A stretch of 64,000 nt of DNA from Streptomyces liliiviolaceus (GTDB lineage: Bacteria; Actinomycetota; Actinomycetes; Streptomycetales; Streptomycetaceae), in assembly GCF_018070025.1 (NCBI RefSeq), contig NZ_JAGPYQ010000001.1, positions 310,001 to 374,000 on the forward strand, in the 5' to 3' direction. The first letter of the stretch is position 1. Each line of letters starts with the position of its first letter. Positions 1 to 64,000 of this stretch are shown one piece after another. Position numbers and translations under genes: made by a program. The notes under the pieces were generated by a model that saw nothing but the letters and a program-made list of their open reading frames with translations, had not been told where the DNA came from and did not search any database.

Positions 1-918
1 GGCACCGAAGCCGTAGAGCTGGATCGTGTCGGTGTCGTTGCAGACCTTCGAGCCGGAGCCGGCGAACGTGGACGCGATCGTCGCGTTCGACAGCTTCGAG
101 GTCGGGACGACGTTGTAGACGTCGCGGTTGTAGGTGAAGCCGACGTTGAGCGTGCCGTCCGCGTTCAGCGGCGCGGAGCCGTTGATCTCGCCGAGGACCG
201 TGGCGCCGTGGCGGTCGTTCACGATGCCGCCGGTCTGCGCGATGTACTGGGCCACGGAGTACGGGGCGATGTCGCCTGCGGTGTCCAGCGCCTCGCCGTT
301 GTGCTCCTGCATCGAGCCGACGCAGGAGCCGACCGCGGACTCGGCCACACCGATCTTGCCGAGGAAGAAGGTCCGGGTGCCGGAGTTGGTCTGCGGCAGC
401 AGCGGGGTGAGGGTGACGCCGTCGACCGAGGTCAGCGAGCAGGTGTAGATGTCGTGCAGCTGGGCCGTGGTGAGGTCCGGGACGGCCAGGGCGCTGTCCT
501 CGCGGACGGCGACGGTGACGGCGTCCTTGGCGAAGGGGATCCAGGTGAGGTCCGTGGTCGAGGTGTCGGCCGGACCGCGGGAGGAACGGGCGAAGTCGAG
601 GCAGCCCGTGCCGGTGTCGACGGCGTTGCGCAGCGCGTCGATGCCCGCGGAGGAGCCGTTGGGGCGGTTGATGACACAGCCGGTGGTGCGGGTCTTGACG
701 GTGGCCGAGCCGGTGGCGTCGTACGAGGCGATGGTGTTGCCGCCGTCGACCGAGTCGCCGAGGCCGTTCACGACGTCCTGGGTCGTGTCGGAACCGGCGC
801 CGGCGAGCACCCGGAAGCCGTTGGAGGGATCGGCCACGGCCGGGGCGGCCATGGCACCGACGGCGAGGGCGGTGACACCGACAACGGCGGCGATACGTGC
901 GCGGGACTTGACGTTCAC
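1..918 (-). CDS. PstS-like secreted substrate-binding protein (3' end outside window)
   Basis: An open frame of 306 codons runs from a GTG start at 918 off the left edge. GGAGGAG lies 7 nt before the GTG and decides the start. Residues 1-29 form a signal peptide ending AVA-DP. The mature part begins with a GSDTTQ motif near residue 38, typical of actinobacterial phosphate-type periplasmic-binding proteins, and later has a substrate-binding style stretch SGTRTFF. The family binds oxyanions outside the membrane and hands them to a Pst-type permease. It follows two other binding-protein genes and the pstC-pstA permeases on the same strand, but is separated from them by 238 bp containing a hairpin, so it may be transcribed on its own. 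No C-terminal anchor can be judged because the gene is cut. The ligand is not proved by sequence. Confidence 0.85.
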   Translation of the reverse strand, partial: MNVKSRARIAAVVGVTALAVGAMAAPAVADPSNGFRVLAGAGSDTTQDVVNGLGDSVDGGNTIASYDATGSATVKTRTTGCVINRPNGSSAGIDALRNAVDTGTGCLDFARSSRGPADTSTTDLTWIPFAKDAVTVAVREDSALAVPDLTTAQLHDIYTCSLTSVDGVTLTPLLPQTNSGTRTFFLGKIGVAESAVGSCVGSMQEHNGEALDTAGDIAPYSVAQYIAQTGGIVNDRHGATVLGEINGSAPLNADGTLNVGFTYNRDVYNVVPTSKLSNATIASTFAGSGSKVCNDTDTIQLYGFGA

Positions 919-1081
919 AACTGTTCTCCTCCGTCAAACGCATTGCATTTCCCACCGACCCGGCGGTCGGCCACGGCAAACAATTCCGCACTCCTCTTCG
1001 CGGCGGCCACCACATTCAGCCGCCCATTGAGTTAATAAAGCATTTCCAAGGTGACACCTGGGGAATTCGGTGATGGATAGC

Positions 1082-1155
1082 GGAATTTCCCGGAACCGAC
1101 GAACCGCCGAACCATGGAGCCGACGAATCGTCGAACGTCGGGTTCCGGGGAATTC
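1082..1155. terminator. Imperfect long hairpin after the 850-residue binding-protein gene
   Basis: The left arm from 1082 (GGAATTTCCCGGAACC) pairs with the right arm ending at 1155 (GGTTCCGGGGAATTC), with one mismatch and one bulge, around a core with smaller CGACGAA/TTCGTCG pairing. It sits at the 3' end of the minus-strand gene that stops at 1157. It is a probable transcription end or RNA-processing site. There is no clear U tract. Confidence 0.45.
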
Positions 1156-1156
1156 G

Positions 1157-3709
1157 CTAACCGCCCGCGGGCACCCGCCGCGCGGCCAGCCGCAGCATCA
1201 CCGGCCCGGCGAGCGCGGCGGCACCGCCCACGACGAGCACGCCCAGCAGGACCCACCGGACGAGACCGATCACCTCCGAGGGGGTGAGCCCGCCGGACGC
1301 GGCCACGTTCTCCTTGGCCGGGTCCCGCGGTGCGACGGAGGGCCTGCCGGTGTCCATGGCGTCGGGACCGGCTCCCGCGGACCCGCCGGAACCGCCGGAG
1401 GCCGCGGCGCCCCCGGCCGCCGAACCGGCGTCCTCGCCGGAGACCGTCCCGCCGTCGCCGCCCGGGCCGCCGGAGCCCTCCGCGTCCTGGTCCTGGCCGC
1501 CCGGGGTGCCGGACGGGTCCGGCGCCGTCCAGGTCTCCAGGGTGGTCGCCGCCTTCAGCGCCTGGGTGCGCAGCGCGGCGGGCAGCGGCGCGTAGCCGTA
1601 CGGCAGTTCGCCGCGCGCCGTGCCCTGGGTCTGCCCCGCGCCCGCCGCGTACCTGATCACCTTGGCGTAGTCCTGGCGCGCGTCCTTCGCCTGGTCCACG
1701 GACGAGGCCGCGTAGACGACCGCGGTGAGCGGGTAGGCGCCGTCGTCCGCCGTGGCGGGATCGGGGGTCTTCACCCCGGCGACGGCCGAGTCGGGCATGC
1801 GGGCCACGGCCTTGAGCATGGCGTCCGAGGTGGGTTTCACGAAGGCGCCGTCGGCGTTGGGCAGGGCGGCGACATCGAGCTGGTAGCGGGTACTGGAGGC
1901 CGCGTCGACGATCCCGAACTCCCGCGCGTTGGTGGCGGCCGGCCGTTCCCCGCTCAGCTTCCAGCCCGCGCCGGACTGCGCGCACAGATACAGCTGTCCG
2001 CCGTAGCCGTTGCGGACCTTCTGCGCGGCGTCGTGCATGTCGTTGGTGTAGGGGACGAGGTCCGTGCCGTCGAAGGGCAGGGAGTTCTCCGGGGTGCCGC
2101 AGGACGCCTTGGACGTCGTCGGGTCGGCCTTCGGGAAGTAGTCGAGCGGGGTCGCGTCGAGGTCCATGTCCTGGTACGACCTGTTGACCTTCATTCCCCA
2201 TGGGTCGGCGGTGCCCGAAAGGAATTCCCGTGCGTCCTTGTTCTGCTGGACGTAACGCCAGAGCACGGTCGCCATGTCGGAATTCTCGGTGGAGAGGAGG
2301 AGCCCCCAGGGGGAATAGGTCCTGCCGCTCGCGGCCGGGAAATCGGGGTTGAGCTTCTGGAATTCCGGGTCGGCGCCGATGCTCTCGGGGTTCGTTTTCA
2401 GATAGTCCGGCAGGTAGTCGGCCGTGGCGACGCTCTTCTGGTACGACTGCGTGAGCAGTTTGGCGAGGAGGCGCTGGTTCAGCCGTACGTCGTGCAGCTG
2501 ACGGTTGGCGATGTACGCGCCGGACCCCTCCCCCACCGTGACGTCGTACCGCCAGTACAGGCCTACGGTGAGGCCGCTGACCGCCACCGGCGCCTGCACG
2601 ACCGGCGGGCCGTCCTCGGCCGTCTCGACCGGCTGCACGGTGAAGCCGAGTCCCGGCGAGGTGTCGCTCGGCGCGGTGACGCGCTCGCGGGCCTCGCCCT
2701 CGCCGGACTGGGTGAAGGTGAAGCGGCCGGCGCCGGAGCCGCACAGGGCGCTCTGCCACGACGTCATGGCGTCCGTGATCAGCTCGGAGCCGATGGTGCG
2801 CCGCTCGGCCCGGTCCTGGGAGCAGGTGCTGCCGACGGGCAGGAAGTCGAGCGGGAAGACCAGCCGCTGGTTCCAGTTCGTCCGGCTCAGCGCGGAGCTG
2901 CGTACCGAACCGCTGTTGCCCTCGGTGCCGTTGGTCTCGTGCTCGCCGCGCGGGACGACGACCAGCCAGCAGGGTCTGACCGCGCCCGAGGCCGTGGTCC
3001 GCGCGCCGCAGCCCAGGTGGGGCGACTCGACGGACGACCGCATCTCGAAGACCGTCTCGCCGTTGCCGTCGGAGTCGTTGGGCAGCCAGGTCTGGGAGTT
3101 GGTGTCGAGGCTGTTGAAGTAGGTCCAGTCGGTCCCGGTGGTGGTCGCGGCGCCCTCGACCGGCTTGAAGGGGACGAAGGCGATGTTGTCGGAATCCGTC
3201 GCGTGGTCGGTGTCGAGCGGGTCCCGGGTCGGCGAGACGAGCCGCCCGCCACCGGCCGGGGCGCCGTCCACCGCGCCGAACTCGCACTGGGTGCGGTCCG
3301 GCCCCTGGTCGGCGTCGTCGCCCCAGCACTCCATGATCTGCAGGTAGTTGTTGTACGTGGCACCGGTGGGCGCCGCCCGGCCGCCGGTCCAGGTGACCCG
3401 TACACCCTGCCCGCGCAGGTTCTTCGTCTGGTGGACCGTGACCTTCAGCTTCGAGAAGTCGTCGTAGGGTCCGGCGGTCCCGGTCTTGGTCACCGCGGAG
3501 TTCTCGGCGAAGTTCCCGGCGGAGTTCTTGGCGGCGTCCCCGGCGGAGTTCTGGGCGGTCGCCGCCGTGGCACCCTGCGGCAGCGGCACCAGGGCGAGCA
3601 GCAGGGCCGCGAGCAGCGAGCCGAGGCCCGCCGCGACCCGCCCGCGCCCGCCCGTACCGGCCCCGCCGGGGGCCGGGCCGCGCCCGCTCACGCCTCGTAC
3701 GGATCTCAT
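1157..3709 (-). CDS. Large membrane-anchored PstS-like extracellular protein
   Basis: 850 residues, GTG/ATG-type start overlapping the previous gene's stop by 4 bp (ATGA), so it is translationally coupled. Residues 1-49 look like a long signal peptide with a basic start and a leucine/alanine core ending ATAATA. A short repeat of NSAG/NSA motifs follows. The long extracellular part carries blocks resembling periplasmic-binding proteins, such as a LPFDGTDLVPYTNDM stretch. A Gly/Ser/Asp-rich linker occupies about residues 745-805, and a single membrane helix lies near 815-840 with a short basic tail (RLAARR) inside. This is about twice the length of a normal PstS. The layout (signal peptide, binding domain, linker, C-terminal helix) suggests a wall-spanning receptor or accessory subunit of the adjacent ABC permeases. 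I do not recognise a named family, and the substrate is inferred from neighbours only. Confidence 0.8.
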   Translation of the reverse strand: MRSVRGVSGRGPAPGGAGTGGRGRVAAGLGSLLAALLLALVPLPQGATAATAQNSAGDAAKNSAGNFAENSAVTKTGTAGPYDDFSKLKVTVHQTKNLRGQGVRVTWTGGRAAPTGATYNNYLQIMECWGDDADQGPDRTQCEFGAVDGAPAGGGRLVSPTRDPLDTDHATDSDNIAFVPFKPVEGAATTTGTDWTYFNSLDTNSQTWLPNDSDGNGETVFEMRSSVESPHLGCGARTTASGAVRPCWLVVVPRGEHETNGTEGNSGSVRSSALSRTNWNQRLVFPLDFLPVGSTCSQDRAERRTIGSELITDAMTSWQSALCGSGAGRFTFTQSGEGEARERVTAPSDTSPGLGFTVQPVETAEDGPPVVQAPVAVSGLTVGLYWRYDVTVGEGSGAYIANRQLHDVRLNQRLLAKLLTQSYQKSVATADYLPDYLKTNPESIGADPEFQKLNPDFPAASGRTYSPWGLLLSTENSDMATVLWRYVQQNKDAREFLSGTADPWGMKVNRSYQDMDLDATPLDYFPKADPTTSKASCGTPENSLPFDGTDLVPYTNDMHDAAQKVRNGYGGQLYLCAQSGAGWKLSGERPAATNAREFGIVDAASSTRYQLDVAALPNADGAFVKPTSDAMLKAVARMPDSAVAGVKTPDPATADDGAYPLTAVVYAASSVDQAKDARQDYAKVIRYAAGAGQTQGTARGELPYGYAPLPAALRTQALKAATTLETWTAPDPSGTPGGQDQDAEGSGGPGGDGGTVSGEDAGSAAGGAAASGGSGGSAGAGPDAMDTGRPSVAPRDPAKENVAASGGLTPSEVIGLVRWVLLGVLVVGGAAALAGPVMLRLAARRVPAGG

Positions 3710-5415
3710 GCGGTTTCTCCCTTGCGGCGGGCGCGGGCGGACAACATGCGGGAGGTGAGCGGTGGGCCGACGACCACGGCGAGGAGCAGGACCGCGGAGA
3801 GCGCCATCAGCGCGCCGCGCATGCCGAACTGCTGTCCCGAGGCGAGGGCGACCGGGTTGGCGACGACCGCGTTGTCGCCGACGCCGGTGCCGTCGCCGCT
3901 GACGAGTTCGCCGGTGTCGGGGTCGACCACGGTGCCGCCGGTCGTGGTGGCCGCCGCCGACTCCTGGGCGTCCGGGGTGCCGTCACCGTCGCTGTCGGCC
4001 CCGGCGCCTCCCGTACCGCCGGTGCCGCCGGTACCGCCCGTGCTGCCCGAACCCCCGGTCGCGGAGCCGCCGTTCGCGGAGCCGCCGCCCTGGGCCGCCG
4101 GGCTGACCGGGGTGTCCGCCTTGGCTCCGGCGGTGCCGTCGGAGCACTGCTTGGAGCCCTTCCTGTCGCAGTCCTTGGGCTGGGGGGCGTTCTCCAGCAG
4201 GGTGTTCTTCCCGCCGGAGAAGGTGGGGTTGCGGCAGTCGTTGATGTCGATGGAGGAGGTGGGCGCGCCGGGCACCCGGCGGACCTGGTCGAAGCCCGCC
4301 TGGACGAGGTTCTTGGGCAGGGGCGAGTAGCCGAGTTCCTCCGCCTGCTGCTGGCCGTCGCAGAGGAAGTACCGGGCGAAGGTGCCCAGCGACTTCCCCT
4401 TGGCCTCGTTCATCGGGTTCTTGTCGCCGCCCACCGAGGTCGGCAGGATCATGTAGCTGTAGCTGGAGAGCGGGTACGTCCGCTTGTCGCCGTTGCGGTA
4501 GACGCCGTCCAGGATCTGGGTGAGGTAGTTCGCCGAGTTCTTGTCCTGGTTGATCCGGGCGCCGGTCAGGGCCACGGCGACACTGGAGGCGGTCGGCTCC
4601 ACGTAATAGTTCGCCTTGTTGAGCACCTTGGCGACCGGGAAGCCGGTCTTGATGGCGTACGAGTACTCGACGTACGTGATCGAGCCCTCCGCCTGCGGCT
4701 GCCGCACGAAGCCGGAGACGCCCAGCGAACCGGACTTGGCGATCATCGAGGAGCCGGACAGGACCGGGAAGTACGAGGTCATCCCGCACGCGTTGCCGCG
4801 GCCGGTGCGCGCGCAGAAGTCGTTCCAGACGGAGCTCTGTTCCTTGGCCAGCCAGGTGGTGAACTGGGCGGTGGTGCCCGAGCCGTCGGAGCGGACGACC
4901 GGGACGATCCGGCGGGCCGGGAGGGTCAGACCGGGGTTGTCGGCGCGGATCTCCGGGGCGTTCCACATGGTGATCGCGCCGGTGAAGACCTTGGCGAGCA
5001 CCGGCCCGGAGAGCCGGAGGTTGGTGACCTTCTTGCCGCCGATCTTGAGGTTGTACATGAAGGCGGTACCGCCGGCGACGATCGGCATGTACGCGTAGCC
5101 GCGGTCCGGCGGGGTGTCGGTGACGCCCTGTTCGGTCAGCCCGTACGGGATCTCGGAGACCGCGAAGTCGACGACGCCGTTGCGGAACTGCTCCCGTCCC
5201 TGCGAGGAGCCGACGGCCTTGAAGTTGACCGTCATGCCGAGGTTGGCGGAGATGTTGCGCCGCCACTGGTCCAGGGCGTTGGAGCTCCACGTCGAGCCGG
5301 AGCCGGTGATCTTCGTGTACGAGGCCGCCTCGGCGACCGGCGGACGGACGGCGAGCAGTGCGCAGAGCAGCGCAAGACCCGTCACACAGAGACGGAAGGC
5401 GGTTGCGGGTCTCAC
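3706..5415 (-). CDS. Membrane-anchored PstS-like phosphate-type binding protein
   Basis: 569 residues from a GTG at 5415 with GAGGAG 6 nt upstream; the GTGA overlaps the pstA stop. The signal peptide covers residues 1-31. The mature protein starts with ITGSGSTWSSNALDQW, the classic phosphate-binding-protein opening, and near residue 170 has VVRSDGSGTT, which in PstS contacts the oxyanion. From about residue 430 a Gly/Ser/Thr-rich tether leads to a C-terminal membrane helix (about 537-560) and a basic tail. Ordinary PstS proteins are lipid-anchored and about 370 residues; this one has no lipobox and is instead held by a C-terminal helix. It is co-transcribed with pstC and pstA and is the best candidate for their main binding protein. 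Confidence 0.88.
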   Translation of the reverse strand: MRPATAFRLCVTGLALLCALLAVRPPVAEAASYTKITGSGSTWSSNALDQWRRNISANLGMTVNFKAVGSSQGREQFRNGVVDFAVSEIPYGLTEQGVTDTPPDRGYAYMPIVAGGTAFMYNLKIGGKKVTNLRLSGPVLAKVFTGAITMWNAPEIRADNPGLTLPARRIVPVVRSDGSGTTAQFTTWLAKEQSSVWNDFCARTGRGNACGMTSYFPVLSGSSMIAKSGSLGVSGFVRQPQAEGSITYVEYSYAIKTGFPVAKVLNKANYYVEPTASSVAVALTGARINQDKNSANYLTQILDGVYRNGDKRTYPLSSYSYMILPTSVGGDKNPMNEAKGKSLGTFARYFLCDGQQQAEELGYSPLPKNLVQAGFDQVRRVPGAPTSSIDINDCRNPTFSGGKNTLLENAPQPKDCDRKGSKQCSDGTAGAKADTPVSPAAQGGGSANGGSATGGSGSTGGTGGTGGTGGAGADSDGDGTPDAQESAAATTTGGTVVDPDTGELVSGDGTGVGDNAVVANPVALASGQQFGMRGALMALSAVLLLAVVVGPPLTSRMLSARARRKGETA

Positions 5416-6902
5416 AACGAACTCCTCGGATCCTGAGCCGACTTACGGAGGGAGATGCGGGGCCGGATGGCCCAGTAGCGGGCGCGGGGCTGTATCGATA
5501 TGCGGCTTCGCCGCGGGCCGCGCCCAGCCCCGTAAGGGGCGCGGGGAACTGCGCGACCAGCCCCCACCGGCCCGCGGCGAACGAACAACGCACCCAGCGC
5601 AGAGCGCAGCACGCGCGCCAGGCGCCCTGCGGCAGGCGGGGAGGTGGCAGCCGGGCCACCTCCCGGACCCTGGTGCGTGCGCGCCCCGAAGCGCCGGGCG
5701 TCCTTGCGGGAGGCGAGGACCCGGCGGTGCTGCTGGCGGCGGGTGAGCTGTCCCGGGCCGCGCCCGCCGATGCTCCGGGCGACGACGAACAGGGCGAGCA
5801 CCACGACGAGCAGCGTGGCGGCGGCGCCGAACCCGCGGGCGATCATGTTCGGCTCGGGCGACTCGACGAGTTTCAGCGCGGCCAGCGGCAGCGACACCAT
5901 CGGGTCGGAGAACGCGTTGGCGTTGAACTCGGCGCCGAAACCCGCCGTGATCAGCACCGGCGAGGTCTCCCCGATCCCCCGGGCCGTACCGAGGATCACC
6001 GCGGTCGCGAGACCGGAGCGGGCGGTCGGCAGCACCACGTGCCAGACCGTGCGCCAGCGCGAGGTGCCCATGGCGTACGCGGCCTCGCGCAGGGTGCCGG
6101 GGACCAGGCGGAGCACGACGTCGGAGGCGCGGATGATGATCGGCAGCATCATCACCGAGAGCGCGAGCCCCGCGGCGAAGCCGGACTCCGGGAAGCCCAG
6201 GGTCAGGATGACCGTGGCGTACACGAACAGTCCGGCCACGATGGACGGCAACGCCGTCATCGCCTCGACGATCGTCCGGACGAACCGGGCGAAGCGGCCG
6301 GGCACCTCGTTGAGGAAGACCGCGCAGACCAGCCCCACGGGGACCGTGACGATCAGCGCGATGGTGATCTCGATCAGGGTGCCGGCGATCGCGTGCTTGA
6401 TACCGCCCGTGCTGAGCGGCTCCAGGGGACCCGCCAGCCGCATGTCCTCGGTGAAGAAGTTCGGATGCGGCAGCGCCCTGCGGCCCTCCCACAGGGTGTA
6501 CGACACCACGAAGACCAGCACGCTCAGGAGCAGCGCCCCGAGCGAGCGGACCACGGCCGCCGCGATCCGGTCGGCCACCGCGGGCCCGTCCTCGTCGAAG
6601 GAGACGAGCAGCGCGTAGAGCCCGAGGAAGAGGGCGTACGCGACGACGACGAAGCCGACCGCCCCGTCGAAGGGCAGCAGCCTGGCGAAGAGCAGCCAGG
6701 TCAGGGCGAGCGCGGCGGCCGCGGCGCCCGCCAGCGCGTACACGTCGGTGGCCCGCACCTGCGAGACGGAGCGCCGGGGTTCACCGCCGGGCGCGGCGGC
6801 GCGCACGGCGGGCGGCAGGGTGGTGCGGGGCCGCGCGGAGGCCTGGTCCTGATGCCGGTTCTGGGGCTCGGTCTCGGTCTCGGTCTCGGGGGCTGCGGTC
6901 AT
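5412..6902 (-). CDS. pstA: Phosphate-type ABC transporter permease PstA, with long C-terminal extension
   Basis: Permease of the Pst family: six membrane segments and the EAA-type cytoplasmic loop (around the REAAYAMGTSRW stretch) that docks the ATPase. The start chosen at 6902 (MTAAPETETETE) has GGAAAG upstream; a further ATG at 6941 is in frame. Residues 1-50 are low complexity with an ET repeat. Family similarity ends near residue 385, at the RRQQHRR stretch. The frame then continues for about 110 more residues of Arg/Pro/Gly-rich sequence down to 5412, passing through one copy of the intergenic repeat at 5534-5570. The extension stays open until the GTGA overlap with the next gene. The tail is probably read-through of former intergenic DNA, not a functional domain. 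Confidence 0.88.
   Translation of the reverse strand: MTAAPETETETEPQNRHQDQASARPRTTLPPAVRAAAPGGEPRRSVSQVRATDVYALAGAAAAALALTWLLFARLLPFDGAVGFVVVAYALFLGLYALLVSFDEDGPAVADRIAAAVVRSLGALLLSVLVFVVSYTLWEGRRALPHPNFFTEDMRLAGPLEPLSTGGIKHAIAGTLIEITIALIVTVPVGLVCAVFLNEVPGRFARFVRTIVEAMTALPSIVAGLFVYATVILTLGFPESGFAAGLALSVMMLPIIIRASDVVLRLVPGTLREAAYAMGTSRWRTVWHVVLPTARSGLATAVILGTARGIGETSPVLITAGFGAEFNANAFSDPMVSLPLAALKLVESPEPNMIARGFGAAATLLVVVLALFVVARSIGGRGPGQLTRRQQHRRVLASRKDARRFGARTHQGPGGGPAATSPPAAGRLARVLRSALGALFVRRGPVGAGRAVPRAPYGAGRGPRRSRISIQPRARYWAIRPRISLRKSAQDPRSSL
5534..5570. repeat. Intergenic repeat copy inside the pstA 3' end
   Basis: One inverted copy of the window-wide element (core GGGGCGCGGGGAACTGCGCG followed by ACCAGCCCCCACCGG). 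The same unit occurs at 11555-11996, 16787-16834, 30387-30429, 38977-39095 and 45655-45667. Here it is translated as part of PstA. Confidence 0.85.
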
Positions 6903-6999
6903 CGCCGTTCTTTCCGTCGGGGACACAGGGGGCCACGACATCGGGGGGCCGGCCGGTGGGCCGGTCGGGCGGTCGTCGGCGGGCCGTCCGCGAGGCGCC

Positions 7000-8064
7000 T
7001 CACGCGTCGCTGGCCGCGCCGGAGCGGCTGCGGGCGACGATGGACGAGGCGGCGAAGTTGACGATCAGGGTCATCACGAACAGCGCGAACCCGGCGGCCA
7101 TCAGGGCGGACAGACTGAACTCGCTCGCCTCGCCGTAGCGGAGCGCGATCAGCGAGGAGACCGAGCTGGTGCCCGACTGCAGGACGTGCCACTGGACGGT
7201 GAAGACCGGCGAGATGAGCATGAAGACGGCGATGGTCTCGCCGAGCGCCCGGCCGAGCCCCAGCATGGTGCCGCCGATCATGCCGCCCTTGCCGAACGGC
7301 AGGACGACGCTGCGGATCATGCCCCAGCGGGTCGCACCGAGCGCGTACGCCCCCTCGCGCTCACCCGCCGGGGCCTGCGAGAAGACCTCGCGCATGATCG
7401 AGCAGATGATGGGCGCGACCATCATCCCGACGACCAGGCCCGCGATGAACGTGGACGAGGTGTAGACGGTCTCCGGGGCGAGCGGGTCGCGCGGATCGGC
7501 GCCGTCGACCTCGAAGACCGGGATCCAGCCGAGGTAGGTGGCGATCCAGCGGGCGGTCGGGAGCACCTTGCCCTCAAGGAAGAAGACCCCCCACAGGCCG
7601 TACACCACGGACGGGACGGCGGCCATCAGGTCGACGACGCTGATCAGGGTGCGGCGCAGCCGCGCCGGCGCGTACTCGGAGATGTAGAGCGCCGCACCGA
7701 GGGCGAGCGGCACGGCGACGGTGATCGCGACGAGCGCGATCAGGACGGTGCCGACCAGGATGGCCGCGATACCGAAATTGCCGGTGTCGGGCTGCCAGGC
7801 GGCGGTCGTCAGGAAGGACCAGCCCGCCCGGTCGAGCGCCTGCCAGGCCCGCAGCAGCAGGAAGCCGCCGACCAGGAGCATGACGGCGAGGACGAACCCG
7901 CCGCCACTGCGGGCGACGGCACGGAAGACCCGGTCCGGCACACCGGGGTCCGCGTACAGCCGACGCGGTACGTCATCGGCGAACGCGGCGGACCCGGGCA
8001 GGGAGGTTCCCGGGGAGCCGGGTCTCAGACGTCTCGGAGGTCCAGAAGGTCTCTGTGAGGGCAC
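7000..8064 (-). CDS. pstC: Phosphate-type ABC transporter permease PstC
   Basis: 354 residues, six predicted membrane helices, the first at about residues 58-78. The cytoplasmic loop around REGAYALGATRWGMI is the Pst EAA motif. The proline/arginine-rich first 45 residues are cytoplasmic. The GTG at 8064 is the longest start; no strong ribosome site decides it. It heads the minus-strand operon pstC-pstA-anchored PstS-850 residue protein. The pstC-pstA gap is 97 bp. Function: half of the membrane channel for phosphate or a similar oxyanion. No PstB ATPase gene is present within the 7 kb downstream that is visible. Confidence 0.88.
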   Translation of the reverse strand: MPSQRPSGPPRRLRPGSPGTSLPGSAAFADDVPRRLYADPGVPDRVFRAVARSGGGFVLAVMLLVGGFLLLRAWQALDRAGWSFLTTAAWQPDTGNFGIAAILVGTVLIALVAITVAVPLALGAALYISEYAPARLRRTLISVVDLMAAVPSVVYGLWGVFFLEGKVLPTARWIATYLGWIPVFEVDGADPRDPLAPETVYTSSTFIAGLVVGMMVAPIICSIMREVFSQAPAGEREGAYALGATRWGMIRSVVLPFGKGGMIGGTMLGLGRALGETIAVFMLISPVFTVQWHVLQSGTSSVSSLIALRYGEASEFSLSALMAAGFALFVMTLIVNFAASSIVARSRSGAASDA

Positions 8065-8183
8065 ACACCGGACGTTCTACGCCGTCGGTTGACATGCCCG
8101 TCCCGATGCGTGAACGAGAGGTTCCCTGGGGGCAACTTCCACCCCGGCGCACTCTCCACACGACCTCCGCCACCGGTCGCGCC

Positions 8184-8579
8184 TCACGTGTCACCCCATA
8201 ACTCCGGCCTGGCCGGGTCGAGTTGGGGTAACAGCGCCCGGAAGCGGTCGTACGCGGAACGGCAGGTCGCATGACGCTCGTACGTACGCGCGGCCGCCGC
8301 CACGGGCCGGCTCGCCGCGTCCCAGAGCAGCCAGATCCATCCACCGCCCTCCGAGCTGTGCTGGATCCCGCCGACCAGTTCGCCCCGGCTCGCGCAGAGC
8401 CTGGTGAACGCGGCACGGCACTGTGTGTGCGAGTCGTGCGAGTCCGCCGAGACGGCCACGGACCGTCCGTTCGGTGCCACCAGGCGCCAGCCGTAGGCGC
8501 CTTCCGTCGAGAAGTCGATCAGACATCTCATCCCCGCCGTGACGGCGGCAGGTCTTGCCGCCCCCCTGGGCTGCTCCAT
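8184..8579 (-). CDS. Small DUF1508-like protein
   Basis: 131 residues. The N-terminal part (about residues 18-65: CLIDFSTEGAYGWRLVAPNG, then S/H-rich sequence ending CRAAFTRLC) resembles the short beta-rich DUF1508/YegP fold, with a second similar half (GGWIWLLWDAASRPVAAAAR, ending CRSAYDRFRALL). So it looks like a tandem of two such units, each with a conserved Cys at its end. No signal peptide or membrane helix. It lies upstream of pstC on the same strand but ends 119 bp before it. The function of this family is unknown. The ATG at 8579 has only a poor ribosome site. Confidence 0.7.
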   Translation of the reverse strand: MEQPRGAARPAAVTAGMRCLIDFSTEGAYGWRLVAPNGRSVAVSADSHDSHTQCRAAFTRLCASRGELVGGIQHSSEGGGWIWLLWDAASRPVAAAARTYERHATCRSAYDRFRALLPQLDPARPELWGDT

Positions 8580-8786
8580 GTCCCCACCCCCGCCGCCCTT
8601 CGAGACAGCAGAACCGCAGGTACGGCCCCCTTGTGAGCGACACAGGCAATCTACTGAGGCGCATGAGACACAGGGCAGACAAAACTAACTGCCGGACGCA
8701 CACTTCATGCTCTGGTATCCCCTTGGTAACGCCTAGATAAGACGGGTCGGCAAGCGCTGTCACGAACGAGCGTCCCGCGCCTCGCG

Positions 8787-8832
8787 GCCCTCAGCCCTCA
8801 GCCCTCAGCCCTCAGCCCTCAGCCCTCAGCCC
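8787..8832. repeat. Heptamer tandem repeat (GCCCTCA)6
   Basis: Six perfect head-to-tail copies of GCCCTCA from 8787 to 8828 and a partial seventh. On the minus strand each unit reads TGAGGGC and therefore carries a TGA. The last unit supplies the stop codon of the gene ending at 8826. A slippage-prone simple repeat. Confidence 0.95.
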
Positions 8833-10502
8833 CACACCACCAGGACCGCCGCCCACACCAGTGCCAGCACGACGGCCAACGGCCAGAGCGGGCGGCCCCG
8901 TTCGGGGGTGGTGCTCTCCCCGGTGGGCCGCAGCGCCGGGTCGTCGCGCATGGCCGACAGCTCGGCCGCCAGCGCGTCGTACGGATGGACCAGGCCGCGC
9001 CGGCGCTCGAACCACGCCCAGCGCGGCGCCGCGACCGACCAGTCGTCGCCCCGCCAGCGCAGTTTCAGCTCGAAGGACCGGCGGCGTACGGAGCGGATGT
9101 CGTCCCAGGGAACGTGCCGGGGGCCGCGCAGCCCGGTGACCCACAGGCCCGAGCGGTCGGCGGTGATGCGCCAGGCGAGTTTCACGGGGACGCGGGCGGC
9201 TCCGTAGAGACCGAGGGCTGCGGCCAGAGCCAGCTTCCAGGAGGGCAGTTCGGCCTCGGTGAACCCGGCCCAGGTGAGCCAGACGCCCCACTGCACCAGC
9301 AGCGCGGCGGCCACCCAGTCCAGCCAGCCCGCACGCCAGCGACGCACCGGGGCGGGCGGGCGGTCCACGACCGACTCCCTGGCCTGCCGCGCCAGTTGAC
9401 GGTTCTGCTCCTCGCGGGCCTTCTCCCTGGCGACGCGCCGCACACCCGCGCTCGGCGACAACGGGCGGACCGGGCCCGCCGACCACTCCGTCAGCGGCGG
9501 CTGGTCGGGGTCCTCGTCGGCGCTGAGGACCACGACCTCGGCACCGTCGAAGGGCGCCCCGAAGAGGACGGCCTCGCGCACCGGCCCGGGGACGTCGTCG
9601 TCGACGGCGTCGAGGAGCCGCTCCAACTCCTCGGCCCCGGCCCCGGCCCCGGTATCGGCATCGACATCGGCGGTGTCCGCCTCGTCCTCGTCCTCGTCGG
9701 ATTCGCCGTCGTACGACGTCAGTTCCACCGTGAACAGGGGGCGCAGCGCCGCCAGGTCGTCCGCCGCGTACACCTCCGTGGTGCCCTGCGCGTCGTCGCG
9801 TACGAGGACACGCAGTACGGGTGCGGGGGCCCGGCGCAGTGCGACGGCCCGGTGGCGGCCGAGCCACGCCGAGACCAGGGCGGTCAATCCGAGCCCCGTC
9901 AGATAGAAGGCCATGACCCAGGAACCGCGCTGGTCGTCGACCGTGCCCCACAGATGCGCGGTGACACCGGTGAGGACACCGAGCACGAGCACCACGAGGC
10001 CGAGCGGCAGCAGGAAACGGCCGCGCCGCACCGGGGCCCGCGCGTCGGGGACCTGTGCCGTGCCGTCCCCGGCGGCCTCCAGGGCCTGTTCCAGCTGGGC
10101 GCCGCGGGCCCGCAGACGTACGGCGACGGCAGCCCAGGAGGCGACCACGACGAACGCCCCGACGGCGGTCACCGCCCAGGGCAGGGACGACGCCTGCACC
10201 GCGAGCCCCAGGAGCAGCGCGGGCGCTCCGGCCCAGACCAGTTCGGGGCGTGCGAGCACCCACAGGACGTACACCGCGAAGCCCGCCGCGACGAACGGCC
10301 ACAGGCCGCCGAGCATCGCGGCCCAGGCGCCCGCGCAGAGCGCGAGGGTGGTCACGGCGCCGGCGATCGACCGGCGCACCCGCAGGAACGTCCAGCGCGA
10401 CGGCAGCGCGGCCGACCAGTTCGCCGCCCGGCCGGCCGTCCAGTCCCGGCAGTCGTCGGGTATCGCGGCCGCGGGCAGTCGCAGCGGCTCGTCGTACGAC
10501 AC
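8826..10502 (-). CDS. Multi-pass membrane protein of unknown function
   Basis: 558 residues from a GTG at 10502 with AGGAG 5 nt upstream; an ATG at 10553 is in frame but has no ribosome site. About eight hydrophobic segments are visible: pairs near residues 45-80, 90-120, 150-190 and 395-430, and a last one at the extreme C terminus (LWPLAVVLALVWAAVLVV). Between the middle and last helices is a soluble part with an acidic stretch (SDEDEDEADTADVDAD) and a PH-like beta-rich segment around ITADRSGLWVTGLRG and DDIRSVRRRSFELKLRW. The last resembles the bacterial PH domain also present in the next gene. I cannot assign a function. The stop lies in the heptamer repeat. Confidence 0.8.
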   Translation of the reverse strand: MSYDEPLRLPAAAIPDDCRDWTAGRAANWSAALPSRWTFLRVRRSIAGAVTTLALCAGAWAAMLGGLWPFVAAGFAVYVLWVLARPELVWAGAPALLLGLAVQASSLPWAVTAVGAFVVVASWAAVAVRLRARGAQLEQALEAAGDGTAQVPDARAPVRRGRFLLPLGLVVLVLGVLTGVTAHLWGTVDDQRGSWVMAFYLTGLGLTALVSAWLGRHRAVALRRAPAPVLRVLVRDDAQGTTEVYAADDLAALRPLFTVELTSYDGESDEDEDEADTADVDADTGAGAGAEELERLLDAVDDDVPGPVREAVLFGAPFDGAEVVVLSADEDPDQPPLTEWSAGPVRPLSPSAGVRRVAREKAREEQNRQLARQARESVVDRPPAPVRRWRAGWLDWVAAALLVQWGVWLTWAGFTEAELPSWKLALAAALGLYGAARVPVKLAWRITADRSGLWVTGLRGPRHVPWDDIRSVRRRSFELKLRWRGDDWSVAAPRWAWFERRRGLVHPYDALAAELSAMRDDPALRPTGESTTPERGRPLWPLAVVLALVWAAVLVVWG

Positions 10503-10715
10503 ATGCACTCCTGGATCGCGTGGAAACGCCGGTGCCGACACCGGCGCGGGCACCGGTGGTGACAGTAGCGAGCGGGACGGCCCGCCCAGGCCGGCGGACG
10601 TCCCGGCGCCCGGGGCGGGCGCCGCCCTCTCGTACGGGCGGGCGTGGCCATCCGCCTCAAGCGGGCACGCGCGGAGTGCGGCGGGGCGCCGCCGGGGGGG
10701 GTGCGGTGTGCGGGA

Positions 10716-11399
10716 TCAGGCCACGGACAGGAGGATCGCCAGCAGGACCGCTCCGGCCGCCGCGGGGGCCAGCACCTCGTAGGCCCAGCGCACCGACACC
10801 TCGCCCTGGGCCTGCGGGTCCTTGGCGTGGGCCTCAACCAGTTCGCGCAGTTCGTCGATGATCTGATCGCCCTGGGCGCGTACGGGGCCGGTGGCGACCG
10901 GGGTGGGGTGCGGGTGCGGGGCCTGCCGGGGCTGGCCGAGGCGGCCGCGGGCGCCCGCCGTGCCGCCGCGGGCCTCCTTGCGGGCGGCCCGGTTGCGGGC
11001 CCGCAGCGAGACCGGCACGGCCCAGACCTGGTACTTGGTGCCGGCCTTGTCGAGTACCTCGTTCGAGTAGCCGGACCTGAACGCCTCGACCGTTCCCCAC
11101 GGCAGCGTGATCACCCGGAAGGGGTTACGGATGCGCAGGCGCTGCTCGTTCGCGTGAACGGCGGGGCGCAGGGTGAAGGCGGCGACCAGGGGGACCAGCA
11201 GGAGCAGTGCGGCCAGCGCGACCCAGGGGGTGCGGCCCTCGCCCGTGACGAGCGCGTCGATCCCGAGCCAGGCCGCGATGGCGAGCAGCAGGGCGCCGCC
11301 CGCGACACCGGAGGGGGACCGGTAGACCCTGTCCTTGAACTGGGGTTCCGGCGAGCTCGGGGTGTCCGGTGCGGGGGGCTGGTGGTCCGGGGTCGTCAT
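10716..11399 (-). CDS. PH-domain membrane protein
   Basis: 227 residues from ATG 11399. Two helices (about residues 33-50 and 58-76) are followed by a bacterial PH-like segment: NEQRLRIRNPFRVITLPWGTVEAF, then YQVWAVPVSL. A charged linker and a final helix at the C terminus complete it. The frame stays open upstream to 12035 because the repeat array has no stops in this frame; that upstream part is GC-rich repeat translation and is excluded. Families with this layout are common membrane proteins in Streptomyces with no proven role. It is the probable partner of the preceding membrane protein, being adjacent and on the same strand, with a 213 bp gap. Confidence 0.8.
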   Translation of the reverse strand: MTTPDHQPPAPDTPSSPEPQFKDRVYRSPSGVAGGALLLAIAAWLGIDALVTGEGRTPWVALAALLLLVPLVAAFTLRPAVHANEQRLRIRNPFRVITLPWGTVEAFRSGYSNEVLDKAGTKYQVWAVPVSLRARNRAARKEARGGTAGARGRLGQPRQAPHPHPTPVATGPVRAQGDQIIDELRELVEAHAKDPQAQGEVSVRWAYEVLAPAAAGAVLLAILLSVA

Positions 11400-11554
11400 A
11401 CCCCGATTCTGCCTGACCGTTCCCACGGGGGTCGCTCCGCGGGTGGGGACGCGGACGCTGCCCGCACCTTCCGTCCGGGCGGGGGCCCGGTCCCGCGCCC
11501 AGGCCCGCGCCCGGGCCGTCGCCGTCTGCGGCGCCGCGGGGGCGGACCGCGCCG

Positions 11555-11996
11555 TTCCCCGCGCCCCTGGCCGGGGGCATCGTCGGCTGCAGGAGCGTGG
11601 GGGTTGCCCGCGCCGTTCCCCGCGCCCCCGGCAGGGCACCCCTGCGGGACCCCACGCCCGAGCGTCGTCGACTGCGGCGGCGTGGGGGCGGGCCGCGCAG
11701 TTCCCCGCGCCCCTGGCAGGGCGCCCCTGCGGGACCCCTCGCCGGGGACGTCGTCGGCTGCGGGCGTGCGGGGGTTGCTCGCGCCGTTCCCCGCGCCCCT
11801 CGCGGGGCGCCCCTGCGGGGCCCCTCGCCCGGGCGTCGTCGGCTGCGGGAGCGTGGGGGCGGGCCGCGCAGTTCCCCGCGCCCCTGGCGGGGCTGCGGCA
11901 AGGCGCCCCCGAAGGGGCGCGGGGAACGGCGCGGGCAACCCCCACACGCCCGCAGCCGAAGACACCCCGGCCACCACCCAAAAGGGGCGCGGGGAA
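11555..11996. repeat. Array of seven intergenic repeat units (five direct, two inverted)
   Basis: The core TTCCCCGCGCCCC occurs at 11555, 11616, 11701, 11787 and 11872, and its reverse complement at 11914 and 11984. Spacing in the direct part is 61, 85, 86 and 85 bp. Each unit also carries a CGTCGTCGGCTGCGG-type block and a GGGACCCC-type block, so the period is a real 85 bp tandem. This fills the 11400-12090 gap between the PH-domain gene and deoC; I see no gene in that gap. Confidence 0.9.
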
Positions 11997-12059
11997 CAGC
12001 GCAGGCGCCCCCCACACCCCCACAGACGAACGCACCCCACACCCAGGGGTGTACAGCCG

Positions 12060-12071
12060 CTACGCGCGTAG
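12060..12071. promoter_or_regulatory. Nucleoside-regulon operator before deoC
   Basis: A perfect 12 bp palindrome CTACGCGCGTAG, ending 19 bp before the chosen deoC ATG. TATGCT at 12073-12078 could be the -10 hexamer, placing transcription near the GTG/ATG start region, so a bound repressor would block the promoter. The same palindrome is found before add (23914) and the nucleoside ABC operon (37491). Confidence 0.75.
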
Positions 12072-12090
12072 ATATGCTCGGGTGGTGACC

Positions 12091-13050
12091 ATGCCCACCA
12101 CCACCCCCTCCGCAGCCCCCGCCTTCACGGACGTGACCGCGTCAGACAGCGCCCTGCGCCGCTTCCTCCACGGGCTGCCCGGCGTCGACACGGTCGGTCT
12201 GGAGGCGCGCGCCGCCGCGCTCGGCACCCGTTCCGTCAAGACGACCGCGAAGGCGTACGCCATAGACCTCGCCATCTCGATGGTCGACCTGACGACGCTG
12301 GAAGGCGCGGACACCCCCGGCAAGGTCCGGGCGCTCGGCGCCAAGGCCGTCCACCCGGACCCCACGGACCGCACCGCCCCGACGACCGCCGCCGTCTGCG
12401 TCTACCCCGACATGGTGGCCGCGGCCAAGGACGCCGTCGCCGGCTCAGGCGTGCTGGTCGCCTCCGTCGCGACCGCATTTCCGGCCGGCCGCGCCGCGCT
12501 CGACGTGAAGCTGGCCGACGTGCGCGACGCCGTCGCCGCGGGCGCCGACGAGATCGACATGGTCATCGACCGCGGCGCGTTCCTCGCGGGCAGGTACCTG
12601 AAGGTGTACGACGAGATCGTCGCCGTGAAGGAGGCCTCGGGCGCCGCCCGCCTGAAGGTCATCTTCGAGACGGGCGAGCTGTCGACGTACGACAACATCC
12701 GGCGCGCGAGCTGGCTCGGCATGCTGGCGGGCGCGGACTTCATCAAGACGTCGACGGGCAAGGTCGCCGTCAACGCGACCCCCGCGAACACCCTTTTGAT
12801 GCTGGAGGCCGTCCGCGACTTCCGCGCGCAGACCGGGGTCCAGGTGGGCGTGAAGCCCGCCGGCGGCATTCGTACCACGAAGGACGCCGTCAAGTTCCTG
12901 GTGCTGGTCAAGGAGACCGCGGGCGAGGACTGGCTGGACAACCACTGGTTCCGCTTCGGCGCGTCCTCGCTCCTCAACGACCTGCTGATGCAGCGCCAGA
13001 AACTGGCCACCGGCCGCTACTCCGGCCCCGACTACGTGACGGTGGACTGA
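12091..13050 (+). CDS. deoC: Deoxyribose-phosphate aldolase
   Basis: 319 residues. Cleaves 2-deoxyribose 5-phosphate to glyceraldehyde 3-phosphate and acetaldehyde, the last step of deoxynucleoside breakdown. The Schiff-base lysine motif FIKTSTGK is near residue 233 and the second lysine lies in VGVKPAGGIR near residue 256. The ATG at 12091 is preceded by possible GTG starts at 12082 and 12085; a longer open frame runs back through the repeat array and is not used. No good Shine-Dalgarno is visible, and the likely promoter lies so close that the message may be leaderless. The next gene, an aldehyde dehydrogenase, starts 5 bp later and fits the need to remove the acetaldehyde product. Longer than the 220-260 residues of short DeoC forms because of an N-terminal extension. 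Confidence 0.93.
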   Translation: MPTTTPSAAPAFTDVTASDSALRRFLHGLPGVDTVGLEARAAALGTRSVKTTAKAYAIDLAISMVDLTTLEGADTPGKVRALGAKAVHPDPTDRTAPTTAAVCVYPDMVAAAKDAVAGSGVLVASVATAFPAGRAALDVKLADVRDAVAAGADEIDMVIDRGAFLAGRYLKVYDEIVAVKEASGAARLKVIFETGELSTYDNIRRASWLGMLAGADFIKTSTGKVAVNATPANTLLMLEAVRDFRAQTGVQVGVKPAGGIRTTKDAVKFLVLVKETAGEDWLDNHWFRFGASSLLNDLLMQRQKLATGRYSGPDYVTVD

Positions 13051-13055
13051 TCCAC

Positions 13056-14516
13056 ATGGCTTCCGCAACGCCTTCCGCAACGGCTTCCGCGTTCGAGTAC
13101 GCACCGGCGCCCGAGTCCCGCTCCGTCGTCGACATCGCCCCGTCGTACGGGCTGTTCATCGACGGCGAGTTCACCGAGGCCGCCGACGGCAAGGTCTTCA
13201 AGACCGTCAGCCCGAGCACCGAAGAGGTGCTGTCCGAGATCGCCCGGGCGGGCGAGGCGGACGTCGACCGCGCGGTGAAGGCCGCCCGCCGGGCCTTCGA
13301 GAAGTGGTCCGCGCTGCCCGGCTCCGAGCGCGCCAAGTACCTGTTCCGTATCGCCCGCATCATCCAGGAGCGCAGCCGCGAGCTGGCCGTCCTGGAGACG
13401 CTGGACAACGGAAAGCCCATCAAGGAGACGAGGGACGCCGACCTCCCCCTGGTGGCGGCGCACTTCTTCTACTACGCGGGCTGGGCCGACAAGCTCGACC
13501 ACGCCGGCTTCGGCGCGAACCCGCGCCCGCTGGGCGTCGCCGGCCAGGTCATCCCCTGGAACTTCCCGCTCCTGATGCTGGCCTGGAAGATCGCCCCGGC
13601 CCTCGCGACGGGCAACACGGTGGTGCTGAAGCCCGCCGAGACGACCCCCCTGTCCGCCCTGTTCTTCGCGGACATCTGCCGCCAGGCGGGCCTGCCCAAG
13701 GGCGTCGTCAACATCCTGCCGGGATACGGCGACGCGGGCGCGGCGCTCGTCGAGCACCCGGACGTGAACAAGGTGGCCTTCACCGGCTCAACCGCCGTCG
13801 GCAAGGCCATCGCCCGCCAGGTGGCGGGCACGGCCAAGAAGGTCACGCTCGAACTGGGCGGCAAGGGCGCGAACATCGTCTTCGACGACGCCCCGATCGA
13901 CCAGGCCGTCGAGGGCATCGTCACGGGCATCTTCTTCAACCAGGGCCAGGTCTGCTGCGCGGGCTCGCGGCTCCTTGTCCAGGAGTCGATCCACGACGAG
14001 CTGCTGGACTCCCTCAAGCGCAGGCTCTCGACGCTGCGTCTGGGCGACCCACTCGACAAGAACACCGACATCGGCGCGATCAACAGCGCCGAGCAGCTCG
14101 CCCGGATCTCCTCGCTCGTCGAGCAGGGCGAGGCGGAGGGCGCCGAGCGCTGGTCACCGTCCTGCGAACTGCCGTCGTCGGGCTACTGGTTCGCCCCGAC
14201 GCTCTTCACGAACGTCACCCAGGCGCACACCGTCGCCCGCGACGAGATCTTCGGCCCGGTCCTGTCCGTCCTCACCTTCCGCACCCCGGACGAGGCGGTC
14301 GCGAAGGCCAACAACAGCCAGTACGGCCTCTCGGCGGGCATCTGGACCGAGAAGGGTTCCCGGATCCTGGCGGTCGCGAGCAAGCTGCGCGCGGGTGTCA
14401 TCTGGTCCAACACGTTCAACAAGTTCGATCCGACCTCGCCGTTCGGCGGCTACAAGGAGTCGGGCTACGGCCGCGAGGGCGGTCGCCACGGCCTGGAGGC
14501 GTACCTCGATGTCTGA
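13056..14516 (+). CDS. NAD(P)-dependent aldehyde dehydrogenase
   Basis: 486 residues, a complete ALDH. The cofactor-binding stretch VIPWNFPLLMLAWKIAPALA is near residue 167, the FTGSTAVGK loop near 242, the general-base Glu in LELGGKGANI near 265, and the catalytic Cys pair in QVCCAG at residues 300-301. The EIFGPVLSV and KESGYGREGG motifs follow towards the end. It is 5 bp behind deoC and overlaps the next gene by 8 bp, so the three are one operon. The placement suggests it oxidises acetaldehyde from the DeoC reaction to acetate; that substrate is inferred from context. The N-terminal 30 residues are Ser/Ala/Thr-rich. Confidence 0.92.
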   Translation: MASATPSATASAFEYAPAPESRSVVDIAPSYGLFIDGEFTEAADGKVFKTVSPSTEEVLSEIARAGEADVDRAVKAARRAFEKWSALPGSERAKYLFRIARIIQERSRELAVLETLDNGKPIKETRDADLPLVAAHFFYYAGWADKLDHAGFGANPRPLGVAGQVIPWNFPLLMLAWKIAPALATGNTVVLKPAETTPLSALFFADICRQAGLPKGVVNILPGYGDAGAALVEHPDVNKVAFTGSTAVGKAIARQVAGTAKKVTLELGGKGANIVFDDAPIDQAVEGIVTGIFFNQGQVCCAGSRLLVQESIHDELLDSLKRRLSTLRLGDPLDKNTDIGAINSAEQLARISSLVEQGEAEGAERWSPSCELPSSGYWFAPTLFTNVTQAHTVARDEIFGPVLSVLTFRTPDEAVAKANNSQYGLSAGIWTEKGSRILAVASKLRAGVIWSNTFNKFDPTSPFGGYKESGYGREGGRHGLEAYLDV

Positions 14517-15444
14517 CAAGCCGAAGAACACCGAGAAGGCCAAGCAGGCCGAACAGGCCGCGCCGCGGCGCCTGAGCGTCTTCAAGACCTACAAGCTGTA
14601 CGTCGGCGGGAAGTTCCCGCGTTCCGAGAGCGGCCGGGTGTACGAGGTGACCGACTCGAAGGGCACATGGCTGGCCAACGCGCCGCGTGCGAGCCGCAAG
14701 GACGCCCGTGACGCGGTCGTCGCCGCCCGCAAGGCGTTCGGCGGCTGGTCCGGCGCGACCGCGTACAACCGCGGCCAGGTCCTCTACCGCGTCGCGGAGA
14801 TGCTGGAGGGCCGCAGGGACCAGTTCGTACGGGAGGTCTCGGAAGCGGAGGGTCTCTCGAAGTCCCGGGCCGCCGCCCAGGTGGACGCGGCGATCGACCG
14901 CTGGGTCTGGTACGCGGGCTGGACCGACAAGATCGCCCAGGTCGTCGGCGGCGGGAACCCGGTGGCGGGCCCGTACTTCAACCTCTCGTCCCCCGAACCG
15001 ACGGGTGTGGTGACGGTCCTCGCCCCGCAGGAGTCGTCGTTCCTCGGGCTGGTCTCGGTGCTCGCCCCGGTGATCGCGACCGGCAACACGGCGGTCGTCA
15101 TCGCGAGCGAGAGGTCCCCGCTCCCCGCGCTGTCGCTGGGCGAGGTCCTGGCGACCTCGGACGTCCCGGGCGGCGTGGTGAATATCCTCACCGGCGGTAC
15201 GGCTGAGATCGCGGCCCCGCTCGCCGCCCACCAGGACGTCAACGCGATCGACCTGGCCGGCGCCGACGAGGCACTCGCGAAGGAACTGGAGATCGCGGCG
15301 GCCGACAACCTCAAGCGCGTCGTCCGTCCACAGCCTGTGGATTACTTCGCCACGCCCGGCACGGACCGCCTGACGGCCTTCCTGGAGACGAAGACGGTCT
15401 GGCACCCCACGGGAGCGCTGGGCGCGTCGGGCTCGTCCTACTAG
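14509..15444 (+). CDS. Truncated aldehyde-dehydrogenase-like protein without catalytic domain
   Basis: 311 residues from ATG 14509, which overlaps the end of the complete ALDH gene. It matches the N-terminal cofactor-binding half of ALDH (LYVGGKFPRSESG near residue 30, then a degenerate cofactor block VTVLAPQESSFLGLVSVLAP). It has no ELGG glutamate and no catalytic cysteine: after VVNILTGG it goes directly to a short C-terminal stretch (LKRVVRPQPVDYF) and stops. The codon pattern is normal, and the tail does not look like frameshifted sequence, so it is probably a maintained short protein and not decay. A likely role is as a non-catalytic partner of the preceding ALDH, as in the two-domain ALDH16 family where one domain is inactive. 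That role is inferred. Confidence 0.82.
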   Translation: MSDKPKNTEKAKQAEQAAPRRLSVFKTYKLYVGGKFPRSESGRVYEVTDSKGTWLANAPRASRKDARDAVVAARKAFGGWSGATAYNRGQVLYRVAEMLEGRRDQFVREVSEAEGLSKSRAAAQVDAAIDRWVWYAGWTDKIAQVVGGGNPVAGPYFNLSSPEPTGVVTVLAPQESSFLGLVSVLAPVIATGNTAVVIASERSPLPALSLGEVLATSDVPGGVVNILTGGTAEIAAPLAAHQDVNAIDLAGADEALAKELEIAAADNLKRVVRPQPVDYFATPGTDRLTAFLETKTVWHPTGALGASGSSY

Positions 15445-15480
15445 ACCGCCGACGCAAGAGAACGGTTCGGCCCCCATACG

Positions 15481-15522
15481 GAGAGCCGCGCATCCCCACC
15501 GTCCGGGGGAGGCGCGGCTCTC
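15481..15522. terminator. Bidirectional terminator hairpin
   Basis: Arms GAGAGCCGCGC (15481-15491) and GCGCGGCTCTC (15512-15522) are perfect complements. They lie between the convergent ALDH-like gene and the secreted-protein gene at 15558. Confidence 0.8.
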
Positions 15523-15557
15523 TCTCGCCCGCACAGGGGCTCATGGGCGCTCGCGGT

Positions 15558-15962
15558 TCAGGCGCCCAGCAGTGTCGTCACCTGGCCCAGCACCGGGACG
15601 CTGCCCAGCGACTGGGCCTGCGCGACCGGCGCCGTCAGCATGGTCGTCGCCATCGGCGGGAAGTCGGCGATCTGGGTGCCGAGCCCGTTGTCGAGCGGGT
15701 CGACGCCCGTGCCGGCCAGCGGGTTGGGCTTCAGGTCCGCGACCGGACCGGTCACGTAACCGACCGTCCCGGTCAGTGCCTGCAGCCCGGCCTGCGGGTC
15801 GACGGTGCCCAGCGAGGTCGGGCGCGTACGGATCACGTCGACCACGGGGTCGGTGTCCGCGGCCGCCGCGGTCGCGCCCGCGCCGACCGCGATCCCCGCG
15901 GTGGTGAGGGCCAGCAACGCGCGCCGGGCGGTCGGGTTCTGGTAGGCCGTGTGTCGTGCCAT
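15558..15962 (-). CDS. Small secreted protein of unknown function
   Basis: 134 residues from ATG 15962 (MARHTAYQNPTARRAL). A signal peptide covers about residues 1-34 and ends in an AAAADTDP stretch. The mature 100 residues are rich in Leu, Pro, Gly, Thr and Val with no cysteine and no recognised domain. A longer in-frame reading up to 16163 overlaps the divergent kinase gene and is not supported. It resembles in composition the small secreted protein at 22267. Function unknown; probably exported, surface or matrix protein. Confidence 0.75.
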   Translation of the reverse strand: MARHTAYQNPTARRALLALTTAGIAVGAGATAAAADTDPVVDVIRTRPTSLGTVDPQAGLQALTGTVGYVTGPVADLKPNPLAGTGVDPLDNGLGTQIADFPPMATTMLTAPVAQAQSLGSVPVLGQVTTLLGA

Positions 15963-16089
15963 CGCTGCTGCCACCTTCTGATGCGCTGAGTAATCAGGTC
16001 GACACGTAGGGTAGTTGAGGGGTGACGTGCGTTCCAAAGGCGACCCGCGGGCTCGGCCGGGAGCGGATGATGCCGCACACTGGTGTCTC

Positions 16090-16776
16090 GTGAGTTCCCC
16101 TCTTCCGAATTCCCCGGCAACCGCACGTGTCGTACTGCTGTGCGGCCCCTCCGGCTCCGGCAAGTCCCTTCTCGCGGCCCGCTCCGGCCTTCCGGTGCTG
16201 CGGCTCGACGACTTCTACAAGGAGGGCCACGACCCGACGCTGCCGCAGGTGGCGGGGAGTTCGGACATCGACTGGGACCACCCGCTGTCCTGGGACGCGG
16301 ACGCGGCCGTCGCGGCGATCGCGGAGCTGTGCGGGACGGGGCGTACGAGCGTTCCCGTGTACGACATTTCGCTGAGCGCGCGTACGGGTGCCGAGACCGT
16401 CGACTTCGAGGGGACCCCGGTCTTCATCGCCGAGGGCATCTTCGCGGCGGAGATAGTGGAGCGGTGCCGGGAAGCGGGGCTGCTGGCCGACGCGCTCTGT
16501 CTGAGCCGGGGGGCCGTGACGACGTTCCGGCGGCGGTTCCTGCGGGATCTTCGCGAGGGCCGGAAGTCCGTACCGTTCCTTCTTCGGCGGGGGTGGCGGC
16601 TGATGCGGGACGAGCGGACGATCGTGTCGCGGCAGACCGCGCTCGGGGCGTACGCGTGTGATCGCGACGAGGCGCTGGCGCGGCTTGCCTCGGCGTCCCG
16701 CTCCTCGGCGTGTCGCTCCGCGGCGTCTCGCTCCGCGGCGGAGGTCGTGGATGACGTGCGGGTGAGTGGGGGCTGA
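16090..16776 (+). CDS. Uridine-kinase-like P-loop protein
   Basis: 228 residues from GTG 16090. Walker A GPSGSGKS at about residues 19-26, followed by LRLDDFYKEGHDPTL, the substrate-binding DDFY motif of the uridine kinase/phosphoribulokinase family, and FIAEGIFAAEIV as the Walker B region. So it probably phosphorylates a nucleoside or similar small molecule with ATP; uridine is the family default and fits the nucleoside-rich neighbourhood. An earlier TTG/GTG start at 16015/16027 is possible; neither start has a strong ribosome site. The C terminus (about residues 195-220) contains a short Ser-Arg-Ala repeat encoded by near-identical 12-15 bp units. Its stop codon overlaps the edge of an intergenic repeat copy. 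Confidence 0.8.
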   Translation: MSSPLPNSPATARVVLLCGPSGSGKSLLAARSGLPVLRLDDFYKEGHDPTLPQVAGSSDIDWDHPLSWDADAAVAAIAELCGTGRTSVPVYDISLSARTGAETVDFEGTPVFIAEGIFAAEIVERCREAGLLADALCLSRGAVTTFRRRFLRDLREGRKSVPFLLRRGWRLMRDERTIVSRQTALGAYACDRDEALARLASASRSSACRSAASRSAAEVVDDVRVSGG

Positions 16777-16867
16777 GCTCGCGCAGTTCCCCGCGCCCCT
16801 TAAAAGCGAAAGACTGCGCCGTTCCCCGCGCCCCTCAAGGGCGAAAGACTGCGCCGTTGCCCGCGGC
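16774..16867. repeat. Intergenic repeat copies after the kinase gene
   Basis: Direct copies of TTCCCCGCGCCCC at 16787 and 16822, plus a degenerate third near 16857, form a 35 bp tandem with a GCGAAAGACTGCGCCG spacer. The first unit overlaps the kinase stop codon. Confidence 0.85.
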
Positions 16868-16881
16868 CCTGGCGGCGGAAG

Positions 16882-16932
16882 CAAAAAGCAGCGGGGCCGG
16901 TTGGGCCCCCCGGCCCTTCCGGTCCCGCTGCT
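16882..16932 (-). terminator. Terminator of sigQ
   Basis: Arms AGCAGCGGGGCCGG (16887-16900) and CCGGTCCCGCTGCT (16919-16932), with one mismatch. On the minus strand the hairpin is followed by TTTTT, giving an intrinsic terminator downstream of the sigma-factor gene that ends at 17066. Confidence 0.7.
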
Positions 16933-17065
16933 CTTCGTGCTCCCCCGTGGTCCCCCCGGACCCCGTTGCTCCCCCGAGCCGTCCGTCACCTCCCCCGAAG
17001 TGACGAACTTTCCCCGTGCTGTCCGACGCCTCCCCCCGGAGTGACGGACATTCCCCCCACAGCCT

Positions 17066-17827
17066 TCAGGCGACAAGCTCCCCGAAGGACTCCTCCTCGT
17101 CACGGCCGAAGCTGAGGACGTCGTCCTCGCGCAGCCGGCGGAGCGACCGCCAGATGCTGGACTTCACCGTGCCGACACTGATGTCGAGGATCTCCGCGAT
17201 CTCCGGGTCCGTGCGGCCCTCGTAGTAACGAAGGACCAGCATGGTGCGCTGGAGTTCGGGGAGCCGGGCGAGCGCCTGCCACAGAACCGCGCGCAGCTCC
17301 GTGCCGCGCATCGCGTCCGTGTCGCCGGCCGTCTCCGGCAGTTCCTCGGTCGGGTATTCGTTCAGCTTGCGGCGGCGCCACGCGCTGATGTGCAGATTGG
17401 TCATCGTGCGGCGGAGGTAGCCCCCGACCGCGGCCTTGTCACTGATGCGGTCCCACGCCCGGTACGTCGAGAAGAGGGCGCTCTGCAGCAGGTCCTCGGC
17501 CTCGAAACGGTCACCGGTCAGGTGGTAGGCGGTCGCGTACAGGGAGGCGCGGCGCTCCTGGACGTAGGCGGTGAACTCCGCCTCCGACACCGAGTGCCGC
17601 TCCCCCGTGACCTCCCCGTACGCCGCCCCCGTACCCCCGTGGGCGACCCCCGTGCCGCTTCCCCCCGTATGTGCGTCAACCACCGTCATGTACGACCCGG
17701 TGTGCTGACGCCCGGTGCCGCGAGCGCACCCCCGCCCGCTCACGGCACCGGACTTCTCGGTGCTCCTCGTGACGTCGTGGAGCCGCGTGACAACTGCGCC
17801 AGTGCTGGTGCTGTGCAGCGTGTTCAT
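17066..17827 (-). CDS. sigQ: ECF-type RNA polymerase sigma factor SigQ
   Basis: 253 residues from ATG 17827 (MNTLHSTSTGAVV); a shorter start at 17689 (MTVVDAH) is possible. After an 85-residue low-complexity N terminus, region 2 is at about 90-150 (LYATAYHLTGDRFEAEDLLQ) and region 4 at about 190-245 (LPELQRTMLVLRYYEGRTDP, then VGTVKSSIWRSL). This is the SigE-like/SACE family. Position, divergent from afsQ1-afsQ2, matches sigQ of Streptomyces coelicolor, where it is regulated by AfsQ1 and affects antibiotic production. The AfsQ1 box at 17969 lies in the shared promoter region. No anti-sigma gene is adjacent. A terminator follows at 16932. Confidence 0.9.
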   Translation of the reverse strand: MNTLHSTSTGAVVTRLHDVTRSTEKSGAVSGRGCARGTGRQHTGSYMTVVDAHTGGSGTGVAHGGTGAAYGEVTGERHSVSEAEFTAYVQERRASLYATAYHLTGDRFEAEDLLQSALFSTYRAWDRISDKAAVGGYLRRTMTNLHISAWRRRKLNEYPTEELPETAGDTDAMRGTELRAVLWQALARLPELQRTMLVLRYYEGRTDPEIAEILDISVGTVKSSIWRSLRRLREDDVLSFGRDEEESFGELVA

Positions 17828-17968
17828 CTCGCGCCCCCCGTCGTGGAGTTCCGGTTCTCCGGTACTTCGTCTGCTTCGTCGCCGACCGTGTCGCCGGCTT
17901 CGCTGCGGTGCTTCCGTGCTTGTGACCAAAAGCTTGCCGGGGCCACTTCATGACGGTGTCCCCCGACT

Positions 17969-17984
17969 GTCACAGACCTGTCAC
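17969..17984. promoter_or_regulatory. AfsQ1-binding box
   Basis: GTCAC-agacct-GTCAC matches exactly the reported AfsQ1 consensus GTnAC-n6-GTnAC. It lies 142 bp upstream of the sigQ start and 164 bp upstream of the afsQ1 start, in the 320 bp divergent region 17828-18147, which otherwise shows no gene. Confidence 0.8.
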
Positions 17985-18147
17985 AGGGGTCGGTCCCCGA
18001 TTTTCCACAGACCGATCACAGAGAAGCGTCGTACGGCTACTCATCCGGCACACTCGGCACGCCTCGGCCCCGCACTCGTACGCGGGACATGTGTGGGAGC
18101 GCTCCAACAGTCGATACCCGCCCACGTCATGGGACAGAATGACGTCC

Positions 18148-18825
18148 GTGCCTTCCCTGTTGCTGATCGAGGACGACGACGCCATCCGGACGGCCCTGGA
18201 GCTCTCGCTGACGCGCCAGGGACACCGGGTGGCCACCGCTGCCACCGGCGAGGACGGTCTGAAGCTGTTGCGCGAGCAACGGCCCGATCTGATCGTTCTC
18301 GACGTGATGCTGCCCGGCATCGACGGATTCGAGGTGTGCCGCCGTATCCGGCGTACGGACCAGTTGCCGATCATCCTGCTGACCGCGCGCAGCGATGACA
18401 TCGACGTCGTGGTCGGGCTGGAGTCCGGCGCCGACGACTACGTGGTCAAACCCGTGCAGGGGCGGGTGCTCGACGCCCGGATCCGGGCCGTGCTGCGCCG
18501 CGGCGAGCGCGAGGCGAACGACTCGGCGACCTTCGGTTCGCTGGTGATCGACCGCGCCGCGATGACCGTGACGAAGAACGGCGAGGACCTGCAGCTGACG
18601 CCCACCGAGCTGCGGCTGCTCCTTGAGCTGAGCCGGCGCCCCGGCCAGGCCCTGTCCCGGCAGCAGCTGCTGCGGCTGGTGTGGGAGCACGACTACCTCG
18701 GCGACTCACGGCTCGTCGACGCGTGTGTGCAGCGGCTGCGCGCGAAGGTGGAGGACGTGCCGTCCTCGCCGACCCTGATCCGTACCGTGCGCGGCGTCGG
18801 CTACCGGCTGGACAATCCTCAGTGA
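18148..18825 (+). CDS. afsQ1: Two-component response regulator AfsQ1
   Basis: 225 residues, OmpR/PhoB class. The receiver domain has the acidic pocket EDDD at 8-11, the phosphorylated Asp52 in LDVMLPG, and the conserved Lys in YVVKPVQ. The winged-helix domain begins at about residue 125 and includes LTPTELRLLLEL and RTVRGVGYRL. The GTG at 18148 gives the 225-residue length known for AfsQ1; an ATG at 18139 adds three residues. The stop overlaps the kinase start. In S. coelicolor AfsQ1 responds to nitrogen-rich, glutamate-containing conditions and activates antibiotic genes and sigQ. The box at 17969 implies control of its own promoter region. Confidence 0.93.
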   Translation: MPSLLLIEDDDAIRTALELSLTRQGHRVATAATGEDGLKLLREQRPDLIVLDVMLPGIDGFEVCRRIRRTDQLPIILLTARSDDIDVVVGLESGADDYVVKPVQGRVLDARIRAVLRRGEREANDSATFGSLVIDRAAMTVTKNGEDLQLTPTELRLLLELSRRPGQALSRQQLLRLVWEHDYLGDSRLVDACVQRLRAKVEDVPSSPTLIRTVRGVGYRLDNPQ

Positions 18826-20426
18826 CCAAACCGCAGGACAAGCTCCGCGGCTGGGCGGCGGCCCGCCGTACGGTCATGGCGGGGCTGCGCTTCACCAGTC
18901 TTCGGCTTCGCCTGGTCGTGGTGTTCGGGCTCGTCGCGCTGACCGCCGCCGTGTCGGCGTCCGGGATCGCGTACTGGCTCAACCGCGAGGCCGTGCTCAC
19001 CCGTACGCAGGACGCGGTGCTCGGCGACTTCCAGCAGGCGATGCAGACCCGCGCCAGCACACTGCGCCAGCACCCCACGCAGGGGGAACTGCAGCGCGCC
19101 GCCGGGCAGATGGCGAACAGCAGCCAGCGCTTCAGCGTGCTGCTGATCGCCGAGGACGAGAACGGCACGGCCGTCCGCGGCAACTCCGACCTGGACACCT
19201 TCACGCTGGCGGACGTACCGCAGTCCCTCCAGAAGGCGGTGAACAAGGAACAGAAGATCTCCTCGCACAACAAGTACGCGTACCACCTGTACTGGCAGCG
19301 GACCGTGCAGGGCGACAAGCCGTATCTGGTGGGCGGTGCCAAGGTGATCGGCGGCGGGCCGACCGGGTACATGCTCAAGTCGCTGGAGCCGGAGGCCAAG
19401 GACCTCAACTCGCTCGCCTGGTCGCTGGGGATCGCGACCGGGCTCGCGCTGATCGGCTCGGCGCTGCTCGCGCAGGCCGCCGCGACGACCGTGCTGAAGC
19501 CGGTGCACCGGCTGGGGACCGCCGCGCGGCGGCTCGGCGAGGGCAAGCTCGACACCCGGCTGCGGGTGTCGGGGACGGACGAACTCGCCGATCTGTCACG
19601 GACGTTCAACCGCACGGCGGAGTCGCTGGAGAAACGGGTCGCGGACATGAGCGCCCGCGACGAGGCGTCCCGGCGGTTCGTGGCGGACATGTCGCACGAA
19701 CTGCGGACACCGCTGACCGCGATCACCGCGGTGACCGAGGTGCTGGAGGAGGAGCTCGACGCCGAGACCGGCAGCGTCGACCCGATGATCGAGCCCGCCG
19801 TACGGCTCGTCGTCAGCGAGACCCGGCGGCTGAACAACCTCGTGGAGAACCTGATGGAGGTCACCCGCTTCGACGCGGGCACCGCCCGGCTCGTCTCCGA
19901 CACCGTCGACATCGCCGACCAGATCACCGCGTGCATCGACGCGCGCGCCTGGCTGGACGCGGTCGAACTGGACGCGCGGCGCGGCATCATGGCGCACGTC
20001 GACCCGCGCCGTCTGGACGTCATCCTGGCGAACCTCATCGGCAACGCCCTCAAGCACGGCGGTTCCCCGGTGCGCGTGTACGTGCGCGAGGAGGGCGCCG
20101 ACCTGGTCATCGAGGTGCAGGACCACGGTCCCGGCATCCCCGAGGACGTCCTGCCGCACGTCTTCGACCGCTTCTACAAGGCGAGCGCCTCCCGGCCGCG
20201 CTCCGAGGGCAGCGGTCTCGGCCTGTCCATCGCCCTGGAGAACGCCCACATCCACGGCGGCGAGATCACCGCCGCGAACTCGCCCAAGGGAGGCGCGGTC
20301 TTCACCCTGCGCCTGCCGCTCGACTCCTCCGAGCCGAAGGATCCCGAGGACCACGGGGACCACGGCGACCCGGAGGCCGAGGACGCCCACCGGGCCGACG
20401 CCGACCGCACCGAGGGGGGCGTGTGA
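18822..20426 (+). CDS. afsQ2: Sensor histidine kinase AfsQ2
   Basis: 534 residues from GTG 18822, overlapping the afsQ1 stop by 4 bp. Two membrane helices (about residues 27-47 and 205-225) bracket an extracellular sensor of about 155 residues. A HAMP domain follows (LKPVHRLGTAARRL). The dimerisation motif DMSHELRTPLTAI holds the phosphorylated His near residue 290. The ATP-binding domain shows an N box (NLIGNALKHGG), a G1 box (DHGPGIP) and a G2 box (GSGLGLSIA). The C-terminal 40 residues are acidic and repetitive (HGDHGD-type). It phosphorylates AfsQ1. The following lipoprotein gene overlaps its stop by 1 bp and belongs to the operon. Confidence 0.93.
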   Translation: MTKPQDKLRGWAAARRTVMAGLRFTSLRLRLVVVFGLVALTAAVSASGIAYWLNREAVLTRTQDAVLGDFQQAMQTRASTLRQHPTQGELQRAAGQMANSSQRFSVLLIAEDENGTAVRGNSDLDTFTLADVPQSLQKAVNKEQKISSHNKYAYHLYWQRTVQGDKPYLVGGAKVIGGGPTGYMLKSLEPEAKDLNSLAWSLGIATGLALIGSALLAQAAATTVLKPVHRLGTAARRLGEGKLDTRLRVSGTDELADLSRTFNRTAESLEKRVADMSARDEASRRFVADMSHELRTPLTAITAVTEVLEEELDAETGSVDPMIEPAVRLVVSETRRLNNLVENLMEVTRFDAGTARLVSDTVDIADQITACIDARAWLDAVELDARRGIMAHVDPRRLDVILANLIGNALKHGGSPVRVYVREEGADLVIEVQDHGPGIPEDVLPHVFDRFYKASASRPRSEGSGLGLSIALENAHIHGGEITAANSPKGGAVFTLRLPLDSSEPKDPEDHGDHGDPEAEDAHRADADRTEGGV

Positions 20427-21151
20427 TGCCCGTACGACAGGACACGCGGGACGCACGGGACGCACGGGACATACGCGCCCCGCGTGCGCCGCGTGCGACA
20501 CGACCCCTTCGTGCGACACGAGCCCTGCGCGCGGCCCGCGCCGTCCGGGCTGTCCGTCCGGTGCTCGCCGTGCCGCTGGTGGCCATGGCGCTGACGCTGG
20601 CCGGGTGCGGGATCCGGGCGACGGAGGTGCCGACCGACTTCGGTCCCGCGCCCTCCCGGGTGCCGTGCGCGCTGACCGGCCCGGACATCGGTACGCAGTC
20701 CTCGCGCGGCATCCTCGTGCAGGTCTTCCTCGTCTGCTCGTCCCAGCTCGCGCCGGTCGACCGGACCGTGCGCATCGAGGCGGGTCCCGCGGAGACGGAC
20801 CGGGTACGCGCCGCGCAGGCCCTCCTCGACGAGCTGTCCGAGTCCCCGTCGGACGCGGAGAAGCAGGCGAACTACTCGACGACCGTGCCCAAGGGCCTCA
20901 CCGTGGCCGGCCCGCGGCGCACCGACCCGGGTGACGCGCTCCGGCTGAGCACGGCGCCCACGGATCTGACCCCGTACGCGCTGGCGCAGATCATCTGCAC
21001 CTTCAGCGACTCCGAGGCCGCCTCCGACGACGGCACGGTGACCCTGGGCGGCCCCGCAGGCGATGCCTCACGGCGCTACGAGTGCACGGAGGCCGTGCGT
21101 ACGCGGCCGGGCACGGAGACCCCGCCCTCGACGCGCACGGACGGGGCCTGA
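20426..21151 (+). CDS. Lipoprotein of the afsQ operon
   Basis: 241 residues. A lipobox LAGC lies after the hydrophobic stretch LAVPLVAMALT near residue 60, so Cys about 62 is the lipidation site. The 45 residues before the hydrophobic core are an unusual Arg/Ala/Asp repeat encoded by short direct repeats; the true start may be a later GTG inside this stretch. The mature protein resembles the GerM/lipoprotein-LpqB-like small proteins encoded after actinobacterial sensor kinases (VPCALTGPDIG, then Cys-containing VQVFLVCSSQL). The equivalent gene follows afsQ2 in S. coelicolor. A role in sensing with AfsQ2 at the membrane surface is inferred from operon position. Confidence 0.82.
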   Translation: MPVRQDTRDARDARDIRAPRAPRATRPLRATRALRAARAVRAVRPVLAVPLVAMALTLAGCGIRATEVPTDFGPAPSRVPCALTGPDIGTQSSRGILVQVFLVCSSQLAPVDRTVRIEAGPAETDRVRAAQALLDELSESPSDAEKQANYSTTVPKGLTVAGPRRTDPGDALRLSTAPTDLTPYALAQIICTFSDSEAASDDGTVTLGGPAGDASRRYECTEAVRTRPGTETPPSTRTDGA

Positions 21152-21297
21152 GCCCTTCCGCCCGCACGGGCGGACGCCCTGCGGGGCTGTCCTGAAACGG
21201 TCGGCCGGAGCCCGTCTGTGGCGCACGCCTCACCCGTGCGGGGCAAGCGCCGCCGTCACACGGAACCGATCCTGCCGGTGGCCGCGTCCTTGGGGTC

Positions 21298-21864
21298 GTG
21301 CAGCGTCAAGGCTCGAACGGCGGAACCGCCGTGAACCGCGTCCGTGCGACGGGAGGTCTCCTCCTCGTCGCACATCTCGCGCTTGTCGCCTGGGTCACGC
21401 TGCGGCCCCTGGACGTGCCCTGGGTGAGCGCGGCGAACCTGCGGCCGTTCGCCGGCATCAGGGCCGATCTGGCGATGGGCCCCGAGGCGGCGGCCCGCGC
21501 CATCGGCAAGGGGCTGCTGCTGCTCGCCCCGCTCGGGGTGCTGCTGCCCCTCGCGGGCGGCCGGCTCTCCGTCTCTCCGCTGCTGTCCCTGATGCGGACG
21601 GTCGCCGCGGGCGCGCTGCTGTCGCTGGGCATCGAACTCCTGCAGACCGGGGTGCCCGGCCAGGTCGTCGACGTCGACTCGCTGCTGCTCAACACCGTGG
21701 GCGTGGCACTGGCCCATCTGGCCTTCGTGCCCGCCGGCCGGGCCGCGCTGCGCCGCCGCGCCCTGCTGCGTCGCCGGGCCGCCGCACTGCGCCGCAGGGA
21801 AGCGGTGGAGGAGTCGACTCAGGGTCTGACCCCGACGATTCCCAGGGTCGGTATCGCTCCATAG
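21298..21864 (+). CDS. VanZ-family membrane protein
   Basis: 188 residues, four hydrophobic segments (about residues 18-36, 73-92, 98-120, 138-152). The second half contains the VanZ signature SLGIELLQTGVPGQVVDVDSL, followed by LLNTVGVALAHL. VanZ proteins are linked to teicoplanin resistance and cell-wall processes, but most genomic members have unknown roles. The C-terminal tail is very basic (RRRALLRRRAAALRRRE). GTG 21298 is used; GTG 21331 (VNRVRATGG) is equally possible. It stands alone between the afsQ operon and the PspC gene. Confidence 0.8.
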   Translation: MQRQGSNGGTAVNRVRATGGLLLVAHLALVAWVTLRPLDVPWVSAANLRPFAGIRADLAMGPEAAARAIGKGLLLLAPLGVLLPLAGGRLSVSPLLSLMRTVAAGALLSLGIELLQTGVPGQVVDVDSLLLNTVGVALAHLAFVPAGRAALRRRALLRRRAAALRRREAVEESTQGLTPTIPRVGIAP

Positions 21865-21965
21865 AGTGACGCCCGTGACTCTTCGTGTCCGTACTGTGGA
21901 TGTCAGACGGGGCGACCGCACGGGAAGCCCCGGACCCGTCCGACGACGCTCACGAAGGAGTCGCA

Positions 21966-22169
21966 ATGAACCGCCTTGCCCGCCCGACCGACGGCCGGAT
22001 GATCGGCGGAGTGTGCGCCGCGCTGGCTCGGCGCTTCGGCACCTCCGCGACCACGATGCGCGTGATCTTCCTGGTCTCCTGCCTGCTGCCCGGCCCGCAG
22101 TTCCTGCTCTACATAGCGCTGTGGATCCTCTTCCCCGCCGAGGGCAAGGCGACCCGCACGGCCTGGTGA
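21966..22169 (+). CDS. PspC-domain small membrane protein
   Basis: 67 residues covering a single PspC domain: RLARPTDGRMIGGVCAALAR, then a helix-forming segment FLVSCLLPGP and YIALWILFPAE. AAGGAG 6 nt upstream of ATG 21966 supports the start. PspC proteins act at the membrane in phage-shock or envelope-stress responses; many actinobacterial members are such one-domain proteins. No stress regulator gene is adjacent. A 16 bp direct duplication covers its stop codon. Confidence 0.85.
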   Translation: MNRLARPTDGRMIGGVCAALARRFGTSATTMRVIFLVSCLLPGPQFLLYIALWILFPAEGKATRTAW

Positions 22170-22190
22170 CGCGTACGGCCTGGTGACGCG
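22158..22190 (+). repeat. 16 bp direct duplication at the PspC stop codon
   Basis: ACGGCCTGGTGACGCG occurs at 22158-22173 and again at 22175-22190. The first copy holds the PspC stop codon, the second repeats it just outside the gene. Confidence 0.9.
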
Positions 22191-22200
22191 CACCTGAGCA

Positions 22201-22242
22201 CGCCGATGGGGCGCACCCGAGCGGGGGTGCGCCCCATCGGCG
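22201..22242. terminator. Bidirectional terminator
   Basis: Perfect 18 bp arms CGCCGATGGGGCGCACCC (22201-22218) and its complement (22225-22242) with a 6 nt loop, between the convergent PspC and secreted-protein genes. Confidence 0.85.
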
Positions 22243-22266
22243 CGTACGAAGGCGGTGCGGGCCGGG

Positions 22267-22617
22267 TCAGCCCAGCGGGATGCCGTTGACCGGCGCGCCG
22301 TGCGTGGGCAGGCCCTGGACGGGCAGTCCGCCGAGCAGACCGGCGACGGGCGCGGCGGGACCCTCGGCGAGGAGGTTCGCGACGGCCGGCTGGGCGGCGG
22401 TGACGGCACTGCCGAGCGCGTTCTGGCCCTGGGTGACCGCCTCGCCCGTCCCGGGCAGGGCCGAGGCGAGTCCGTCGACCGGCAGCGTGCTGGTGGCGTT
22501 GCCGAGCGCCGGGACCTCGGGGAGCGCGGGAGCGGCGTTGGCGGCGCCGGCTCCGGCGGCGGCGAAGGCGGCACCGAGAGCGGCGACACCGAGGGTTTTG
22601 GCAGCAGACTGCTTCAT
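22267..22617 (-). CDS. Small secreted Ala/Pro-rich protein
   Basis: 116 residues from ATG 22617 with AAGGACGAAG upstream. A signal peptide covers residues 1-29 (KQSAAKTLGVAALGAAF core, ending ANAAP). The mature 87 residues are rich in Ala, Leu, Gly and Pro, with no cysteine and no recognised domain. Composition is similar to the secreted protein at 15558. Monocistronic, convergent with the PspC gene. Function unknown. Confidence 0.75.
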   Translation of the reverse strand: MKQSAAKTLGVAALGAAFAAAGAGAANAAPALPEVPALGNATSTLPVDGLASALPGTGEAVTQGQNALGSAVTAAQPAVANLLAEGPAAPVAGLLGGLPVQGLPTHGAPVNGIPLG

Positions 22618-22742
22618 CTTCGTCCTTGCATGCTGTGACGGGGATTCGAGCGGTCCGAAACGGTAATCACGTGCGAGCGCGCCCCGCAAACATCGAAAAG
22701 CGGCCGAGTCGTCATCCCCCGGCCGCTTCCCGTCCTGCGATT

Positions 22743-23897
22743 TCAGCCCTCTTCGCGCACAGAACCGCTGGTGGAGGCGGTCTGCTGGAACAGCCATTCG
22801 GATTTAAGCTCGGCATAACCGGGCTTGATCACGTCATTGATCATGGCCAGTCGTTCATCGAAAGGAATGAATGCTGATTTCATCGCATTGACTGTGAACC
22901 ACTGCATGTCGTCGAGCGAATAGCCGAAAGCGTCGACAAGGTGCTCGAATTCGCGGCTCATGCTGGTGCCGGACATCAGACGGTTGTCGGTGTTCACGGT
23001 CGCCCGGAAGTGCAGCCGCCGCAGCAGCCCGATGGGGTGCTCGGCGTACGAGTCGGCGGCGCCCGTCTGGAGGTTGGAACTGGGGCACAGCTCCAGCGGC
23101 ACCCGCTTGTCGCGTACGTACGAGGCGAGGCGGCCCAGTTTCACCGTGCCGTCGTCCTGCACCTGGATGTCGTCGATGATGCGCACGCCGTGGCCCAGCC
23201 GGTCGGCGCCGCACCACTGGAGCGCCTGCCAGATGGAGGGGAGCCCGAAGGCCTCGCCCGCGTGGATCGTGAAGTGGTTGTTCTCCCGCTTCAGATACTC
23301 GAAGGCGTCCAGGTGGCGGGTGGGCGGGAAGCCCGCCTCGGCGCCCGCGATGTCGAAGCCGACGACGCCCAGATCCCGGTAGCGGTTGGCCAGTTCGGCG
23401 ATCTCCAGGGCGCGGGCCGCGTGCCGCATGGCGGTGAGCAGGGCGCCGACGCGGATGCGGTGGCCGTTCTCGCGGGCCAGCCGCTCGCCCTCCCGGAAGC
23501 CCTCGTTGACGGCCTCGACGACCTCTTCGAGGGTGAGCCCGGCTTCGAGGTGCTGCTCGGGCGCGTACCGCACCTCGGCGTAGACGACGCCGTCCTGGGC
23601 AAGGTCCTCGGCGCACTCGGCGGCGACGCGGACCAGCGCCTCGCGGGTCTGCATGACGGCGCAGGTGTGCGCGAAGGTCTCCAAGTACCGCTCCAGCGAA
23701 CCGGAGTCGGCGGCTTCGCGGAACCAGATGCCGAGCTTGTCGGCGTCCGTCTCCGGGAGGCCCGTATAGCCCGTGTCACGGGCGAGGTCGACGATCGTCC
23801 CGGGGCGCAGGCCGCCGTCCAGGTGATCGTGCAGCAGGACCTTCGGCGCCCGGCGGATCTGCTCCGAGCTCGGGGTGTTCTTGGTCTGGCTCGTCAT
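22743..23897 (-). CDS. add: Adenosine deaminase
   Basis: 384 residues. Converts adenosine or deoxyadenosine to inosine or deoxyinosine. The zinc and substrate motifs are LLHDHLDGG near residue 22, the HAGE motif near residue 218, a following Gly-His-Gly-Val-Arg stretch, and [11 protein letters not shown] near residue 275. The usual TDDP aspartate region reads [11 protein letters not shown]: the metal-binding Asp is kept and the next residue is Asn. Start ATG 23897 has no Shine-Dalgarno; a TAGAGT hexamer 6 bp upstream predicts a leaderless message starting at the ATG. The nucleoside-regulon palindrome at 23914 overlaps that promoter. Confidence 0.93.
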
Positions 23898-23903
23898 TTC
23901 CGC

Positions 23904-23909
23904 ACTCTA
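23904..23909 (-). promoter_or_regulatory. Probable -10 element of add (leaderless message)
   Basis: On the minus strand TAGAGT fits the actinobacterial -10 pattern TANNNT and ends 6 nt before the add ATG at 23897, so transcription should begin at or next to the A of the start codon. Confidence 0.5.
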
Positions 23910-23913
23910 ACTC

Positions 23914-23925
23914 CTACGCGCGTAG
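23914..23925. promoter_or_regulatory. Nucleoside-regulon operator before add
   Basis: The perfect palindrome CTACGCGCGTAG lies 16 bp upstream of the add start and immediately behind the -10 element, inside the promoter spacer. Same sequence as before deoC and the ABC operon. Confidence 0.78.
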
Positions 23926-24010
23926 ATATCTCCTTGCGCGGATCCGTCGATATGTAACGGTGACCGTGCGGACGGATGGCGTACACCATGACTTCTGACA
24001 CTGTTTTGTC

Positions 24011-24772
24011 ATGGCACAGCAAGCGACGCCGGTTCGCACGGCACGGCTGGGGCGGGCACTCGGCACGGAGCCGACGGCGGTGAGCGGCGTGGTGCTGCTG
24101 CTGCCGGGCGGCGAGGAGACCTCGTCCCGCAGACCTTCACCGATGCTGGCGGCCGCGTCCGTCAGGGCGTTGGGCCGCCGGCTCACACGCGCGGGACGCA
24201 CGGAGGGGCTGGCGGTGCACGTGGTGCACTACCGGTTCCGCGGCTGGAACGGGAGCGAGGCGCATCTGGCGCAGGACGCCGCGTGGGCCGCGGACGAGGT
24301 CGTACGGCGGTACGGGGACGTGCCCGTCTGCCTCGCGGGCGTGGACATGGGCGGGCGGGCCGCGCTGCGCGCGGGAGGCCATGACGCCGTCAACTCCGTG
24401 CTGGCGCTGTCCCCCTGGCTGCCCGAGGACGATGTCGCGGCACCGCCCGAACCGGTGAAACAGCTCGCGGGGCGGCGAGTGCTGATCGTGCACGGCACCA
24501 ACGACCAGCGGACCGACCCCGAGTTGTCGTTCCGGCTCGCGGCGCGGGCCAAGAAGGCGAACCGGGACATCTGCCGGTTCGAGGTGCACTCGGACCGGCA
24601 CGCGCTGCACGCGTTCCGCGACGAAGTGCACGCGCTCGCCGAGGACTTCGTGATGGGGGCGCTGTTCGGGCGGGCGTTCTCGCGCCCCGTGGAGGACGCG
24701 CTCGCGGCTCCGCCGCCGCTGGGCCTGCGGATGCCGCTCGCGTCCGGTTTCGGACGGTCGCTCCGGCGCTAG
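24011..24772 (+). CDS. Alpha/beta-hydrolase-fold protein with unusual nucleophile position
   Basis: 253 residues. The fold is suggested by an N-terminal strand VVLLLPGGEE, the elbow VCLAGVDMGGRAALRAGG near residue 110, the strand RVLIVHGTNDQRTDP near residue 160 with the acidic residue, and a His in VHSDRHALH near residue 198. The nucleophile elbow normally reads G-x-S-x-G; here the serine position is Asp (G-V-D-M-G). Either an Asp-nucleophile mechanism, as in dehalogenases and epoxide hydrolases, or loss of activity is possible. No signal peptide. It is divergent from add, with 113 bp between the starts. Substrate unknown. Confidence 0.75.
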   Translation: MAQQATPVRTARLGRALGTEPTAVSGVVLLLPGGEETSSRRPSPMLAAASVRALGRRLTRAGRTEGLAVHVVHYRFRGWNGSEAHLAQDAAWAADEVVRRYGDVPVCLAGVDMGGRAALRAGGHDAVNSVLALSPWLPEDDVAAPPEPVKQLAGRRVLIVHGTNDQRTDPELSFRLAARAKKANRDICRFEVHSDRHALHAFRDEVHALAEDFVMGALFGRAFSRPVEDALAAPPPLGLRMPLASGFGRSLRR

Positions 24773-25050
24773 GTCCTGGAGGAGATTGTCTGCGCGGTGT
24801 TCCTGCCGCTGGTGCGCCGAGCCGCGGAACAGTGGGAAGAACGGCGGTGGAATTCTTCATTCAGCAGGCATGTACTTCTTTGCCGAGCAATTCCGCTCCC
24901 CCCGTCCATCGACAGGACCTGCGCAAACGCCGGCCGAAGCCGTTGCGCGGAAATGACGGATCCTGTCAAACTGACGCCGGAAACCGTCCATTTGGAGGGG
25001 TGTCTGGTGGGGGAACGGCCCGACGACCGACACAGACGACGGCTCGCCTC

Positions 25051-26028
25051 ATGAGCCCTGTTCTGGACACCGCGTCCATGCCGCCGCAGGACCGGGAGGA
25101 AGTGGTCCGGCACGCGGTGTGGGAATCCGTGGTGGCGGTCGACATCGACCATCCCGTCCCGGCGGAGGACATCTCCGTCCGCATCGGGCTCGGCACCTTC
25201 GGGCCCCTCAGGGTCCTTTCGGCGCGGGCGACCGCGGTCACCGTCCGCCGGACCGAGCAACTGGCCCGGAAGGACGAGGAACCGCTCGTCTTCCTCGGTC
25301 TGCAGATGACGGGCACCAGCCTGGTGGTGCAGAACGGCCGCGAATGCCTGCTGGGGCCGGGAGACTTCGCCGTGTACGAATCGGTCGCTCCCTACACGCT
25401 CCTCTTCGACGAGGGGGTCGACCACCACTTCTTCCGTCTCCCCCGCGCCGCGCTCGCGCTCCCCGAGCGGCTGTTACGGGACGTCACCGCGGTCACCCTG
25501 GGCCCCGGCAATCCCGTCGCGCGCCTCGCCTCCACCTACTTCTCCAGGCTGGCCGCCGACGACACCCTGCAGCAGGGCGCGCACGCGGACGCCGTCGTGG
25601 AACCGAGCATCGAACTGCTCCGGGCCGTCCTGGCGTCCCAGCACGGTGACGCCCGCCGGGCCAGGGAGCCGCTGGAGGCGACACTGAGCCTGCGGATCAC
25701 CCACTGGATCCGGGCGCACCTGGCCGACCCCGACCTGTCGGCGGCACGGATCGCCGCCGCGCACGGAATCTCCGTACGCCATCTCTACGCCGTGCTGTCC
25801 CGGTCGGGCATCAGCCTCGGAGACTGGATCCGCGCACTCCGCCTGGCCGAATGCAGACGGGAGCTGGCCGGCCCGAGCGGCCGGCTGCGGACCGTCGCGG
25901 CGATCGGCCGACGATGGGGCTTCGTGGACGCGACCCACTTCAGCAAGGTGTTCAAGCGGGCCTACGGGATCTCGCCCCGGGCCTGGCGCGACCAGAACGG
26001 CCCCGGCGGCCCGCGCCTCTCCGGGTGA
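25051..26028 (+). CDS. AraC-family transcriptional regulator
   Basis: 325 residues from ATG 25051; no clear Shine-Dalgarno, so the start may be leaderless or differ. The N-terminal 190 residues resemble the AraC-like ligand-binding (cupin-type) domain, with a GPGDFAVYESVAPYTLLF stretch. The C-terminal 100 residues hold the two helix-turn-helix units of AraC/XylS regulators: LSAARIAAAHGISVRHLYAV, then VAAIGRRWGFVDATHFSKVF and the ending YGISPRAWR. It is monocistronic and ends in a perfect palindromic terminator shared with the convergent small secreted protein. The target and ligand are not known; its neighbours are the first place to look. Confidence 0.88.
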   Translation: MSPVLDTASMPPQDREEVVRHAVWESVVAVDIDHPVPAEDISVRIGLGTFGPLRVLSARATAVTVRRTEQLARKDEEPLVFLGLQMTGTSLVVQNGRECLLGPGDFAVYESVAPYTLLFDEGVDHHFFRLPRAALALPERLLRDVTAVTLGPGNPVARLASTYFSRLAADDTLQQGAHADAVVEPSIELLRAVLASQHGDARRAREPLEATLSLRITHWIRAHLADPDLSAARIAAAHGISVRHLYAVLSRSGISLGDWIRALRLAECRRELAGPSGRLRTVAAIGRRWGFVDATHFSKVFKRAYGISPRAWRDQNGPGGPRLSG

Positions 26029-26029
26029 G

Positions 26030-26061
26030 GGCTGCCGTACGACCGCGGTCGTACGGCAGCC
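26030..26061. terminator. Perfect 32 bp palindromic bidirectional terminator
   Basis: 16 bp arms without any unpaired base: GGCTGCCGTACGACCG followed directly by its complement. It begins 1 nt after the AraC-gene stop and lies 16 bp from the stop of the convergent secreted-protein gene. Confidence 0.85.
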
Positions 26062-26077
26062 GGAGCGGACTACGGCC

Positions 26078-26437
26078 TCAGCACTGGCGCAGGCCGGACG
26101 CCGGGTCCTGACCGGTCTTCAGCGAGACGGCCGGGACGTTGCCCCAGGCGCCGTTGTCGAGCTGGGTCCAGTACCAGATGTCGTTCTGGCCCTGGTGCGG
26201 GTCGCCGTGGCCCCAGCACACGAACCAGTTGAACCCGGTGTTGAGCGTGCCGCGGGTGGCCGAGCGGTAGGAGCGGTCCGCGTAGCCCTTCGCGCCCACG
26301 GTGTTGCCGCAGTACAGACGGCCGTCGGAGCGGACCCCGCACTCGGCGGCGTGGGCGGTGGTGGCGGGCACGAAGAGTGCCAGCAGGGCGGTGGCGATCA
26401 GAGCGCCCAATGTCCTGGTCATGCGCGAGGTATTCAT
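26078..26437 (-). CDS. Small secreted four-cysteine protein
   Basis: 119 residues from ATG 26437. Signal peptide 1-30 ending AHA-AE. The mature domain of about 89 residues has four cysteines (ECGVRSDG, LYCGNTVG, FVCWGHGD and a C-terminal Cys) and many aromatic residues (WYWTQLDNGAWGNV). This looks like a small disulfide-stabilised beta domain. The pattern recalls small secreted proteins of Streptomyces of unknown role. The last residue being Cys suggests it closes a disulfide. No neighbour gives a function beyond the convergent AraC regulator. Confidence 0.75.
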   Translation of the reverse strand: MNTSRMTRTLGALIATALLALFVPATTAHAAECGVRSDGRLYCGNTVGAKGYADRSYRSATRGTLNTGFNWFVCWGHGDPHQGQNDIWYWTQLDNGAWGNVPAVSLKTGQDPASGLRQC

Positions 26438-26511
26438 GATCCGTCCAACGGCCCGGCCGGGGCGAGGTAACGACCGGTCCCGGCCACCGTGGCGGAGCGA
26501 AACCGGCCCCC

Positions 26512-27462
26512 TCACTCCGGGAGCAGATTGCCCCTTCTCGACAGCAGGAACTTCTTGAAGGCCGCCACCGGGGGTGTGTCCGGGTGGCCGTCCAGCCAGG
26601 CGACCCCGATCTCGCGGGCCGCGCGGGGGGCGGTGACCGTCAGTTCCACCACGCCCGGGCGGGGGACGGCCGGCGGCGGCAGGAGGGCCACGCCCAGGCC
26701 CGCCGCCACCAGGCCGCGCAGGGTCTCGGCCTCCTCGCCCTCGAAGGCGATCCGGGGGCGGAAGCCCGCCTGCCGGCAGAGGTCGTCGGTGATGCGGCGC
26801 AGGCCGTAGCCCGGTTCCAGGGTCACGAAAGCCTCGTCGGCGGCCTCGGCGAGACGGATACGGCGGCGCGAGGCCAGGCGGTGGTCGGCCGGGACCACCA
26901 GGCGGAGCTTCTGCTCGTCCAGACGGCGGCCCACCAGGTCGGGGGCGTCCGGGACGGGGGACGTGAGGCAGAGGTCGAGTTCGCCGGAGCGCAGGCGCTC
27001 GATCATCGCCTCGCCGTAGTTCTGGACGAGGCTGAAGCGCACGCGGGGATGGTCGACGCGGAAGGCCCGGATCAGCGCCGGGACCGTCTCGGAGCCCATG
27101 GTGTGCAGAAAGCCGAAGGCGACCTTGCCGGTGGTGGGGTCGGCGTCGGCCCGTACCTCGTCGGCGGCCCGCTCGATCTCGGCGAGCGCCCGTTCGACGG
27201 AACCGAGGAACGTGCGGCCGGCCGGGGTGAGGGAGACCGTGCGGCCGCGGCGGGCGAAGAGGTCCACGCCCAGGTCCTGTTCGAGGCGGACCATCGCCCG
27301 GGACAGCGTCGACTGCGGGACCTGCATCTCCTGCGCGGCCCGCGTCACATGCTCGGTGCGGGCGACCCCGGCGAAGTACGCCAGCCGCGGGGCGAGCACG
27401 GCGACGATGTCTTCTGTGTCACCGGACGGTGACAGGCGACCTTCTGACCTCTGCTGATGCAT
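26512..27462 (-). CDS. LysR-family transcriptional regulator
   Basis: 316 residues from ATG 27462 (MHQQRSEGR); an earlier in-frame start at 27492 would overlap the promoter of the divergent gene. Winged helix near residues 20-80: FAGVARTEHVTRAAQEMQV then STLSRAMVRLEQDLGVDLF. The effector-binding domain follows from about residue 105 (GKVAFGFLHTMGSETVP). It is divergent from an MFS exporter gene 65 bp away, the usual LysR arrangement for a regulator of its neighbour. ATGG-N5-CCAT at 27476-27488 in the gap is a possible operator. Effector unknown. Confidence 0.88.
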   Translation of the reverse strand: MHQQRSEGRLSPSGDTEDIVAVLAPRLAYFAGVARTEHVTRAAQEMQVPQSTLSRAMVRLEQDLGVDLFARRGRTVSLTPAGRTFLGSVERALAEIERAADEVRADADPTTGKVAFGFLHTMGSETVPALIRAFRVDHPRVRFSLVQNYGEAMIERLRSGELDLCLTSPVPDAPDLVGRRLDEQKLRLVVPADHRLASRRRIRLAEAADEAFVTLEPGYGLRRITDDLCRQAGFRPRIAFEGEEAETLRGLVAAGLGVALLPPPAVPRPGVVELTVTAPRAAREIGVAWLDGHPDTPPVAAFKKFLLSRRGNLLPE

Positions 27463-27475
27463 CACGGGAACGATT

Positions 27476-27488
27476 ATGGCGATTCCAT
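27476..27488. promoter_or_regulatory. Possible LysR operator
   Basis: A short dyad ATGG-cgatt-CCAT contains the T-N11-A spacing typical for LysR proteins and lies in the 65 bp between the divergent LysR and MFS genes. Confidence 0.3.
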
Positions 27489-27527
27489 GCATTGGACGGA
27501 TGACGAGGAGGACTTTAGGTTCGAAAC

Positions 27528-28835
27528 ATGCCTTCCGCCAGTACCGGGGCGTCCACCAGCGTGGTCGCCCCCTCCGCCGCCACTCCCTCCGAAGCCGTCG
27601 TCCCCACCGACGTGGTCCCCGTCGACACCCGGCTGACCCCGGGCGGGCCCGGCTACCGCCGGATGAGCTTCGCCCTGTTCCTCGCCGGTGTCGCGACCTT
27701 CGCGCTCCTCTACTCCACCCAGGCCCTCCTCCCCCTGATCTCGCACGACTTCGGGGTCACGGCGAGCACCGCGAGCTGGACGGTGTCGGCGGCGACCGGC
27801 GCACTGGCCCTGTTCGTCCTGCCGCTGAGCGCGCTCTCCGAGCGATTCGGACGGCGTACGTTGATGACGGCGTCCCTCGCGGTCGCGGTGACCGTCGGTC
27901 TGCTCGTGCCCTTCGCCCCCTCGGTCGGCTGGCTGGTCGCGCTGCGGGCCGTCCAGGGCGCGGCGCTGGCCGGACTGCCGGCCTCGGCGACGGCGTACCT
28001 GGCGGAGGAGGTACGGCCGAAGGCACTGATCACCGCCATCGGCCTGTTCGTCGCGGGCAACAGCGTCGGCGGGATGAGCGGCCGGGTCATCACCGGCTGG
28101 GTCGCGCAGGAGTGGGGCTGGCGGGTCGCCGTCGGGACGATCGGCGTGATCGCGGTGGGCTGCGCGGTCGCCTTCCGGCTGCTGCTCCCGGCGCCCCGGC
28201 ACTTCAAGGCGGCGTCGCTGCGCCCCACGGCGCTGGTCCGCACGGTCCGGGATCACCTCGCGAACCCGCTGCTGCGCAGGCTGTACGCGATCGGCGCGCT
28301 GTTCATGACGGTGTTCGGCGCCGTCTACACGGTGATCGGCTACCGCCTCACCGACGCCCCGTTCTCCCTCCCGCAGGGCCTCATCGGCTCGATCTTCCTG
28401 GTCTACCTGGTCGGTACGGTCTCGGCGTCGACCGCCGGAAAGCTGGTGGGCCGTCTCGGTCGGCGCGGCGCGCTGTATCTCGCGGGCGCCACGACGACCG
28501 CGGGTCTGCTGGTGTCGCTGGCCGACTCGCTGCCGTTCGTGCTGCTCGGTCTTGTGCTGATCACAGCCGGGTTCTTCGCCGGGCACGCGGTGGCGTCCTC
28601 CTCCGTCAGCCACACGGCGAAGCAGGGCCGCGCCCAGGCCTCGGCGCTGTACCAGTCCGCCTACTACCTGGGCTCCAGCGCGGGCGGCACGCTCGGCGCG
28701 GTCGCCTACCACTCCGGCGGCTGGGCCGGGACGGTCGCGCTCGGCCTGCTGGCGGTGGTCGGGGTCGTGGGGATCACGGTGATCGGCTCGCACGCGGCCC
28801 GGACGCAGCGGCGGCTGGTGGCGGTGCAGCACTGA
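27528..28835 (+). CDS. MFS transporter
   Basis: 435 residues with twelve predicted helices. Motif A appears as PLSALSERFGRRTLMTASL in loop 2-3. The family is the drug:H+ antiporter-like YnfM/arabinose-efflux group. The 45 residues before the first helix are Ser/Ala/Val-rich. Start ATG 27528; GAGGAGG lies about 15 nt upstream, rather far. The divergent LysR regulator probably controls it. A strong terminator follows at 28875. The exported compound cannot be read from sequence. Confidence 0.88.
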   Translation: MPSASTGASTSVVAPSAATPSEAVVPTDVVPVDTRLTPGGPGYRRMSFALFLAGVATFALLYSTQALLPLISHDFGVTASTASWTVSAATGALALFVLPLSALSERFGRRTLMTASLAVAVTVGLLVPFAPSVGWLVALRAVQGAALAGLPASATAYLAEEVRPKALITAIGLFVAGNSVGGMSGRVITGWVAQEWGWRVAVGTIGVIAVGCAVAFRLLLPAPRHFKAASLRPTALVRTVRDHLANPLLRRLYAIGALFMTVFGAVYTVIGYRLTDAPFSLPQGLIGSIFLVYLVGTVSASTAGKLVGRLGRRGALYLAGATTTAGLLVSLADSLPFVLLGLVLITAGFFAGHAVASSSVSHTAKQGRAQASALYQSAYYLGSSAGGTLGAVAYHSGGWAGTVALGLLAVVGVVGITVIGSHAARTQRRLVAVQH

Positions 28836-28874
28836 CACACCCGGGGCTCCCCGGGGGCAACCGGCGTACATGGG

Positions 28875-28911
28875 GGTGCAGGTCAGGACAGTAACTGTCC
28901 TGACCTGCACC
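28875..28911 (+). terminator. Terminator of the MFS gene
   Basis: 18 bp perfect arms (GGTGCAGGTCAGGACAGT and complement) around a single base, followed by TTTT. Strong intrinsic terminator. Confidence 0.85.
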
Positions 28912-29021
28912 TTTTCCGTCTCGGGGGGCCATTGTCAGTGGGCTGCGGTAGCTTCCGGGGTGTCGGTGCCGCAATGGGGCGGCGTCTGTGCGACGGACAG
29001 AGCCACAGGGGTGGGTTGGCC

Positions 29022-30044
29022 ATGAGCGACGGTACGGCGACGGTGGAAGACCTCGATGTCCGGCTGGAGAAGCACCGGGTCGAGCTGACGGGGTACTGCT
29101 ACCGCATGCTCGGCTCGTCCTTCGAGGCCGAGGACGCGGTGCAGGACACGCTGGTGCGCGCCTGGCGCAGCTACGACAAGTTCGAGGGCCGCTCCTCGAT
29201 GCGTTCGTGGCTGTACCGGATCGCGACGAACGTCTGCCTGGACATGCTGACCGCCGGCAACAAACGGGCCCGGCCGATGGATCTGACGGACTCGACGCCC
29301 CTCGCGCAGGCCGCCCTGACGCCGCGCGCGGACAACACCTGGCTGGAGCCGATGCCGGACGCGCGCGTGCTGCCGACGGTCGCCGACCCGGCCGAGGCCG
29401 CCGTCGCCAAGGAGTCGGTGCGTCTCGCCTTCATGGCCGCCCTGCAGCAGCTGCCGCCCAAGCAGCGGGCCGTGCTCATCCTGCGTGAGGTGCTGGCGTG
29501 GAAGGCGAGCGAGGTGGCCGAGTTGCTCGGCACGACGGTCGCCTCCGTGAACAGCGCGCTGCAGCGGGCGCGTGCGACGCTCTCGGAGAGCGGCGACGGG
29601 AGCGCGGCGGCGCGGGCCGTCACCTCCGATCCGCTCGACGAGGAGCAGCAGAAGCTGCTCGATCGCTATGTGGCCGCCTTCGAGGGGTACGACATGGCGG
29701 CGCTGACGGCCCTCCTGCACGAGGACGCCGTGATGACGATGCCGCCGTTCGACCTGTGGCTGACCGGGCCCGCGGACATCACGGGCTTCATGACGACGCT
29801 CGGTGCGGCCTGCGCGGACTCCCATCTGGTGCCGGTCGCGGTGAACGGACTGCCGGGCTTCGCCCAGTACAAGCCGGATCCCGAGACGGGTGGCCGTACG
29901 GCGTGGGCCGTGCAGGTCCTGGAGATCTCAGAGGGGCGGATCACGGGGTTCCACTGCTTCCTCGACACGCAGCGGTGGTTCCCGCTGTTCGGGCTGCCGC
30001 TCCAGCTCGAAGGGCAGGGCGACGAGGGCGAGCAGCGCGCGTAG
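29022..30044 (+). CDS. ECF sigma factor with C-terminal SnoaL-like domain (SigG type)
   Basis: 340 residues. Region 2 at about 15-85 (LTGYCYRMLGSSFEAEDAVQ, SMRSWLYRIATNVCLDML) and region 4 at about 140-195 (LPPKQRAVLILREVLAWKAS, VASVNSALQRARATL). From about residue 210 a SnoaL/NTF2-like domain follows (LDRYVAAFEGYDMAALTALL, then EDAVMTMPPFDLWLTG). This layout is that of SigG/ECF sigma factors in which the C-terminal domain, not an anti-sigma protein, controls activity. The start at 29022 has no strong ribosome site. The last 117 bp are overlapped, antisense, by the STAS gene. No anti-sigma gene is adjacent. Confidence 0.88.
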   Translation: MSDGTATVEDLDVRLEKHRVELTGYCYRMLGSSFEAEDAVQDTLVRAWRSYDKFEGRSSMRSWLYRIATNVCLDMLTAGNKRARPMDLTDSTPLAQAALTPRADNTWLEPMPDARVLPTVADPAEAAVAKESVRLAFMAALQQLPPKQRAVLILREVLAWKASEVAELLGTTVASVNSALQRARATLSESGDGSAAARAVTSDPLDEEQQKLLDRYVAAFEGYDMAALTALLHEDAVMTMPPFDLWLTGPADITGFMTTLGAACADSHLVPVAVNGLPGFAQYKPDPETGGRTAWAVQVLEISEGRITGFHCFLDTQRWFPLFGLPLQLEGQGDEGEQRA

Positions 30045-30314
30045 GGCGGGGTCCGGGGAGCGGAGTCTGAGGCGGCCTCCGGCGCGGCGGGCCGCGAGCT
30101 GCATCCTGGCCAGGGCGTCGACGGTCGTCAGGCCCGGTGGGCCCAGGTCCGCGACGTCGCAGACGACGACGTGGGCCGTGGTGTCCTGCAGCCGTGCGCG
30201 CACGGCTTCGCAGAGCCTCGGCACGTCGTCCTTGGTGACGGGGCCGGGCAGTACGAGTACGGGGGGTGTCGTGGCGTCCACGTGCGGTAGACCGGGGCGG
30301 GGCGCGGAACTCAT
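29928..30314 (-). CDS. STAS-domain protein (anti-anti-sigma-like)
   Basis: 128 residues from ATG 30314. Visible STAS features: a first strand PPVLVLPGPVTKDDVPRLCE, then AHVVVCDVADLGPPGLTTVD, the strand-turn-helix where anti-sigma-factor antagonists carry the phosphorylated Ser/Thr (GLTTVD here), and RRAGGRLRLRSPDPALRALL. The last third (Glu/Arg/Pro-rich) lies antisense to the end of the ECF sigma gene and may be weakly constrained. STAS proteins of this type bind kinase-type anti-sigma factors; a partner is not encoded here. Convergent with the sigma gene. Confidence 0.72.
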   Translation of the reverse strand: MSSAPRPGLPHVDATTPPVLVLPGPVTKDDVPRLCEAVRARLQDTTAHVVVCDVADLGPPGLTTVDALARMQLAARRAGGRLRLRSPDPALRALLALVALPFELERQPEQREPPLRVEEAVEPRDPPL

Positions 30315-30386
30315 CGCTTGAGCGTTGCGACCTGCGGTCGGCTGGGCGATCCGTCGGGTGCGGGTCGGTGGGGGCTGGCCGCGCCG

Positions 30387-30429
30387 TTCCCCGCGCCCCT
30401 TGAAGGCGGGCCCCAAGGGGCGCGGGGAA
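30387..30429. repeat. Inverted pair of the intergenic repeat
   Basis: TTCCCCGCGCCCC at 30387-30399 and its complement at 30417-30429 face each other across an 18 bp loop, so the pair can fold into a strong hairpin. It lies between the STAS gene and the AEC transporter gene (30315-30557), which otherwise holds no gene. Confidence 0.85.
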
Positions 30430-30557
30430 CTGCGCGAGCGGGGGCGAGGGGGCGGAGCCCCCATGCGGTGACGGGGAGCCCCACAGCCGGTGGGGGCTCC
30501 CCCCGGCCCTAGGGTTGGGTGTATGACCCATGAATCACCGGGCCCGCGGGAGGCGTC

Positions 30558-31478
30558 GTGCAGGGGGTGCTGAACGGGTTCGCCGTCATCGCCGTCGTCA
30601 TCGCGGTCGGCTATCTGATCGGGCGTCGGGGGTATCTCGGCGACAACGGACGGGAGGTGCTGACCAAGCTCGCCTTCCACGTCGCCACGCCCGCGCTGCT
30701 CTTCACGACCCTCGCGCGGGCCGACCTGTCGGTGATCCTGTCGAACCGGCTGCTGGTGACGGCGATCAGCACGTTCGCCGTGGCCGGGATCTTCGTCGCG
30801 GTCGGTGCCGTACGCCGCTGGGGCGTGGGCCGTACGACGATCGGCGCGCTCTGCTCCAGCTACGTCAACGCGGGCAATCTCGGTATCCCGATCGCCGTGT
30901 ACGTCCTCGGGGACGCCTCACTCGTCGCGCCGGTCCTGCTGTTCCAGCAGATCGTGATGACACCGGTCGCGCTGACGGTCCTCGACCTGTCGGGCGCGGG
31001 CGAGAAGCAGCCCCTCTGGCGTCAGGTCACCGCTCCCCTGCGCAACCCCGTCGGGATCGGCTCACTGGCCGGGGTGGCCGTCTCGGCGACGGGGCTGACC
31101 GTCCCGGGGCCCGTCATGGACCCGCTGACCCTGATCGGCAACATGTCCGTACCGGCCGTGCTGCTCGCCTTCGGCATCTCCCTGTGCGGCAGCACGATGC
31201 CGGGCCGCGGGCCGGACCGGGCACCCGTACTGCTCTCCGTCGCCCTGAAGTCCGTGGGCCAGCCCCTGGCGGCCTGGGCACTGGCGGCGGGTGTCTTCGG
31301 CCTGCGGGGCGAGCACCTGCTGGACGTGGTCGTCACCTCGGCCCTGCCGGCCGCCCAGAACCTCTTCACCTACGCCTCGCGCTACCGCGTCGGCGAGGTC
31401 CTGGCCCGCGAGTCGATCCTGCTGTCGACGATGCTGGCGGTACCGGTGCTGGTGGTGATCGCGGCGCTGCTGGGATGA
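30558..31478 (+). CDS. AEC-family membrane transporter
   Basis: 306 residues from GTG 30558, ten predicted helices in two bundles. The auxin-efflux-carrier family motifs are seen in LTKLAFHVATPALLFTTLA (first half) and SYVNAGNLGIPIAVYVLG (around helix 4, with the family's Asn-Gly). Members export or import small organic anions such as malate. Start context GGGAGGCGTC upstream is a good ribosome site. Monocistronic, convergent with deoA, and ending in a long hairpin. Confidence 0.88.
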   Translation: MQGVLNGFAVIAVVIAVGYLIGRRGYLGDNGREVLTKLAFHVATPALLFTTLARADLSVILSNRLLVTAISTFAVAGIFVAVGAVRRWGVGRTTIGALCSSYVNAGNLGIPIAVYVLGDASLVAPVLLFQQIVMTPVALTVLDLSGAGEKQPLWRQVTAPLRNPVGIGSLAGVAVSATGLTVPGPVMDPLTLIGNMSVPAVLLAFGISLCGSTMPGRGPDRAPVLLSVALKSVGQPLAAWALAAGVFGLRGEHLLDVVVTSALPAAQNLFTYASRYRVGEVLARESILLSTMLAVPVLVVIAALLG

Positions 31479-31493
31479 CGCCCTCGACAGCGC

Positions 31494-31545
31494 CGGATCG
31501 CGGAACGGGACCGGTGGTCGTCCACCGGTCCCGTTCCGCGATCCG
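31494..31545. terminator. Long bidirectional terminator
   Basis: 24 bp perfect arms with a TCGT loop, from CGGATCGCGGAACGG at 31494 to its complement ending 31545. It separates the AEC gene (plus) from deoA (minus, ending 31557). Confidence 0.85.
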
Positions 31546-31556
31546 CTTCAATCGCC

Positions 31557-32849
<1,293 letters not shown>

Positions 32850-32861
32850 GGCTTCCCTTCG

Positions 32862-32906
32862 GTAGTGCAAGTAGTGCAAGTAGTGCAAGTGGTGCAAGTA
32901 ATGCGG
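32862..32906. repeat. 9 bp tandem repeat upstream of deoA
   Basis: Three perfect copies of GTAGTGCAA at 32862, 32871 and 32880, a fourth with one change (GTGGTGCAA) at 32889, and a decayed fifth. It lies 13 bp upstream of the deoA start, in the untranslated leader or in a short in-frame extension. Confidence 0.92.
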
Positions 32907-32921
32907 TGGTGCGAGCAGTGC

Positions 32922-32951
32922 GGCGGCCCCCGGAGCTCTCCGGGAGCCGCC
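32922..32951. terminator. Hairpin between cdd and deoA
   Basis: GGCGGC/GCCGCC outer and CCCGGAG/CTCCGGG inner pairing directly after the cdd stop. No U tract; perhaps a partial terminator or a stability element within the operon. Confidence 0.45.
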
Positions 32952-32957
32952 CGTGGA

Positions 32958-33371
32958 TCACCTGGTGAGGTGGTCCGGGCCGAAGGCCTGCGGGAGCATC
33001 TCGGAGAGCGGGAGGAGGCCGGCCGGGGTCTCCAGAATGAGATCGGGGCCGCCGAACTCGTACAGGAGCTGGCGGCAGCGGCCGCACGGGACGAGGATCT
33101 CGCCGTGGCCGTCCACGCACGTGAAGTGCGTGAGCCGGCCTCCCCCGGTGTTCTGGAGCTGCGAGACCAGCCCGCACTCGGCGCACAGGCCGAGTCCGTA
33201 CGAGGCGTTCTCCACGTTGCAGCCGGAGATCACCCGGCCGTCGTCGACCAGGGCCGCGACCCCGACCGGGTAGCCCGAGTAGGGGGCGTACGCGCGGGAC
33301 ATCGCCTCGCGCGCCACCTCCCGCAGGGCCTTCCAGTCGACCTCGGCCGGCCCGGTCCCGGCCGCCGTCAC
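32958..33371 (-). CDS. cdd: Cytidine deaminase
   Basis: 137 residues from GTG 33371, which overlaps the permease stop (GTGA). The zinc-binding motifs are LCAECGLVSQL (Cys-Ala-Glu, with the catalytic Glu) and PCGRCRQLL with the two remaining cysteines, and the substrate motif is CNVENASYG. Deaminates cytidine and deoxycytidine to uridine and deoxyuridine, which the adjacent thymidine phosphorylase can use. Homotetrameric class of usual length (about 130 residues). Translational coupling to the nucleoside transporter genes supports a role on imported nucleosides. Confidence 0.93.
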   Translation of the reverse strand: MTAAGTGPAEVDWKALREVAREAMSRAYAPYSGYPVGVAALVDDGRVISGCNVENASYGLGLCAECGLVSQLQNTGGGRLTHFTCVDGHGEILVPCGRCRQLLYEFGGPDLILETPAGLLPLSEMLPQAFGPDHLTR

Positions 33372-34630
33372 TTGCCCTGCCCTCGCCGGTACGGCATGCC
33401 GTCCGCCTTCGGCATCCGCAGGCGCTGCGCGGAGAGCGCGAGGACCAGCAGCGTGACGACGTACGGGGTCGCGGTGACGACCTGGTTCGGGACCTCGTTG
33501 GTGGTGGCGTACCAGAGGAAGACCAGGACTCCGAGGACACCGGTGATCGCCGCGTGGACGTACCGCTTCTTCCAGACGAAGTACGCCGCGCCGATGATCA
33601 GGAGCAGCGCCAGCAGGAGGAGCAGCGCGTGGACGTTGGTGCCGCCGCCGCGGAGCTTGAGGCTGTCGGTGTAGCCGAACAGGCCCGCGCCCAGGGCGAG
33701 TCCGCCCGGCATCCAGTTGCCGAAGATCATCGCGGCGAGACCGATGTAGCCGCGCCCGCCGGTCTGGCCCTCCAGGTAGATGTTGGAGGCGACCAGGGAG
33801 AGGAACGCGCCGCCGAGTCCGGCGAAGCCGCCGGAGATGACCACGGCCAGGTACTTGTACTTGTAGACGTTGACGCCGAGCGACTCCGCGGCCACCGGGT
33901 TCTCGCCGCAGGAGCGCAGCCGCAGCCCGAAGGAGGTGCGCCACAGCACCCACCAGGTGACCGGGACGAGCAGGACGGCGATCACGGTGAGCGGCGACAG
34001 GTCGGTGAAGAGGCCGCCGACCAGACCGGCGAGGTCGGAGACCAGGAACCAGTGCTTGCCGTTCAGCGTCTGGAGCCAGTCCGAGAGCCCCGGGATGTCG
34101 AAGGTGCCGAGCGAGTCGACGGGCGGCGACTGCTTCGACGTACCGCCCTCCTCGCCCTCGAAGGCGAAGGTCGACAGATAGCGGGTGGCGCCGAGGGCCA
34201 GGATGTTGATGGCCACACCGGAGACGATGTGGTTGACGTTGAAGGTCACGGTGACGATCGCGTGCAGCAGACCGCCGAGCGCGCCGCCGATGATGCCGAA
34301 GGCGACACCGGTCCACGGGCCCCACTGGAAGCCGGCCCAGGCGCCGAACCAGGTGCCGAGGATCATCATGCCTTCGAGGCCGATGTTGACGACGCCCGCG
34401 CGCTCGGCCCACAGTCCGCCGAGTCCCGCGAGGCCGATCGGTACGGCCAGGCGCAGGGCGGTGGACATCTGGCCGGTGGAGGTGATGCCGTTCGCGTCGG
34501 TGATGAGGCGGACGACGGAGACGAGGACCAGCAGGCCCGCGATGAGCAGGAGCAGGACCGGGAGCGAGATACGGCGGCGGCCCCGGGCGGGCTTCGGCGC
34601 CTGCGGCTTGGCGACGGTCGAGGTGCTCAT
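33368..34630 (-). CDS. Nucleoside ABC transporter permease 2
   Basis: 420 residues, about nine to ten membrane helices. Branched-chain-amino-acid/ribose-type permease family (BPD_transp_2), the NupQ/YufQ-like subunit. Motifs GGLWAERAGVVNIGLEGMMI at the start of the core and RSCGENPVAAESLGVNVYKY (the docking helix region) are typical. It pairs with the preceding permease, whose stop it overlaps by 4 bp. An extra cytoplasmic or periplasmic stretch around residues 150-200 is longer than in Bacillus homologues. Confidence 0.9.
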   Translation of the reverse strand: MSTSTVAKPQAPKPARGRRRISLPVLLLLIAGLLVLVSVVRLITDANGITSTGQMSTALRLAVPIGLAGLGGLWAERAGVVNIGLEGMMILGTWFGAWAGFQWGPWTGVAFGIIGGALGGLLHAIVTVTFNVNHIVSGVAINILALGATRYLSTFAFEGEEGGTSKQSPPVDSLGTFDIPGLSDWLQTLNGKHWFLVSDLAGLVGGLFTDLSPLTVIAVLLVPVTWWVLWRTSFGLRLRSCGENPVAAESLGVNVYKYKYLAVVISGGFAGLGGAFLSLVASNIYLEGQTGGRGYIGLAAMIFGNWMPGGLALGAGLFGYTDSLKLRGGGTNVHALLLLLALLLIIGAAYFVWKKRYVHAAITGVLGVLVFLWYATTNEVPNQVVTATPYVVTLLVLALSAQRLRMPKADGMPYRRGQGK

Positions 34631-35751
34631 CGGGCAGCCACCTCCTTCTTGGAGTTGTCGTTGGCGGCGGCAGCGGCCAGTTCGGCACCGACGCGCCGCT
34701 GCTGGCGGCGCAGGCCCCAGACGCGTACGGCCTCGTAGGAGACGACGACCGCGATCACGATGAGACCCTGCATGATCACCGCGATCTCCTTGTCGTACGC
34801 CACCGGGGTCGCGTAGTCGAGGGCGGGCGAGGCCTTGTCGAGGAAGGCGACCAGCAGGGCGGCGAAGGCGATGCCGACCGGGTTGTTGCGGCCGAGCAGC
34901 GCGATGGTGATGCCGGTGAAGCCGAGGCCCGTCGGGAAGGACAGGCTGTAGGTGTGGGCGTCGCCGAGGAGGATCGGCAGGCCGGCGAGGCCCGCCATGC
35001 CGCCGGAGATGAGCATCGCGGTGAGGACCATGCGCTTGGCGTCCACGCCGGAGGCGGCGGCCGCGGTCTCGGAGGCGCCGGTGGCGCGCAGGTCGAAGCC
35101 GAAGCGGGTGCGGTTGAGGACCAGCCAGTACAGGACACCGGCGAGTACGGCGATCAGGGTGAAGCCGTAGATCTCGCCCGCGTCGCCCATGTCGAAGCCG
35201 GGGAACCAGCCGGACTCCTTCATCACGCCGGTGGTCTGGTTGTTGCCGAGCGGCTGGCCCCAGACCTCGGTGAGGGTGAGGTAGCCGATGAGGCTGGTGG
35301 CGATGGCGTTGAGCATGATCGTCGCGACGACCTCGCTCACTCCGCGGGTCACCTTCAGGACACCCGCGATACCGGCCCAGAAGGCGCCGGTGAGCACGGC
35401 GATCAGCATCAGGAACGGGATCTGCAGGGCGGCGGGCAGCGAGACGTGCGCGCCGACGACCGCGGTCATCATGGCGGCGAGGCGGTACTGGCCGTCGACG
35501 CCGATGTTGAAGAGGTTCATCCGGAAGCCGACGGCGACCGCGAGGGCGGCGAGGTAGTAGACGCCGGCCTGGTTGATGATCAGGACCTGGACGTCGGCGA
35601 AACCGGCCTGCTCGAACATCAGGGTGTACGGCTCGATCGGGCTCTTGCCCGAGGCGAGCAGCACGAACGAGGTCAGCACCACGGCCGCCACGAGCGCGAT
35701 GACCGGTCCGGCCACCGCGAGGAGCACTCGCTCCTTGTCGAACTTCTTCAT
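34627..35751 (-). CDS. Nucleoside ABC transporter permease 1
   Basis: 374 residues from ATG 35751, overlapping the ATPase stop by 4 bp. NupP/YufP-like permease of the BPD_transp_2 family with about nine helices. Family segments: VGFRMNLFNIGVDGQYRLAA and RATGASETAAAASGVDAKRM, which is the ATPase-contact region. Longer readings upstream are shadow sequence. Together with the second permease, the double ATPase and a BMP lipoprotein it forms a purine/pyrimidine nucleoside importer. Confidence 0.9.
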   Translation of the reverse strand: MKKFDKERVLLAVAGPVIALVAAVVLTSFVLLASGKSPIEPYTLMFEQAGFADVQVLIINQAGVYYLAALAVAVGFRMNLFNIGVDGQYRLAAMMTAVVGAHVSLPAALQIPFLMLIAVLTGAFWAGIAGVLKVTRGVSEVVATIMLNAIATSLIGYLTLTEVWGQPLGNNQTTGVMKESGWFPGFDMGDAGEIYGFTLIAVLAGVLYWLVLNRTRFGFDLRATGASETAAAASGVDAKRMVLTAMLISGGMAGLAGLPILLGDAHTYSLSFPTGLGFTGITIALLGRNNPVGIAFAALLVAFLDKASPALDYATPVAYDKEIAVIMQGLIVIAVVVSYEAVRVWGLRRQQRRVGAELAAAAANDNSKKEVAAR

Positions 35752-37463
35752 CGGGCCTCGTCCTCCGGGGCTTCCTCTGCCTGCGCTGCGTGCTCTTCGC
35801 GCTCTGCCTGCTCCACGTGCTCCAGGTGGCCGGAGGCGGCGCCCGTCATGGCCGAACCCAGCTCCTCCGGAGTGATGGTGGCCGGGTCGGCGTCCGCGAC
35901 GAGCCGGCCGTTGTAGATCACCCGGAGGGTGTCGGAGAGGCCGATCAGCTCGTCCAGGTCGGCTGAGATGAGCAGCACGGCGAGGCCCTCGCGGCGGGCC
36001 TCGCGGATCTGGTCCCAGATCGCGGCCTGCGCGCCGACGTCCACACCGCGGGTGGGGTGGGCGGCGATCAGGAAGCGCGGCTTGTGGCTCATCTCGCGGC
36101 CGACGATCAGCTTCTGCTGGTTGCCGCCGGACAGGGAGGCCGCCGTGACGTCGATGCCGGGCGTCCGGACGTCGTACTCCTCGACGATGCGGCGGGTGTC
36201 GGCCTGGGCGCCCTTGATGTCGAGCCACCTGCCCTTGGCGTTGGGCTTCTCGGTGACGTGGCCCAGGATGCGGTTCTCCCACAGCGGGGCTTCGAGGAGC
36301 AGGCCGTGGCGGTGGCGGTCCTCGGGGATGTAGCCGACGCCCTGTTCGCGGCGCCTGCGGGTGGGCCAGGAGGTGATCTCCTCGCCGATGAAGCGCAGGG
36401 TGCCCGAGTCGGCGTTCTTGAGGCCGATCAGGGCGTCGACCAGTTCGGTCTGGCCGTTGCCCTCGACCCCGGCGATGCCCATGACCTCACCGGCGTGGAT
36501 GGTGAAGGTGACGTCGTCCAGGACGCGCTTGGCGTCGCCGCCCGCCGCGTCGCCCGCGAGCGATCCGGCGGCCGGGGCGTCGCCGACGGTGCCGGTCTCG
36601 CCGAGGGAGGCGCCGCCCGCCGCGTACACGGTGAGGCCCTCGACCTGGATGACGGGCTTGTCGGTGACCGTCGACTCGGCGGTCTCGGGGGTGGGCAGTT
36701 CGCTGCCGACCATCATCTCGGCGAGCTGCCGGGAGGTGGTCTCGGCGGGGACGGCCGTGCCGACCGTCGTGCCGCGGCGGATGACGGTGATCTCGTCGGC
36801 GACCGACAGGACCTCGCCCAGCTTGTGGGAGATGAAGATGACGGACAGGCCCTCGGCCTTGAGCTCGCGGAGGTTGTCGAAGAGCGCGTCGACCTCCTGC
36901 GGCACGAGGACGGCGGTGGGCTCGTCCAGGATCAGGATGCGGGCGCCGCGGTAGAGGACCTTGAGGATCTCCACGCGCTGGCGGTCGGCGACGCCGAGGT
37001 CCTCGACGAGGGCGTCCGGGCGGACCCCGAGGCCGTACCGGTCGGAGATCTCCCTGATCTTGTCGCGGGCTGCGCCGCCGATGCCGTACAGCTTCTCGCT
37101 GCCGAGGACGACGTTCTCCAGGACGGTGAGGTAGTCGGCCAGCATGAAGTGCTGGTGGACCATGCCGATGCCGCGCGCGATGGCGTCGGCGGGGCTGGCG
37201 AAGGCGACCTGCTCGCCGTCGACCGCGATGGTGCCCTCGTCCGGCTTCTGCATGCCGTAGAGGATCTTCATCAGGGTGGACTTGCCTGCCCCGTTCTCGC
37301 CGACGAGGGCGTGCACGGTGCCCTTGCGGACGGACAGGTGGATGTCGTGGTTGGCGACGACACCGGGGAAGCGCTTGGTGATCCCCGCGAGTTCGACCGA
37401 CACGGGCGACTGCGACGGGGACGGTGACTGTGCGGCGAGCGGAGGGCTGCTGGACGCGTCGAT
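35748..37463 (-). CDS. Nucleoside ABC transporter ATPase with two ABC domains; probable ATC start
   Basis: 571 residues if translation begins at the ATC at 37463, which has AAGGAG exactly 6 nt upstream; the first ordinary codon in frame is GTG 37403, with no ribosome site, giving 551 residues. An in-frame TAG at the operator bars longer starts. Domain 1: Walker A GENGAGKSTLM, Walker B ILILDEPTAVL; domain 2: degenerate Walker A GVEGNGQTEL and signature LSGGNQQK, as in RbsA/NupO-type proteins in which only one site is fully active. Between the domains, about residues 275-313, is a Gly/Ala-rich insertion not usual in the family. It heads the importer operon, whose operator is at 37490. Confidence 0.92.
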   Translation of the reverse strand: MDASSSPPLAAQSPSPSQSPVSVELAGITKRFPGVVANHDIHLSVRKGTVHALVGENGAGKSTLMKILYGMQKPDEGTIAVDGEQVAFASPADAIARGIGMVHQHFMLADYLTVLENVVLGSEKLYGIGGAARDKIREISDRYGLGVRPDALVEDLGVADRQRVEILKVLYRGARILILDEPTAVLVPQEVDALFDNLRELKAEGLSVIFISHKLGEVLSVADEITVIRRGTTVGTAVPAETTSRQLAEMMVGSELPTPETAESTVTDKPVIQVEGLTVYAAGGASLGETGTVGDAPAAGSLAGDAAGGDAKRVLDDVTFTIHAGEVMGIAGVEGNGQTELVDALIGLKNADSGTLRFIGEEITSWPTRRRREQGVGYIPEDRHRHGLLLEAPLWENRILGHVTEKPNAKGRWLDIKGAQADTRRIVEEYDVRTPGIDVTAASLSGGNQQKLIVGREMSHKPRFLIAAHPTRGVDVGAQAAIWDQIREARREGLAVLLISADLDELIGLSDTLRVIYNGRLVADADPATITPEELGSAMTGAASGHLEHVEQAEREEHAAQAEEAPEDEAR

Positions 37464-37469
37464 GGCGTA

Positions 37470-37475
37470 CTCCTT
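37470..37475 (-). promoter_or_regulatory. Ribosome binding site before an ATC codon
   Basis: AAGGAG on the minus strand, followed by TACGCC and then ATC at 37463. It is the only good ribosome site between the in-frame stop at the operator and the GTG at 37403. Confidence 0.6.
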
Positions 37476-37489
37476 GGGGAAGGGGTCGA

Positions 37490-37503
37490 TCTACGCGCGT
37501 AGA
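37490..37503. promoter_or_regulatory. Nucleoside-regulon operator before the importer operon
   Basis: The longest version of the palindrome, TCTACGCGCGTAGA, perfect over 14 bp. It lies 26 bp upstream of the proposed ATC start of the ABC ATPase gene. Confidence 0.8.
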
Positions 37504-37682
37504 GCCCCTGCTTCAACAACTACTGCGGAGTCGGATGTTCCGGTCACATCCAGGCAGATCCATGCCTCCCGGACAGACCCGGGTCATCCGCCGCGCGAAC
37601 GGGGCGCGGGAAGGCCATCCTTCCCACACCCCGTTTTCGCGACCGTAACGCTGCCATTACAGCGCCTGATTGACCACGGTTA

Positions 37683-38732
37683 CTACGAGGTCTTCACCTT
37701 GATCGTGCCGTCGTTGATGCCGTCGGTGGCCTTCTTCAGGGCCTCCTGCAGCTTCGCGTTGTCCTTGAACTCCGGGTTCGAGTCCGCGAGGCCGACGCCG
37801 CCGGTCTTGAGGGAGGCGCGCACGACGCCCGTCTCGGGCTTGCCGTCCTGGACCGACTTGGCGAGGTTGTAGACCGCGCCCGCGACGTCCTTGGTGGCCG
37901 AGGTGAGGATGTACTGCTTGTACGCCTTCAGGGCGTCCTGGCTGTACTGGTCGGAGTCGACGCCGATCGCCCACACCTTGGCGGCGGAGGCGGCCTCGAT
38001 GACACCCTGACCGGAGAGGCCGGCCGCGTGGTAGACCACGTCGGCGCCGTCCTCGATCTGGCCCTCGGCGGCGGTCTTGCCCTTGTCGGGGCTGGCGAAG
38101 CCGCCGTCCTCGGCCTTCTCGGTGAGGAACTGCGAGACGACCTTGACCTTCGGGTTGGTGTCCGCGACGCCCTGCTTGTAGCCCGCCTCGAACTTGTGGA
38201 TCAGCGGGATGTCCACGCCGCCGACGAAGCCGACGGTCTTGGACTTGGTGGTGAGGGCCGCGGCGACACCCGCGAGGTACGAGGACTGCTCCTCGTGGAA
38301 GACCATGTCGGCGACGTTCTTCTTGTCGATCGTCTCGTCGTCGACGATGCCGAACGTGGTCTTCGGGAACTTCTCGGCGACCTCGGCGACCGCCGGCGCG
38401 TAGGCGTAGCCGACGCCGACCACCGGGTTGTAGCCCGCCTTGGCCAGCGTCTGCAGGCGCTGCACCTTGTCGGCGTCGGACTCGCCGTCGGTGGGCTCGA
38501 CGGCCTTGGAGCCGTACTTGAACTCCGCGGCGGCCTTCTCCATTCCGGCGGTCGCGGCGTCGTTGAAGGACTGGTCGCCCTTGCCGCCGACGTCGTACGC
38601 GAGGGCGATGCCCTTGCTCTTGCCGTCGCCGCTGTCAGCGGCGTCGTTGGACGTGCCGCCGCAAGCAGCGAGGGCGGCGGTGAGGGTAGCGGTCGCAACG
38701 CCCGCGACAGCGATTCGGGACACCCGGCGCAT
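37683..38732 (-). CDS. BMP-family nucleoside-binding lipoprotein 1
   Basis: 349 residues from ATG 38732 with AAGGAG upstream. Lipobox LAAC at residues 21-24 (TAALAACGG). PnrA/BMP fold: IALAYDVGGKGDQSFNDAA (nucleoside-contacting start), VGVGYAYAPAV, and the base-binding VYHAAGLSGQGVIEA. The family delivers purine or pyrimidine nucleosides to the adjacent permeases. The gene ends 219 bp before the ATPase start, with the operator in between, so it probably has its own promoter (degenerate operator at 38788). It is very similar to the second BMP gene beside it. Confidence 0.92.
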   Translation of the reverse strand: MRRVSRIAVAGVATATLTAALAACGGTSNDAADSGDGKSKGIALAYDVGGKGDQSFNDAATAGMEKAAAEFKYGSKAVEPTDGESDADKVQRLQTLAKAGYNPVVGVGYAYAPAVAEVAEKFPKTTFGIVDDETIDKKNVADMVFHEEQSSYLAGVAAALTTKSKTVGFVGGVDIPLIHKFEAGYKQGVADTNPKVKVVSQFLTEKAEDGGFASPDKGKTAAEGQIEDGADVVYHAAGLSGQGVIEAASAAKVWAIGVDSDQYSQDALKAYKQYILTSATKDVAGAVYNLAKSVQDGKPETGVVRASLKTGGVGLADSNPEFKDNAKLQEALKKATDGINDGTIKVKTS

Positions 38733-38787
38733 GGAACGTGACTCCTTAGTGCAAGCGCCCGTACCAGGCGCTGGTTCCGCCGCAGCG

Positions 38788-38799
38788 TAACGCGCGTAG
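38788..38799. promoter_or_regulatory. Degenerate nucleoside-regulon operator before BMP gene 1
   Basis: TAACGCGCGTAG: the right half matches the consensus, the left half has two changes from CTACGCG. Located 55 bp upstream of the start. Identical in sequence to the site at 40295. Confidence 0.55.
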
Positions 38800-38874
38800 A
38801 CCAGACGGAAAACCCCTTCTGTCCGGTCCGTTATCGAGCTGTGGCCACAGATGCCGTACAGACTACGGAACGTG

Positions 38875-38905
38875 GTACGCCCCTTGCGGGAGGCAAGGGG
38901 CGTAC
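38875..38905. terminator. Hairpin downstream of BMP gene 2
   Basis: GTACGCCCCTTGC (38875-38887) pairs perfectly with 38893-38905. It lies in the 422 bp between the two BMP genes (38733-39154); the rest of that gap holds an operator and a repeat pair, no gene. Confidence 0.6.
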
Positions 38906-38959
38906 GTGTCCCTCGGCGGGGGCGGGGCGATGGGGGCGCGTTGTCCACTGCGGCCCGGT

Positions 38960-39095
38960 GGGGGCTGGTCGCGCAGTTCCCCGCGCCCCTCCGGAGCGGG
39001 GATGCGCCCCTGCCCCGGCTGCCGGCCGGCAGCCGAACACGCCACCGCCACCACATCAAGGGGCGCGGGGAACTGCGCGATCAGCCCCCACCGGC
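38960..39095. repeat. Inverted pair of the intergenic repeat between the BMP genes
   Basis: TTCCCCGCGCCCC at 38977-38989 and its complement at 39060-39072, each flanked by the GTGGGGGCTGGTCGCGCAG-type shoulder and its complement, so about 30 bp per arm can pair. Confidence 0.85.
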
Positions 39096-39154
39096 CGTCG
39101 GCCGAGGACCTACCCGCACCACCCCGCACCCCCGACCCGCACACACCGGAGGTG

Positions 39155-40234
39155 TCAGTCGGTCTTGACCGTCACCGTGCCGCTCACGATGTCCTCCTTC
39201 GCCTTCTCCACCGCCTCGACGACGTCCGTCATCTCCTTGTACTTCGGGTTCGAGTCGGCGAAGCCCACCCCGCCCGACTTCAGGTCGCCCCGGTGCTCAC
39301 CGGAGAGCGGCTTCCCGTCCACGACGGACTTCGTGACCTCGTACACCGCGCCGCCCACGTCCTTGAGCGCGGAGCCGAGGATCCATTCCTTCGACGCGGC
39401 GAGCGCCTTCTGCTTGTACTGGTCCGAGTCGACCCCGATCGCCCAGACCTTCTGCGCCGCGGCCTCCTGGATGACGCCCTGGCCGGACAGACCGGCCGCG
39501 TGGTAGATCACGTCGGCGCCGGCCTCGACCTGCCCGCTGGCGGCCTCCTTGCCCATGCTCGGGTTGGAGAACCCGCCGTCCTCGGGCTTCTCGGTGAGGT
39601 ACCGCTTCTCGATGTCGATCTTCGGGTCGACGGACTTGACCCCCTGGACGAAGCCGTCCTCAAACTTGTGGATGAGGGGGATGTCCACTCCGCCGATGAA
39701 GCCCACGTGCTTCTTCTTCGTGGCCTTGGCGGCGGCGACACCGGCGAGGTAGGAGGCCTGCTCCTCGGCGAACACCATGTCGGCGACGTTCTTCGCCTGC
39801 ACCTGGGCGTCGTCGATGACGGCGAAGGTGGTCTTCGGGTACTTGGCGGCGACCTCCTTGACCGCCGGGGCGTAGATGTAGCCGACGCCGACGATGGGGT
39901 TGTAGCCGGCCTTCGCCATCTGGGTCAGCCGCTGCACCTTGTCGGCGTCCGACTCGCCGTCGCTCGGCTCGATGTCGTTCCCGCCGATCTTGAATTCCTT
40001 GCGGGCCTTCTCGAACCCGCTGTAGGCGGCGTCGTTGAAGGACTGGTCTCCCCGGCCGCCGATGTCGTAGGCGAGCCCGATGCCCTTGCCCTTGTAGCCG
40101 GAGCCTGAGCCGGACTCGGTGTCGCTGCCCGAGGAGTCGCTGCTGGTCTCACCGCAGCCGGAGGCCGCGACGACGACGACCGCGACGGCGACAGCGGCTT
40201 GAGAAAGCCTGGTTCTCCGAGAGATCCGACGCAT
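39155..40234 (-). CDS. BMP-family nucleoside-binding lipoprotein 2
   Basis: 359 residues from ATG 40234 (MRRISRRTRLSQ). Signal with a Cys in VVVAASGCGE (about residue 28) as lipid site. Same BMP/PnrA core as the next gene: GIGLAYDIGGRGDQSFNDAA, VGVGYIYAPAVKEV and YHAAGLSGQGVIQEA. A Ser/Gly-rich linker follows the lipid anchor. A tandem duplicate of BMP gene 1 that probably gives the same importer a second nucleoside specificity. Degenerate operator at 40295, so controlled with the other salvage genes. Confidence 0.92.
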   Translation of the reverse strand: MRRISRRTRLSQAAVAVAVVVVAASGCGETSSDSSGSDTESGSGSGYKGKGIGLAYDIGGRGDQSFNDAAYSGFEKARKEFKIGGNDIEPSDGESDADKVQRLTQMAKAGYNPIVGVGYIYAPAVKEVAAKYPKTTFAVIDDAQVQAKNVADMVFAEEQASYLAGVAAAKATKKKHVGFIGGVDIPLIHKFEDGFVQGVKSVDPKIDIEKRYLTEKPEDGGFSNPSMGKEAASGQVEAGADVIYHAAGLSGQGVIQEAAAQKVWAIGVDSDQYKQKALAASKEWILGSALKDVGGAVYEVTKSVVDGKPLSGEHRGDLKSGGVGFADSNPKYKEMTDVVEAVEKAKEDIVSGTVTVKTD

Positions 40235-40294
40235 GAGAGTGCACCCCTTACATTCCCCAACGGCGCCGTTGCCGACGCTGACTGCGGCGCACAG

Positions 40295-40306
40295 TAACGC
40301 GCGTAG
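40295..40306. promoter_or_regulatory. Degenerate nucleoside-regulon operator before BMP gene 2
   Basis: TAACGCGCGTAG, the same half-degenerate version as before BMP gene 1, 60 bp upstream of the start. Confidence 0.55.
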
Positions 40307-40402
40307 AAGGGGAGGGGAACGGGGTTCTTCACTGCCGTTATCGATTCGTGCCGACGGCCGGTTACGAACGTCCGCCGCCGGTTACGTACGAGTGACACAA
40401 GG

Positions 40403-40438
40403 GGACGAAGGGGTACCGAACGGGGCACCCCTTCGTCC
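40403..40438. terminator. Terminator after the M20 amidohydrolase gene
   Basis: Perfect 12 bp arms GGACGAAGGGGT (40403-40414) and ACCCCTTCGTCC (40427-40438), 30 bp downstream of the minus-strand stop at 40469. Confidence 0.7.
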
Positions 40439-40468
40439 GTGGATCACCGGTTGCCCGGCGTCGCCCCC

Positions 40469-41731
40469 TCAGCCGCGCGCCTGCAGCAGGGCGGCGGCGG
40501 TGAACATCTCGACGCCCACCGTGATGGCCGATTCGTCGGCGTCGAAGTCACCCTGGTGCAGGTCGCGCACGGTGCGCTCGCCCGGCGTGCGCACCCCGAG
40601 GCGGGCCATGGCGCCGGGCACCTGCTCCAGGTACCAGGAGAAGTCCTCCCCGCCCAGGCTCTGCTCGGTGTCCTCCACGGAGTTCGCCCCGAGCCGGGCG
40701 GTCATCGCCGCGCGCAGCAGATCGGTGGCGCCCGGCTCGTTGACGACCGGCGGCACCCCGCGTACGTAGCTGATCTCGGACTTGGCCCGGTGGAGCGTGG
40801 CGACCTCGTCGATCGCGGCGTGCACCAGGTCGGGGGCGGCGTGCCAGGCGGCGAGGTCCAGGCACCGTACGGTCCCGGAGAGTTCGGCGTGCTGCGGGAT
40901 CACGTTGCAGGCGTGCCCCGACTCGATGCGTCCCCAGGTCAGGGAGAGTCCGGAGCGGGCGTCGACCCGCCGGGCGACGACGGCCGGCACGTCGACGGCG
41001 ACCCGGGCGGCGGCGGTGACGAGGTCGGTGGTCAGGTGCGGCCGGGCGGTGTGCCCGCCGGGCCCGTCCAGGGAGACCTCGACCCGGTCGCAGGCGGAGG
41101 TGATGGGCCCGTACCGCAGGCCGATGCGTCCGGCGTCCACGCGCGGGTCGCAGTGGACGGCGACGATACGGCCGACGCCGTCGAGGCCGCCGTTCTTGAT
41201 GACGTCGGGGGCGCCGCCGGGCAGCACTTCCTCGGCGGGCTGGAAGATCAGGCGTACGGCCCGGTCGAGGAGACCCCGGTCGTACAGGTCGGCGAGGACG
41301 AGCGCGGCGCCCAGGACGACGGTCGTGTGCACGTCGTGTCCGCAGGCGTGGGCGCGGTCGGGCACGGTCGAGCGGTAGGCGCAGCCGCTCTTCATGTCCG
41401 GGATGGGCAGTCCGTCGATGTCGGCGCGCAGGGCGAGCATCGGAAGCGCGGGGTCCGGTACGCCGATGTCACAGATGAGCCCGGTTCCGGTGTCGAGCAC
41501 GCGGGGCCGCAGACCGGCCCTCTCCAGCCGCTCCTTGATCGCGGCGGTGGTGCGGAACTCCTGGTTGCCCAGCTCGGGGTGCATGTGCAAGTCGCGTCGG
41601 AACGCGACCAGTTCGGCGCGCAGCGCCTCCGACAGCACACCGGGAAGCGCTGCCCCCTCGGACGGCTCCTCCCCGATCGACGCTTCCCCGGACGAATCGG
41701 CCTCGGACTCTTGCGACATCAGTTGGTTCAC
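40469..41731 (-). CDS. M20-family amidohydrolase
   Basis: 420 residues. The metal-binding motifs of M20 peptidases are present: the first His in FRRDLHMHPELGNQEF (about residue 46), HACGHDVHTTVVLG near residue 128 and the FQPAEEVLPGGA stretch with the catalytic Glu near residue 165. The dimerisation-domain motif GPGGHTARP is near residue 222. This subgroup (IAA-amino-acid hydrolase/hippuricase) removes acyl groups from amino acids or related amides in the cytoplasm. The first 30 residues are Glu/Ser-rich. GTG 41731 is used; ATG 41719 is in frame. It is not part of the nucleoside unit. Confidence 0.9.
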   Translation of the reverse strand: MNQLMSQESEADSSGEASIGEEPSEGAALPGVLSEALRAELVAFRRDLHMHPELGNQEFRTTAAIKERLERAGLRPRVLDTGTGLICDIGVPDPALPMLALRADIDGLPIPDMKSGCAYRSTVPDRAHACGHDVHTTVVLGAALVLADLYDRGLLDRAVRLIFQPAEEVLPGGAPDVIKNGGLDGVGRIVAVHCDPRVDAGRIGLRYGPITSACDRVEVSLDGPGGHTARPHLTTDLVTAAARVAVDVPAVVARRVDARSGLSLTWGRIESGHACNVIPQHAELSGTVRCLDLAAWHAAPDLVHAAIDEVATLHRAKSEISYVRGVPPVVNEPGATDLLRAAMTARLGANSVEDTEQSLGGEDFSWYLEQVPGAMARLGVRTPGERTVRDLHQGDFDADESAITVGVEMFTAAALLQARG

Positions 41732-42055
41732 CCTCTGAAGGGTAGGGCGACGCGACGACCAACTGCCCTGCGATCAACAAAACTTCAACTCGTTCGGGAC
41801 AGGAAATCTAGCCGCGTGGCGCATACAAATGGACTGGCTTGGGTACACTCGCCCGGCTTTTCGGACCAGCGGCTCCCACGCCTGCCCAGGCGGATACCGG
41901 ATCCGGCCTTCCTTGTGGGAAAACCTCCGAGCGGCGACGCCCATTCCCGGGTCCCCGGAAACAGGCTCTCTACGCATACCACGCATACGGGCGCCTGATC
42001 GGTTCCGTTCAGCTGCCGGACGCCCCTGCCGGTCGGCGCCACGGCGGGAACCGGC
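41732..42055. other. 324 bp intergenic region with lower GC
   Basis: No gene, terminator or repeat can be supported here. Base use is visibly less GC-rich than the surroundings around 41770-41860. GGGTACACT at about 41847 looks like a promoter -10 region on the plus strand, but no plus-strand gene follows. Short open frames on both strands lack codon bias and ribosome sites. It is the boundary between the salvage block and the glycopolymer cluster. Confidence 0.5.
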
Positions 42056-43297
42056 TCAGGTGGCCGTGATCGCCGACAGCCGGTGGGCGTCGCGGGCCGT
42101 GTCCGTGACGCCCGAGAGGAAGCCCTGGGCCCGGGGGGAGGCGTTCTCCGTGAGCCAGGCCGGGTCGATGTCGAAGACGGCGACCTTGACGTCCGTGCCG
42201 GCCAGTGCGAGCGGCAGGGTGTGGACCACCGTGGAGGGGAAGCTGAGGATCGTGCGGCCGATGGGGCCCCGGCGGGCGATCAGTTCCAGGGGGAGGTCCG
42301 GGCGGACGATCTCCAGGCCCGTCTCGACGGCCAGCCGGTGCAGCTTCTCGGGGCTCTCCCTGCGGTGGGCGAAGTAGCGGGTGGCCCCGTAGGTGCCGGC
42401 CAGCCCCTTCACCGCTTCGAGGTAGCGGTCGGGGTCGACGACCCCGGTCTCCACCAGGGACGTGCCGACCAGGTCGGCGCCCTTGGTGATGCGGGGCGGG
42501 CCGAAGCGGGCCCGGGTCCACGCAAAGTCGTTGGCCGAGACGTCGACGCCCTCGGGCGTCTCGTCGATCGGCATGGAGGAGAAGATCTCCACCCGGCGTC
42601 CGGCGCCGGGGGTGAGCCGGCGGCGGGCCCGGGCCGAGACCGGTGCGAAGACCAGGTCCCGGGCCCCGGGGCGCCCGCCGCGCCGGTGCCAGCGCACCAG
42701 CCGTTCACCGCGCGCCAGCTGGGAGACGAACTCCATGGTCGCGGTCCCGTCGTCCACGACGACGAGGTCGCGGGCGCGGGTGATGGTCAGCAGGAGTTGC
42801 ACGTACCGCGAGAAGGGGTCGCCCATCACGATGCGCCGTGCGCGCCGCAGCAGCGGCGCGAGTCCGCCGACCGTGTGGAAGGGCGCGGTCGTGCCGCCCC
42901 GCGCCTCCTCCCACCGCACGTCGTACCCCTCGTCCCTGGCCAGTTCCGCCATCCGTCTGAGCTGCCCGCGGGTCATCGGGTCGGTGGGCGACAGGACGAC
43001 GAGCGTGAGGCCGGTACCGGCCTCTCCCGGCCTGGCGCCCTCGGTCCTGCCGGGCCCGCCGGGCCTGCCCGACCCGCCGGGCCTGCCGGAGCGGCCGAAC
43101 CTTCCGGTTCCGCCGGGCCGGCCGGCTCCCAGTTCCGGACCCGGGGGTCCGGAGGTCTCGCCGGTGCTCCTGAGGGCCGCCGCCTTCAGGGCGTGCGCGT
43201 GCGCCCACTCCAGGACGTTCAGGAGCTGCACCGGGCTTTCCACGAAAGCCAGCGTGGCGGGTGACTGGGGGCCGGTGGACCCGGCGTGGGGACTCAT
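42056..43297 (-). CDS. Polysialyltransferase-family protein with collagen-like insertion
   Basis: 413 residues. The N terminus ATLAFVESPVQLLNVLEWAH is the start typical of the alpha-2,8-polysialyltransferase (POLYST-like) family; later motifs LVVVDDGTATMEFV and LSFPSTVVHTLPLAL match the donor-site region. About residues 50-90 hold an insertion of Gly-X-Y triplets (GRPGGTGRFGRSGRPGG-type). Likely role: transfer of nonulosonic acid to or within the cell-wall polymer made by the neighbouring neuB/neuA genes. It is the last gene of the minus-strand part of the cluster, 64 bp after the synthase gene. Confidence 0.82.
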   Translation of the reverse strand: MSPHAGSTGPQSPATLAFVESPVQLLNVLEWAHAHALKAAALRSTGETSGPPGPELGAGRPGGTGRFGRSGRPGGSGRPGGPGRTEGARPGEAGTGLTLVVLSPTDPMTRGQLRRMAELARDEGYDVRWEEARGGTTAPFHTVGGLAPLLRRARRIVMGDPFSRYVQLLLTITRARDLVVVDDGTATMEFVSQLARGERLVRWHRRGGRPGARDLVFAPVSARARRRLTPGAGRRVEIFSSMPIDETPEGVDVSANDFAWTRARFGPPRITKGADLVGTSLVETGVVDPDRYLEAVKGLAGTYGATRYFAHRRESPEKLHRLAVETGLEIVRPDLPLELIARRGPIGRTILSFPSTVVHTLPLALAGTDVKVAVFDIDPAWLTENASPRAQGFLSGVTDTARDAHRLSAITAT

Positions 43298-43361
43298 CGA
43301 CGTACGACCGTCGCTTCCCTGGAATCGGTAGGGGTGGGAGTGACGAAGGGTGGAGCGTGGG

Positions 43362-44300
43362 TCAGACGGCGACGGGCTCGCCCGCGGCGGCGGCGATCTC
43401 GGCCTCGGCGACGACGCCCGAGACGCGGCGCAGCTTCTTCATCGGGCCCAGCTCGGACTCGTAGACCTTCTTGACGCCGTCGCCGAGGGAGGCCTCGATG
43501 GTGCGGATGTCGCGCACCAGGCGGGTCAGGCCCTGCGGCTCGACGGAGGCGGCCTGGTCGGAGCCCCACATCGCGCGGTCGAGGGTGATGTGGCGCTCGA
43601 CGAAGGTGGCGCCGAGGGCGACCGCGGCGAGCGTGGTCTGCAGGCCCGTCTCGTGACCGGAGTAGCCGATCGGGACGTTCGGGTACTCGGCCTGGAGGGT
43701 GTTGATGACGCGGAGGTTGAGCTCCTCGGCGACGGACGGGTACGTCGACGTGGCGTGGCACATCAGGATGTTGTCGCTGCCGAGGACCTCGACCGCGTGG
43801 CGGATCTGCTTCGGCGTCGACATGCCGGTGGAGAGGATGACCGTGCGGCCGGTGGCGCGCAGCGCGCGCAGCAGCTCGTCGTCGGTCAGGGAGGCGGAGG
43901 CGACCTTGTGGGCCGGGACGTCGAACTTCTCCAGGAAGGCGACGGCCTCGGTGTCCCACGGGGAGGCGAACCAGGCGATGTTCTTCGACTTGGAGTACTC
44001 GTCGATCTGGCGGTACTCGTCCTCGCCGAACTCCACGCGGTGGCGGTAGTCGATGTAGGTCATCCGGCCCCAGGGGGTGTCGCGCTCGATGTCCCACTGG
44101 TCGCGCGGGGTGCAGATCTCGGGGGTGCGCTTCTGGAACTTCACGGCGTCGCAGCCGGCTTCGGCGGCCGCGTCGATCAGCTTGAACGCGTTCTCCAGGT
44201 CGCCGTTGTGGTTGATGCCGATCTCACCGACGACGTAGACGGGGTGGCCGGGTCCTGCGGTCTTGGAACCGAAGGTGCGCAGACGGGAGTTGGAGCTCAT
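43362..44300 (-). CDS. NeuB-type nonulosonic acid (9-phosphate) synthase lacking the SAF domain
   Basis: 312 residues from ATG 44300. TIM-barrel synthase that joins phosphoenolpyruvate to a hexose-type acceptor. Motifs: VGEIGINHNGDLENAFKLID at residue 23, AVKFQKRTPE near 52, and the metal/acceptor region near GYSGHETGLQTT and FVERHITLDRAMWGSD. Typical NeuB is about 340-350 residues with a C-terminal antifreeze-like SAF domain; here the chain ends soon after the barrel. Longer upstream reading is shadow. The fused cytidylyltransferase/phosphatase gene directly upstream suggests the product is a 9-phosphate, as for Kdn. Exact sugar inferred. Confidence 0.88.
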   Translation of the reverse strand: MSSNSRLRTFGSKTAGPGHPVYVVGEIGINHNGDLENAFKLIDAAAEAGCDAVKFQKRTPEICTPRDQWDIERDTPWGRMTYIDYRHRVEFGEDEYRQIDEYSKSKNIAWFASPWDTEAVAFLEKFDVPAHKVASASLTDDELLRALRATGRTVILSTGMSTPKQIRHAVEVLGSDNILMCHATSTYPSVAEELNLRVINTLQAEYPNVPIGYSGHETGLQTTLAAVALGATFVERHITLDRAMWGSDQAASVEPQGLTRLVRDIRTIEASLGDGVKKVYESELGPMKKLRRVSGVVAEAEIAAAAGEPVAV

Positions 44301-44314
44301 GGTGAGGAAGTTCC

Positions 44315-45613
44315 TTACTTGTCGAGGGAATCGAGAGAGGGGCCGAGGATCCAGCTGGCGATCTCCCGGATCGCGCCGTCGCCACCGGGGACGGTGGTGA
44401 CCGCGCGTGCGGCGCCGCGTACGACGTCGTGGGCGCTCGCGACCGCCACGGGCCAGCCGACGAGGGCGAAGCACGGGAGGTCGTTGACGTCGTTGCCGAC
44501 GTAGAGCACGCGCTCGGGCGCGATGCCCTGTTCCTCGCACCACTGCTTCAGTGCGAGATCTTTCCGGTCGATGCCGTGCAGCACGGGGATCTTGAGCTTG
44601 CGTGCGCGGGCGGCGACGACCGGGTTCTGTTCCGTGGAAAGGATCAGCATCGACAGGCCGCTCCTGCGGAGGGCCGCGATACCGAGTCCGTCCCCGCGGT
44701 GCACGGAGACGAACTCCTTTCCGTCGGAGTCGATCAGCACCCTGTCGTCGGTCTGGGTGCCGTCGAAGTCGAGGACGACCGCGTCGATGTCCTGCGCGGT
44801 CGGGAGGGCGCCGGGCCGGTGCGCGTCGAAGAGCGGCGCGAGGGCACGGGCGCGGGCGAGGTCGTGCGGGTCGTCGATCTCCAGGACCCGCGCGGGGTCG
44901 GTGCGCACGAGTTCCGTCCGCCCGAAGAAGCGGTGCCTGTGCTCGCGCAGTCCGGCCGCGTTCATGCAGTACGCGGCGCCGGTCTCCAGGAGGTCCTGGG
45001 GCCGGTCCTGGCGGCGCGGCCGGAAGGACTTGTCGTGGTTGACGCCGTAACCGCCGTCGGTGGCGGTGGTGTTGGCGACCGTGGTGCCGCCGCCGACGGA
45101 CCGGGTCAGTCCGGTGTCGACCGCGGCCGGGTCGTCGTCGGCGTCCCGCCAGATGAACCCGTGGAAGGGCGCCACGGTCAGTGCGGTGTCCGCGCCGTTC
45201 TCCACGACCGCGCCGGCCACTCCGTCGATGTCCTCGCGGATGATGAAGGGGCTGGTGCACTGCACGAGGAGTACGGCGTCCACGCCGGCGCCGTGCAGGG
45301 CCTCGTGGGCGTCCATGGCGTGCAGGACGGCCGCCTCGGAGGTCGCGGTGTCGCCGGCGATGGCGGCGGGCCGCAGTACGACCTCGGCGCCCGCCTCGCG
45401 GGCGGCGGAGGCGATCGCCTGGTCGTCGGTGGAGACCACGACGTCCGTCACCAGCCGGGCCGCGCGGCACTCGCGCACCGCGCGGGCGACCAGCGGCACA
45501 CCGCCGACGGGCAGCAGGTTCTTGGCGGGAACACCCTTGGACCCGCCCCGGGCCGGGATCACCGCGAGCACACGCGGCACGGACTTCAACCGCCCGGCTT
45601 CGGACTTGGTCAT
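44315..45613 (-). CDS. Fusion of CMP-nonulosonate cytidylyltransferase and HAD phosphatase
   Basis: 432 residues, two enzymes in one chain. Residues 13-235: NeuA-type cytidylyltransferase with VLAVIPARGGSKGVPAKNL (CTP loop), STDDQAIAS and LLVQCTSPFI. Residues 270-432: KdsC-like HAD phosphatase with VVLDFDGTQTDDRVLI (nucleophile Asp), LILSTEQNP and YVGNDVNDLPCF. In Bacteroides, Kdn production uses separate Kdn-9-P synthase, Kdn-9-P phosphatase and CMP-Kdn synthetase; here the last two are joined. So dephosphorylation and activation of the sugar are coupled. It precedes neuB by 14 bp on the same strand. Confidence 0.88.
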   Translation of the reverse strand: MTKSEAGRLKSVPRVLAVIPARGGSKGVPAKNLLPVGGVPLVARAVRECRAARLVTDVVVSTDDQAIASAAREAGAEVVLRPAAIAGDTATSEAAVLHAMDAHEALHGAGVDAVLLVQCTSPFIIREDIDGVAGAVVENGADTALTVAPFHGFIWRDADDDPAAVDTGLTRSVGGGTTVANTTATDGGYGVNHDKSFRPRRQDRPQDLLETGAAYCMNAAGLREHRHRFFGRTELVRTDPARVLEIDDPHDLARARALAPLFDAHRPGALPTAQDIDAVVLDFDGTQTDDRVLIDSDGKEFVSVHRGDGLGIAALRRSGLSMLILSTEQNPVVAARARKLKIPVLHGIDRKDLALKQWCEEQGIAPERVLYVGNDVNDLPCFALVGWPVAVASAHDVVRGAARAVTTVPGGDGAIREIASWILGPSLDSLDK

Positions 45614-45654
45614 GACCTGTACTCCTTGATCGACGATCGCGTGGAGCCCCGATA

Positions 45655-45690
45655 GGGGCGCGGGGAACTGCGCGCCCAGCCACGACGGAC
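45655..45690. repeat. Single inverted intergenic repeat copy
   Basis: GGGGCGCGGGGAA at 45655-45667 followed by the CTGCGCGCCCAGCC shoulder, between the neuA fusion gene and the glycosyltransferase-like gene. Confidence 0.8.
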
Positions 45691-45728
45691 CCGCGGCTTC
45701 AAACCGGCCCCCGCCGCGGAGCGGAACG

Positions 45729-47108
45729 TCACAGCTCCCCCATCCGCCGGATGACCGGAGCCACCCGCTGCACCCCGTGCCGGTACGCGCCGCGCGCAGC
45801 GCGCCGCACGATCTGCCGCACGGCCCCCGGCTCCCGGTCGGCGTCGGGCGCGCCGGGCAGCGGACTGCCGTCCGGCGCGAGGTGGTGGCGGGCGAGGATG
45901 CCGGGCAGGTAACCGGGCGCGGTGACGGGCGTGTAGTAGGGGGCGAGGGCGGGCAGCGTGCCCCCGGCGAGCAGCCCGGCGATCCGCTCGCGGGCCGTGT
46001 CGAAGGCCGTCTCGTACGAGCCGCCCTCGGCCGCGGAACTCCCGGCGGTGGAACCGGTGTCGGACCCCCCGGCGGCGACGCCCTGGCGGGCGACCCACCG
46101 TTCGTCGGGCGACGGGACGTGCCCGTCGTCCAGCTGGTCCCAGGAGGCGAGGCAGCCGGAGCCCACGAAGTGGTGGTTGCCGAGCGACTCGCGCACCCCG
46201 AGGTCGGTGAGGACCACGGTGGGGATCCGCCGGTGCAGCGATTCGAGGGCCGCCGTGGAACTGACGGTGACCAGCAGGTCCGTACGGTCGAGGACCTCGC
46301 CCATGTGCCCGTACACGAGGCGGAGGTTGGCGGGCAGGCCGCCGGGGATCCGCTCCGCGAGGCGCTGGTAGGGCTGCTCCTCGATGTGGGTGGTGTGCTC
46401 GCCCGGCTTGGACCGCAGCTTCAGCAGGACCTCGCGGTCCGGGTGCAGCCTGGCGTGCTGGACGAGCCGGTTCAGCAGGTACGTACGGTCCTTGCGGCTC
46501 TCCGGGACGGAGGGCTGCGCGGCGAAGACGACCGTGTAGGGGTCGTGCTTCTCGTACGGGTCGCCGCCGAGGAACGGCAGGGCGACCTCGGTCACCGAGG
46601 AGGCGTCGGCGCCCACTCCCTCGTACACGGCGGTGAAACGGTCCGCGTCCTGGCGGGAGTTGGCGAGGACGAGGTCCGCGCCGTGCCGCAGGAGCAGTCC
46701 GTCGGCGAGCTTCTCGTAGACGACGCCGACATAGCCGGTGACGACCACGGGCCGCTTCGTGCTGCCCGTCGCCGCGCGCTCCCGCCACTGGTGGGAGAGC
46801 CCGTGGAGCATCGCCTGGACGCCGCCCCCGACGAGGGACAGCACGAGGACGTCGTACGCGGCCTCCTCGCGGGCCATCTCCCGGAGGAACTCCACGGAGG
46901 TGACCTCCCGGAGGGAGTCGGCGCGCACGCCGACCTCTTCGAGCTGTCGGGCGGTGGGGGTCGCACGGCCCCTCAGGAGGTAGCCGTCGAGCCTGATGTC
47001 CGAATCGGCCGGTGCGATACGGTTCGCGGTGAGCGCGCCCCATTTCCACCGGGTGTCGGAATCGGCGAGGACGGCCACTCGCAGGGACTTCGTGGTACTT
47101 GCTGGCAC
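45729..47108 (-). CDS. Putative glycosyltransferase (DUF6716 type)
   Basis: 459 residues. The N terminus LRVAVLADSDTRWKWGALTA and mid-chain VLKLRSKPGEHTTHIEEQPY, followed by VYGHMGEVLDRTDLLVTVSS, form the two Rossmann-like halves of a GT-B-like protein; the DLLVTVSSTAALESL stretch is the donor-binding site as in CDP-glycerol and polysialyl families. I place it near DUF6716 putative glycosyltransferases by overall pattern. About residues 340-365 form a Ser/Gly/Ala-rich insertion. It starts on the far side of the minus-strand block and is divergent from the GT2 gene at 47307. Substrate unknown; likely part of the glycopolymer pathway. Confidence 0.75.
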   Translation of the reverse strand: MPASTTKSLRVAVLADSDTRWKWGALTANRIAPADSDIRLDGYLLRGRATPTARQLEEVGVRADSLREVTSVEFLREMAREEAAYDVLVLSLVGGGVQAMLHGLSHQWRERAATGSTKRPVVVTGYVGVVYEKLADGLLLRHGADLVLANSRQDADRFTAVYEGVGADASSVTEVALPFLGGDPYEKHDPYTVVFAAQPSVPESRKDRTYLLNRLVQHARLHPDREVLLKLRSKPGEHTTHIEEQPYQRLAERIPGGLPANLRLVYGHMGEVLDRTDLLVTVSSTAALESLHRRIPTVVLTDLGVRESLGNHHFVGSGCLASWDQLDDGHVPSPDERWVARQGVAAGGSDTGSTAGSSAAEGGSYETAFDTARERIAGLLAGGTLPALAPYYTPVTAPGYLPGILARHHLAPDGSPLPGAPDADREPGAVRQIVRRAARGAYRHGVQRVAPVIRRMGEL

Positions 47109-47306
47109 ACCGAAGACGCTAGGAAGCGATTCCGATCACCGGCCCAACCGAAATACAACAAAGGGTTAACAGCACACCGCCGAATGGCGATGCGGCCCCG
47201 GATCCGCCCGCAATAAGGCCCGGTTCACCATTCCGCCACGTGTCGTTCACCTGACATCTCACCGGCGGTCAAGACGAATGCCGGGCCGCCGCCTAACGTC
47301 ACGTGG

Positions 47307-48284
47307 GTGGTCAAGCTCTCCGTCATCGTGCCGTTCTACAACGTGCAGCAATATGCGCCCGACACCCTGAAGAGTCTGCGTGCGAACGCACGCGACGACT
47401 TCGAGTTCATTCTCGTCGACGACTGCTCCCGCGACGAGACGCCGGACATCCTCGCGCGCGCGGAGCGCGAGCTCCCGGGCGCGGTGCATGTCAGACACGA
47501 GCAGAACGGAGGACTGGCCACCGCGCGCAACACCGGCATCGACGCGGCACAGGGCGAGTACCTCACGTTCCTCGACGGGGACGACTGGCTCGCCCCCGGC
47601 TATTACGAGCAACTGCTCGCCTCCATCGAGGAGTTGGGCTGCGACTTCGTGCGCACGGACCATGTCCAGTGCACCGCGCGGGCCCGCACCATCCACCGTG
47701 TGCCGTACGGCAGGCGCGGTGTCGTCCTCGATCCGCGCGAGGCGATCCTGCCCGCCGACCGCTCCACCTCCGTCGACTACGCGTACGCGTGGGCCGGCAT
47801 CTACCACCGCAGACTGGCCGACCGGGGCCTGCTGCACTTCACCGACGGGCTGCGCACGGCCGAGGACCGGCCGTGGATCTGGAAGCTGCACCGGGAGGCG
47901 GAATCGTTCGCCACGGTGGGCCTGCTCGGGGTGTTCTACCGTCGCGGTGTCGCCTCCTCACTGACGCAGATCGGTGACGTACGGCAGTTGGATTTCATTC
48001 GCGCGTTCGACCAGGTGGTAAGCGAAACGGCGCAGGACCGGGACGCGGATAAACTCCTGCCGAAGGCCGTGCGGACCTACTGTGCGATTATTTCCCATCA
48101 CCTGGGATCCATCGAAAGGTTCGAGCCGCCCGTGGCACGAAAACTGAAGTCGATGAGTGCCGTCGCATTGCGGCGTATGCCGCAGGACGTCCTCGATGAC
48201 GCCCTCGACTCCATGGACATACAGCGCGCGACGCGACTGCGTCGGCTGCGTCGCCGGCCGGCGGCCGCGGGGGTGTCCGCGTGA
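47307..48284 (+). CDS. Family 2 glycosyltransferase
   Basis: 325 residues from GTG 47307. GT-A core: LSVIVPFYNVQQYAPDTLKS at the N terminus, the EFILVDDCSRDETPDIL donor stretch, GGLATARNTGID, and the DXD-type motif FLDGDDW near residue 90. No membrane segment, so a cytoplasmic enzyme adding a sugar to a lipid-linked or protein-linked acceptor. A basic C terminus (RLRRLRRRPA) may bind the membrane. The following gene overlaps it by 4 bp. No ribosome site precedes the GTG, so the message may be leaderless. First gene of the plus-strand half of the cluster. Confidence 0.9.
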   Translation: MVKLSVIVPFYNVQQYAPDTLKSLRANARDDFEFILVDDCSRDETPDILARAERELPGAVHVRHEQNGGLATARNTGIDAAQGEYLTFLDGDDWLAPGYYEQLLASIEELGCDFVRTDHVQCTARARTIHRVPYGRRGVVLDPREAILPADRSTSVDYAYAWAGIYHRRLADRGLLHFTDGLRTAEDRPWIWKLHREAESFATVGLLGVFYRRGVASSLTQIGDVRQLDFIRAFDQVVSETAQDRDADKLLPKAVRTYCAIISHHLGSIERFEPPVARKLKSMSAVALRRMPQDVLDDALDSMDIQRATRLRRLRRRPAAAGVSA

Positions 48285-49615
48285 GGACCCAGATCTTCAT
48301 GGCGTCGACGCTGTACGGCACGGCGACGCTCGCCGCGGCCGTCGACGCCGGCTGCTTCCGTCCCGCGGACCGGCGCGTCCTGCTGGTCTCCAACAACGCG
48401 GCGACCCCGGAGACGACACCCGGCGTCGACGAGATGCCCGGCTTCACGCAGTTGCGCGGCCGCTTCGACGACGTGATCTCGTGGAACGAGACCATCTCCC
48501 CGTTCCACCCGGGCGGTTGGGCCCCGCGGCCCGACGACGTACCGCTGTGGGAGCGGCATCTGCGGCTCGCCTGGGGGCTCGGCGACGACGACGTCGAGCT
48601 GGTCGTCGAGTCGATCCAGGTGAACCCGGCGCTCGGCCTCACCCAGATCTTCACCGGCGCCCCCGTCACCGTGTACGCCGACGGCCTGATGAGCTACGGC
48701 CCGACCCGCAGCAAGATCGACCCGCTGGTCGGCACGCGGATCGACCGGCTCCTCCACCTCGACCTGGTGCCGGGCCTCACTCCCCTGCTCCTCACGGAGT
48801 TCGGCGTCGGACCGGAGATCGTGCCGACCGAGGTCTTCACCGAGGTCCTGACCGAACTCGTCAAGACGGGCGACGAGTTGCCCGCCATCGACGAACCGGC
48901 GCTGCTGCTCGGCCAGTACCTCTCCGCCCTCGGCATCCTCACCGCCGAGGAGGAGGAGGACCTGCACGTACGGATGCTCAAGGGCGCCGTCGCACTCGGG
49001 CACGCCCGGATCGTGTTCAAGCCGCACCCCAGCGCGCCGGCCCGCTGGTCGCGCGCCCTGGAGAAGGAGGCCGAGCGGATCGGCGCCGACCTCACGGTGC
49101 TCGACACCCCGGTCCTCGCCGAGGTGCTCTACCAGCGGATGCGTCCCGCGCTGGTCGTGGGCTGCTTCTCCACCGCCCTGCTCACGGCCTCCGCGCTGTA
49201 CGGCCTCCCGGTCGCCCGCATCGGTACCGAACCCCTCCTGGAACGCCTCACCCCGTACGAGAACAGCAACCGCGTCCCCGTCACGATCGTGGACGCGCTG
49301 CTGCCGGAGCTGACGGACGGCGCGGCGGTCACCGAGCAGCGCCGAGGCATGACCGCCGAGGAACTGTCCGAGCTGGTACGGGCCGTGGGCTTCGCCATGC
49401 AGCCCAAGATCTACCCGGACACCCGGCCGGGCGCCGAGCAGTATCTGACGCGGCGTCTGAACGACCACACCTGGCGGTACTTCAAGCGGCGACGGCTGAC
49501 CTCGCTGGGGCTGCCCGGCGCGGTCCCGGCGCAGCTCGCCTTCATCCCGCGCAACGCGACGGTCCGTCGAGTGGCCAAGCGCGCCCGATCCCTGAAGAGG
49601 GCCACTCTCGGATGA
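48281..49615 (+). CDS. Polysialyltransferase-family glycosyltransferase
   Basis: 444 residues from GTG 48281. The opening TQIFMASTLYGTATLAAAVD and the later HARIVFKPHPSAPARW and LVVGCFSTALLTASALYGLP are the conserved sites of the bacterial polysialyltransferase family (His-Pro and Ser/Thr motifs). So it probably polymerises or caps the nonulosonic-acid chain from the CMP-sugar produced by the NeuA-HAD fusion. It overlaps the GT2 and acyltransferase genes at both ends by 4 bp, so the three are one coupled unit. Confidence 0.87.
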   Translation: MRTQIFMASTLYGTATLAAAVDAGCFRPADRRVLLVSNNAATPETTPGVDEMPGFTQLRGRFDDVISWNETISPFHPGGWAPRPDDVPLWERHLRLAWGLGDDDVELVVESIQVNPALGLTQIFTGAPVTVYADGLMSYGPTRSKIDPLVGTRIDRLLHLDLVPGLTPLLLTEFGVGPEIVPTEVFTEVLTELVKTGDELPAIDEPALLLGQYLSALGILTAEEEEDLHVRMLKGAVALGHARIVFKPHPSAPARWSRALEKEAERIGADLTVLDTPVLAEVLYQRMRPALVVGCFSTALLTASALYGLPVARIGTEPLLERLTPYENSNRVPVTIVDALLPELTDGAAVTEQRRGMTAEELSELVRAVGFAMQPKIYPDTRPGAEQYLTRRLNDHTWRYFKRRRLTSLGLPGAVPAQLAFIPRNATVRRVAKRARSLKRATLG

Positions 49616-50793
49616 GCACCGTGGAATCCTCGCCCGCCCCGACGTCCTCTCCGGGGGCGGGCTCCTCTCCCGGGGCCGGTCCCTCCACCGAGGCGGGCGA
49701 CAGCTCCTCCGTCCCTCCCCGGATAGTTCCCAGGAAGCACGCCCCGCGGCTGCGCGCGCTGGACGGGCTTCGGCTGATCGCCGCCCTGATGGTCGCCGCG
49801 TACCACTACGGCGGCCGGGACGGCGAGGTGACACAGGCATGGGGCACCTCGCCGCAGCTCCAGTTCCCCACGCTCCACACCTGGTTCGCGTACGGCTGCC
49901 TGGGCGTGCAGATCTTCTTCGTGATCAGCGGCTTCGTGATCTGCATGAGCGGCTGGGGACGGAGCCTGCGCTCGTTCTTCGCCTCGCGGGTCTCCCGGCT
50001 GATGCCCGCGTACTGGGCGGCGATCGTGATCGTCACGGCCGTCTTCGCGCTGCCGGTGGTCGCGTACCACGCCGTCTCGCCCAGTGACGCGCTGCTGAAC
50101 CTGACGCTCATGCAGCAACCGCTGGGCGCCGACCGGGTGCTCGGCGTCTGCTGGACGCTCTGGGCCGAGGTCCGCTTCTACGCGCTGTTCGCCCTCTGCG
50201 TGGTCCTGCCCGGGGCGACCCGGCAGCGCGTGATCCTGTTCTGCGCGAGCTGGACCCTGGCCGCGGCGATCGCCCAGGCGGCGCACGAGCCGCTGCTCGA
50301 TCTGATCCTGATGCCCGAGTACGCACCGTTCTTCATCGGCGGCATCGGCCTGTACCTCGTCCACCGCGACCGGCGCGACGCGTACGCCTGGGGCATCGTG
50401 ATCGTGAGCTGGCTGATCGGCCAGCACTACGCGGTGGCGGGGCTGTGGCACGCGCCCGACCCGCGGTTCTTCTCCGACCGCAGCTCGACCGGGATCATCC
50501 TCGTCGTCACCCTGGGCTTCGTGGCGGTCGGCGCGGTCGCGCTGGGCTGGCTGAACCGGGCGAACTGGCCGTGGCTGACGGTGGCCGGGGCGCTGACCTA
50601 CCCCTTCTACCTGGTCCACGAGCACCTGGGCTGGGTCGCCATCAAGGCCTACCACCAGGGCCTGGGCCTTCCGTCGTACGCGACGGCGCTGCTGACGGTC
50701 GCGACGATGCTGACGCTGGCCTGGCTGCTGACCCGCTATGTCGAGGACCGGTTGACCCCGCGGCTGCGCTCGGCGCTGTCGAAGCCGCGCTGA
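49612..50793 (+). CDS. OafA-type acyltransferase 3 membrane protein
   Basis: 393 residues, about ten membrane helices. The family's catalytic region is in RALDGLRLIAALMVAAYHYG, with the conserved His near residue 64, and the FFVISGFVICMSGWGRSLRS stretch with the helix-2 Arg. The first 40 residues are Ser/Pro/Gly-rich and cytoplasmic. Such proteins O-acetylate extracytoplasmic polymers. In this position it most likely acetylates the cell-wall glycopolymer made by the upstream genes. The 3' end overlaps by 58 bp the stop end of a convergent small gene. Confidence 0.88.
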   Translation: MSTVESSPAPTSSPGAGSSPGAGPSTEAGDSSSVPPRIVPRKHAPRLRALDGLRLIAALMVAAYHYGGRDGEVTQAWGTSPQLQFPTLHTWFAYGCLGVQIFFVISGFVICMSGWGRSLRSFFASRVSRLMPAYWAAIVIVTAVFALPVVAYHAVSPSDALLNLTLMQQPLGADRVLGVCWTLWAEVRFYALFALCVVLPGATRQRVILFCASWTLAAAIAQAAHEPLLDLILMPEYAPFFIGGIGLYLVHRDRRDAYAWGIVIVSWLIGQHYAVAGLWHAPDPRFFSDRSSTGIILVVTLGFVAVGAVALGWLNRANWPWLTVAGALTYPFYLVHEHLGWVAIKAYHQGLGLPSYATALLTVATMLTLAWLLTRYVEDRLTPRLRSALSKPR

Positions 50794-51050
50794 ACGTCCT
50801 GGAGGATCTCGCCGAGCGCGTCGCCGGCCTCGTCGACGAGGTCGGCGAGTTCGGACATCCGGCGGGCGAGTTCGGCACGGACGGCGGGGTCGGGGACGAA
50901 GTCGGCGAGCGAGGCGCCCGCGTCGGGCCCGTCCGCCGGTTCCGCCCCCTCGGCCGGCTTCTGCGCTTCGGCCGGTTCCGCCCCGTCGGCGGATGCCGCA
51001 CCGCCGACCGGTTCCGGGTCGGGGCGGCCGTGCGTCTCAGGCTTTTCCAC
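50736..51050 (-). CDS. Small acidic protein coupled to the TetR gene
   Basis: 104 residues. The start at 51050 overlaps the end of the tetR gene by 14 bp. The first 50 residues are an acidic Ala/Glu/Pro repeat (AEAQKPAEGAEPADG-like); the second half holds a predicted helix (RRMSELADLVDEAGDALGE). No known domain. Its 3' end is antisense to the end of the acyltransferase gene. It may be a real small protein of the operon or a chance frame; codon bias supports it moderately. Confidence 0.5.
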   Translation of the reverse strand: MEKPETHGRPDPEPVGGAASADGAEPAEAQKPAEGAEPADGPDAGASLADFVPDPAVRAELARRMSELADLVDEAGDALGEILQDVQRGFDSAERSRGVNRSST

Positions 51051-51678
51051 AGCGTGCCTCGATCCCGGCCAGCAGCAGCATGAGCCCTTCCTCGAATCCC
51101 TCGTCGTACCCCTCGAAGATCACCGAGCCCGCCGCCGCCGACAGGGGATGGTCGGCGAGCATCTCGGCGCGCGCGTCCACGTCGTAGCCCTCGCGGCGCT
51201 CCCCCGGCAGGGGATACACGCCCTGCTCCTCGGTGACGAAGCCCAGCGTGTACAGGTACGCGGTGGTGAAGGCGCGTACCCCCTGCCTCAGGGTGAACCC
51301 GGCGTCCACGAAGGCGCGCAGGTTCTCCTCCATCTGGGCGGCGTGCTCGGTGCCGGTGAAGCGTGAGCCGCTGAAGACCTTGGCCCCGTCGCGGTAGCTG
51401 AGCAGCGCGGCACGCAGTCCCCGGTTCGCGGCGAGCAGCCGCTCGCGCCAGTCCGTGCCCGGCGCGATCGGGGTACTGGCGATCATCCGCCGGTACATCT
51501 CCGTCGCCATCTCGTCCAGCAGGGCCTGCTTGTCCTTGAAGTGCCAGTAGAGGGCGGGCGCCTTGACGTCCAGCTCCTTGGCGATGACGCGGAGGCTGAG
51601 GCCGTTGAGCCCGACCTCGTTCAGCAGACGCAGGGCCGTGTCGGCCACCAGCGCTCGGTCGATCTTCCCTACAGCCAC
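51037..51678 (-). CDS. TetR-family repressor
   Basis: 213 residues. Helix-turn-helix at about 20-62: LVADTALRLLNEVGLNGLSL, RVIAKELDVKAPALYWHFKD and the following KQALLDEMA. The C-terminal part belongs to the TetR_C class of tetracycline-repressor relatives (FTTAYLYTLGFVTEEQGVYP). It is divergent from an FAD monooxygenase gene. Two identical-type palindromes, CTTAACGNCGTTAAG, lie between them; the repressor very probably binds there and controls both genes. The inducer may be a substrate of the monooxygenase, typically an aromatic polyketide or an antibiotic. Confidence 0.9.
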   Translation of the reverse strand: MAVGKIDRALVADTALRLLNEVGLNGLSLRVIAKELDVKAPALYWHFKDKQALLDEMATEMYRRMIASTPIAPGTDWRERLLAANRGLRAALLSYRDGAKVFSGSRFTGTEHAAQMEENLRAFVDAGFTLRQGVRAFTTAYLYTLGFVTEEQGVYPLPGERREGYDVDARAEMLADHPLSAAAGSVIFEGYDEGFEEGLMLLLAGIEARCGKA

Positions 51679-51705
51679 GCTCGCACCCTATCCGGAGGTC
51701 TCCGC

Positions 51706-51735
51706 TTGACAGCTTAACGCCGTTAAGTGCATCCT
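51706..51735 (+). promoter_or_regulatory. Promoter of the monooxygenase gene
   Basis: TTGACA at 51706-51711 and CATCCT at 51730-51735 with 18 bp between. The first operator (51713-51727) lies exactly in the spacer. Confidence 0.5.
51713..51727. promoter_or_regulatory. TetR operator 1
   Basis: CTTAACGCCGTTAAG, a perfect dyad around one central base, within the promoter spacer of the monooxygenase gene. Confidence 0.85.
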
Positions 51736-51747
51736 CGACGCATGGAA

Positions 51748-51762
51748 CTTAACGACGTTAAG
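51748..51762. promoter_or_regulatory. TetR operator 2
   Basis: CTTAACGACGTTAAG, identical to operator 1 except for the central base. It overlaps the first part of the ribosome site AAGGAG (51760-51765). Centre-to-centre distance 35 bp. Confidence 0.85.
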
Positions 51763-51771
51763 GAGATCCCC

Positions 51772-53277
51772 GTGAACGCCGTCACGCACACCACTGCGGA
51801 CACCGCCGTGGACACCGCAGCCGTACCGGCCGGGACCGACGTCCTGATCGTGGGCGCGGGCCCCACCGGACTCGCCCTCGCGCTCGACCTCGCCCGGCAC
51901 GGCGTACGCGCCCTCGTCGTGGAGCGGTCCGCCGCCCTCTTCCCCGGCTCACGGGGCAAGGGGATCCAGCCGCGCACCCAGGAGGTCTTCGACGACCTCG
52001 GCGTACTGGACGCGCTCCGGGCCGGCGGCGGCACGTACCCCGTCGGGATGATCTGGAAGGACGGGCAGCGGCAGGGCGAGCACCGGATGTTCGACGAGGT
52101 CGAGGCGACGGAGGCCGACCCGTACGCGGGCTTCGCGCTGATGGTGCCGCAGTGGAGGACACAGGAGATCCTGTACGCGCGCCTGACGGAGTTGGGCGGC
52201 GGCGTCGCCTTCGGCCGGGAACTGGTGGGCCTCGCCCAGGACGCCGACGGAGTGACGGCGAGCTTCGCCTCCGGCGCCCCGGTGCGCGCCCGCTACGCCG
52301 TCGCCGCGGACGGCGGCCGGTCGGCCGTGCGGCGCGCGCTGGGCATCACGATGACCGGCGAGACCGTGGACCCGGCTCCGGCGATGGTCGCGGACATCCG
52401 CGTCACCGGACTCGACCGCGACAACTGGCACTTCTTCCCGCCCACCGAGGCCGGCCCGGGCCTGCAGGGCGGCTTCCTGGGGATCTGCCCCCTCCCCCAC
52501 ACCGAGGACTTCCAGCTGGCGGCCGGTTTCGCGGACCCGTCCGCCGAGCCGGACCTGTCCCTCGACGGCATCCGCAAGCTGGTCGCCACGCGCACGCATC
52601 TGTCCGCGGACGCTGTGACCGAGGTCCGCTGGGCCTCCGAGTTCCGGCCGCGTGCCGCGATGGCGGACCGGTTCCGGGACGGGCGCGTCTTCCTGGCGGG
52701 CGACGCGGCCCACGTCCACTCGCCCGCGGGCGGCCAGGGCCTCAACACCAGCGTCCAGGACGCCTACAACCTGGCCTGGAAGCTCGCGGCCGTGCTGCGG
52801 GGGTCCGCCCCGGCCGCCCTCCTCGACTCCTACGAGGAGGAGCGGATGCCCGTCGCCGCCCAGATGCTGGGCCTGTCCACCGGCGTCCACCGCGGCGAGG
52901 TGCGGCGCGGCGCGGCCACCCAGCAGCTCGGCCTCGGCTACCGGGGTTCGGCGCTGGCGGTGGAGACACGTGCGGACCTGTCCGAGGAGGCCCTGCGGGC
53001 GGGCGACCGCGCGCCGGACGGCACCCGGTCCGGAACCCGCCTCTTCGACGCCTTCCGGGGCCCGCACTGGACCCTGCTCACGGTCGGCAGCACGGACACC
53101 GAGGTGCCGGACCTCCCCGGCGTCCGCACGGTCCGCTTCCCCGCCTACGAGGCGTACGGCACCGGGATGTTCCTCGTCCGCCCCGACGGTTACGTGGGCT
53201 GGGCGGGCGAGCCGGGCGCATCGGGCGAGCCGACGCACGGCCTGGCGGAGTACGCGGCGCGCGCAGGTGTTCTCTAG
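51772..53277 (+). CDS. FAD-dependent aromatic monooxygenase
   Basis: 501 residues from GTG 51772, chosen because AAGGAG lies 6 nt before it. An in-frame ATG at 51742 is also possible and would be close to the predicted transcription start. Dinucleotide-binding motif VLIVGAGPTGLALALDLARH near residue 25, the second FAD motif RVFLAGDAAHVHSPAGGQGL near residue 305, and the RSAVRRALGI region. It is the pheA/rifampicin-monooxygenase-like group that hydroxylates aromatic rings using NAD(P)H. The TetR regulator next to it suggests a role in detoxifying an aromatic compound or antibiotic. The C-terminal 100 residues are a thioredoxin-like tail typical of the family. Confidence 0.88.
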   Translation: MNAVTHTTADTAVDTAAVPAGTDVLIVGAGPTGLALALDLARHGVRALVVERSAALFPGSRGKGIQPRTQEVFDDLGVLDALRAGGGTYPVGMIWKDGQRQGEHRMFDEVEATEADPYAGFALMVPQWRTQEILYARLTELGGGVAFGRELVGLAQDADGVTASFASGAPVRARYAVAADGGRSAVRRALGITMTGETVDPAPAMVADIRVTGLDRDNWHFFPPTEAGPGLQGGFLGICPLPHTEDFQLAAGFADPSAEPDLSLDGIRKLVATRTHLSADAVTEVRWASEFRPRAAMADRFRDGRVFLAGDAAHVHSPAGGQGLNTSVQDAYNLAWKLAAVLRGSAPAALLDSYEEERMPVAAQMLGLSTGVHRGEVRRGAATQQLGLGYRGSALAVETRADLSEEALRAGDRAPDGTRSGTRLFDAFRGPHWTLLTVGSTDTEVPDLPGVRTVRFPAYEAYGTGMFLVRPDGYVGWAGEPGASGEPTHGLAEYAARAGVL

Positions 53278-53299
53278 GGCTGCCCCGAGGGGGTCCCGG

Positions 53300-53953
53300 T
53301 CAGACGGAGCTGGCGAGCGACAGCTTCACGGCGAAACCGAGGAAGAGCGCGCCGGCGGCGGAGGTGGCTCCCGCGGAGAGCCGCCTGCGCCGCTCGAAGG
53401 CCGCCGCCAGCTTCGTACCGCCGAATATCAGCGCGCTGAGATAGAGGACGCTCGCGAGCTGGGCGAAGGCGCCGAGCACGACGAACGACAGGGCCGGGTA
53501 CGCGTAACCGGGGTCGACGAACTGCACGAAGAAGGCCACGAAGAACAGGATCGCCTTCGGGTTGAACAGGCTGATGACGAGCGCCCGCCGGAAGGGCCGC
53601 TCCTCGACGGCCGGCGGGACGGTCTCCTCGGCCCCGCCCCGCTCCCGCCGGGTCCGCCACATCTGCCACGCGGCCCGCAGCATCCCGAAGGCCAGCCAGG
53701 TGAGATACCCGGCTCCCGCGTACTTCACGATCCCGAACAGCAGGGCGTTGGCCTGCAGCAGGGACGCGACACCGGCCGCGGACAGCGTCATCAGCACGGC
53801 GTCACCGCACCAGACACCGGCGGAGGCCCGATACCCGGTCCGGACACCGCGCCGCGCGGCGACGGACAGCACATACAGCGAGTTCGGCCCCGGCAGCAGG
53901 ACAATCAGCACGAGGCCCACGAGATAGGTGGGGAGATCGGTTACGCCAAGCAT
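53300..53953 (-). CDS. LysE/RhtB-family amino-acid exporter
   Basis: 217 residues from ATG 53953, six membrane helices. N-terminal motif LVGLVLIVLLPGPNSLYVLS is the hallmark of LysE/RhtB/LeuE exporters; a mid-chain loop RERGGAEETV separates the halves, followed by FRRALVISLFNPKAILFFVA. Exports amino acids or their derivatives. A longer upstream reading to 54118 is unsupported. No good ribosome site is visible. Convergent with the monooxygenase gene, 22 bp apart. Confidence 0.85.
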   Translation of the reverse strand: MLGVTDLPTYLVGLVLIVLLPGPNSLYVLSVAARRGVRTGYRASAGVWCGDAVLMTLSAAGVASLLQANALLFGIVKYAGAGYLTWLAFGMLRAAWQMWRTRRERGGAEETVPPAVEERPFRRALVISLFNPKAILFFVAFFVQFVDPGYAYPALSFVVLGAFAQLASVLYLSALIFGGTKLAAAFERRRRLSAGATSAAGALFLGFAVKLSLASSV

Positions 53954-54072
53954 GGGAGGCAGTGTCGCATCCGGGTATGACAGCGCAGGATGGAGTTCTG
54001 CGGGATGAGACGGCCGCTCGGATGTCACCACGGCACATCGGTCACCGGATCGATGAGCGGCGGGGGGTTCAA

Positions 54073-54918
54073 ATGCGTACATCAGGTGTGTGGAGATCGG
54101 TCGCGGCGGCGACGGCACTGGCGGCGCTCACCGTGGTGAGCGGGTGCACCATCCAGCCCGCGGGCCCGCCGGGCACGTCACCGGCCGCCTCGCCGCCCGC
54201 CGGCGGGTCGTCGTCCGCGGGCTCCTCGCCACCGGCCGGCCGCACCCCGGACGCCAAGCCGCCCGCCTCCGCCGGGCAGCCCGCGCCCGAGGTCCTGTGG
54301 TCGCCGGGCGACCGGGGCGGGGACGTACGGGAGCTGCAGGCCCGGCTGCGCCAGGTGCTGTGGCTCTACGAGGGCCCCACGGGCACGTACGACGCCTCGA
54401 CGGTCTACGCGGTCAAGGGTTTCCAGGGCAAGCGCGGCCTGCCGAGGACCGGCACCACGGACTCGGTGACCTGGCAGCGGCTGCTGGGGATGACCCGCGA
54501 GCCGGGCAAGTGGGACCTGTACGCGTCGGGCGGCCAGCCGGCCGCGAAACCGGACCCGCGCTGTATGACGGGCCGGGTGCTGTGCATCAGCAAGACCAGC
54601 CGCACCCTGCGCTGGATGATCGACGGCCGCACGGTCTCGGTGATGGCGGTGCGCTTCGGCGCGCAGTACACACCCACCCGCGAAGGTGTCTTCAACGTCT
54701 ACTTCAAGTCGCGCCATCATGTGTCGACGCTCTACGACTCACCCATGCCGTACGCGATGTTCTTCAGCGGCGGCCAGGCGGTCCACTACTCCGCGGACTT
54801 CGCGGGGACGGGCTACTACGGCGGCTCGCACGGCTGTGTGAACGTACGGGACGAGGGGAAGATCGCGGCGATGTTCGCGCAGGTGAGGGACGGCGACAAG
54901 GTCGTCATCTACTGGTGA
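54073..54918 (+). CDS. L,D-transpeptidase lipoprotein with peptidoglycan-binding domain
   Basis: 281 residues from ATG 54073 with GGGGGG upstream. Lipobox VVSGC at residues 22-26. A Ser/Pro/Ala-rich linker runs to about residue 75. The peptidoglycan-binding domain PGDRGGDVRELQARLRQVLW, followed by TYDASTVYAVKGFQGKRGL, covers about 78-135. The YkuD catalytic domain runs from about 165 to the end, with the active-site stretch YGGSHGCVNVRD (His and Cys near residue 257). It makes 3-3 cross-links in the cell wall or attaches proteins to it. Strong terminator follows. Confidence 0.9.
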   Translation: MRTSGVWRSVAAATALAALTVVSGCTIQPAGPPGTSPAASPPAGGSSSAGSSPPAGRTPDAKPPASAGQPAPEVLWSPGDRGGDVRELQARLRQVLWLYEGPTGTYDASTVYAVKGFQGKRGLPRTGTTDSVTWQRLLGMTREPGKWDLYASGGQPAAKPDPRCMTGRVLCISKTSRTLRWMIDGRTVSVMAVRFGAQYTPTREGVFNVYFKSRHHVSTLYDSPMPYAMFFSGGQAVHYSADFAGTGYYGGSHGCVNVRDEGKIAAMFAQVRDGDKVVIYW

Positions 54919-54944
54919 GCGCCGGGCGGCGGAGAAGGTGTGCG

Positions 54945-54982
54945 GGCGCGGGCGGGACCGGGGAACGTGTCCCGCCCGCGCC
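54945..54982 (+). terminator. Terminator of the L,D-transpeptidase gene
   Basis: Perfect 14 bp arms GGCGCGGGCGGGAC and GTCCCGCCCGCGCC followed by TTTT. Confidence 0.8.
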
Positions 54983-55126
54983 TTTTGTGCACTGAGCCGT
55001 GAGTACGGGGGGAACCCCGGCTCGTGCGACAGCCGATGACCAGTCGGCTCGCTTAGTACTGCGTCGGGGCGGCTGAAAACGTCACACCGGGACGGCACAC
55101 CCGTGTAGAGCGAACGGAATCGCAGG

Positions 55127-56365
55127 TCAGAAGCGGCCGGTCAGTTCCGCGAGGGCACTGACCCGCGGGGTCGGGGCCGCTTTGCCCCCGTCGCCCCGGA
55201 ACGTACCCGTCCCTATGTGGCCGCGGTCGTCACCGCCCGGGCCGTCACCGCCGCCGTCACCACCCTCACCGCTGCCGCCGCCGTTGCCGCCGCCGTTCCC
55301 GCCGTCGCCGCCGCGGTCGTCGCCCTGGCCGTCGTCGCCCCTGCCGGAGTCGCTGTGCCCGGAACCGTCGCTCCAGTCGTCGTCGAAGTCCCGGTGGTTC
55401 AAGGCCTTCAGGATGCCCTTGCAGTACTTCTGCACCTGCTCGGCGCCCCGGGCCGCGTCCTCCAGGGTGCGTCTGCGCCCGGCGTCGAGGTCCTTGCCGT
55501 CGCGGATGTCACGGCAGGCCGAGGCGATCCTGGCCCACCGCTGGCCCTGCCGGTTCTGGCGGCCGGTGTCGTCGGAGTCGGGCTGTGCGCCGGTGCCCGT
55601 GCCCTCGGGCGCCTCGCCTGCCGGGGCCGAGCTCCCGCCGGTCGGTGCGCCGGCGCTGCCCTCGGGCCGCGGGTCGTCGCCGCGTCGGGTCGCCTCGGGG
55701 GACGGCGTGCGCAGCGGGCGGTCCTGCGTGACGTCGGCCGTCGCGGAGGTGCCCGGTTCCGGTCCGCCCCCGCCGAAGGCCAGGACACCGGCGGTGGCGG
55801 CCACGGCGACCCCGCCGATCATCCCGGCGGCCAGCGCGGCGGCGAGCCCGAAGCGCACCGGGCGGCTCCATGGCGAGCGGGCGCGCCGGTCCGGGGTGAA
55901 ACGGCCCAGCCGGACGAGTCCCGCGTCCAGGGAGGCTCCCAGGGACGTGGGGGACGACGGGGACGGGAAGGGCGCCGAGGGCCGCGTACGGGCGGGCCCG
56001 GCGAAGACCGTCTCCTCGCCCCGGCCGGAGCGCGCCGAGCGGAAGGCGGCCAACGCGGCCTCCTCGCCCGGGAGTTCGGCGCCGCGGTCACCGGCAGCGC
56101 CGATCGGCGCGTATTCGGCACCGGGCGCGCCCACGGCGTCCTTGGCGTCCACCGCGTCCTCGGCGGCAGGCGCGGCGCCCGTCGCACGCGCCCCGCCCAG
56201 TTCGCCGAGCGCCTCGGCGAGCCGGTCGGCCTGGGCGCGGATGTCGGCGTCGACGGCTTCGAGCGGTTCTCCGCGCAGCAGCCGTTCCGCCGCGTCACGG
56301 TCCAGCCACCGGCCGGGTGGCGTGGGATCGTCCCCCGGGAAGACAGAGCGCTCGTCGGCCATCAC
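55127..56365 (-). CDS. Single-pass membrane protein, putative regulator of the adjacent ECF sigma factor (module A)
   Basis: 412 residues. The N-terminal 180 residues are cytoplasmic, with a helical start (RWLDRDAAERLLRGEPLEAV, similar to acidic anti-sigma starts). One membrane helix is near residues 185-205. The outside part has a Ser/Thr/Pro-rich linker, then the block SACRDIRDGKDLDAGRRRTL and EDAARGAEQVQKYCKGILKA (about 285-325) with two cysteines 30 residues apart, and a long Gly/Asp-rich tail. The start overlaps the sigma stop by 4 bp. It has no zinc-anti-sigma HxxxCxxC motif. The block recurs in the protein of module B. Probably the cognate anti-sigma factor; inferred from position and topology. 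Confidence 0.75.
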   Translation of the reverse strand: MMADERSVFPGDDPTPPGRWLDRDAAERLLRGEPLEAVDADIRAQADRLAEALGELGGARATGAAPAAEDAVDAKDAVGAPGAEYAPIGAAGDRGAELPGEEAALAAFRSARSGRGEETVFAGPARTRPSAPFPSPSSPTSLGASLDAGLVRLGRFTPDRRARSPWSRPVRFGLAAALAAGMIGGVAVAATAGVLAFGGGGPEPGTSATADVTQDRPLRTPSPEATRRGDDPRPEGSAGAPTGGSSAPAGEAPEGTGTGAQPDSDDTGRQNRQGQRWARIASACRDIRDGKDLDAGRRRTLEDAARGAEQVQKYCKGILKALNHRDFDDDWSDGSGHSDSGRGDDGQGDDRGGDGGNGGGNGGGSGEGGDGGGDGPGGDDRGHIGTGTFRGDGGKAAPTPRVSALAELTGRF

Positions 56366-57051
56366 ATGTCCTTCTGCGTACGCGAAGGCGTATGCGTCAC
56401 ACCGGCCGACGTCACCGCACGGGTACGCGGCTCCGTGTGCGGGGGTCTCTGCTGGGGTACCGAGGCCAGGGAGCCCACGGATTCCGGAGCGGCCTCCTCC
56501 GGGTCCGCGCCGAGCAGTTCCGCGAGGCGCTTGAGTCCGCGGTGCGCCGCCGTGCGGACGGCGCCGGGCCGTTTGCCGAGGGTGTCCGCGGCGGTCTTGG
56601 CGTCGAGGCCGACGACGACACGCAGCACGACGGCTTCCGCCTGGTCCTGTGGGAGCTGGGCGATGAGGGAGAGGGTGCGGCCCGTGGCGAGCGCCTCGAT
56701 GGCCTCACCCGCGGTGTCGGACTCGGCGGCCCTGCCGGTCAGTTCGCTCTCGTCGCCGCCTATCGCGGGGCGCCGCCCGCGCATGCGTATGTGGTCGAGC
56801 GCGCGGTTGCGGGCTATCCGGGCCGCCCAGCCGCGGAACCGGTCCGCGTCTCCGCTGAACCGCTCCAGGTCGCGGGCGATCTGCAGCCAGGCCTCGGACG
56901 TCACGTCCTCGGCGTCCGGGTCACCGACCAGCGTCCGCACATACCCGAGCAGCCGTGGATGCACGGCTCGGTACACAGTCCGGAACGCGGTCTCGTCTCC
57001 GTACTGTGCGGCAAGCACCGCGGCGGTCAGCTCCGCGTCGTCCCCCAGCAC
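56362..57051 (-). CDS. ECF sigma factor of module A
   Basis: 229 residues. Region 2 at about 15-80: LAAQYGDETAFRTVYRAVHP, AEDVTSEAWLQIARDLERF and WAARIARNRALDHIRMRGRR. Region 4 at about 125-185: LPQDQAEAVVLRVVVGLDAK, PGAVRTAAHRGLKRLAELLG. The C-terminal 35 residues are low complexity. It is directly followed by the membrane protein gene and precedes it by 4 bp overlap, the usual sigma/anti-sigma layout. Regions 2 and 4 are closely similar to module B. Upstream 314 bp (57052-57365) hold the dyad at 57204. Confidence 0.87.
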   Translation of the reverse strand: MLGDDAELTAAVLAAQYGDETAFRTVYRAVHPRLLGYVRTLVGDPDAEDVTSEAWLQIARDLERFSGDADRFRGWAARIARNRALDHIRMRGRRPAIGGDESELTGRAAESDTAGEAIEALATGRTLSLIAQLPQDQAEAVVLRVVVGLDAKTAADTLGKRPGAVRTAAHRGLKRLAELLGADPEEAAPESVGSLASVPQQRPPHTEPRTRAVTSAGVTHTPSRTQKDM

Positions 57052-57203
57052 CGCGCCCCTTATCGCGCCCAGCCGACACCGCTTACGCGGGCCGGGTCAT
57101 CTCCGTCGTGGTCTCTCGGTCGATGGTTGCGGTCCTGCCCCGCATCCGGCGCGAAATGCACGTTACGGCTTGAAACCGGGGCGCGTCCATGTCCGTACAA
57201 GAT

Positions 57204-57219
57204 GCAACTACCTTGTTGC
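57204..57219. promoter_or_regulatory. Short dyad upstream of the module A sigma gene
   Basis: GCAAC-taccttt-like spacer-GTTGC: exactly GCAAC, 6 bases, GTTGC. It lies 153 bp upstream of the sigma start in a gap of 314 bp (57052-57365) without genes. Possible operator or promoter element; no protein can be named. Confidence 0.3.
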
Positions 57220-57365
57220 GGCGTCAGGTGTGACACAAAACGCACCGTCGGCGCTGAGGAGAGTACGGGCCGCCGCGCGGCCCGTGCCGCGCGACGGCCG
57301 GGGCCTCTCCTGTGGGGGGTGGCGGCCCCGGCCGTTGCCATCGGCGGAGTCGGCGCCCCTTCCCG

Positions 57366-58130
57366 TCAACCGCTCCCGCCCTTCTCGCCCTTCGCGCTTT
57401 TCGCAGCCTTTGTGGCCTTTGTCGCCTTCGGGTTCTTCGTGACACCGTTGCCCGACGCCTTCGACGGTTCGGCCGATTCACTCGCCTCGGCCTTCTCTGC
57501 TTTCTCCGCCTTCTCCGCCGCCTTGGCGCTCCTGGTGTCCTTCTTCTCCTCCGCCTCGGCCAGCCGTGCCGCGCAGTACGCCGCCACCTCGTCCTCGCCG
57601 CCCGCCGCCCGGACCAGCCGCTGCCAGGCGGTCGATTCGAGGGCCTTGCCACGCTTCTTCACGGAGTCGTACGCGCGGCAGTGGGCCACGGTGTCCTGCG
57701 CGGTGGAGGGCCGGTCGGTCCGGCCGGACGCGGACGCACCGGGGGTGACGACCTCGGCAGGGGCTCCGGGACCGGTCGCGGAACTGCTCGACGGCCGCCG
57801 GGTTCCGTCCCGCTCGCCCCCGTCGTCCCGTCCGGCCACGCCCGAGCCGATGGCCGCGACGGCCACCCCGCCGAGCGTCACGCTCGCGGCCAACGCAACC
57901 AGCGTCGCCCGCAGCGACCAGCCGCGCCGCTCGCCCGCGGGCCGCCAGTCGTCCCGCCGCCGGGTGCGGACCGCCGCGTGCGCCCCCTCGTCCCGGGCGT
58001 CCCGGAACGCGGCGAGCGCCCTCTTGCGCGCATCGGGGTCCGCTTCCCCGCCCCGTACGGCGGCGGCGAGCAGGGCACCGAGGTCCGGGCGGGTGCCGTC
58101 GCCCTCTCGTTCACCCATGTCCGCATCCAC
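57366..58130 (-). CDS. Single-pass membrane protein, putative regulator of the adjacent ECF sigma factor (module B)
   Basis: 254 residues; ATG 58130 or the internal ATG four codons later. Cytoplasmic N terminus of about 75 residues with LGALLAAAVRGGEADPDARK, one helix near 78-98 (LVALAASVTLGGVAVAAIGS), then a Ser/Gly-rich linker and the block HCRAYDSVKKRGKALESTAW and QRLVRAAGGEDEVAAYCAAR (about 150-192) with two cysteines 34 residues apart. The C-terminal 60 residues are Lys/Ala repeats (EKAEKAEKAE). Follows the module B sigma gene by 27 bp. Same design as module A though shorter. No known anti-sigma motif. Confidence 0.75.
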   Translation of the reverse strand: MDADMGEREGDGTRPDLGALLAAAVRGGEADPDARKRALAAFRDARDEGAHAAVRTRRRDDWRPAGERRGWSLRATLVALAASVTLGGVAVAAIGSGVAGRDDGGERDGTRRPSSSSATGPGAPAEVVTPGASASGRTDRPSTAQDTVAHCRAYDSVKKRGKALESTAWQRLVRAAGGEDEVAAYCAARLAEAEEKKDTRSAKAAEKAEKAEKAEASESAEPSKASGNGVTKNPKATKATKAAKSAKGEKGGSG

Positions 58131-58157
58131 TTCCGCCGCCGGAGGACCGTCTGCCGT

Positions 58158-58805
58158 TCATCCCGACTCCCCCAGCGTCCGGGGCCCGTCTTCCGTCACA
58201 CCCTCGGCGTCGAGGCGGCGGGCCAGCCGCTTCAGACCCCGGTGGGCGGCGGTGCGTACCGCGCCGGGGCGTTTGCCGAGGACCCGCCCGGCCGCCGGAC
58301 CGTCGAGACCGACGACGACCCGCAGCAGCACGGCCTCCGCCTGGTCGCGCGGCAGGGTCGACAGGAGTTCGAGGGCGTACTGCGTGCCGAGGGACTCCAG
58401 GGCCTGGTCGTCCGTGCTCCGGGCGGCGGGCAGGTCGAGCACGTCCTGTTCCAGCTCGGACGCCCGCGGGCGTACCTTCTGCCGACGCAGATGATCGAGC
58501 GCCCGGTGCCTGGCGATGGTCGCGGTCCAGCCGCGGAACCCCGCCCCGTCCCCGCGGAACCGCCCGAGGTCCCGGGCGATCTCCAGCCACGCGTCCGAGG
58601 CCACGTCCTCCGCCTCGGCGCCGACCAGGCCCCGCAGATATCCGAGCAGTCCGGGCTGCACGATCCGGTACGCGATCGCGAAGGCGTCCTCGTCCCCCTG
58701 CTGCGCACGCGCGACGGCCAGGCCCAGCTCCCCGTCGGACGACCGCACGCGGCGGGACTCCCCTCCCTGGCCTGACACTGCCTCGTTCGCACCGGTTCGG
58801 ACCAC
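58158..58805 (-). CDS. ECF sigma factor of module B
   Basis: 215 residues from GTG 58805, with GAGG 9 nt upstream; an ATG at 58853 is in frame and would add 16 residues. Region 2: VARAQQGDEDAFAIAYRIVQ, AEDVASDAWLEIARDLGRF and WTATIARHRALDHLRRQKVR. Region 4: LPRDQAEAVLLRVVVGLDGP and PGAVRTAAHRGLKRLARRL. The last helix is nearly identical to that of module A, so the pair arose by duplication. It heads a two-gene unit with the membrane protein. Promoter targets unknown; envelope genes next to it are candidates. Confidence 0.87.
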   Translation of the reverse strand: MVRTGANEAVSGQGGESRRVRSSDGELGLAVARAQQGDEDAFAIAYRIVQPGLLGYLRGLVGAEAEDVASDAWLEIARDLGRFRGDGAGFRGWTATIARHRALDHLRRQKVRPRASELEQDVLDLPAARSTDDQALESLGTQYALELLSTLPRDQAEAVLLRVVVGLDGPAAGRVLGKRPGAVRTAAHRGLKRLARRLDAEGVTEDGPRTLGESG

Positions 58806-58876
58806 CGTGACGGACCTCGGTGGCCGCACGCGGTCGCACACCCTCAAGGTCATCTGCGCCGGGGGGCGCGGAAACG

Positions 58877-59389
58877 TCACAGCTCGTCGCTCGCGCCGCC
58901 CGCCTCCGCGCACCCGGACCGCCCCGGCAGGCCGGGCGGTCCGGCCCGCGCCCGCCCGTGCAACTGCAGATAGAACGTGCGCAGCGACTCCCGCTCCCCC
59001 GCCTCGAACCGCTTCACGACCTTGCCCAGCGGATTCCACACGCGCCCGTCCGGCATCCGTACGCCCACCGGCTGGCCGAACAGCTCCCGCTGCCCCTGGT
59101 CGAACTCGACCCACGCGGCACCGGCCCGCCGCACCAGCACCTCTCCCGCGTACACCCCGAGCCCGAACAGCACCCGGCCCACGGCCGCGTGGTCCCGGCC
59201 GCTCCTGCGCAGGCCGTCGACGATGAAGTCGACGACGCGCAGGCTCGCGACGGAGTAGTCCAGCGGCAGCCGGTTGCGGGCCGTGACGTCCCGGACGAAC
59301 CGGGCCGCGTGCTGCCGCATCCGCAGATCGGCCGAGAGCCCGCGGGTCCCGCGCGGGGGCTCCTCCGACTCCGCGCTCGTCCCCATCAC
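58877..59389 (-). CDS. Hypothetical protein
   Basis: 170 residues, soluble. A conserved-looking core runs from about residue 40 to 130: PLDYSVASLRVVDFIVDGLR, LFGLGVYAGEVLVRRAGAAW and VRMPDGRVWNPLGKVVKRF. The pattern (helix pair, then GEVLVRR..W, then a DG-x-x-x-N/P turn) is shared with small Streptomyces proteins of unknown role; I cannot give a name with certainty. Lies upstream of the module B sigma gene on the same strand, with a gap of 71 bp, and divergent from the amidase gene. Confidence 0.7.
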   Translation of the reverse strand: MMGTSAESEEPPRGTRGLSADLRMRQHAARFVRDVTARNRLPLDYSVASLRVVDFIVDGLRRSGRDHAAVGRVLFGLGVYAGEVLVRRAGAAWVEFDQGQRELFGQPVGVRMPDGRVWNPLGKVVKRFEAGERESLRTFYLQLHGRARAGPPGLPGRSGCAEAGGASDEL

Positions 59390-59590
59390 GTCTGGCGCCC
59401 CCTCACTCGGTCACGTCCGGACCGCGAGCCACGGCCGGTCCGCAACACCAAGCGGACCGGGTGACCCGAACATCACACGTCCCCATGGTGACAAAGGTCA
59501 CGCGGCAATTCACCGGAATCCGTACAACCCTCCACTCGCCCCAAGCGTCGGATCAGCTCCGGGTGACGTACCGCACAAGCTTGTTGGGTG

Positions 59591-59670
59591 ATGTTTCGCC
59601 CGGAGTCGGCGCTGAATTAAGGAGCCACCCCTGTGACGGGTGGGTTTTTTGTGCTGCTTATCTAGGGGTG
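59591..59670 (+). promoter_or_regulatory. Attenuator-like leader with mini-ORFs before the amidase gene
   Basis: Within this leader: ATG 59594 begins a 9-codon frame (MFRPESALN) ending TAA. AAGGAG follows at once and sits 8 nt before GTG 59634, which begins a 10-codon frame (VTGGFFVLLI) ending TAG 59664. The hairpin CCACCC/GGGTGG with TTTTTT directly after it, 59625-59651, overlaps the start of this second frame. It resembles a terminator that translation of the mini-ORF could disrupt. The amidase start follows at 59677. Confidence 0.5.
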
Positions 59671-59676
59671 GGGCAT

Positions 59677-62448
59677 TTGAGTCGCCGGACGACCCATGCG
59701 TACAAACCGCTGAGCCTGAAGCGGAGAGCGTGGCTGACGACAGGAGCCGTCGTACTGGCCGCGACGGGCGCGGTGACGTACGCGGTCGCGAACCCGGGCG
59801 ACGACCCGTCGGCGGACGCCACGCGCGGCAAGCGGCCCGTGAAGGTCCACGAGCTCGCGATGAGCAGCGACGGCGCGGGGCGCCGCGAGGTGGAGCGGAC
59901 GAGCACCGCCCAGTTCTCGCTGCTCGGCATCTCCTGGAGCGGCGCGAAGGCCGAACTCGACGGCACCGCCCAGGTACGGACCCGCGCGCTCGGCTCGGGC
60001 GAGTGGACCGGCTGGCAGAACCTGGACCTCGAACTCCACCCCGTCGACAAGGCGGAACCCGGCGCCAAGGAGGCGCGCGGCGCGTCCGATCCTCTGTGGG
60101 TCGGGCCGAGCGACGGCGTCGAGGCGCGGGTGGTCGCAGCTGGGGGGTCGGCGATTTCCGGTCTGCCCAAGGGACTTGAGCTGAGTCTCGTGGACCCGGG
60201 CGTGACGTCGGCCGAGGCGAGGAACGAGGCGCTGAGCACGACCACCGGTCTCTCGATGGACAGCGCGGCCTTCGTCGCCGAGGATCCGACCGGCTCCCCG
60301 TCCGACGCCGCCTCGGCGTCCGCGTCCCCGGCGGATTCGGCGGGCGCGGAGCCCACGGGTGCGGCCGACACGACCGGCGCTCCCGCGTCACCCGCCGAAA
60401 GCACGTCCCAAAGCGCCTCCGGGAGTGCGTCGGAGAGCGCTTCGGCCTCCCCGACCCCCGACCCGGTCCCGTCCCCGCCGCCGTCCACCGTGACGCAGCC
60501 GCCGATCGTCTCCCGCGCCCAGTGGGGTGCCGCCGAGTCGACGGTCAAGGACGCGCCGGAGTACATCGACAAGATCAGCGCGGTCTTCGTCCACCACACG
60601 GTCGGTACGAACGACTACAGCTGCGCCGAGTCCCCGGCGCTGGTGCGCGGCATCATGGCGTACCACGTGCAGACCGAGCTGTGGAACGACATCGGCTACA
60701 ACTTCCTGGTCGACAAGTGCGGCCGGATCTTCGAGGGCCGCGCGGGCGGCATCGACCTGCCGGTGCGCGGCGCGCACACCTACGGCTTCAACGGCGACTC
60801 GGCGGGCATCGCCGTCCTCGGTGACTTCGAGGGCGCCGCCGCCACCTCCACCACCGCGGCGAAGGCCGCGGGCAAGCCGACCCGGGCCGCCCTGGAGTCC
60901 GTGGCGCGCGTCGCCGCGTGGAAGCTCGGCCAGTACGGCGGCGACCCGGGCGGCCAGGTCACCCTGACCGCCGCCGACGACACGGGGGTGTGGAAGTCGG
61001 GCCAGCAGGCCACGCTGAACACGATCTCCGGCCACCGCGACGGCTTCGCGACCGAGTGCCCCGGCAAGAACCTCTACTCGAAGCTGAGCGAGATCCGCCG
61101 GTACGCCTCAAGTCCGGCCAGGAACTCCGCGGTCCCGACCGCCGACTTCAACGGTGACGGCATCAGCGACCTGGTCGCCGCCACGCCCAAGCAGGGCAGC
61201 GGCTGGCTCACCCTCGTCCCGGGCGGTCTGAACGGCCCCGTATCGGCCTCGAAGGTGAAGCTCAACCAGGGCACCGCCAACGTTCCGGGCGCCGCCGAGT
61301 CGGGCGACCAGTGGGGCGCGGCCACGGCCCTCGGCGACATCAACGGCGACGGCTACGCGGACATCGCGATCGGCGCCCCCGGCGAGGACGACACGACCGG
61401 CCACGCGGACCGCGGCGCGGTGACGATCCTGTACGGCCCGAAGTTCGACCTCGGCGCGGACACCATGGCGCTGGGCGACGACTACGAGCCGACCGGGGCG
61501 CGGTTCGGCGCGACGGTCGCGGTCGGCGACTTCAACGCCGACGGCAGGGCGGACGTCTTCACGGCGGCCACCGGTACGGGCGGCAACTGGGCGGCCCGCT
61601 TCGACGACGGCCACGAGGTCGCCGGCGACCTCACCACCGCCTCCGGCGCCCTCGCGTACGCGGACGCCGCGACCGGTGACTTCAACCGGGACGGCTACGC
61701 GGACGTGGCGCTCAACTACCGCGACGCGTCCGGCGCCGGCAAGGTCACCTGGTTCAAGGGGTCCAAGTCGCTGGGCCTGTCGAAGGTGTCCACGCTCTCC
61801 GTCAAGGGCGGCCGCTCGATCGCCGCGGGCGACGTGAACGGCAACGGCTACGACGACATCGTCATCGGCCAGCCGTACGCCTCCGAGTCCGGCGCGATCT
61901 CCGGCGGCCAGGTCACGATGGTCCCGGGCACGTCGACGGGCTTCACCACCACCGGGCTGACGAAGATCACCCAGAGCACGGCGGGGGTCGAGGGCGCCAA
62001 CGAGTCCGGTGACGCGCTGGGCACCTCGGTCTCCGTGGGCGACTTCAACGCCGACGGCTTCGCGGACGTCCTCACCGGCGCCCCGAACGAGGACATCACC
62101 CGCGGCGGCGCCAACAAGGCCAACGCGGGCGCGGTCTGGCTCCTCAAGGGCGCCTCGACCGGCCTCACCGGCACCGGGTCGCTCTCCTTCTCCCAGGACA
62201 CGACCGGTGTCCCCGGGTCCACGGAGAAGGACGACAAGCTGGGTTCGGCCGTCTCGCTGACGGACTTCTCCGGCCACGGCCGCGCGCATCTGCTGATCGG
62301 CGCGGAGGGCGAGGACGCGTACAACGGCACGCTGCTGTACCTCCCGAGCACCGCCTCGGGCGTCTCCGTCGCCAAGTCGGCGTACTACGGCGTGACCCAG
62401 CTGGGCACGGCGACGGCCACGCGACTGGGCCAGGTCCTGACCCCGTAG
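59677..62448 (+). CDS. Secreted PGRP-type N-acetylmuramoyl-L-alanine amidase with FG-GAP propeller
   Basis: 923 residues from TTG 59677 with GGGGTGGGG upstream. Signal or signal-anchor region at residues 1-38 (LSRRTTHAYKPLSLKRRAWL, then hydrophobic AVVLAATGAV). A beta-rich N domain with the GWQNLDLELHP stretch, then a Ser/Ala/Thr-rich linker to about 275. The PGRP/amidase_2 domain at about 278-475 has zinc ligands in VFVHHTVGTNDYSC, GAHTYGFNGDSAGIAVLG and SGHRDGFATECPG. From about 487 to the end come seven FG-GAP repeats with Ca-binding DxNxDGxxD loops (DFNGDGISDLV, DINGDGYADIA, DFNADGRADVF and others), predicted to form an integrin-like propeller. It cleaves peptidoglycan stem peptides. Monocistronic. 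Confidence 0.9.
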   Translation: MSRRTTHAYKPLSLKRRAWLTTGAVVLAATGAVTYAVANPGDDPSADATRGKRPVKVHELAMSSDGAGRREVERTSTAQFSLLGISWSGAKAELDGTAQVRTRALGSGEWTGWQNLDLELHPVDKAEPGAKEARGASDPLWVGPSDGVEARVVAAGGSAISGLPKGLELSLVDPGVTSAEARNEALSTTTGLSMDSAAFVAEDPTGSPSDAASASASPADSAGAEPTGAADTTGAPASPAESTSQSASGSASESASASPTPDPVPSPPPSTVTQPPIVSRAQWGAAESTVKDAPEYIDKISAVFVHHTVGTNDYSCAESPALVRGIMAYHVQTELWNDIGYNFLVDKCGRIFEGRAGGIDLPVRGAHTYGFNGDSAGIAVLGDFEGAAATSTTAAKAAGKPTRAALESVARVAAWKLGQYGGDPGGQVTLTAADDTGVWKSGQQATLNTISGHRDGFATECPGKNLYSKLSEIRRYASSPARNSAVPTADFNGDGISDLVAATPKQGSGWLTLVPGGLNGPVSASKVKLNQGTANVPGAAESGDQWGAATALGDINGDGYADIAIGAPGEDDTTGHADRGAVTILYGPKFDLGADTMALGDDYEPTGARFGATVAVGDFNADGRADVFTAATGTGGNWAARFDDGHEVAGDLTTASGALAYADAATGDFNRDGYADVALNYRDASGAGKVTWFKGSKSLGLSKVSTLSVKGGRSIAAGDVNGNGYDDIVIGQPYASESGAISGGQVTMVPGTSTGFTTTGLTKITQSTAGVEGANESGDALGTSVSVGDFNADGFADVLTGAPNEDITRGGANKANAGAVWLLKGASTGLTGTGSLSFSQDTTGVPGSTEKDDKLGSAVSLTDFSGHGRAHLLIGAEGEDAYNGTLLYLPSTASGVSVAKSAYYGVTQLGTATATRLGQVLTP

Positions 62449-62449
62449 G

Positions 62450-62487
62450 CATCACGTGGCACACGCGAGACATCACGTGGCACACGC
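62450..62487 (+). repeat. 17 bp direct repeat after the amidase gene
   Basis: CATCACGTGGCACACGC at 62450-62466 and 62471-62487, starting at the amidase stop codon. Confidence 0.85.
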
Positions 62488-62532
62488 ACGAGGCCGGGAC
62501 CCTGTACGGAACAGGGTCCCGGCCTCGTGCGT
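62484..62532. terminator. Strong bidirectional terminator
   Basis: 22 bp perfect arms beginning ACGCACGAGGCCGGGACCCT at 62484, a 5 nt loop (62506-62510), and the complement to 62532. Separates the amidase gene from the convergent hypothetical gene. Confidence 0.85.
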
Positions 62533-62564
62533 ACGCGCGGGCGGCCGTGTGCGGGGGCGGGTGC

Positions 62565-63158
62565 TCAGGCCCGTCCGCGGGCCCGTCGGGAGACCACCGC
62601 GCGCAGGACGCGCCGGCCCTCGGTGGTCAGCTCCAGCGCCTGGCGCAGACCCCCCGGACCGTGCGCCGACACCAGTTCCAGCACGCTGACCTGGCGGCGC
62701 AGTTCGGCGGCGACGAGCGGCGACATGTCCTGCGTACGCCCCTCGCGCCGGTCCCGTGCCGAGGCCGCGCCGCCGGACTCGGCACGGGCCGTGGCGTCGA
62801 GGAGGCCGTGGATCTGCAGCGCGGCGACCGAGCAGGCGTCGGCCCACTCCCGCAGGTTCGCGGCGGTCCGCTCCGCCGGGGCCTCGCCGAGCATGTGGTG
62901 GGCCAGCGCGACGGCCTCGCCCTCCGCCGACGCGGCGCTCTGCGGGCCGTCCGCCACATAGAGCTTGGCGCGCACCTGCTCGACGCACTCGCCCCAGTCC
63001 CGGAACCCCTCCTCGGACTCCGCGAGACTCGCCCACAGGGGGCGCAGGATCTCGTCGTCGCCGCCCAACAGGGGCACGCACCTGTCCAGGCACGCCAGAC
63101 CGCCCGCCGCGAGCCCCAGCTCGTCGGCCTGAGCGGTCAGTTCCACCAGGCTCATCAC
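62565..63158 (-). CDS. Hypothetical soluble protein
   Basis: 197 residues, mostly helical. The N-terminal half starts LVELTAQADELGLAAGGLAC and continues LDRCVPLLGGDDEILRPLWA and YVADGPQSAASAEGEAVALA; a central charged stretch has repeated Ala/Arg/Glu residues; the C-terminal part is basic (VVSRRARGRA). No membrane helix, signal or catalytic motif. Family not recognised. Two ATG codons at the start (MMSL) leave the exact start open. Upstream is a 95 bp gap to the next minus-strand gene. Confidence 0.7.
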   Translation of the reverse strand: MMSLVELTAQADELGLAAGGLACLDRCVPLLGGDDEILRPLWASLAESEEGFRDWGECVEQVRAKLYVADGPQSAASAEGEAVALAHHMLGEAPAERTAANLREWADACSVAALQIHGLLDATARAESGGAASARDRREGRTQDMSPLVAAELRRQVSVLELVSAHGPGGLRQALELTTEGRRVLRAVVSRRARGRA

Positions 63159-63253
63159 GCCTCCCTCGGTGGGCCGCCGCTGGTTGCGGAGCCCGCACTT
63201 CCCCTTACTGCGTACACAGTGGCCGGAACGTCACAGTGCGAAGTGGCCGAAAT

Positions 63254-63769
63254 CTACATGGGGATGACGCCCAGTCGGTCCAGGAACCGGAAGAACAGCA
63301 TCTCGGCCGAGGGGTTCGCGTCGGAACTGAGCACGTCGAGGAGACGTTCCTCCGACGCGTCACGGCCCGATTCGCGGGCCCAGGCGAGGGCCCGTACGAC
63401 GGCGTCGCGCGGTTCCAGGAAGAAGTCGTCGACGGCCAGTCCGTCCTCGTTCCCGCCCAGGTACCCGGCCATTGCGTCCCTGGCCAGACAGGTCGTCCAG
63501 GCCCCGCTGTCGGGCGCGGCCGCCTCGACGACCACGCAGTCGCTGTCCATGACATAGCCGAAGAGGGCGGGCGCGCCCGTCTCCTCGGCCAGGTCGTTCA
63601 TGTTCCCCACGTCCGAGGCGCCCCCGTCGGGCGCGTTCGGGTACTCCCAGACCTGCCAGCCGCCGTCCGCCGTCTCGTGCAGCGTCATGCCCGCCGCGCC
63701 GGACAACGCGCGTAGCTCGGCAAGCGGCTGCTCGCTTCTGCCCACGACGAAATACCCCCAGTAGCCCAT
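63254..63769 (-). CDS. Hypothetical protein (SMI1/DUF-like, Streptomyces-type)
   Basis: 171 residues from ATG 63769 (MGYWGYFVVGRSEQPLAELR). The WGYFVVGR start, the central GWQVWEYPNAPDGG stretch, and the FGYVMDSDCVVVEAAAPDSG segment form a small alpha/beta domain seen in many Streptomyces proteins of unknown role. The C-terminal part ends LLDVLSSDANPSAEMLFFRF. No signal or helix. Start choice is supported by the short GGGGGGA before the ATG. Function unknown; I found no immunity or toxin signature beyond the general resemblance in size and composition. Confidence 0.72.
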   Translation of the reverse strand: MGYWGYFVVGRSEQPLAELRALSGAAGMTLHETADGGWQVWEYPNAPDGGASDVGNMNDLAEETGAPALFGYVMDSDCVVVEAAAPDSGAWTTCLARDAMAGYLGGNEDGLAVDDFFLEPRDAVVRALAWARESGRDASEERLLDVLSSDANPSAEMLFFRFLDRLGVIPM

Positions 63770-63899
63770 GCCGCTCCCCCCGGTGTGTCGGTCGGCCAGC
63801 GCCGAATACACCACAGACGCACAGCAGTTCGCCACCGGAACACGCAAGCCGCCAGAAACCCCACAGGCACGGCCGGGGCACCGCCCCGGGTCTTCCCGC

Positions 63900-64000
63900 T
63901 CAGTCCAGCTTCGCCGCCAGCGCCTTGAAGTCGGCCCAGGACGAGCCGGGCTTGCGCGGGTCCCACAGCTTCTGCGTCAGCGCCCGCAGCGGCATCCGGA
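63900..64000 (-). CDS. C-terminal end of an unidentified protein
   Basis: The last 33 codons of a minus-strand gene whose start is beyond the window: residues ending LWDPRKPGSSWADFKALAAK, then Leu-Asp-stop. Codon bias is normal. The fragment is too short to assign; a WDPRKPG turn and a terminal helix are visible. Confidence 0.6.
   Translation of the reverse strand, partial: RMPLRALTQKLWDPRKPGSSWADFKALAAKLD

Follow-up and report, generated by a model that had tools for sequence, protein, structure and literature searches.

Genes for the uptake and breakdown of nucleosides lie scattered over the window, i.e. the whole 64,000-nt stretch of Streptomyces liliiviolaceus DNA analysed here, and the question that this locus raises is whether a 12-letter palindrome, CTACGCGCGTAG, joins them into one regulon and which protein would read it. 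Recycling of nucleosides and DNA is important while Streptomyces hyphae undergo programmed lysis and differentiate.

Palindromic sites at the nucleoside genes

Perfect copies of CTACGCGCGTAG occur in the window at 12060–12071, 23914–23925 and 37491–37502, before deoC, add and the nucleoside ABC operon, respectively, exactly as a sequence-only reading of this DNA had claimed, and the third of them is indeed part of a longer, 14-bp perfect palindrome (37490–37503). The window holds no further perfect copy, also as claimed; the fourth copy of the genome lies 8.8 kb to the left of the window, before deoD, which encodes a purine nucleoside phosphorylase (PNP). The sole copy with one mismatch in the window (63704) lies within a predicted ORF, and matches with two mismatches were not enriched there (8 versus 4.81 expected, with 8 or more in 11 of 100 shuffles). 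Across the 11.13-Mb genome, the exact word is enriched, with 4 copies compared with ∼0.4–0.55 expected under Markov models of order 1–3; all four copies are confined to 46,276 bp and each lies upstream of nucleoside genes. The reversed word has no copy in the genome.

At deoC, the site (12060–12071, forward strand) lies 1 base upstream of a putative -10 element, TATGCT (12073–12078, forward), and deoC itself (deoxyribose-phosphate aldolase, TIGR00126 above cut-off) extends over 12085–13050 on the forward strand. The 19-mer formed by the site plus TATGCT is present in at least 120 GTDB records, and in 119 of the 120 records listed 6 nt separate it from a GTG that begins an open frame. The deoC mRNA is probably leaderless, with a GTG start at 12085 (an ATG lies at 12091), and the aldehyde dehydrogenase gene (13056–14516, forward), for which relatives show the same gene order, is probably co-transcribed with it. 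The add gene (adenosine deaminase; 22743–23897, reverse strand) has its site at 23914–23925 and a putative -10, TAGAGT, at 23904–23909 (both reverse), 6 nt before the ATG, and the add mRNA is apparently leaderless as well.

Two genes for BMP/PnrA-like nucleoside-binding lipoproteins (37683–38732 and 39155–40234, both reverse; PF02608) are preceded, ∼55 and ∼60 bp before their start codons, by TAACGCGCGTAG at 38788 and 40295. The half of the palindrome that had been described as degenerate at these positions is the operator arm giving way to the putative -10 hexamer: the site CTACGCGCGTTA of BMP1 (38788–38799) has its downstream arm merged with TACGCT (38784–38789), and that of BMP2 (40295–40306) is paired with TACTGT (40291–40296), all on the reverse strand. 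The spacing between site and putative -10 is near-constant (1 nt at deoC, 4 nt at add, merged at the BMP genes and 12 nt at deoD). The sites of deoC, add and the BMP genes abut or merge with the putative -10, and the earlier description of sites that overlap or adjoin promoters, and of a leaderless-looking add promoter, agrees with this layout. The 14-bp site of the ABC operon (37490–37503) is followed, again on the reverse strand, by a Shine-Dalgarno sequence, AAGGAG (37470–37475), the ATPase gene (35748–37463), whose probable start codon is the ATC at 37461–37463, permease 1 (34627–35751), permease 2 (33368–34630), cdd (cytidine deaminase; 32958–33371) and deoA (pyrimidine-nucleoside/thymidine phosphorylase; 31557–32837).

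Conservation and extent of the proposed regulon

CTACGCGCGTAG was found in all 150 sampled Streptomyces genomes (2–6 copies each), with a total of 573 copies compared with 69 for the reversed word, and in 100 of 101 sampled Streptomycetaceae genomes (1–6 copies), covering 16 of 17 genera. A sample of the class had it in 28 of 28 genomes of the genus but in 10 of 268 others. All 41 perfect copies in ten genomes lie before nucleoside or purine genes or at their start, and in nine relatives a perfect site precedes deoD, deoC and add in 9 of 9 cases each, and the ABC ATPase gene in 8 of 8 where that stretch was fetched; CTACGCGCGTTA precedes the BMP genes in 8 of 8. Conservation in related species and a concentration near salvage genes, on which the sequence-only reading had staked its proposal of a regulon of scattered nucleoside genes, are both borne out by these counts, which support the proposal. 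The 14-mer TCTACGCGCGTAGA, which it had put forward as a genome search word, proved too long because 1 of the 150 genus genomes (S. liliiviolaceus itself) carries it, compared with 150 of 150 for the 12-mer.

A further 15 perfect sites, all from other genomes and either away from the main cluster or lacking a gene assignment, were fetched. Nine lay at add or at a second add, at ABC/BMP genes, at deoC or at a nucleotidase gene, one (L173) preceded a gene with a weak, below-cut-off match to the Lamin-tail domain, and five (L163, L164, L165, L170 and L176) were not clearly related to nucleoside genes. At the second add genes of other genomes, the site coincides with the beginning of the coding alignment or lies within it. 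Several nucleoside genes of six divergent family members that were fetched (L146–L150 and L157) have no perfect site, for example deoC and deoD of L146, deoD of L147 and deoC of both L148 and L157. Orthologues of the transporter operon are common across the class; the 40 stretches fetched from 40 genomes of its other families were without CTACGCGCGTAG (0 of 40), and no palindrome common to those stretches was seen. Among genomes of other families, only G233 has multiple copies (three), and these were set aside as chance; two of the three stretches were fetched and gave no match to a reference nucleoside gene.

A scan of the S. liliiviolaceus genome returned 25 near-sites compared with 8 for the reversed-word control, several of the 25 being inside genes or before unrelated genes. 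Two near-sites 43 bp apart lie at a nucleotidase gene, and another lies at a second nucleotidase gene. A xanthine/uracil permease gene has a site as well. In one genome, a carbon-nitrogen hydrolase gene has TCTACGCCCGTAGA ∼33 bp upstream, and the base-catabolism cluster to which it belongs also holds genes for a dihydropyrimidinase, a cytosine/purine-type permease and a PucR regulator.

We favor, with a probability of about 0.87, the reading that copies of CTACGCGCGTAG would be the operators of one nucleoside regulon. Judged from the sites and their placement, one repressor likely acts at all of them: a single regulator would bind CTACGCGCGTAG, most likely as a dimeric repressor, and would occupy the -10/-35 region until nucleosides, or a sugar phosphate derived from them, release it. 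Uptake (the two BMP lipoproteins and the ABC transporter), deamination (add and cdd), phosphorolysis (deoA and deoD) and deoxyribose-phosphate breakdown (deoC and the aldehyde dehydrogenase gene) would come under the same control, and the imperfect copies suggest that nucleotidases are probably controlled too, as are, weakly, the de novo purine synthesis genes purSQL.

It is very improbable that the palindromes are non-regulatory and represent a dispersed repeat or inherited sequence; most copies do lie in one conserved neighbourhood, but their flanks vary from copy to copy, the core and the distance to the putative -10 stay constant, and two other genomes have perfect sites at unlinked nucleotidase genes as well. 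Nor do we consider it likely that the palindrome is an activator site, to which a regulator binds when nucleosides are present and turns the genes on. The sequence is compatible with such a role, and the promoters of deoD and some ABC operons place the site about at -35, but at deoC, add and the BMP genes the palindrome is just upstream of, or merged with, the putative -10, and an operator adjoining or overlapping the -10 is in the typical position for repression.

Candidate regulators and known systems

The repressor of the proposed regulon may, as a tentative assignment from gene context and protein domains, be the DeoR-family protein encoded beside deoD. Its gene (C1:297903–298865 of the genome) is 2.4 kb from the deoD operator and 11 kb outside the window, is syntenic with deoD in relatives, and encodes a DeoR HTH (PF08220) and a DeoRC sensor domain (PF00455), both above cut-off. 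Each of the 101 family genomes yielded a best match to the protein (in two pieces in G504), and the only PDB sequence match of the protein is a deoxyribose operon repressor (E 9.3e-8). In Streptomyces coelicolor M145, gene order suggests SCO4920 as the probable orthologue. SCO4920 is given as a DeoR-family regulator in one report (PMC4848846). Among 52 distinct family sequences, chosen by the start pattern [VM]FAAERR, residues 2–60 are identical in 50, and residues 61–250 are 76–98% identical. None of the 59 distinct 250-nt deoR upstream stretches has the 12-mer, their best matches have 3–5 mismatches, i.e. background level, and the deoR promoters show a conserved layout of their own. For DeoR relatives from outside the family (54–71% identity), 1 of 23 of their genomes has the 12-mer, and 5 of 12 such genes that were fetched lie ≤1.6 kb from an ABC ATPase gene, which is about one-third identical to the nucleoside one. 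An operator common to the DeoR relatives and the nucleoside genes of family f17 was sought and not found; some f17 deoR promoters carry GATCGG-type palindromes instead, and none of these was seen by eye at the BMP promoters displayed.

There are slightly better than even odds that the regulon is the same and that another regulator encoded elsewhere, e.g. of the PucR, LacI or GntR type, reads the operators, the nearby DeoR protein controlling something else. The site-free deoR promoters, with their own layout, argue for this. A PucR-type regulator is encoded in the base-catabolism cluster in which the hydrolase gene carries TCTACGCCCGTAGA, but the linked site comes from one genome only. The 14-bp palindrome with its central CG is also compatible with LacI-type operators in general. 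LacI-type regulator genes are often autoregulated, but a comparison of coordinates placed no LacI-type HTH match (46 in the genome, 45 of them above cut-off) <20 kb from any of the 25 near-sites, and a LacI-type candidate was rejected. The earlier statement that the window holds no candidate regulator stands in that none tied to the pathway was found, but AraC-, LysR- and TetR-type, response-regulator and sigma-factor genes are present in an inventory that covers part of the window's genes. Adjacency did not identify the regulator in the ABC operon regions of the 40 genomes from other families. The 12-bp word, little changed family-wide, is a direct bait for finding it.

In the DeoR regulon of Escherichia coli, the DeoR repressor controls deoCABD, and its inducer is deoxyribose-5-phosphate. 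The Streptomyces genes resemble this regulon in that deoC, deoA and a purine nucleoside phosphorylase gene have a common palindromic operator and that a DeoR-family gene is nearby. They differ from it in that CTACGCGCGTAG/CTACGCGCGTTA is a different sequence from the E. coli operator, the genes are distributed among separate transcription units and include those for uptake and for nucleotidases as well as add, cdd and purS, and the promoter of the candidate regulator is without the site. The PurR regulon of Bacillus subtilis places nucleoside/base uptake and the genes of de novo purine synthesis under one regulator; the Streptomyces regulon would likewise join purine synthesis with nucleoside uptake, but its DNA word and its gene content are different, and its strong sites are at salvage genes. 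According to the excerpts consulted of two reports (PMC4052901, PMC4746261), the LacI-type regulators CytR, RbsR2/RbsR3, AdeR and UriR have palindromic operators in front of genes for the uptake and catabolism of nucleosides, which is the arrangement seen here; however, the bifidobacterial RbsR2/RbsR3 consensus in those excerpts, TGATAAAACGTTTTATCA, is unlike the Streptomyces palindrome, and the Streptomyces near-sites have no LacI-type gene beside them. Among the literature matches listed, which covered few subscription journals, no paper naming this operator was seen; a full-text search for the sequence gave two papers, both unrelated judging by their titles.

The purS copy and the start of the transporter ATPase

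A weakened copy of the operator fronts purS in all 30 genomes examined, 27 of them with one mismatch to the 14-mer, 2 with two and 1 with three; outside this set, one genome (G274) has a perfect 12-mer at purS. The altered base varies between species, and the remaining palindrome is kept. It is rather unlikely, at perhaps one chance in a few, that these copies serve a different regulator or arose by chance and that de novo purine synthesis lies outside the regulon: the lack of a perfect 14-mer at purS in all 30 genomes agrees with this, but the species-to-species variation of one base in an otherwise preserved palindrome and the perfect 12-mer of G274 speak against it. Within the proposed nucleoside regulon, the graded sites, perfect at salvage genes and usually with one mismatch at purS, offer a testable model in which one regulator would give two response levels.

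A wider reading, which we regard as doubtful when its parts are taken jointly, would combine a scavenging repressor with weakened control of purS and a rate-limiting ATPase start codon. The repressor would govern nucleotidases, perhaps a secreted nuclease, uptake, salvage enzymes and base breakdown in Streptomycetaceae; a deliberately weakened copy at purS would restrain de novo purine synthesis, and scavenging and synthesis would therefore obey one signal with differing sensitivity; and the ATPase would be made at a low, initiation-factor-sensitive rate through a conserved AUC/AUU/AUA start codon. AUC seems to be the start codon of the transporter ATPase, with AUC at this position in 103 of 105 element rows and AUA in the other 2.

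The palindrome and its target genes

The 12-letter palindrome CTACGCGCGTAG had been proposed by the sequence-only reading as an operator of nucleoside uptake and breakdown genes, with perfect copies at window positions 12060, 23914 and 37491, before deoC, add and the nucleoside ABC operon, respectively. Exactly these three perfect copies were found in the window, and the degenerate form reported before both genes for BMP/PnrA-like lipoproteins (BMP genes) was recovered as TAACGCGCGTAG at 38788 and 40295. At two mismatches, 8 matches were observed in the window versus 4.81 expected; this is no enrichment, and therefore loose matching proves nothing. Across the genome (11,133,145 bases; the window spans C1:310001-374000), the exact word occurs four times, at coordinates C1 301227, 322060, 333914 and 347491, compared with 0 copies of the reversed word used as a control for chance and 0.39-0.55 copies expected under order 1-3 Markov models whose training set was the window plus nine further stretches of this genome. 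The fourth copy (301227) falls outside the window, 8.8 kb to its left, upstream of the purine-nucleoside phosphorylase gene (deoD), which is followed by a phosphomannomutase-type gene. Another recurring intergenic string, GGGGCGCGGGGAAC, was noticed by eye at window positions of about 11914, 11986 and 39060.

Conservation in related species, the check proposed for other Streptomyces, was borne out: the 12-mer is present in 150/150 genomes of the genus (2-6 copies per genome; 573 copies in total versus 69 of the reversed word) and in a family sample in 100/101 genomes and 16/17 genera (1-6 copies). The sole family genome without it, G445, bears CTACGCGCGTTACGCTC at its deoD gene. Within a class sample of 296 genomes, the 12-mer was detected in 28/28 members of the genus and in 10 of the 268 others, in many of which the reversed control outnumbers it. 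A 19-mer joining the deoC operator to its inferred -10 element occurs in at least 120 GTDB records, and all 80 record titles among the matches listed are Streptomyces or Kitasatospora.

We assigned targets in nine relatives from 18 stretches around the cluster and one outlier each for genomes G274 and G067. All nine relatives have perfect sites before deoD, deoC and add, and the ABC ATPase gene has one in all eight whose promoter there was fetched; in the eight for which the BMP stretch was fetched, CTACGCGCGTTA lies upstream of one or two of these genes. Fifth perfect copies are found at purS in G274 and at the beginning of a second adenosine deaminase gene in G067. The supposed tie to nucleoside and purine genes thus held for 41/41 perfect copies in this genome and the nine relatives, ten genomes picked for a contiguous cluster. 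The perfect site is not kept at every gene in six more divergent family members, and among 15 further perfect sites, picked as outliers or unassigned, five have no clear link and one has a weak link.

Further, the 14-mer, the extended form at the ABC operon, matches this genome at 25 places with two or fewer mismatches, compared with 8 for the reversed control. In addition to the four perfect copies, these places include two located 43 bp apart at a nucleotidase gene, as well as sites at a second nucleotidase gene, purS and a xanthine/uracil-type permease gene. The near-site TCTACGCCCGTAGA is found about 33 bp upstream of a carbon-nitrogen hydrolase gene in a base-catabolism cluster (C1:7045000-7063000; L368) that comprises two such hydrolases, a dihydropyrimidinase, a PucR regulator and a cytosine/purine-type permease. 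For purS, 61 genomes were searched and the best 30 loci, this genome's among them, were examined; at each of the 30 an imperfect match to the 14-mer is present, with one mismatch in 27 loci, two in 2 and three in 1, and no perfect copy, compared with 153 of 3000 background windows at three or fewer mismatches, drawn from the cluster itself with its real sites included. The mismatch position differs between species (L012, L128 and L218-L247), and we propose that the purS site may be kept weak on purpose.

Promoter layout and the ABC ATPase start codon

At deoC, the palindrome is followed by A, an inferred -10 element (TATGCT), six bases and GTG in 10/10 site-bearing promoters compared, and this GTG begins a long open frame in 119/120 named records. 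At add, four bases separate the palindrome from a TAgAGT-like hexamer (inferred -10), which mostly lies six bases before the ATG, a layout that upholds the leaderless appearance suggested earlier for add. At deoD in most relatives, a TACCCT-like hexamer (inferred -10) about twelve bases downstream of the palindrome precedes GTG. The transcripts of all three genes look leaderless. At the BMP genes, a -10-like hexamer (TAATCT, TACGAT, TACTCT and similar) takes the place of the palindrome's last bases, which is why that arm appears degenerate. The sites do overlap or adjoin predicted promoters, as had been claimed; at the ABC operon promoter, no clear -10 was recognized. A protein bound at the palindromes would block RNA polymerase, and hence repression would be the favoured mode of regulation, judging from site position relative to the inferred -10 elements.

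The ABC ATPase gene has no ATG, GTG or TTG at the position indicated by its Shine-Dalgarno sequence; instead, a strong Shine-Dalgarno is followed by AUC (window 37461-37475, minus strand). In 9/9 family ATPase genes, AGGAG is followed by 6-8 bases and then ATC (ATA in one), and 5/9 have a GTG further downstream, without a Shine-Dalgarno. Besides the window, the loci with such an apparent start are L121, L123, L124, L126, L130, L132, L134 and L136, and L192, L209, L217 and others. The pattern GGAG-N8-ATNNACGCGTC, which detects only AT-initial codons, gave 124 matches in the 150 genus genomes, a few of which were placed against the gene; 105 have the spacer of the ATPase start element (103 ATC, 2 ATA, 0 ATG), and the remaining 19 look unrelated to it. 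The 42 genomes without a match include this one, which was missed because its spacer is two bases shorter. A non-canonical AUC, or in rare cases AUA or AUU, is the apparent start codon of the nucleoside ABC ATPase gene. Among 39 ATPase genes of other families of the class, the best-placed start was ATC/ATT in 21, ATG/GTG in 12 and undecided in 6, counts that are suggestive only, because the ranking gives preference to starts with the best Shine-Dalgarno and lacks a control for chance. A phrase search on AUC, ATC and AUA start codons gave no title on this gene among the matches listed.

Candidate and other regulators

The window contains regulator genes for a sigma factor (17066-17929), a response regulator (17950-18825), an AraC-type protein (24832-26028), a LysR-type protein (26512-27492), a sigma factor fused to an NTF2-like domain (28932-30044) and a TetR-type protein (51037-51678). 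Within the block preserved around deoD, a DeoR-family gene, deoR (PF08220 and PF00455), was the sole regulator gene detected, and its product is our candidate, with a probability of about 0.4. Its best match is present in 101/101 family genomes. Of 52 distinct family sequences chosen by the start pattern [VM]FAAERR, 50 agree completely with this genome's over residues 2-60 and the other two are 98% identical there, while identity over residues 61-250 ranges from 76 to 98%. A deoxyribose operon repressor chain is the sole sequence match in PDB, and it aligns over the sensor part (E 9.3e-8). Counting against DeoR, however, the 12-mer occurs in 0/59 distinct 250-nt stretches upstream of deoR and in only 1 of the 23 class-sample genomes outside the family with a relative of at least 54% identity, and 5/12 such relatives fetched have a different type of ABC ATPase gene no more than 1.6 kb away, which shares only about one-third identity with the nucleoside ATPase gene. 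LacI-type nucleoside regulators have been described (PMC4052901, PMC4746261), but the one motif given in the relevant passages differs from this operator, and a LacI-type regulator is less likely than DeoR because none of 46 LacI-type matches in the genome is close to a near-site.

Judging by gene order, SCO4920 of S. coelicolor is the probable counterpart of the candidate DeoR. In the relevant passages, SCO4920 is the centre of an inferred network module (PMC3224704) and is tabulated among glucose-responsive regulators (PMC4848846), and neither set of passages links it to nucleosides. Passages of other studies report an argR mutant in which both the secreted nucleotidase SCO2015 and the adenosine deaminase SCO5662 are increased (PMC3293853), and a higher abundance of the adenosine deaminase SCO4901 in S. 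coelicolor than in S. lividans (PMC7244524). The relevant passages of PMC6627660 and PMC9739823 hold nothing on this operator, and no paper on it was found by full-text sequence search, whose matches were unrelated by title, or by topic searches judged on titles and abstract openings.

Most of the family shows strong conservation of the ~75 bases immediately upstream of deoR (C1:298866 upward; L005 just above 4866, minus strand; L077-L115), where the promoter has a -10 (TACTGT) that looks leaderless, together with inverted-repeat-like elements that bear no relation to CTACGCGCGTAG. GATCGG...CCGATC palindromes are present at the promoters of some DeoR relatives outside the family (L138-L145, L151, L152, L155 and L156).
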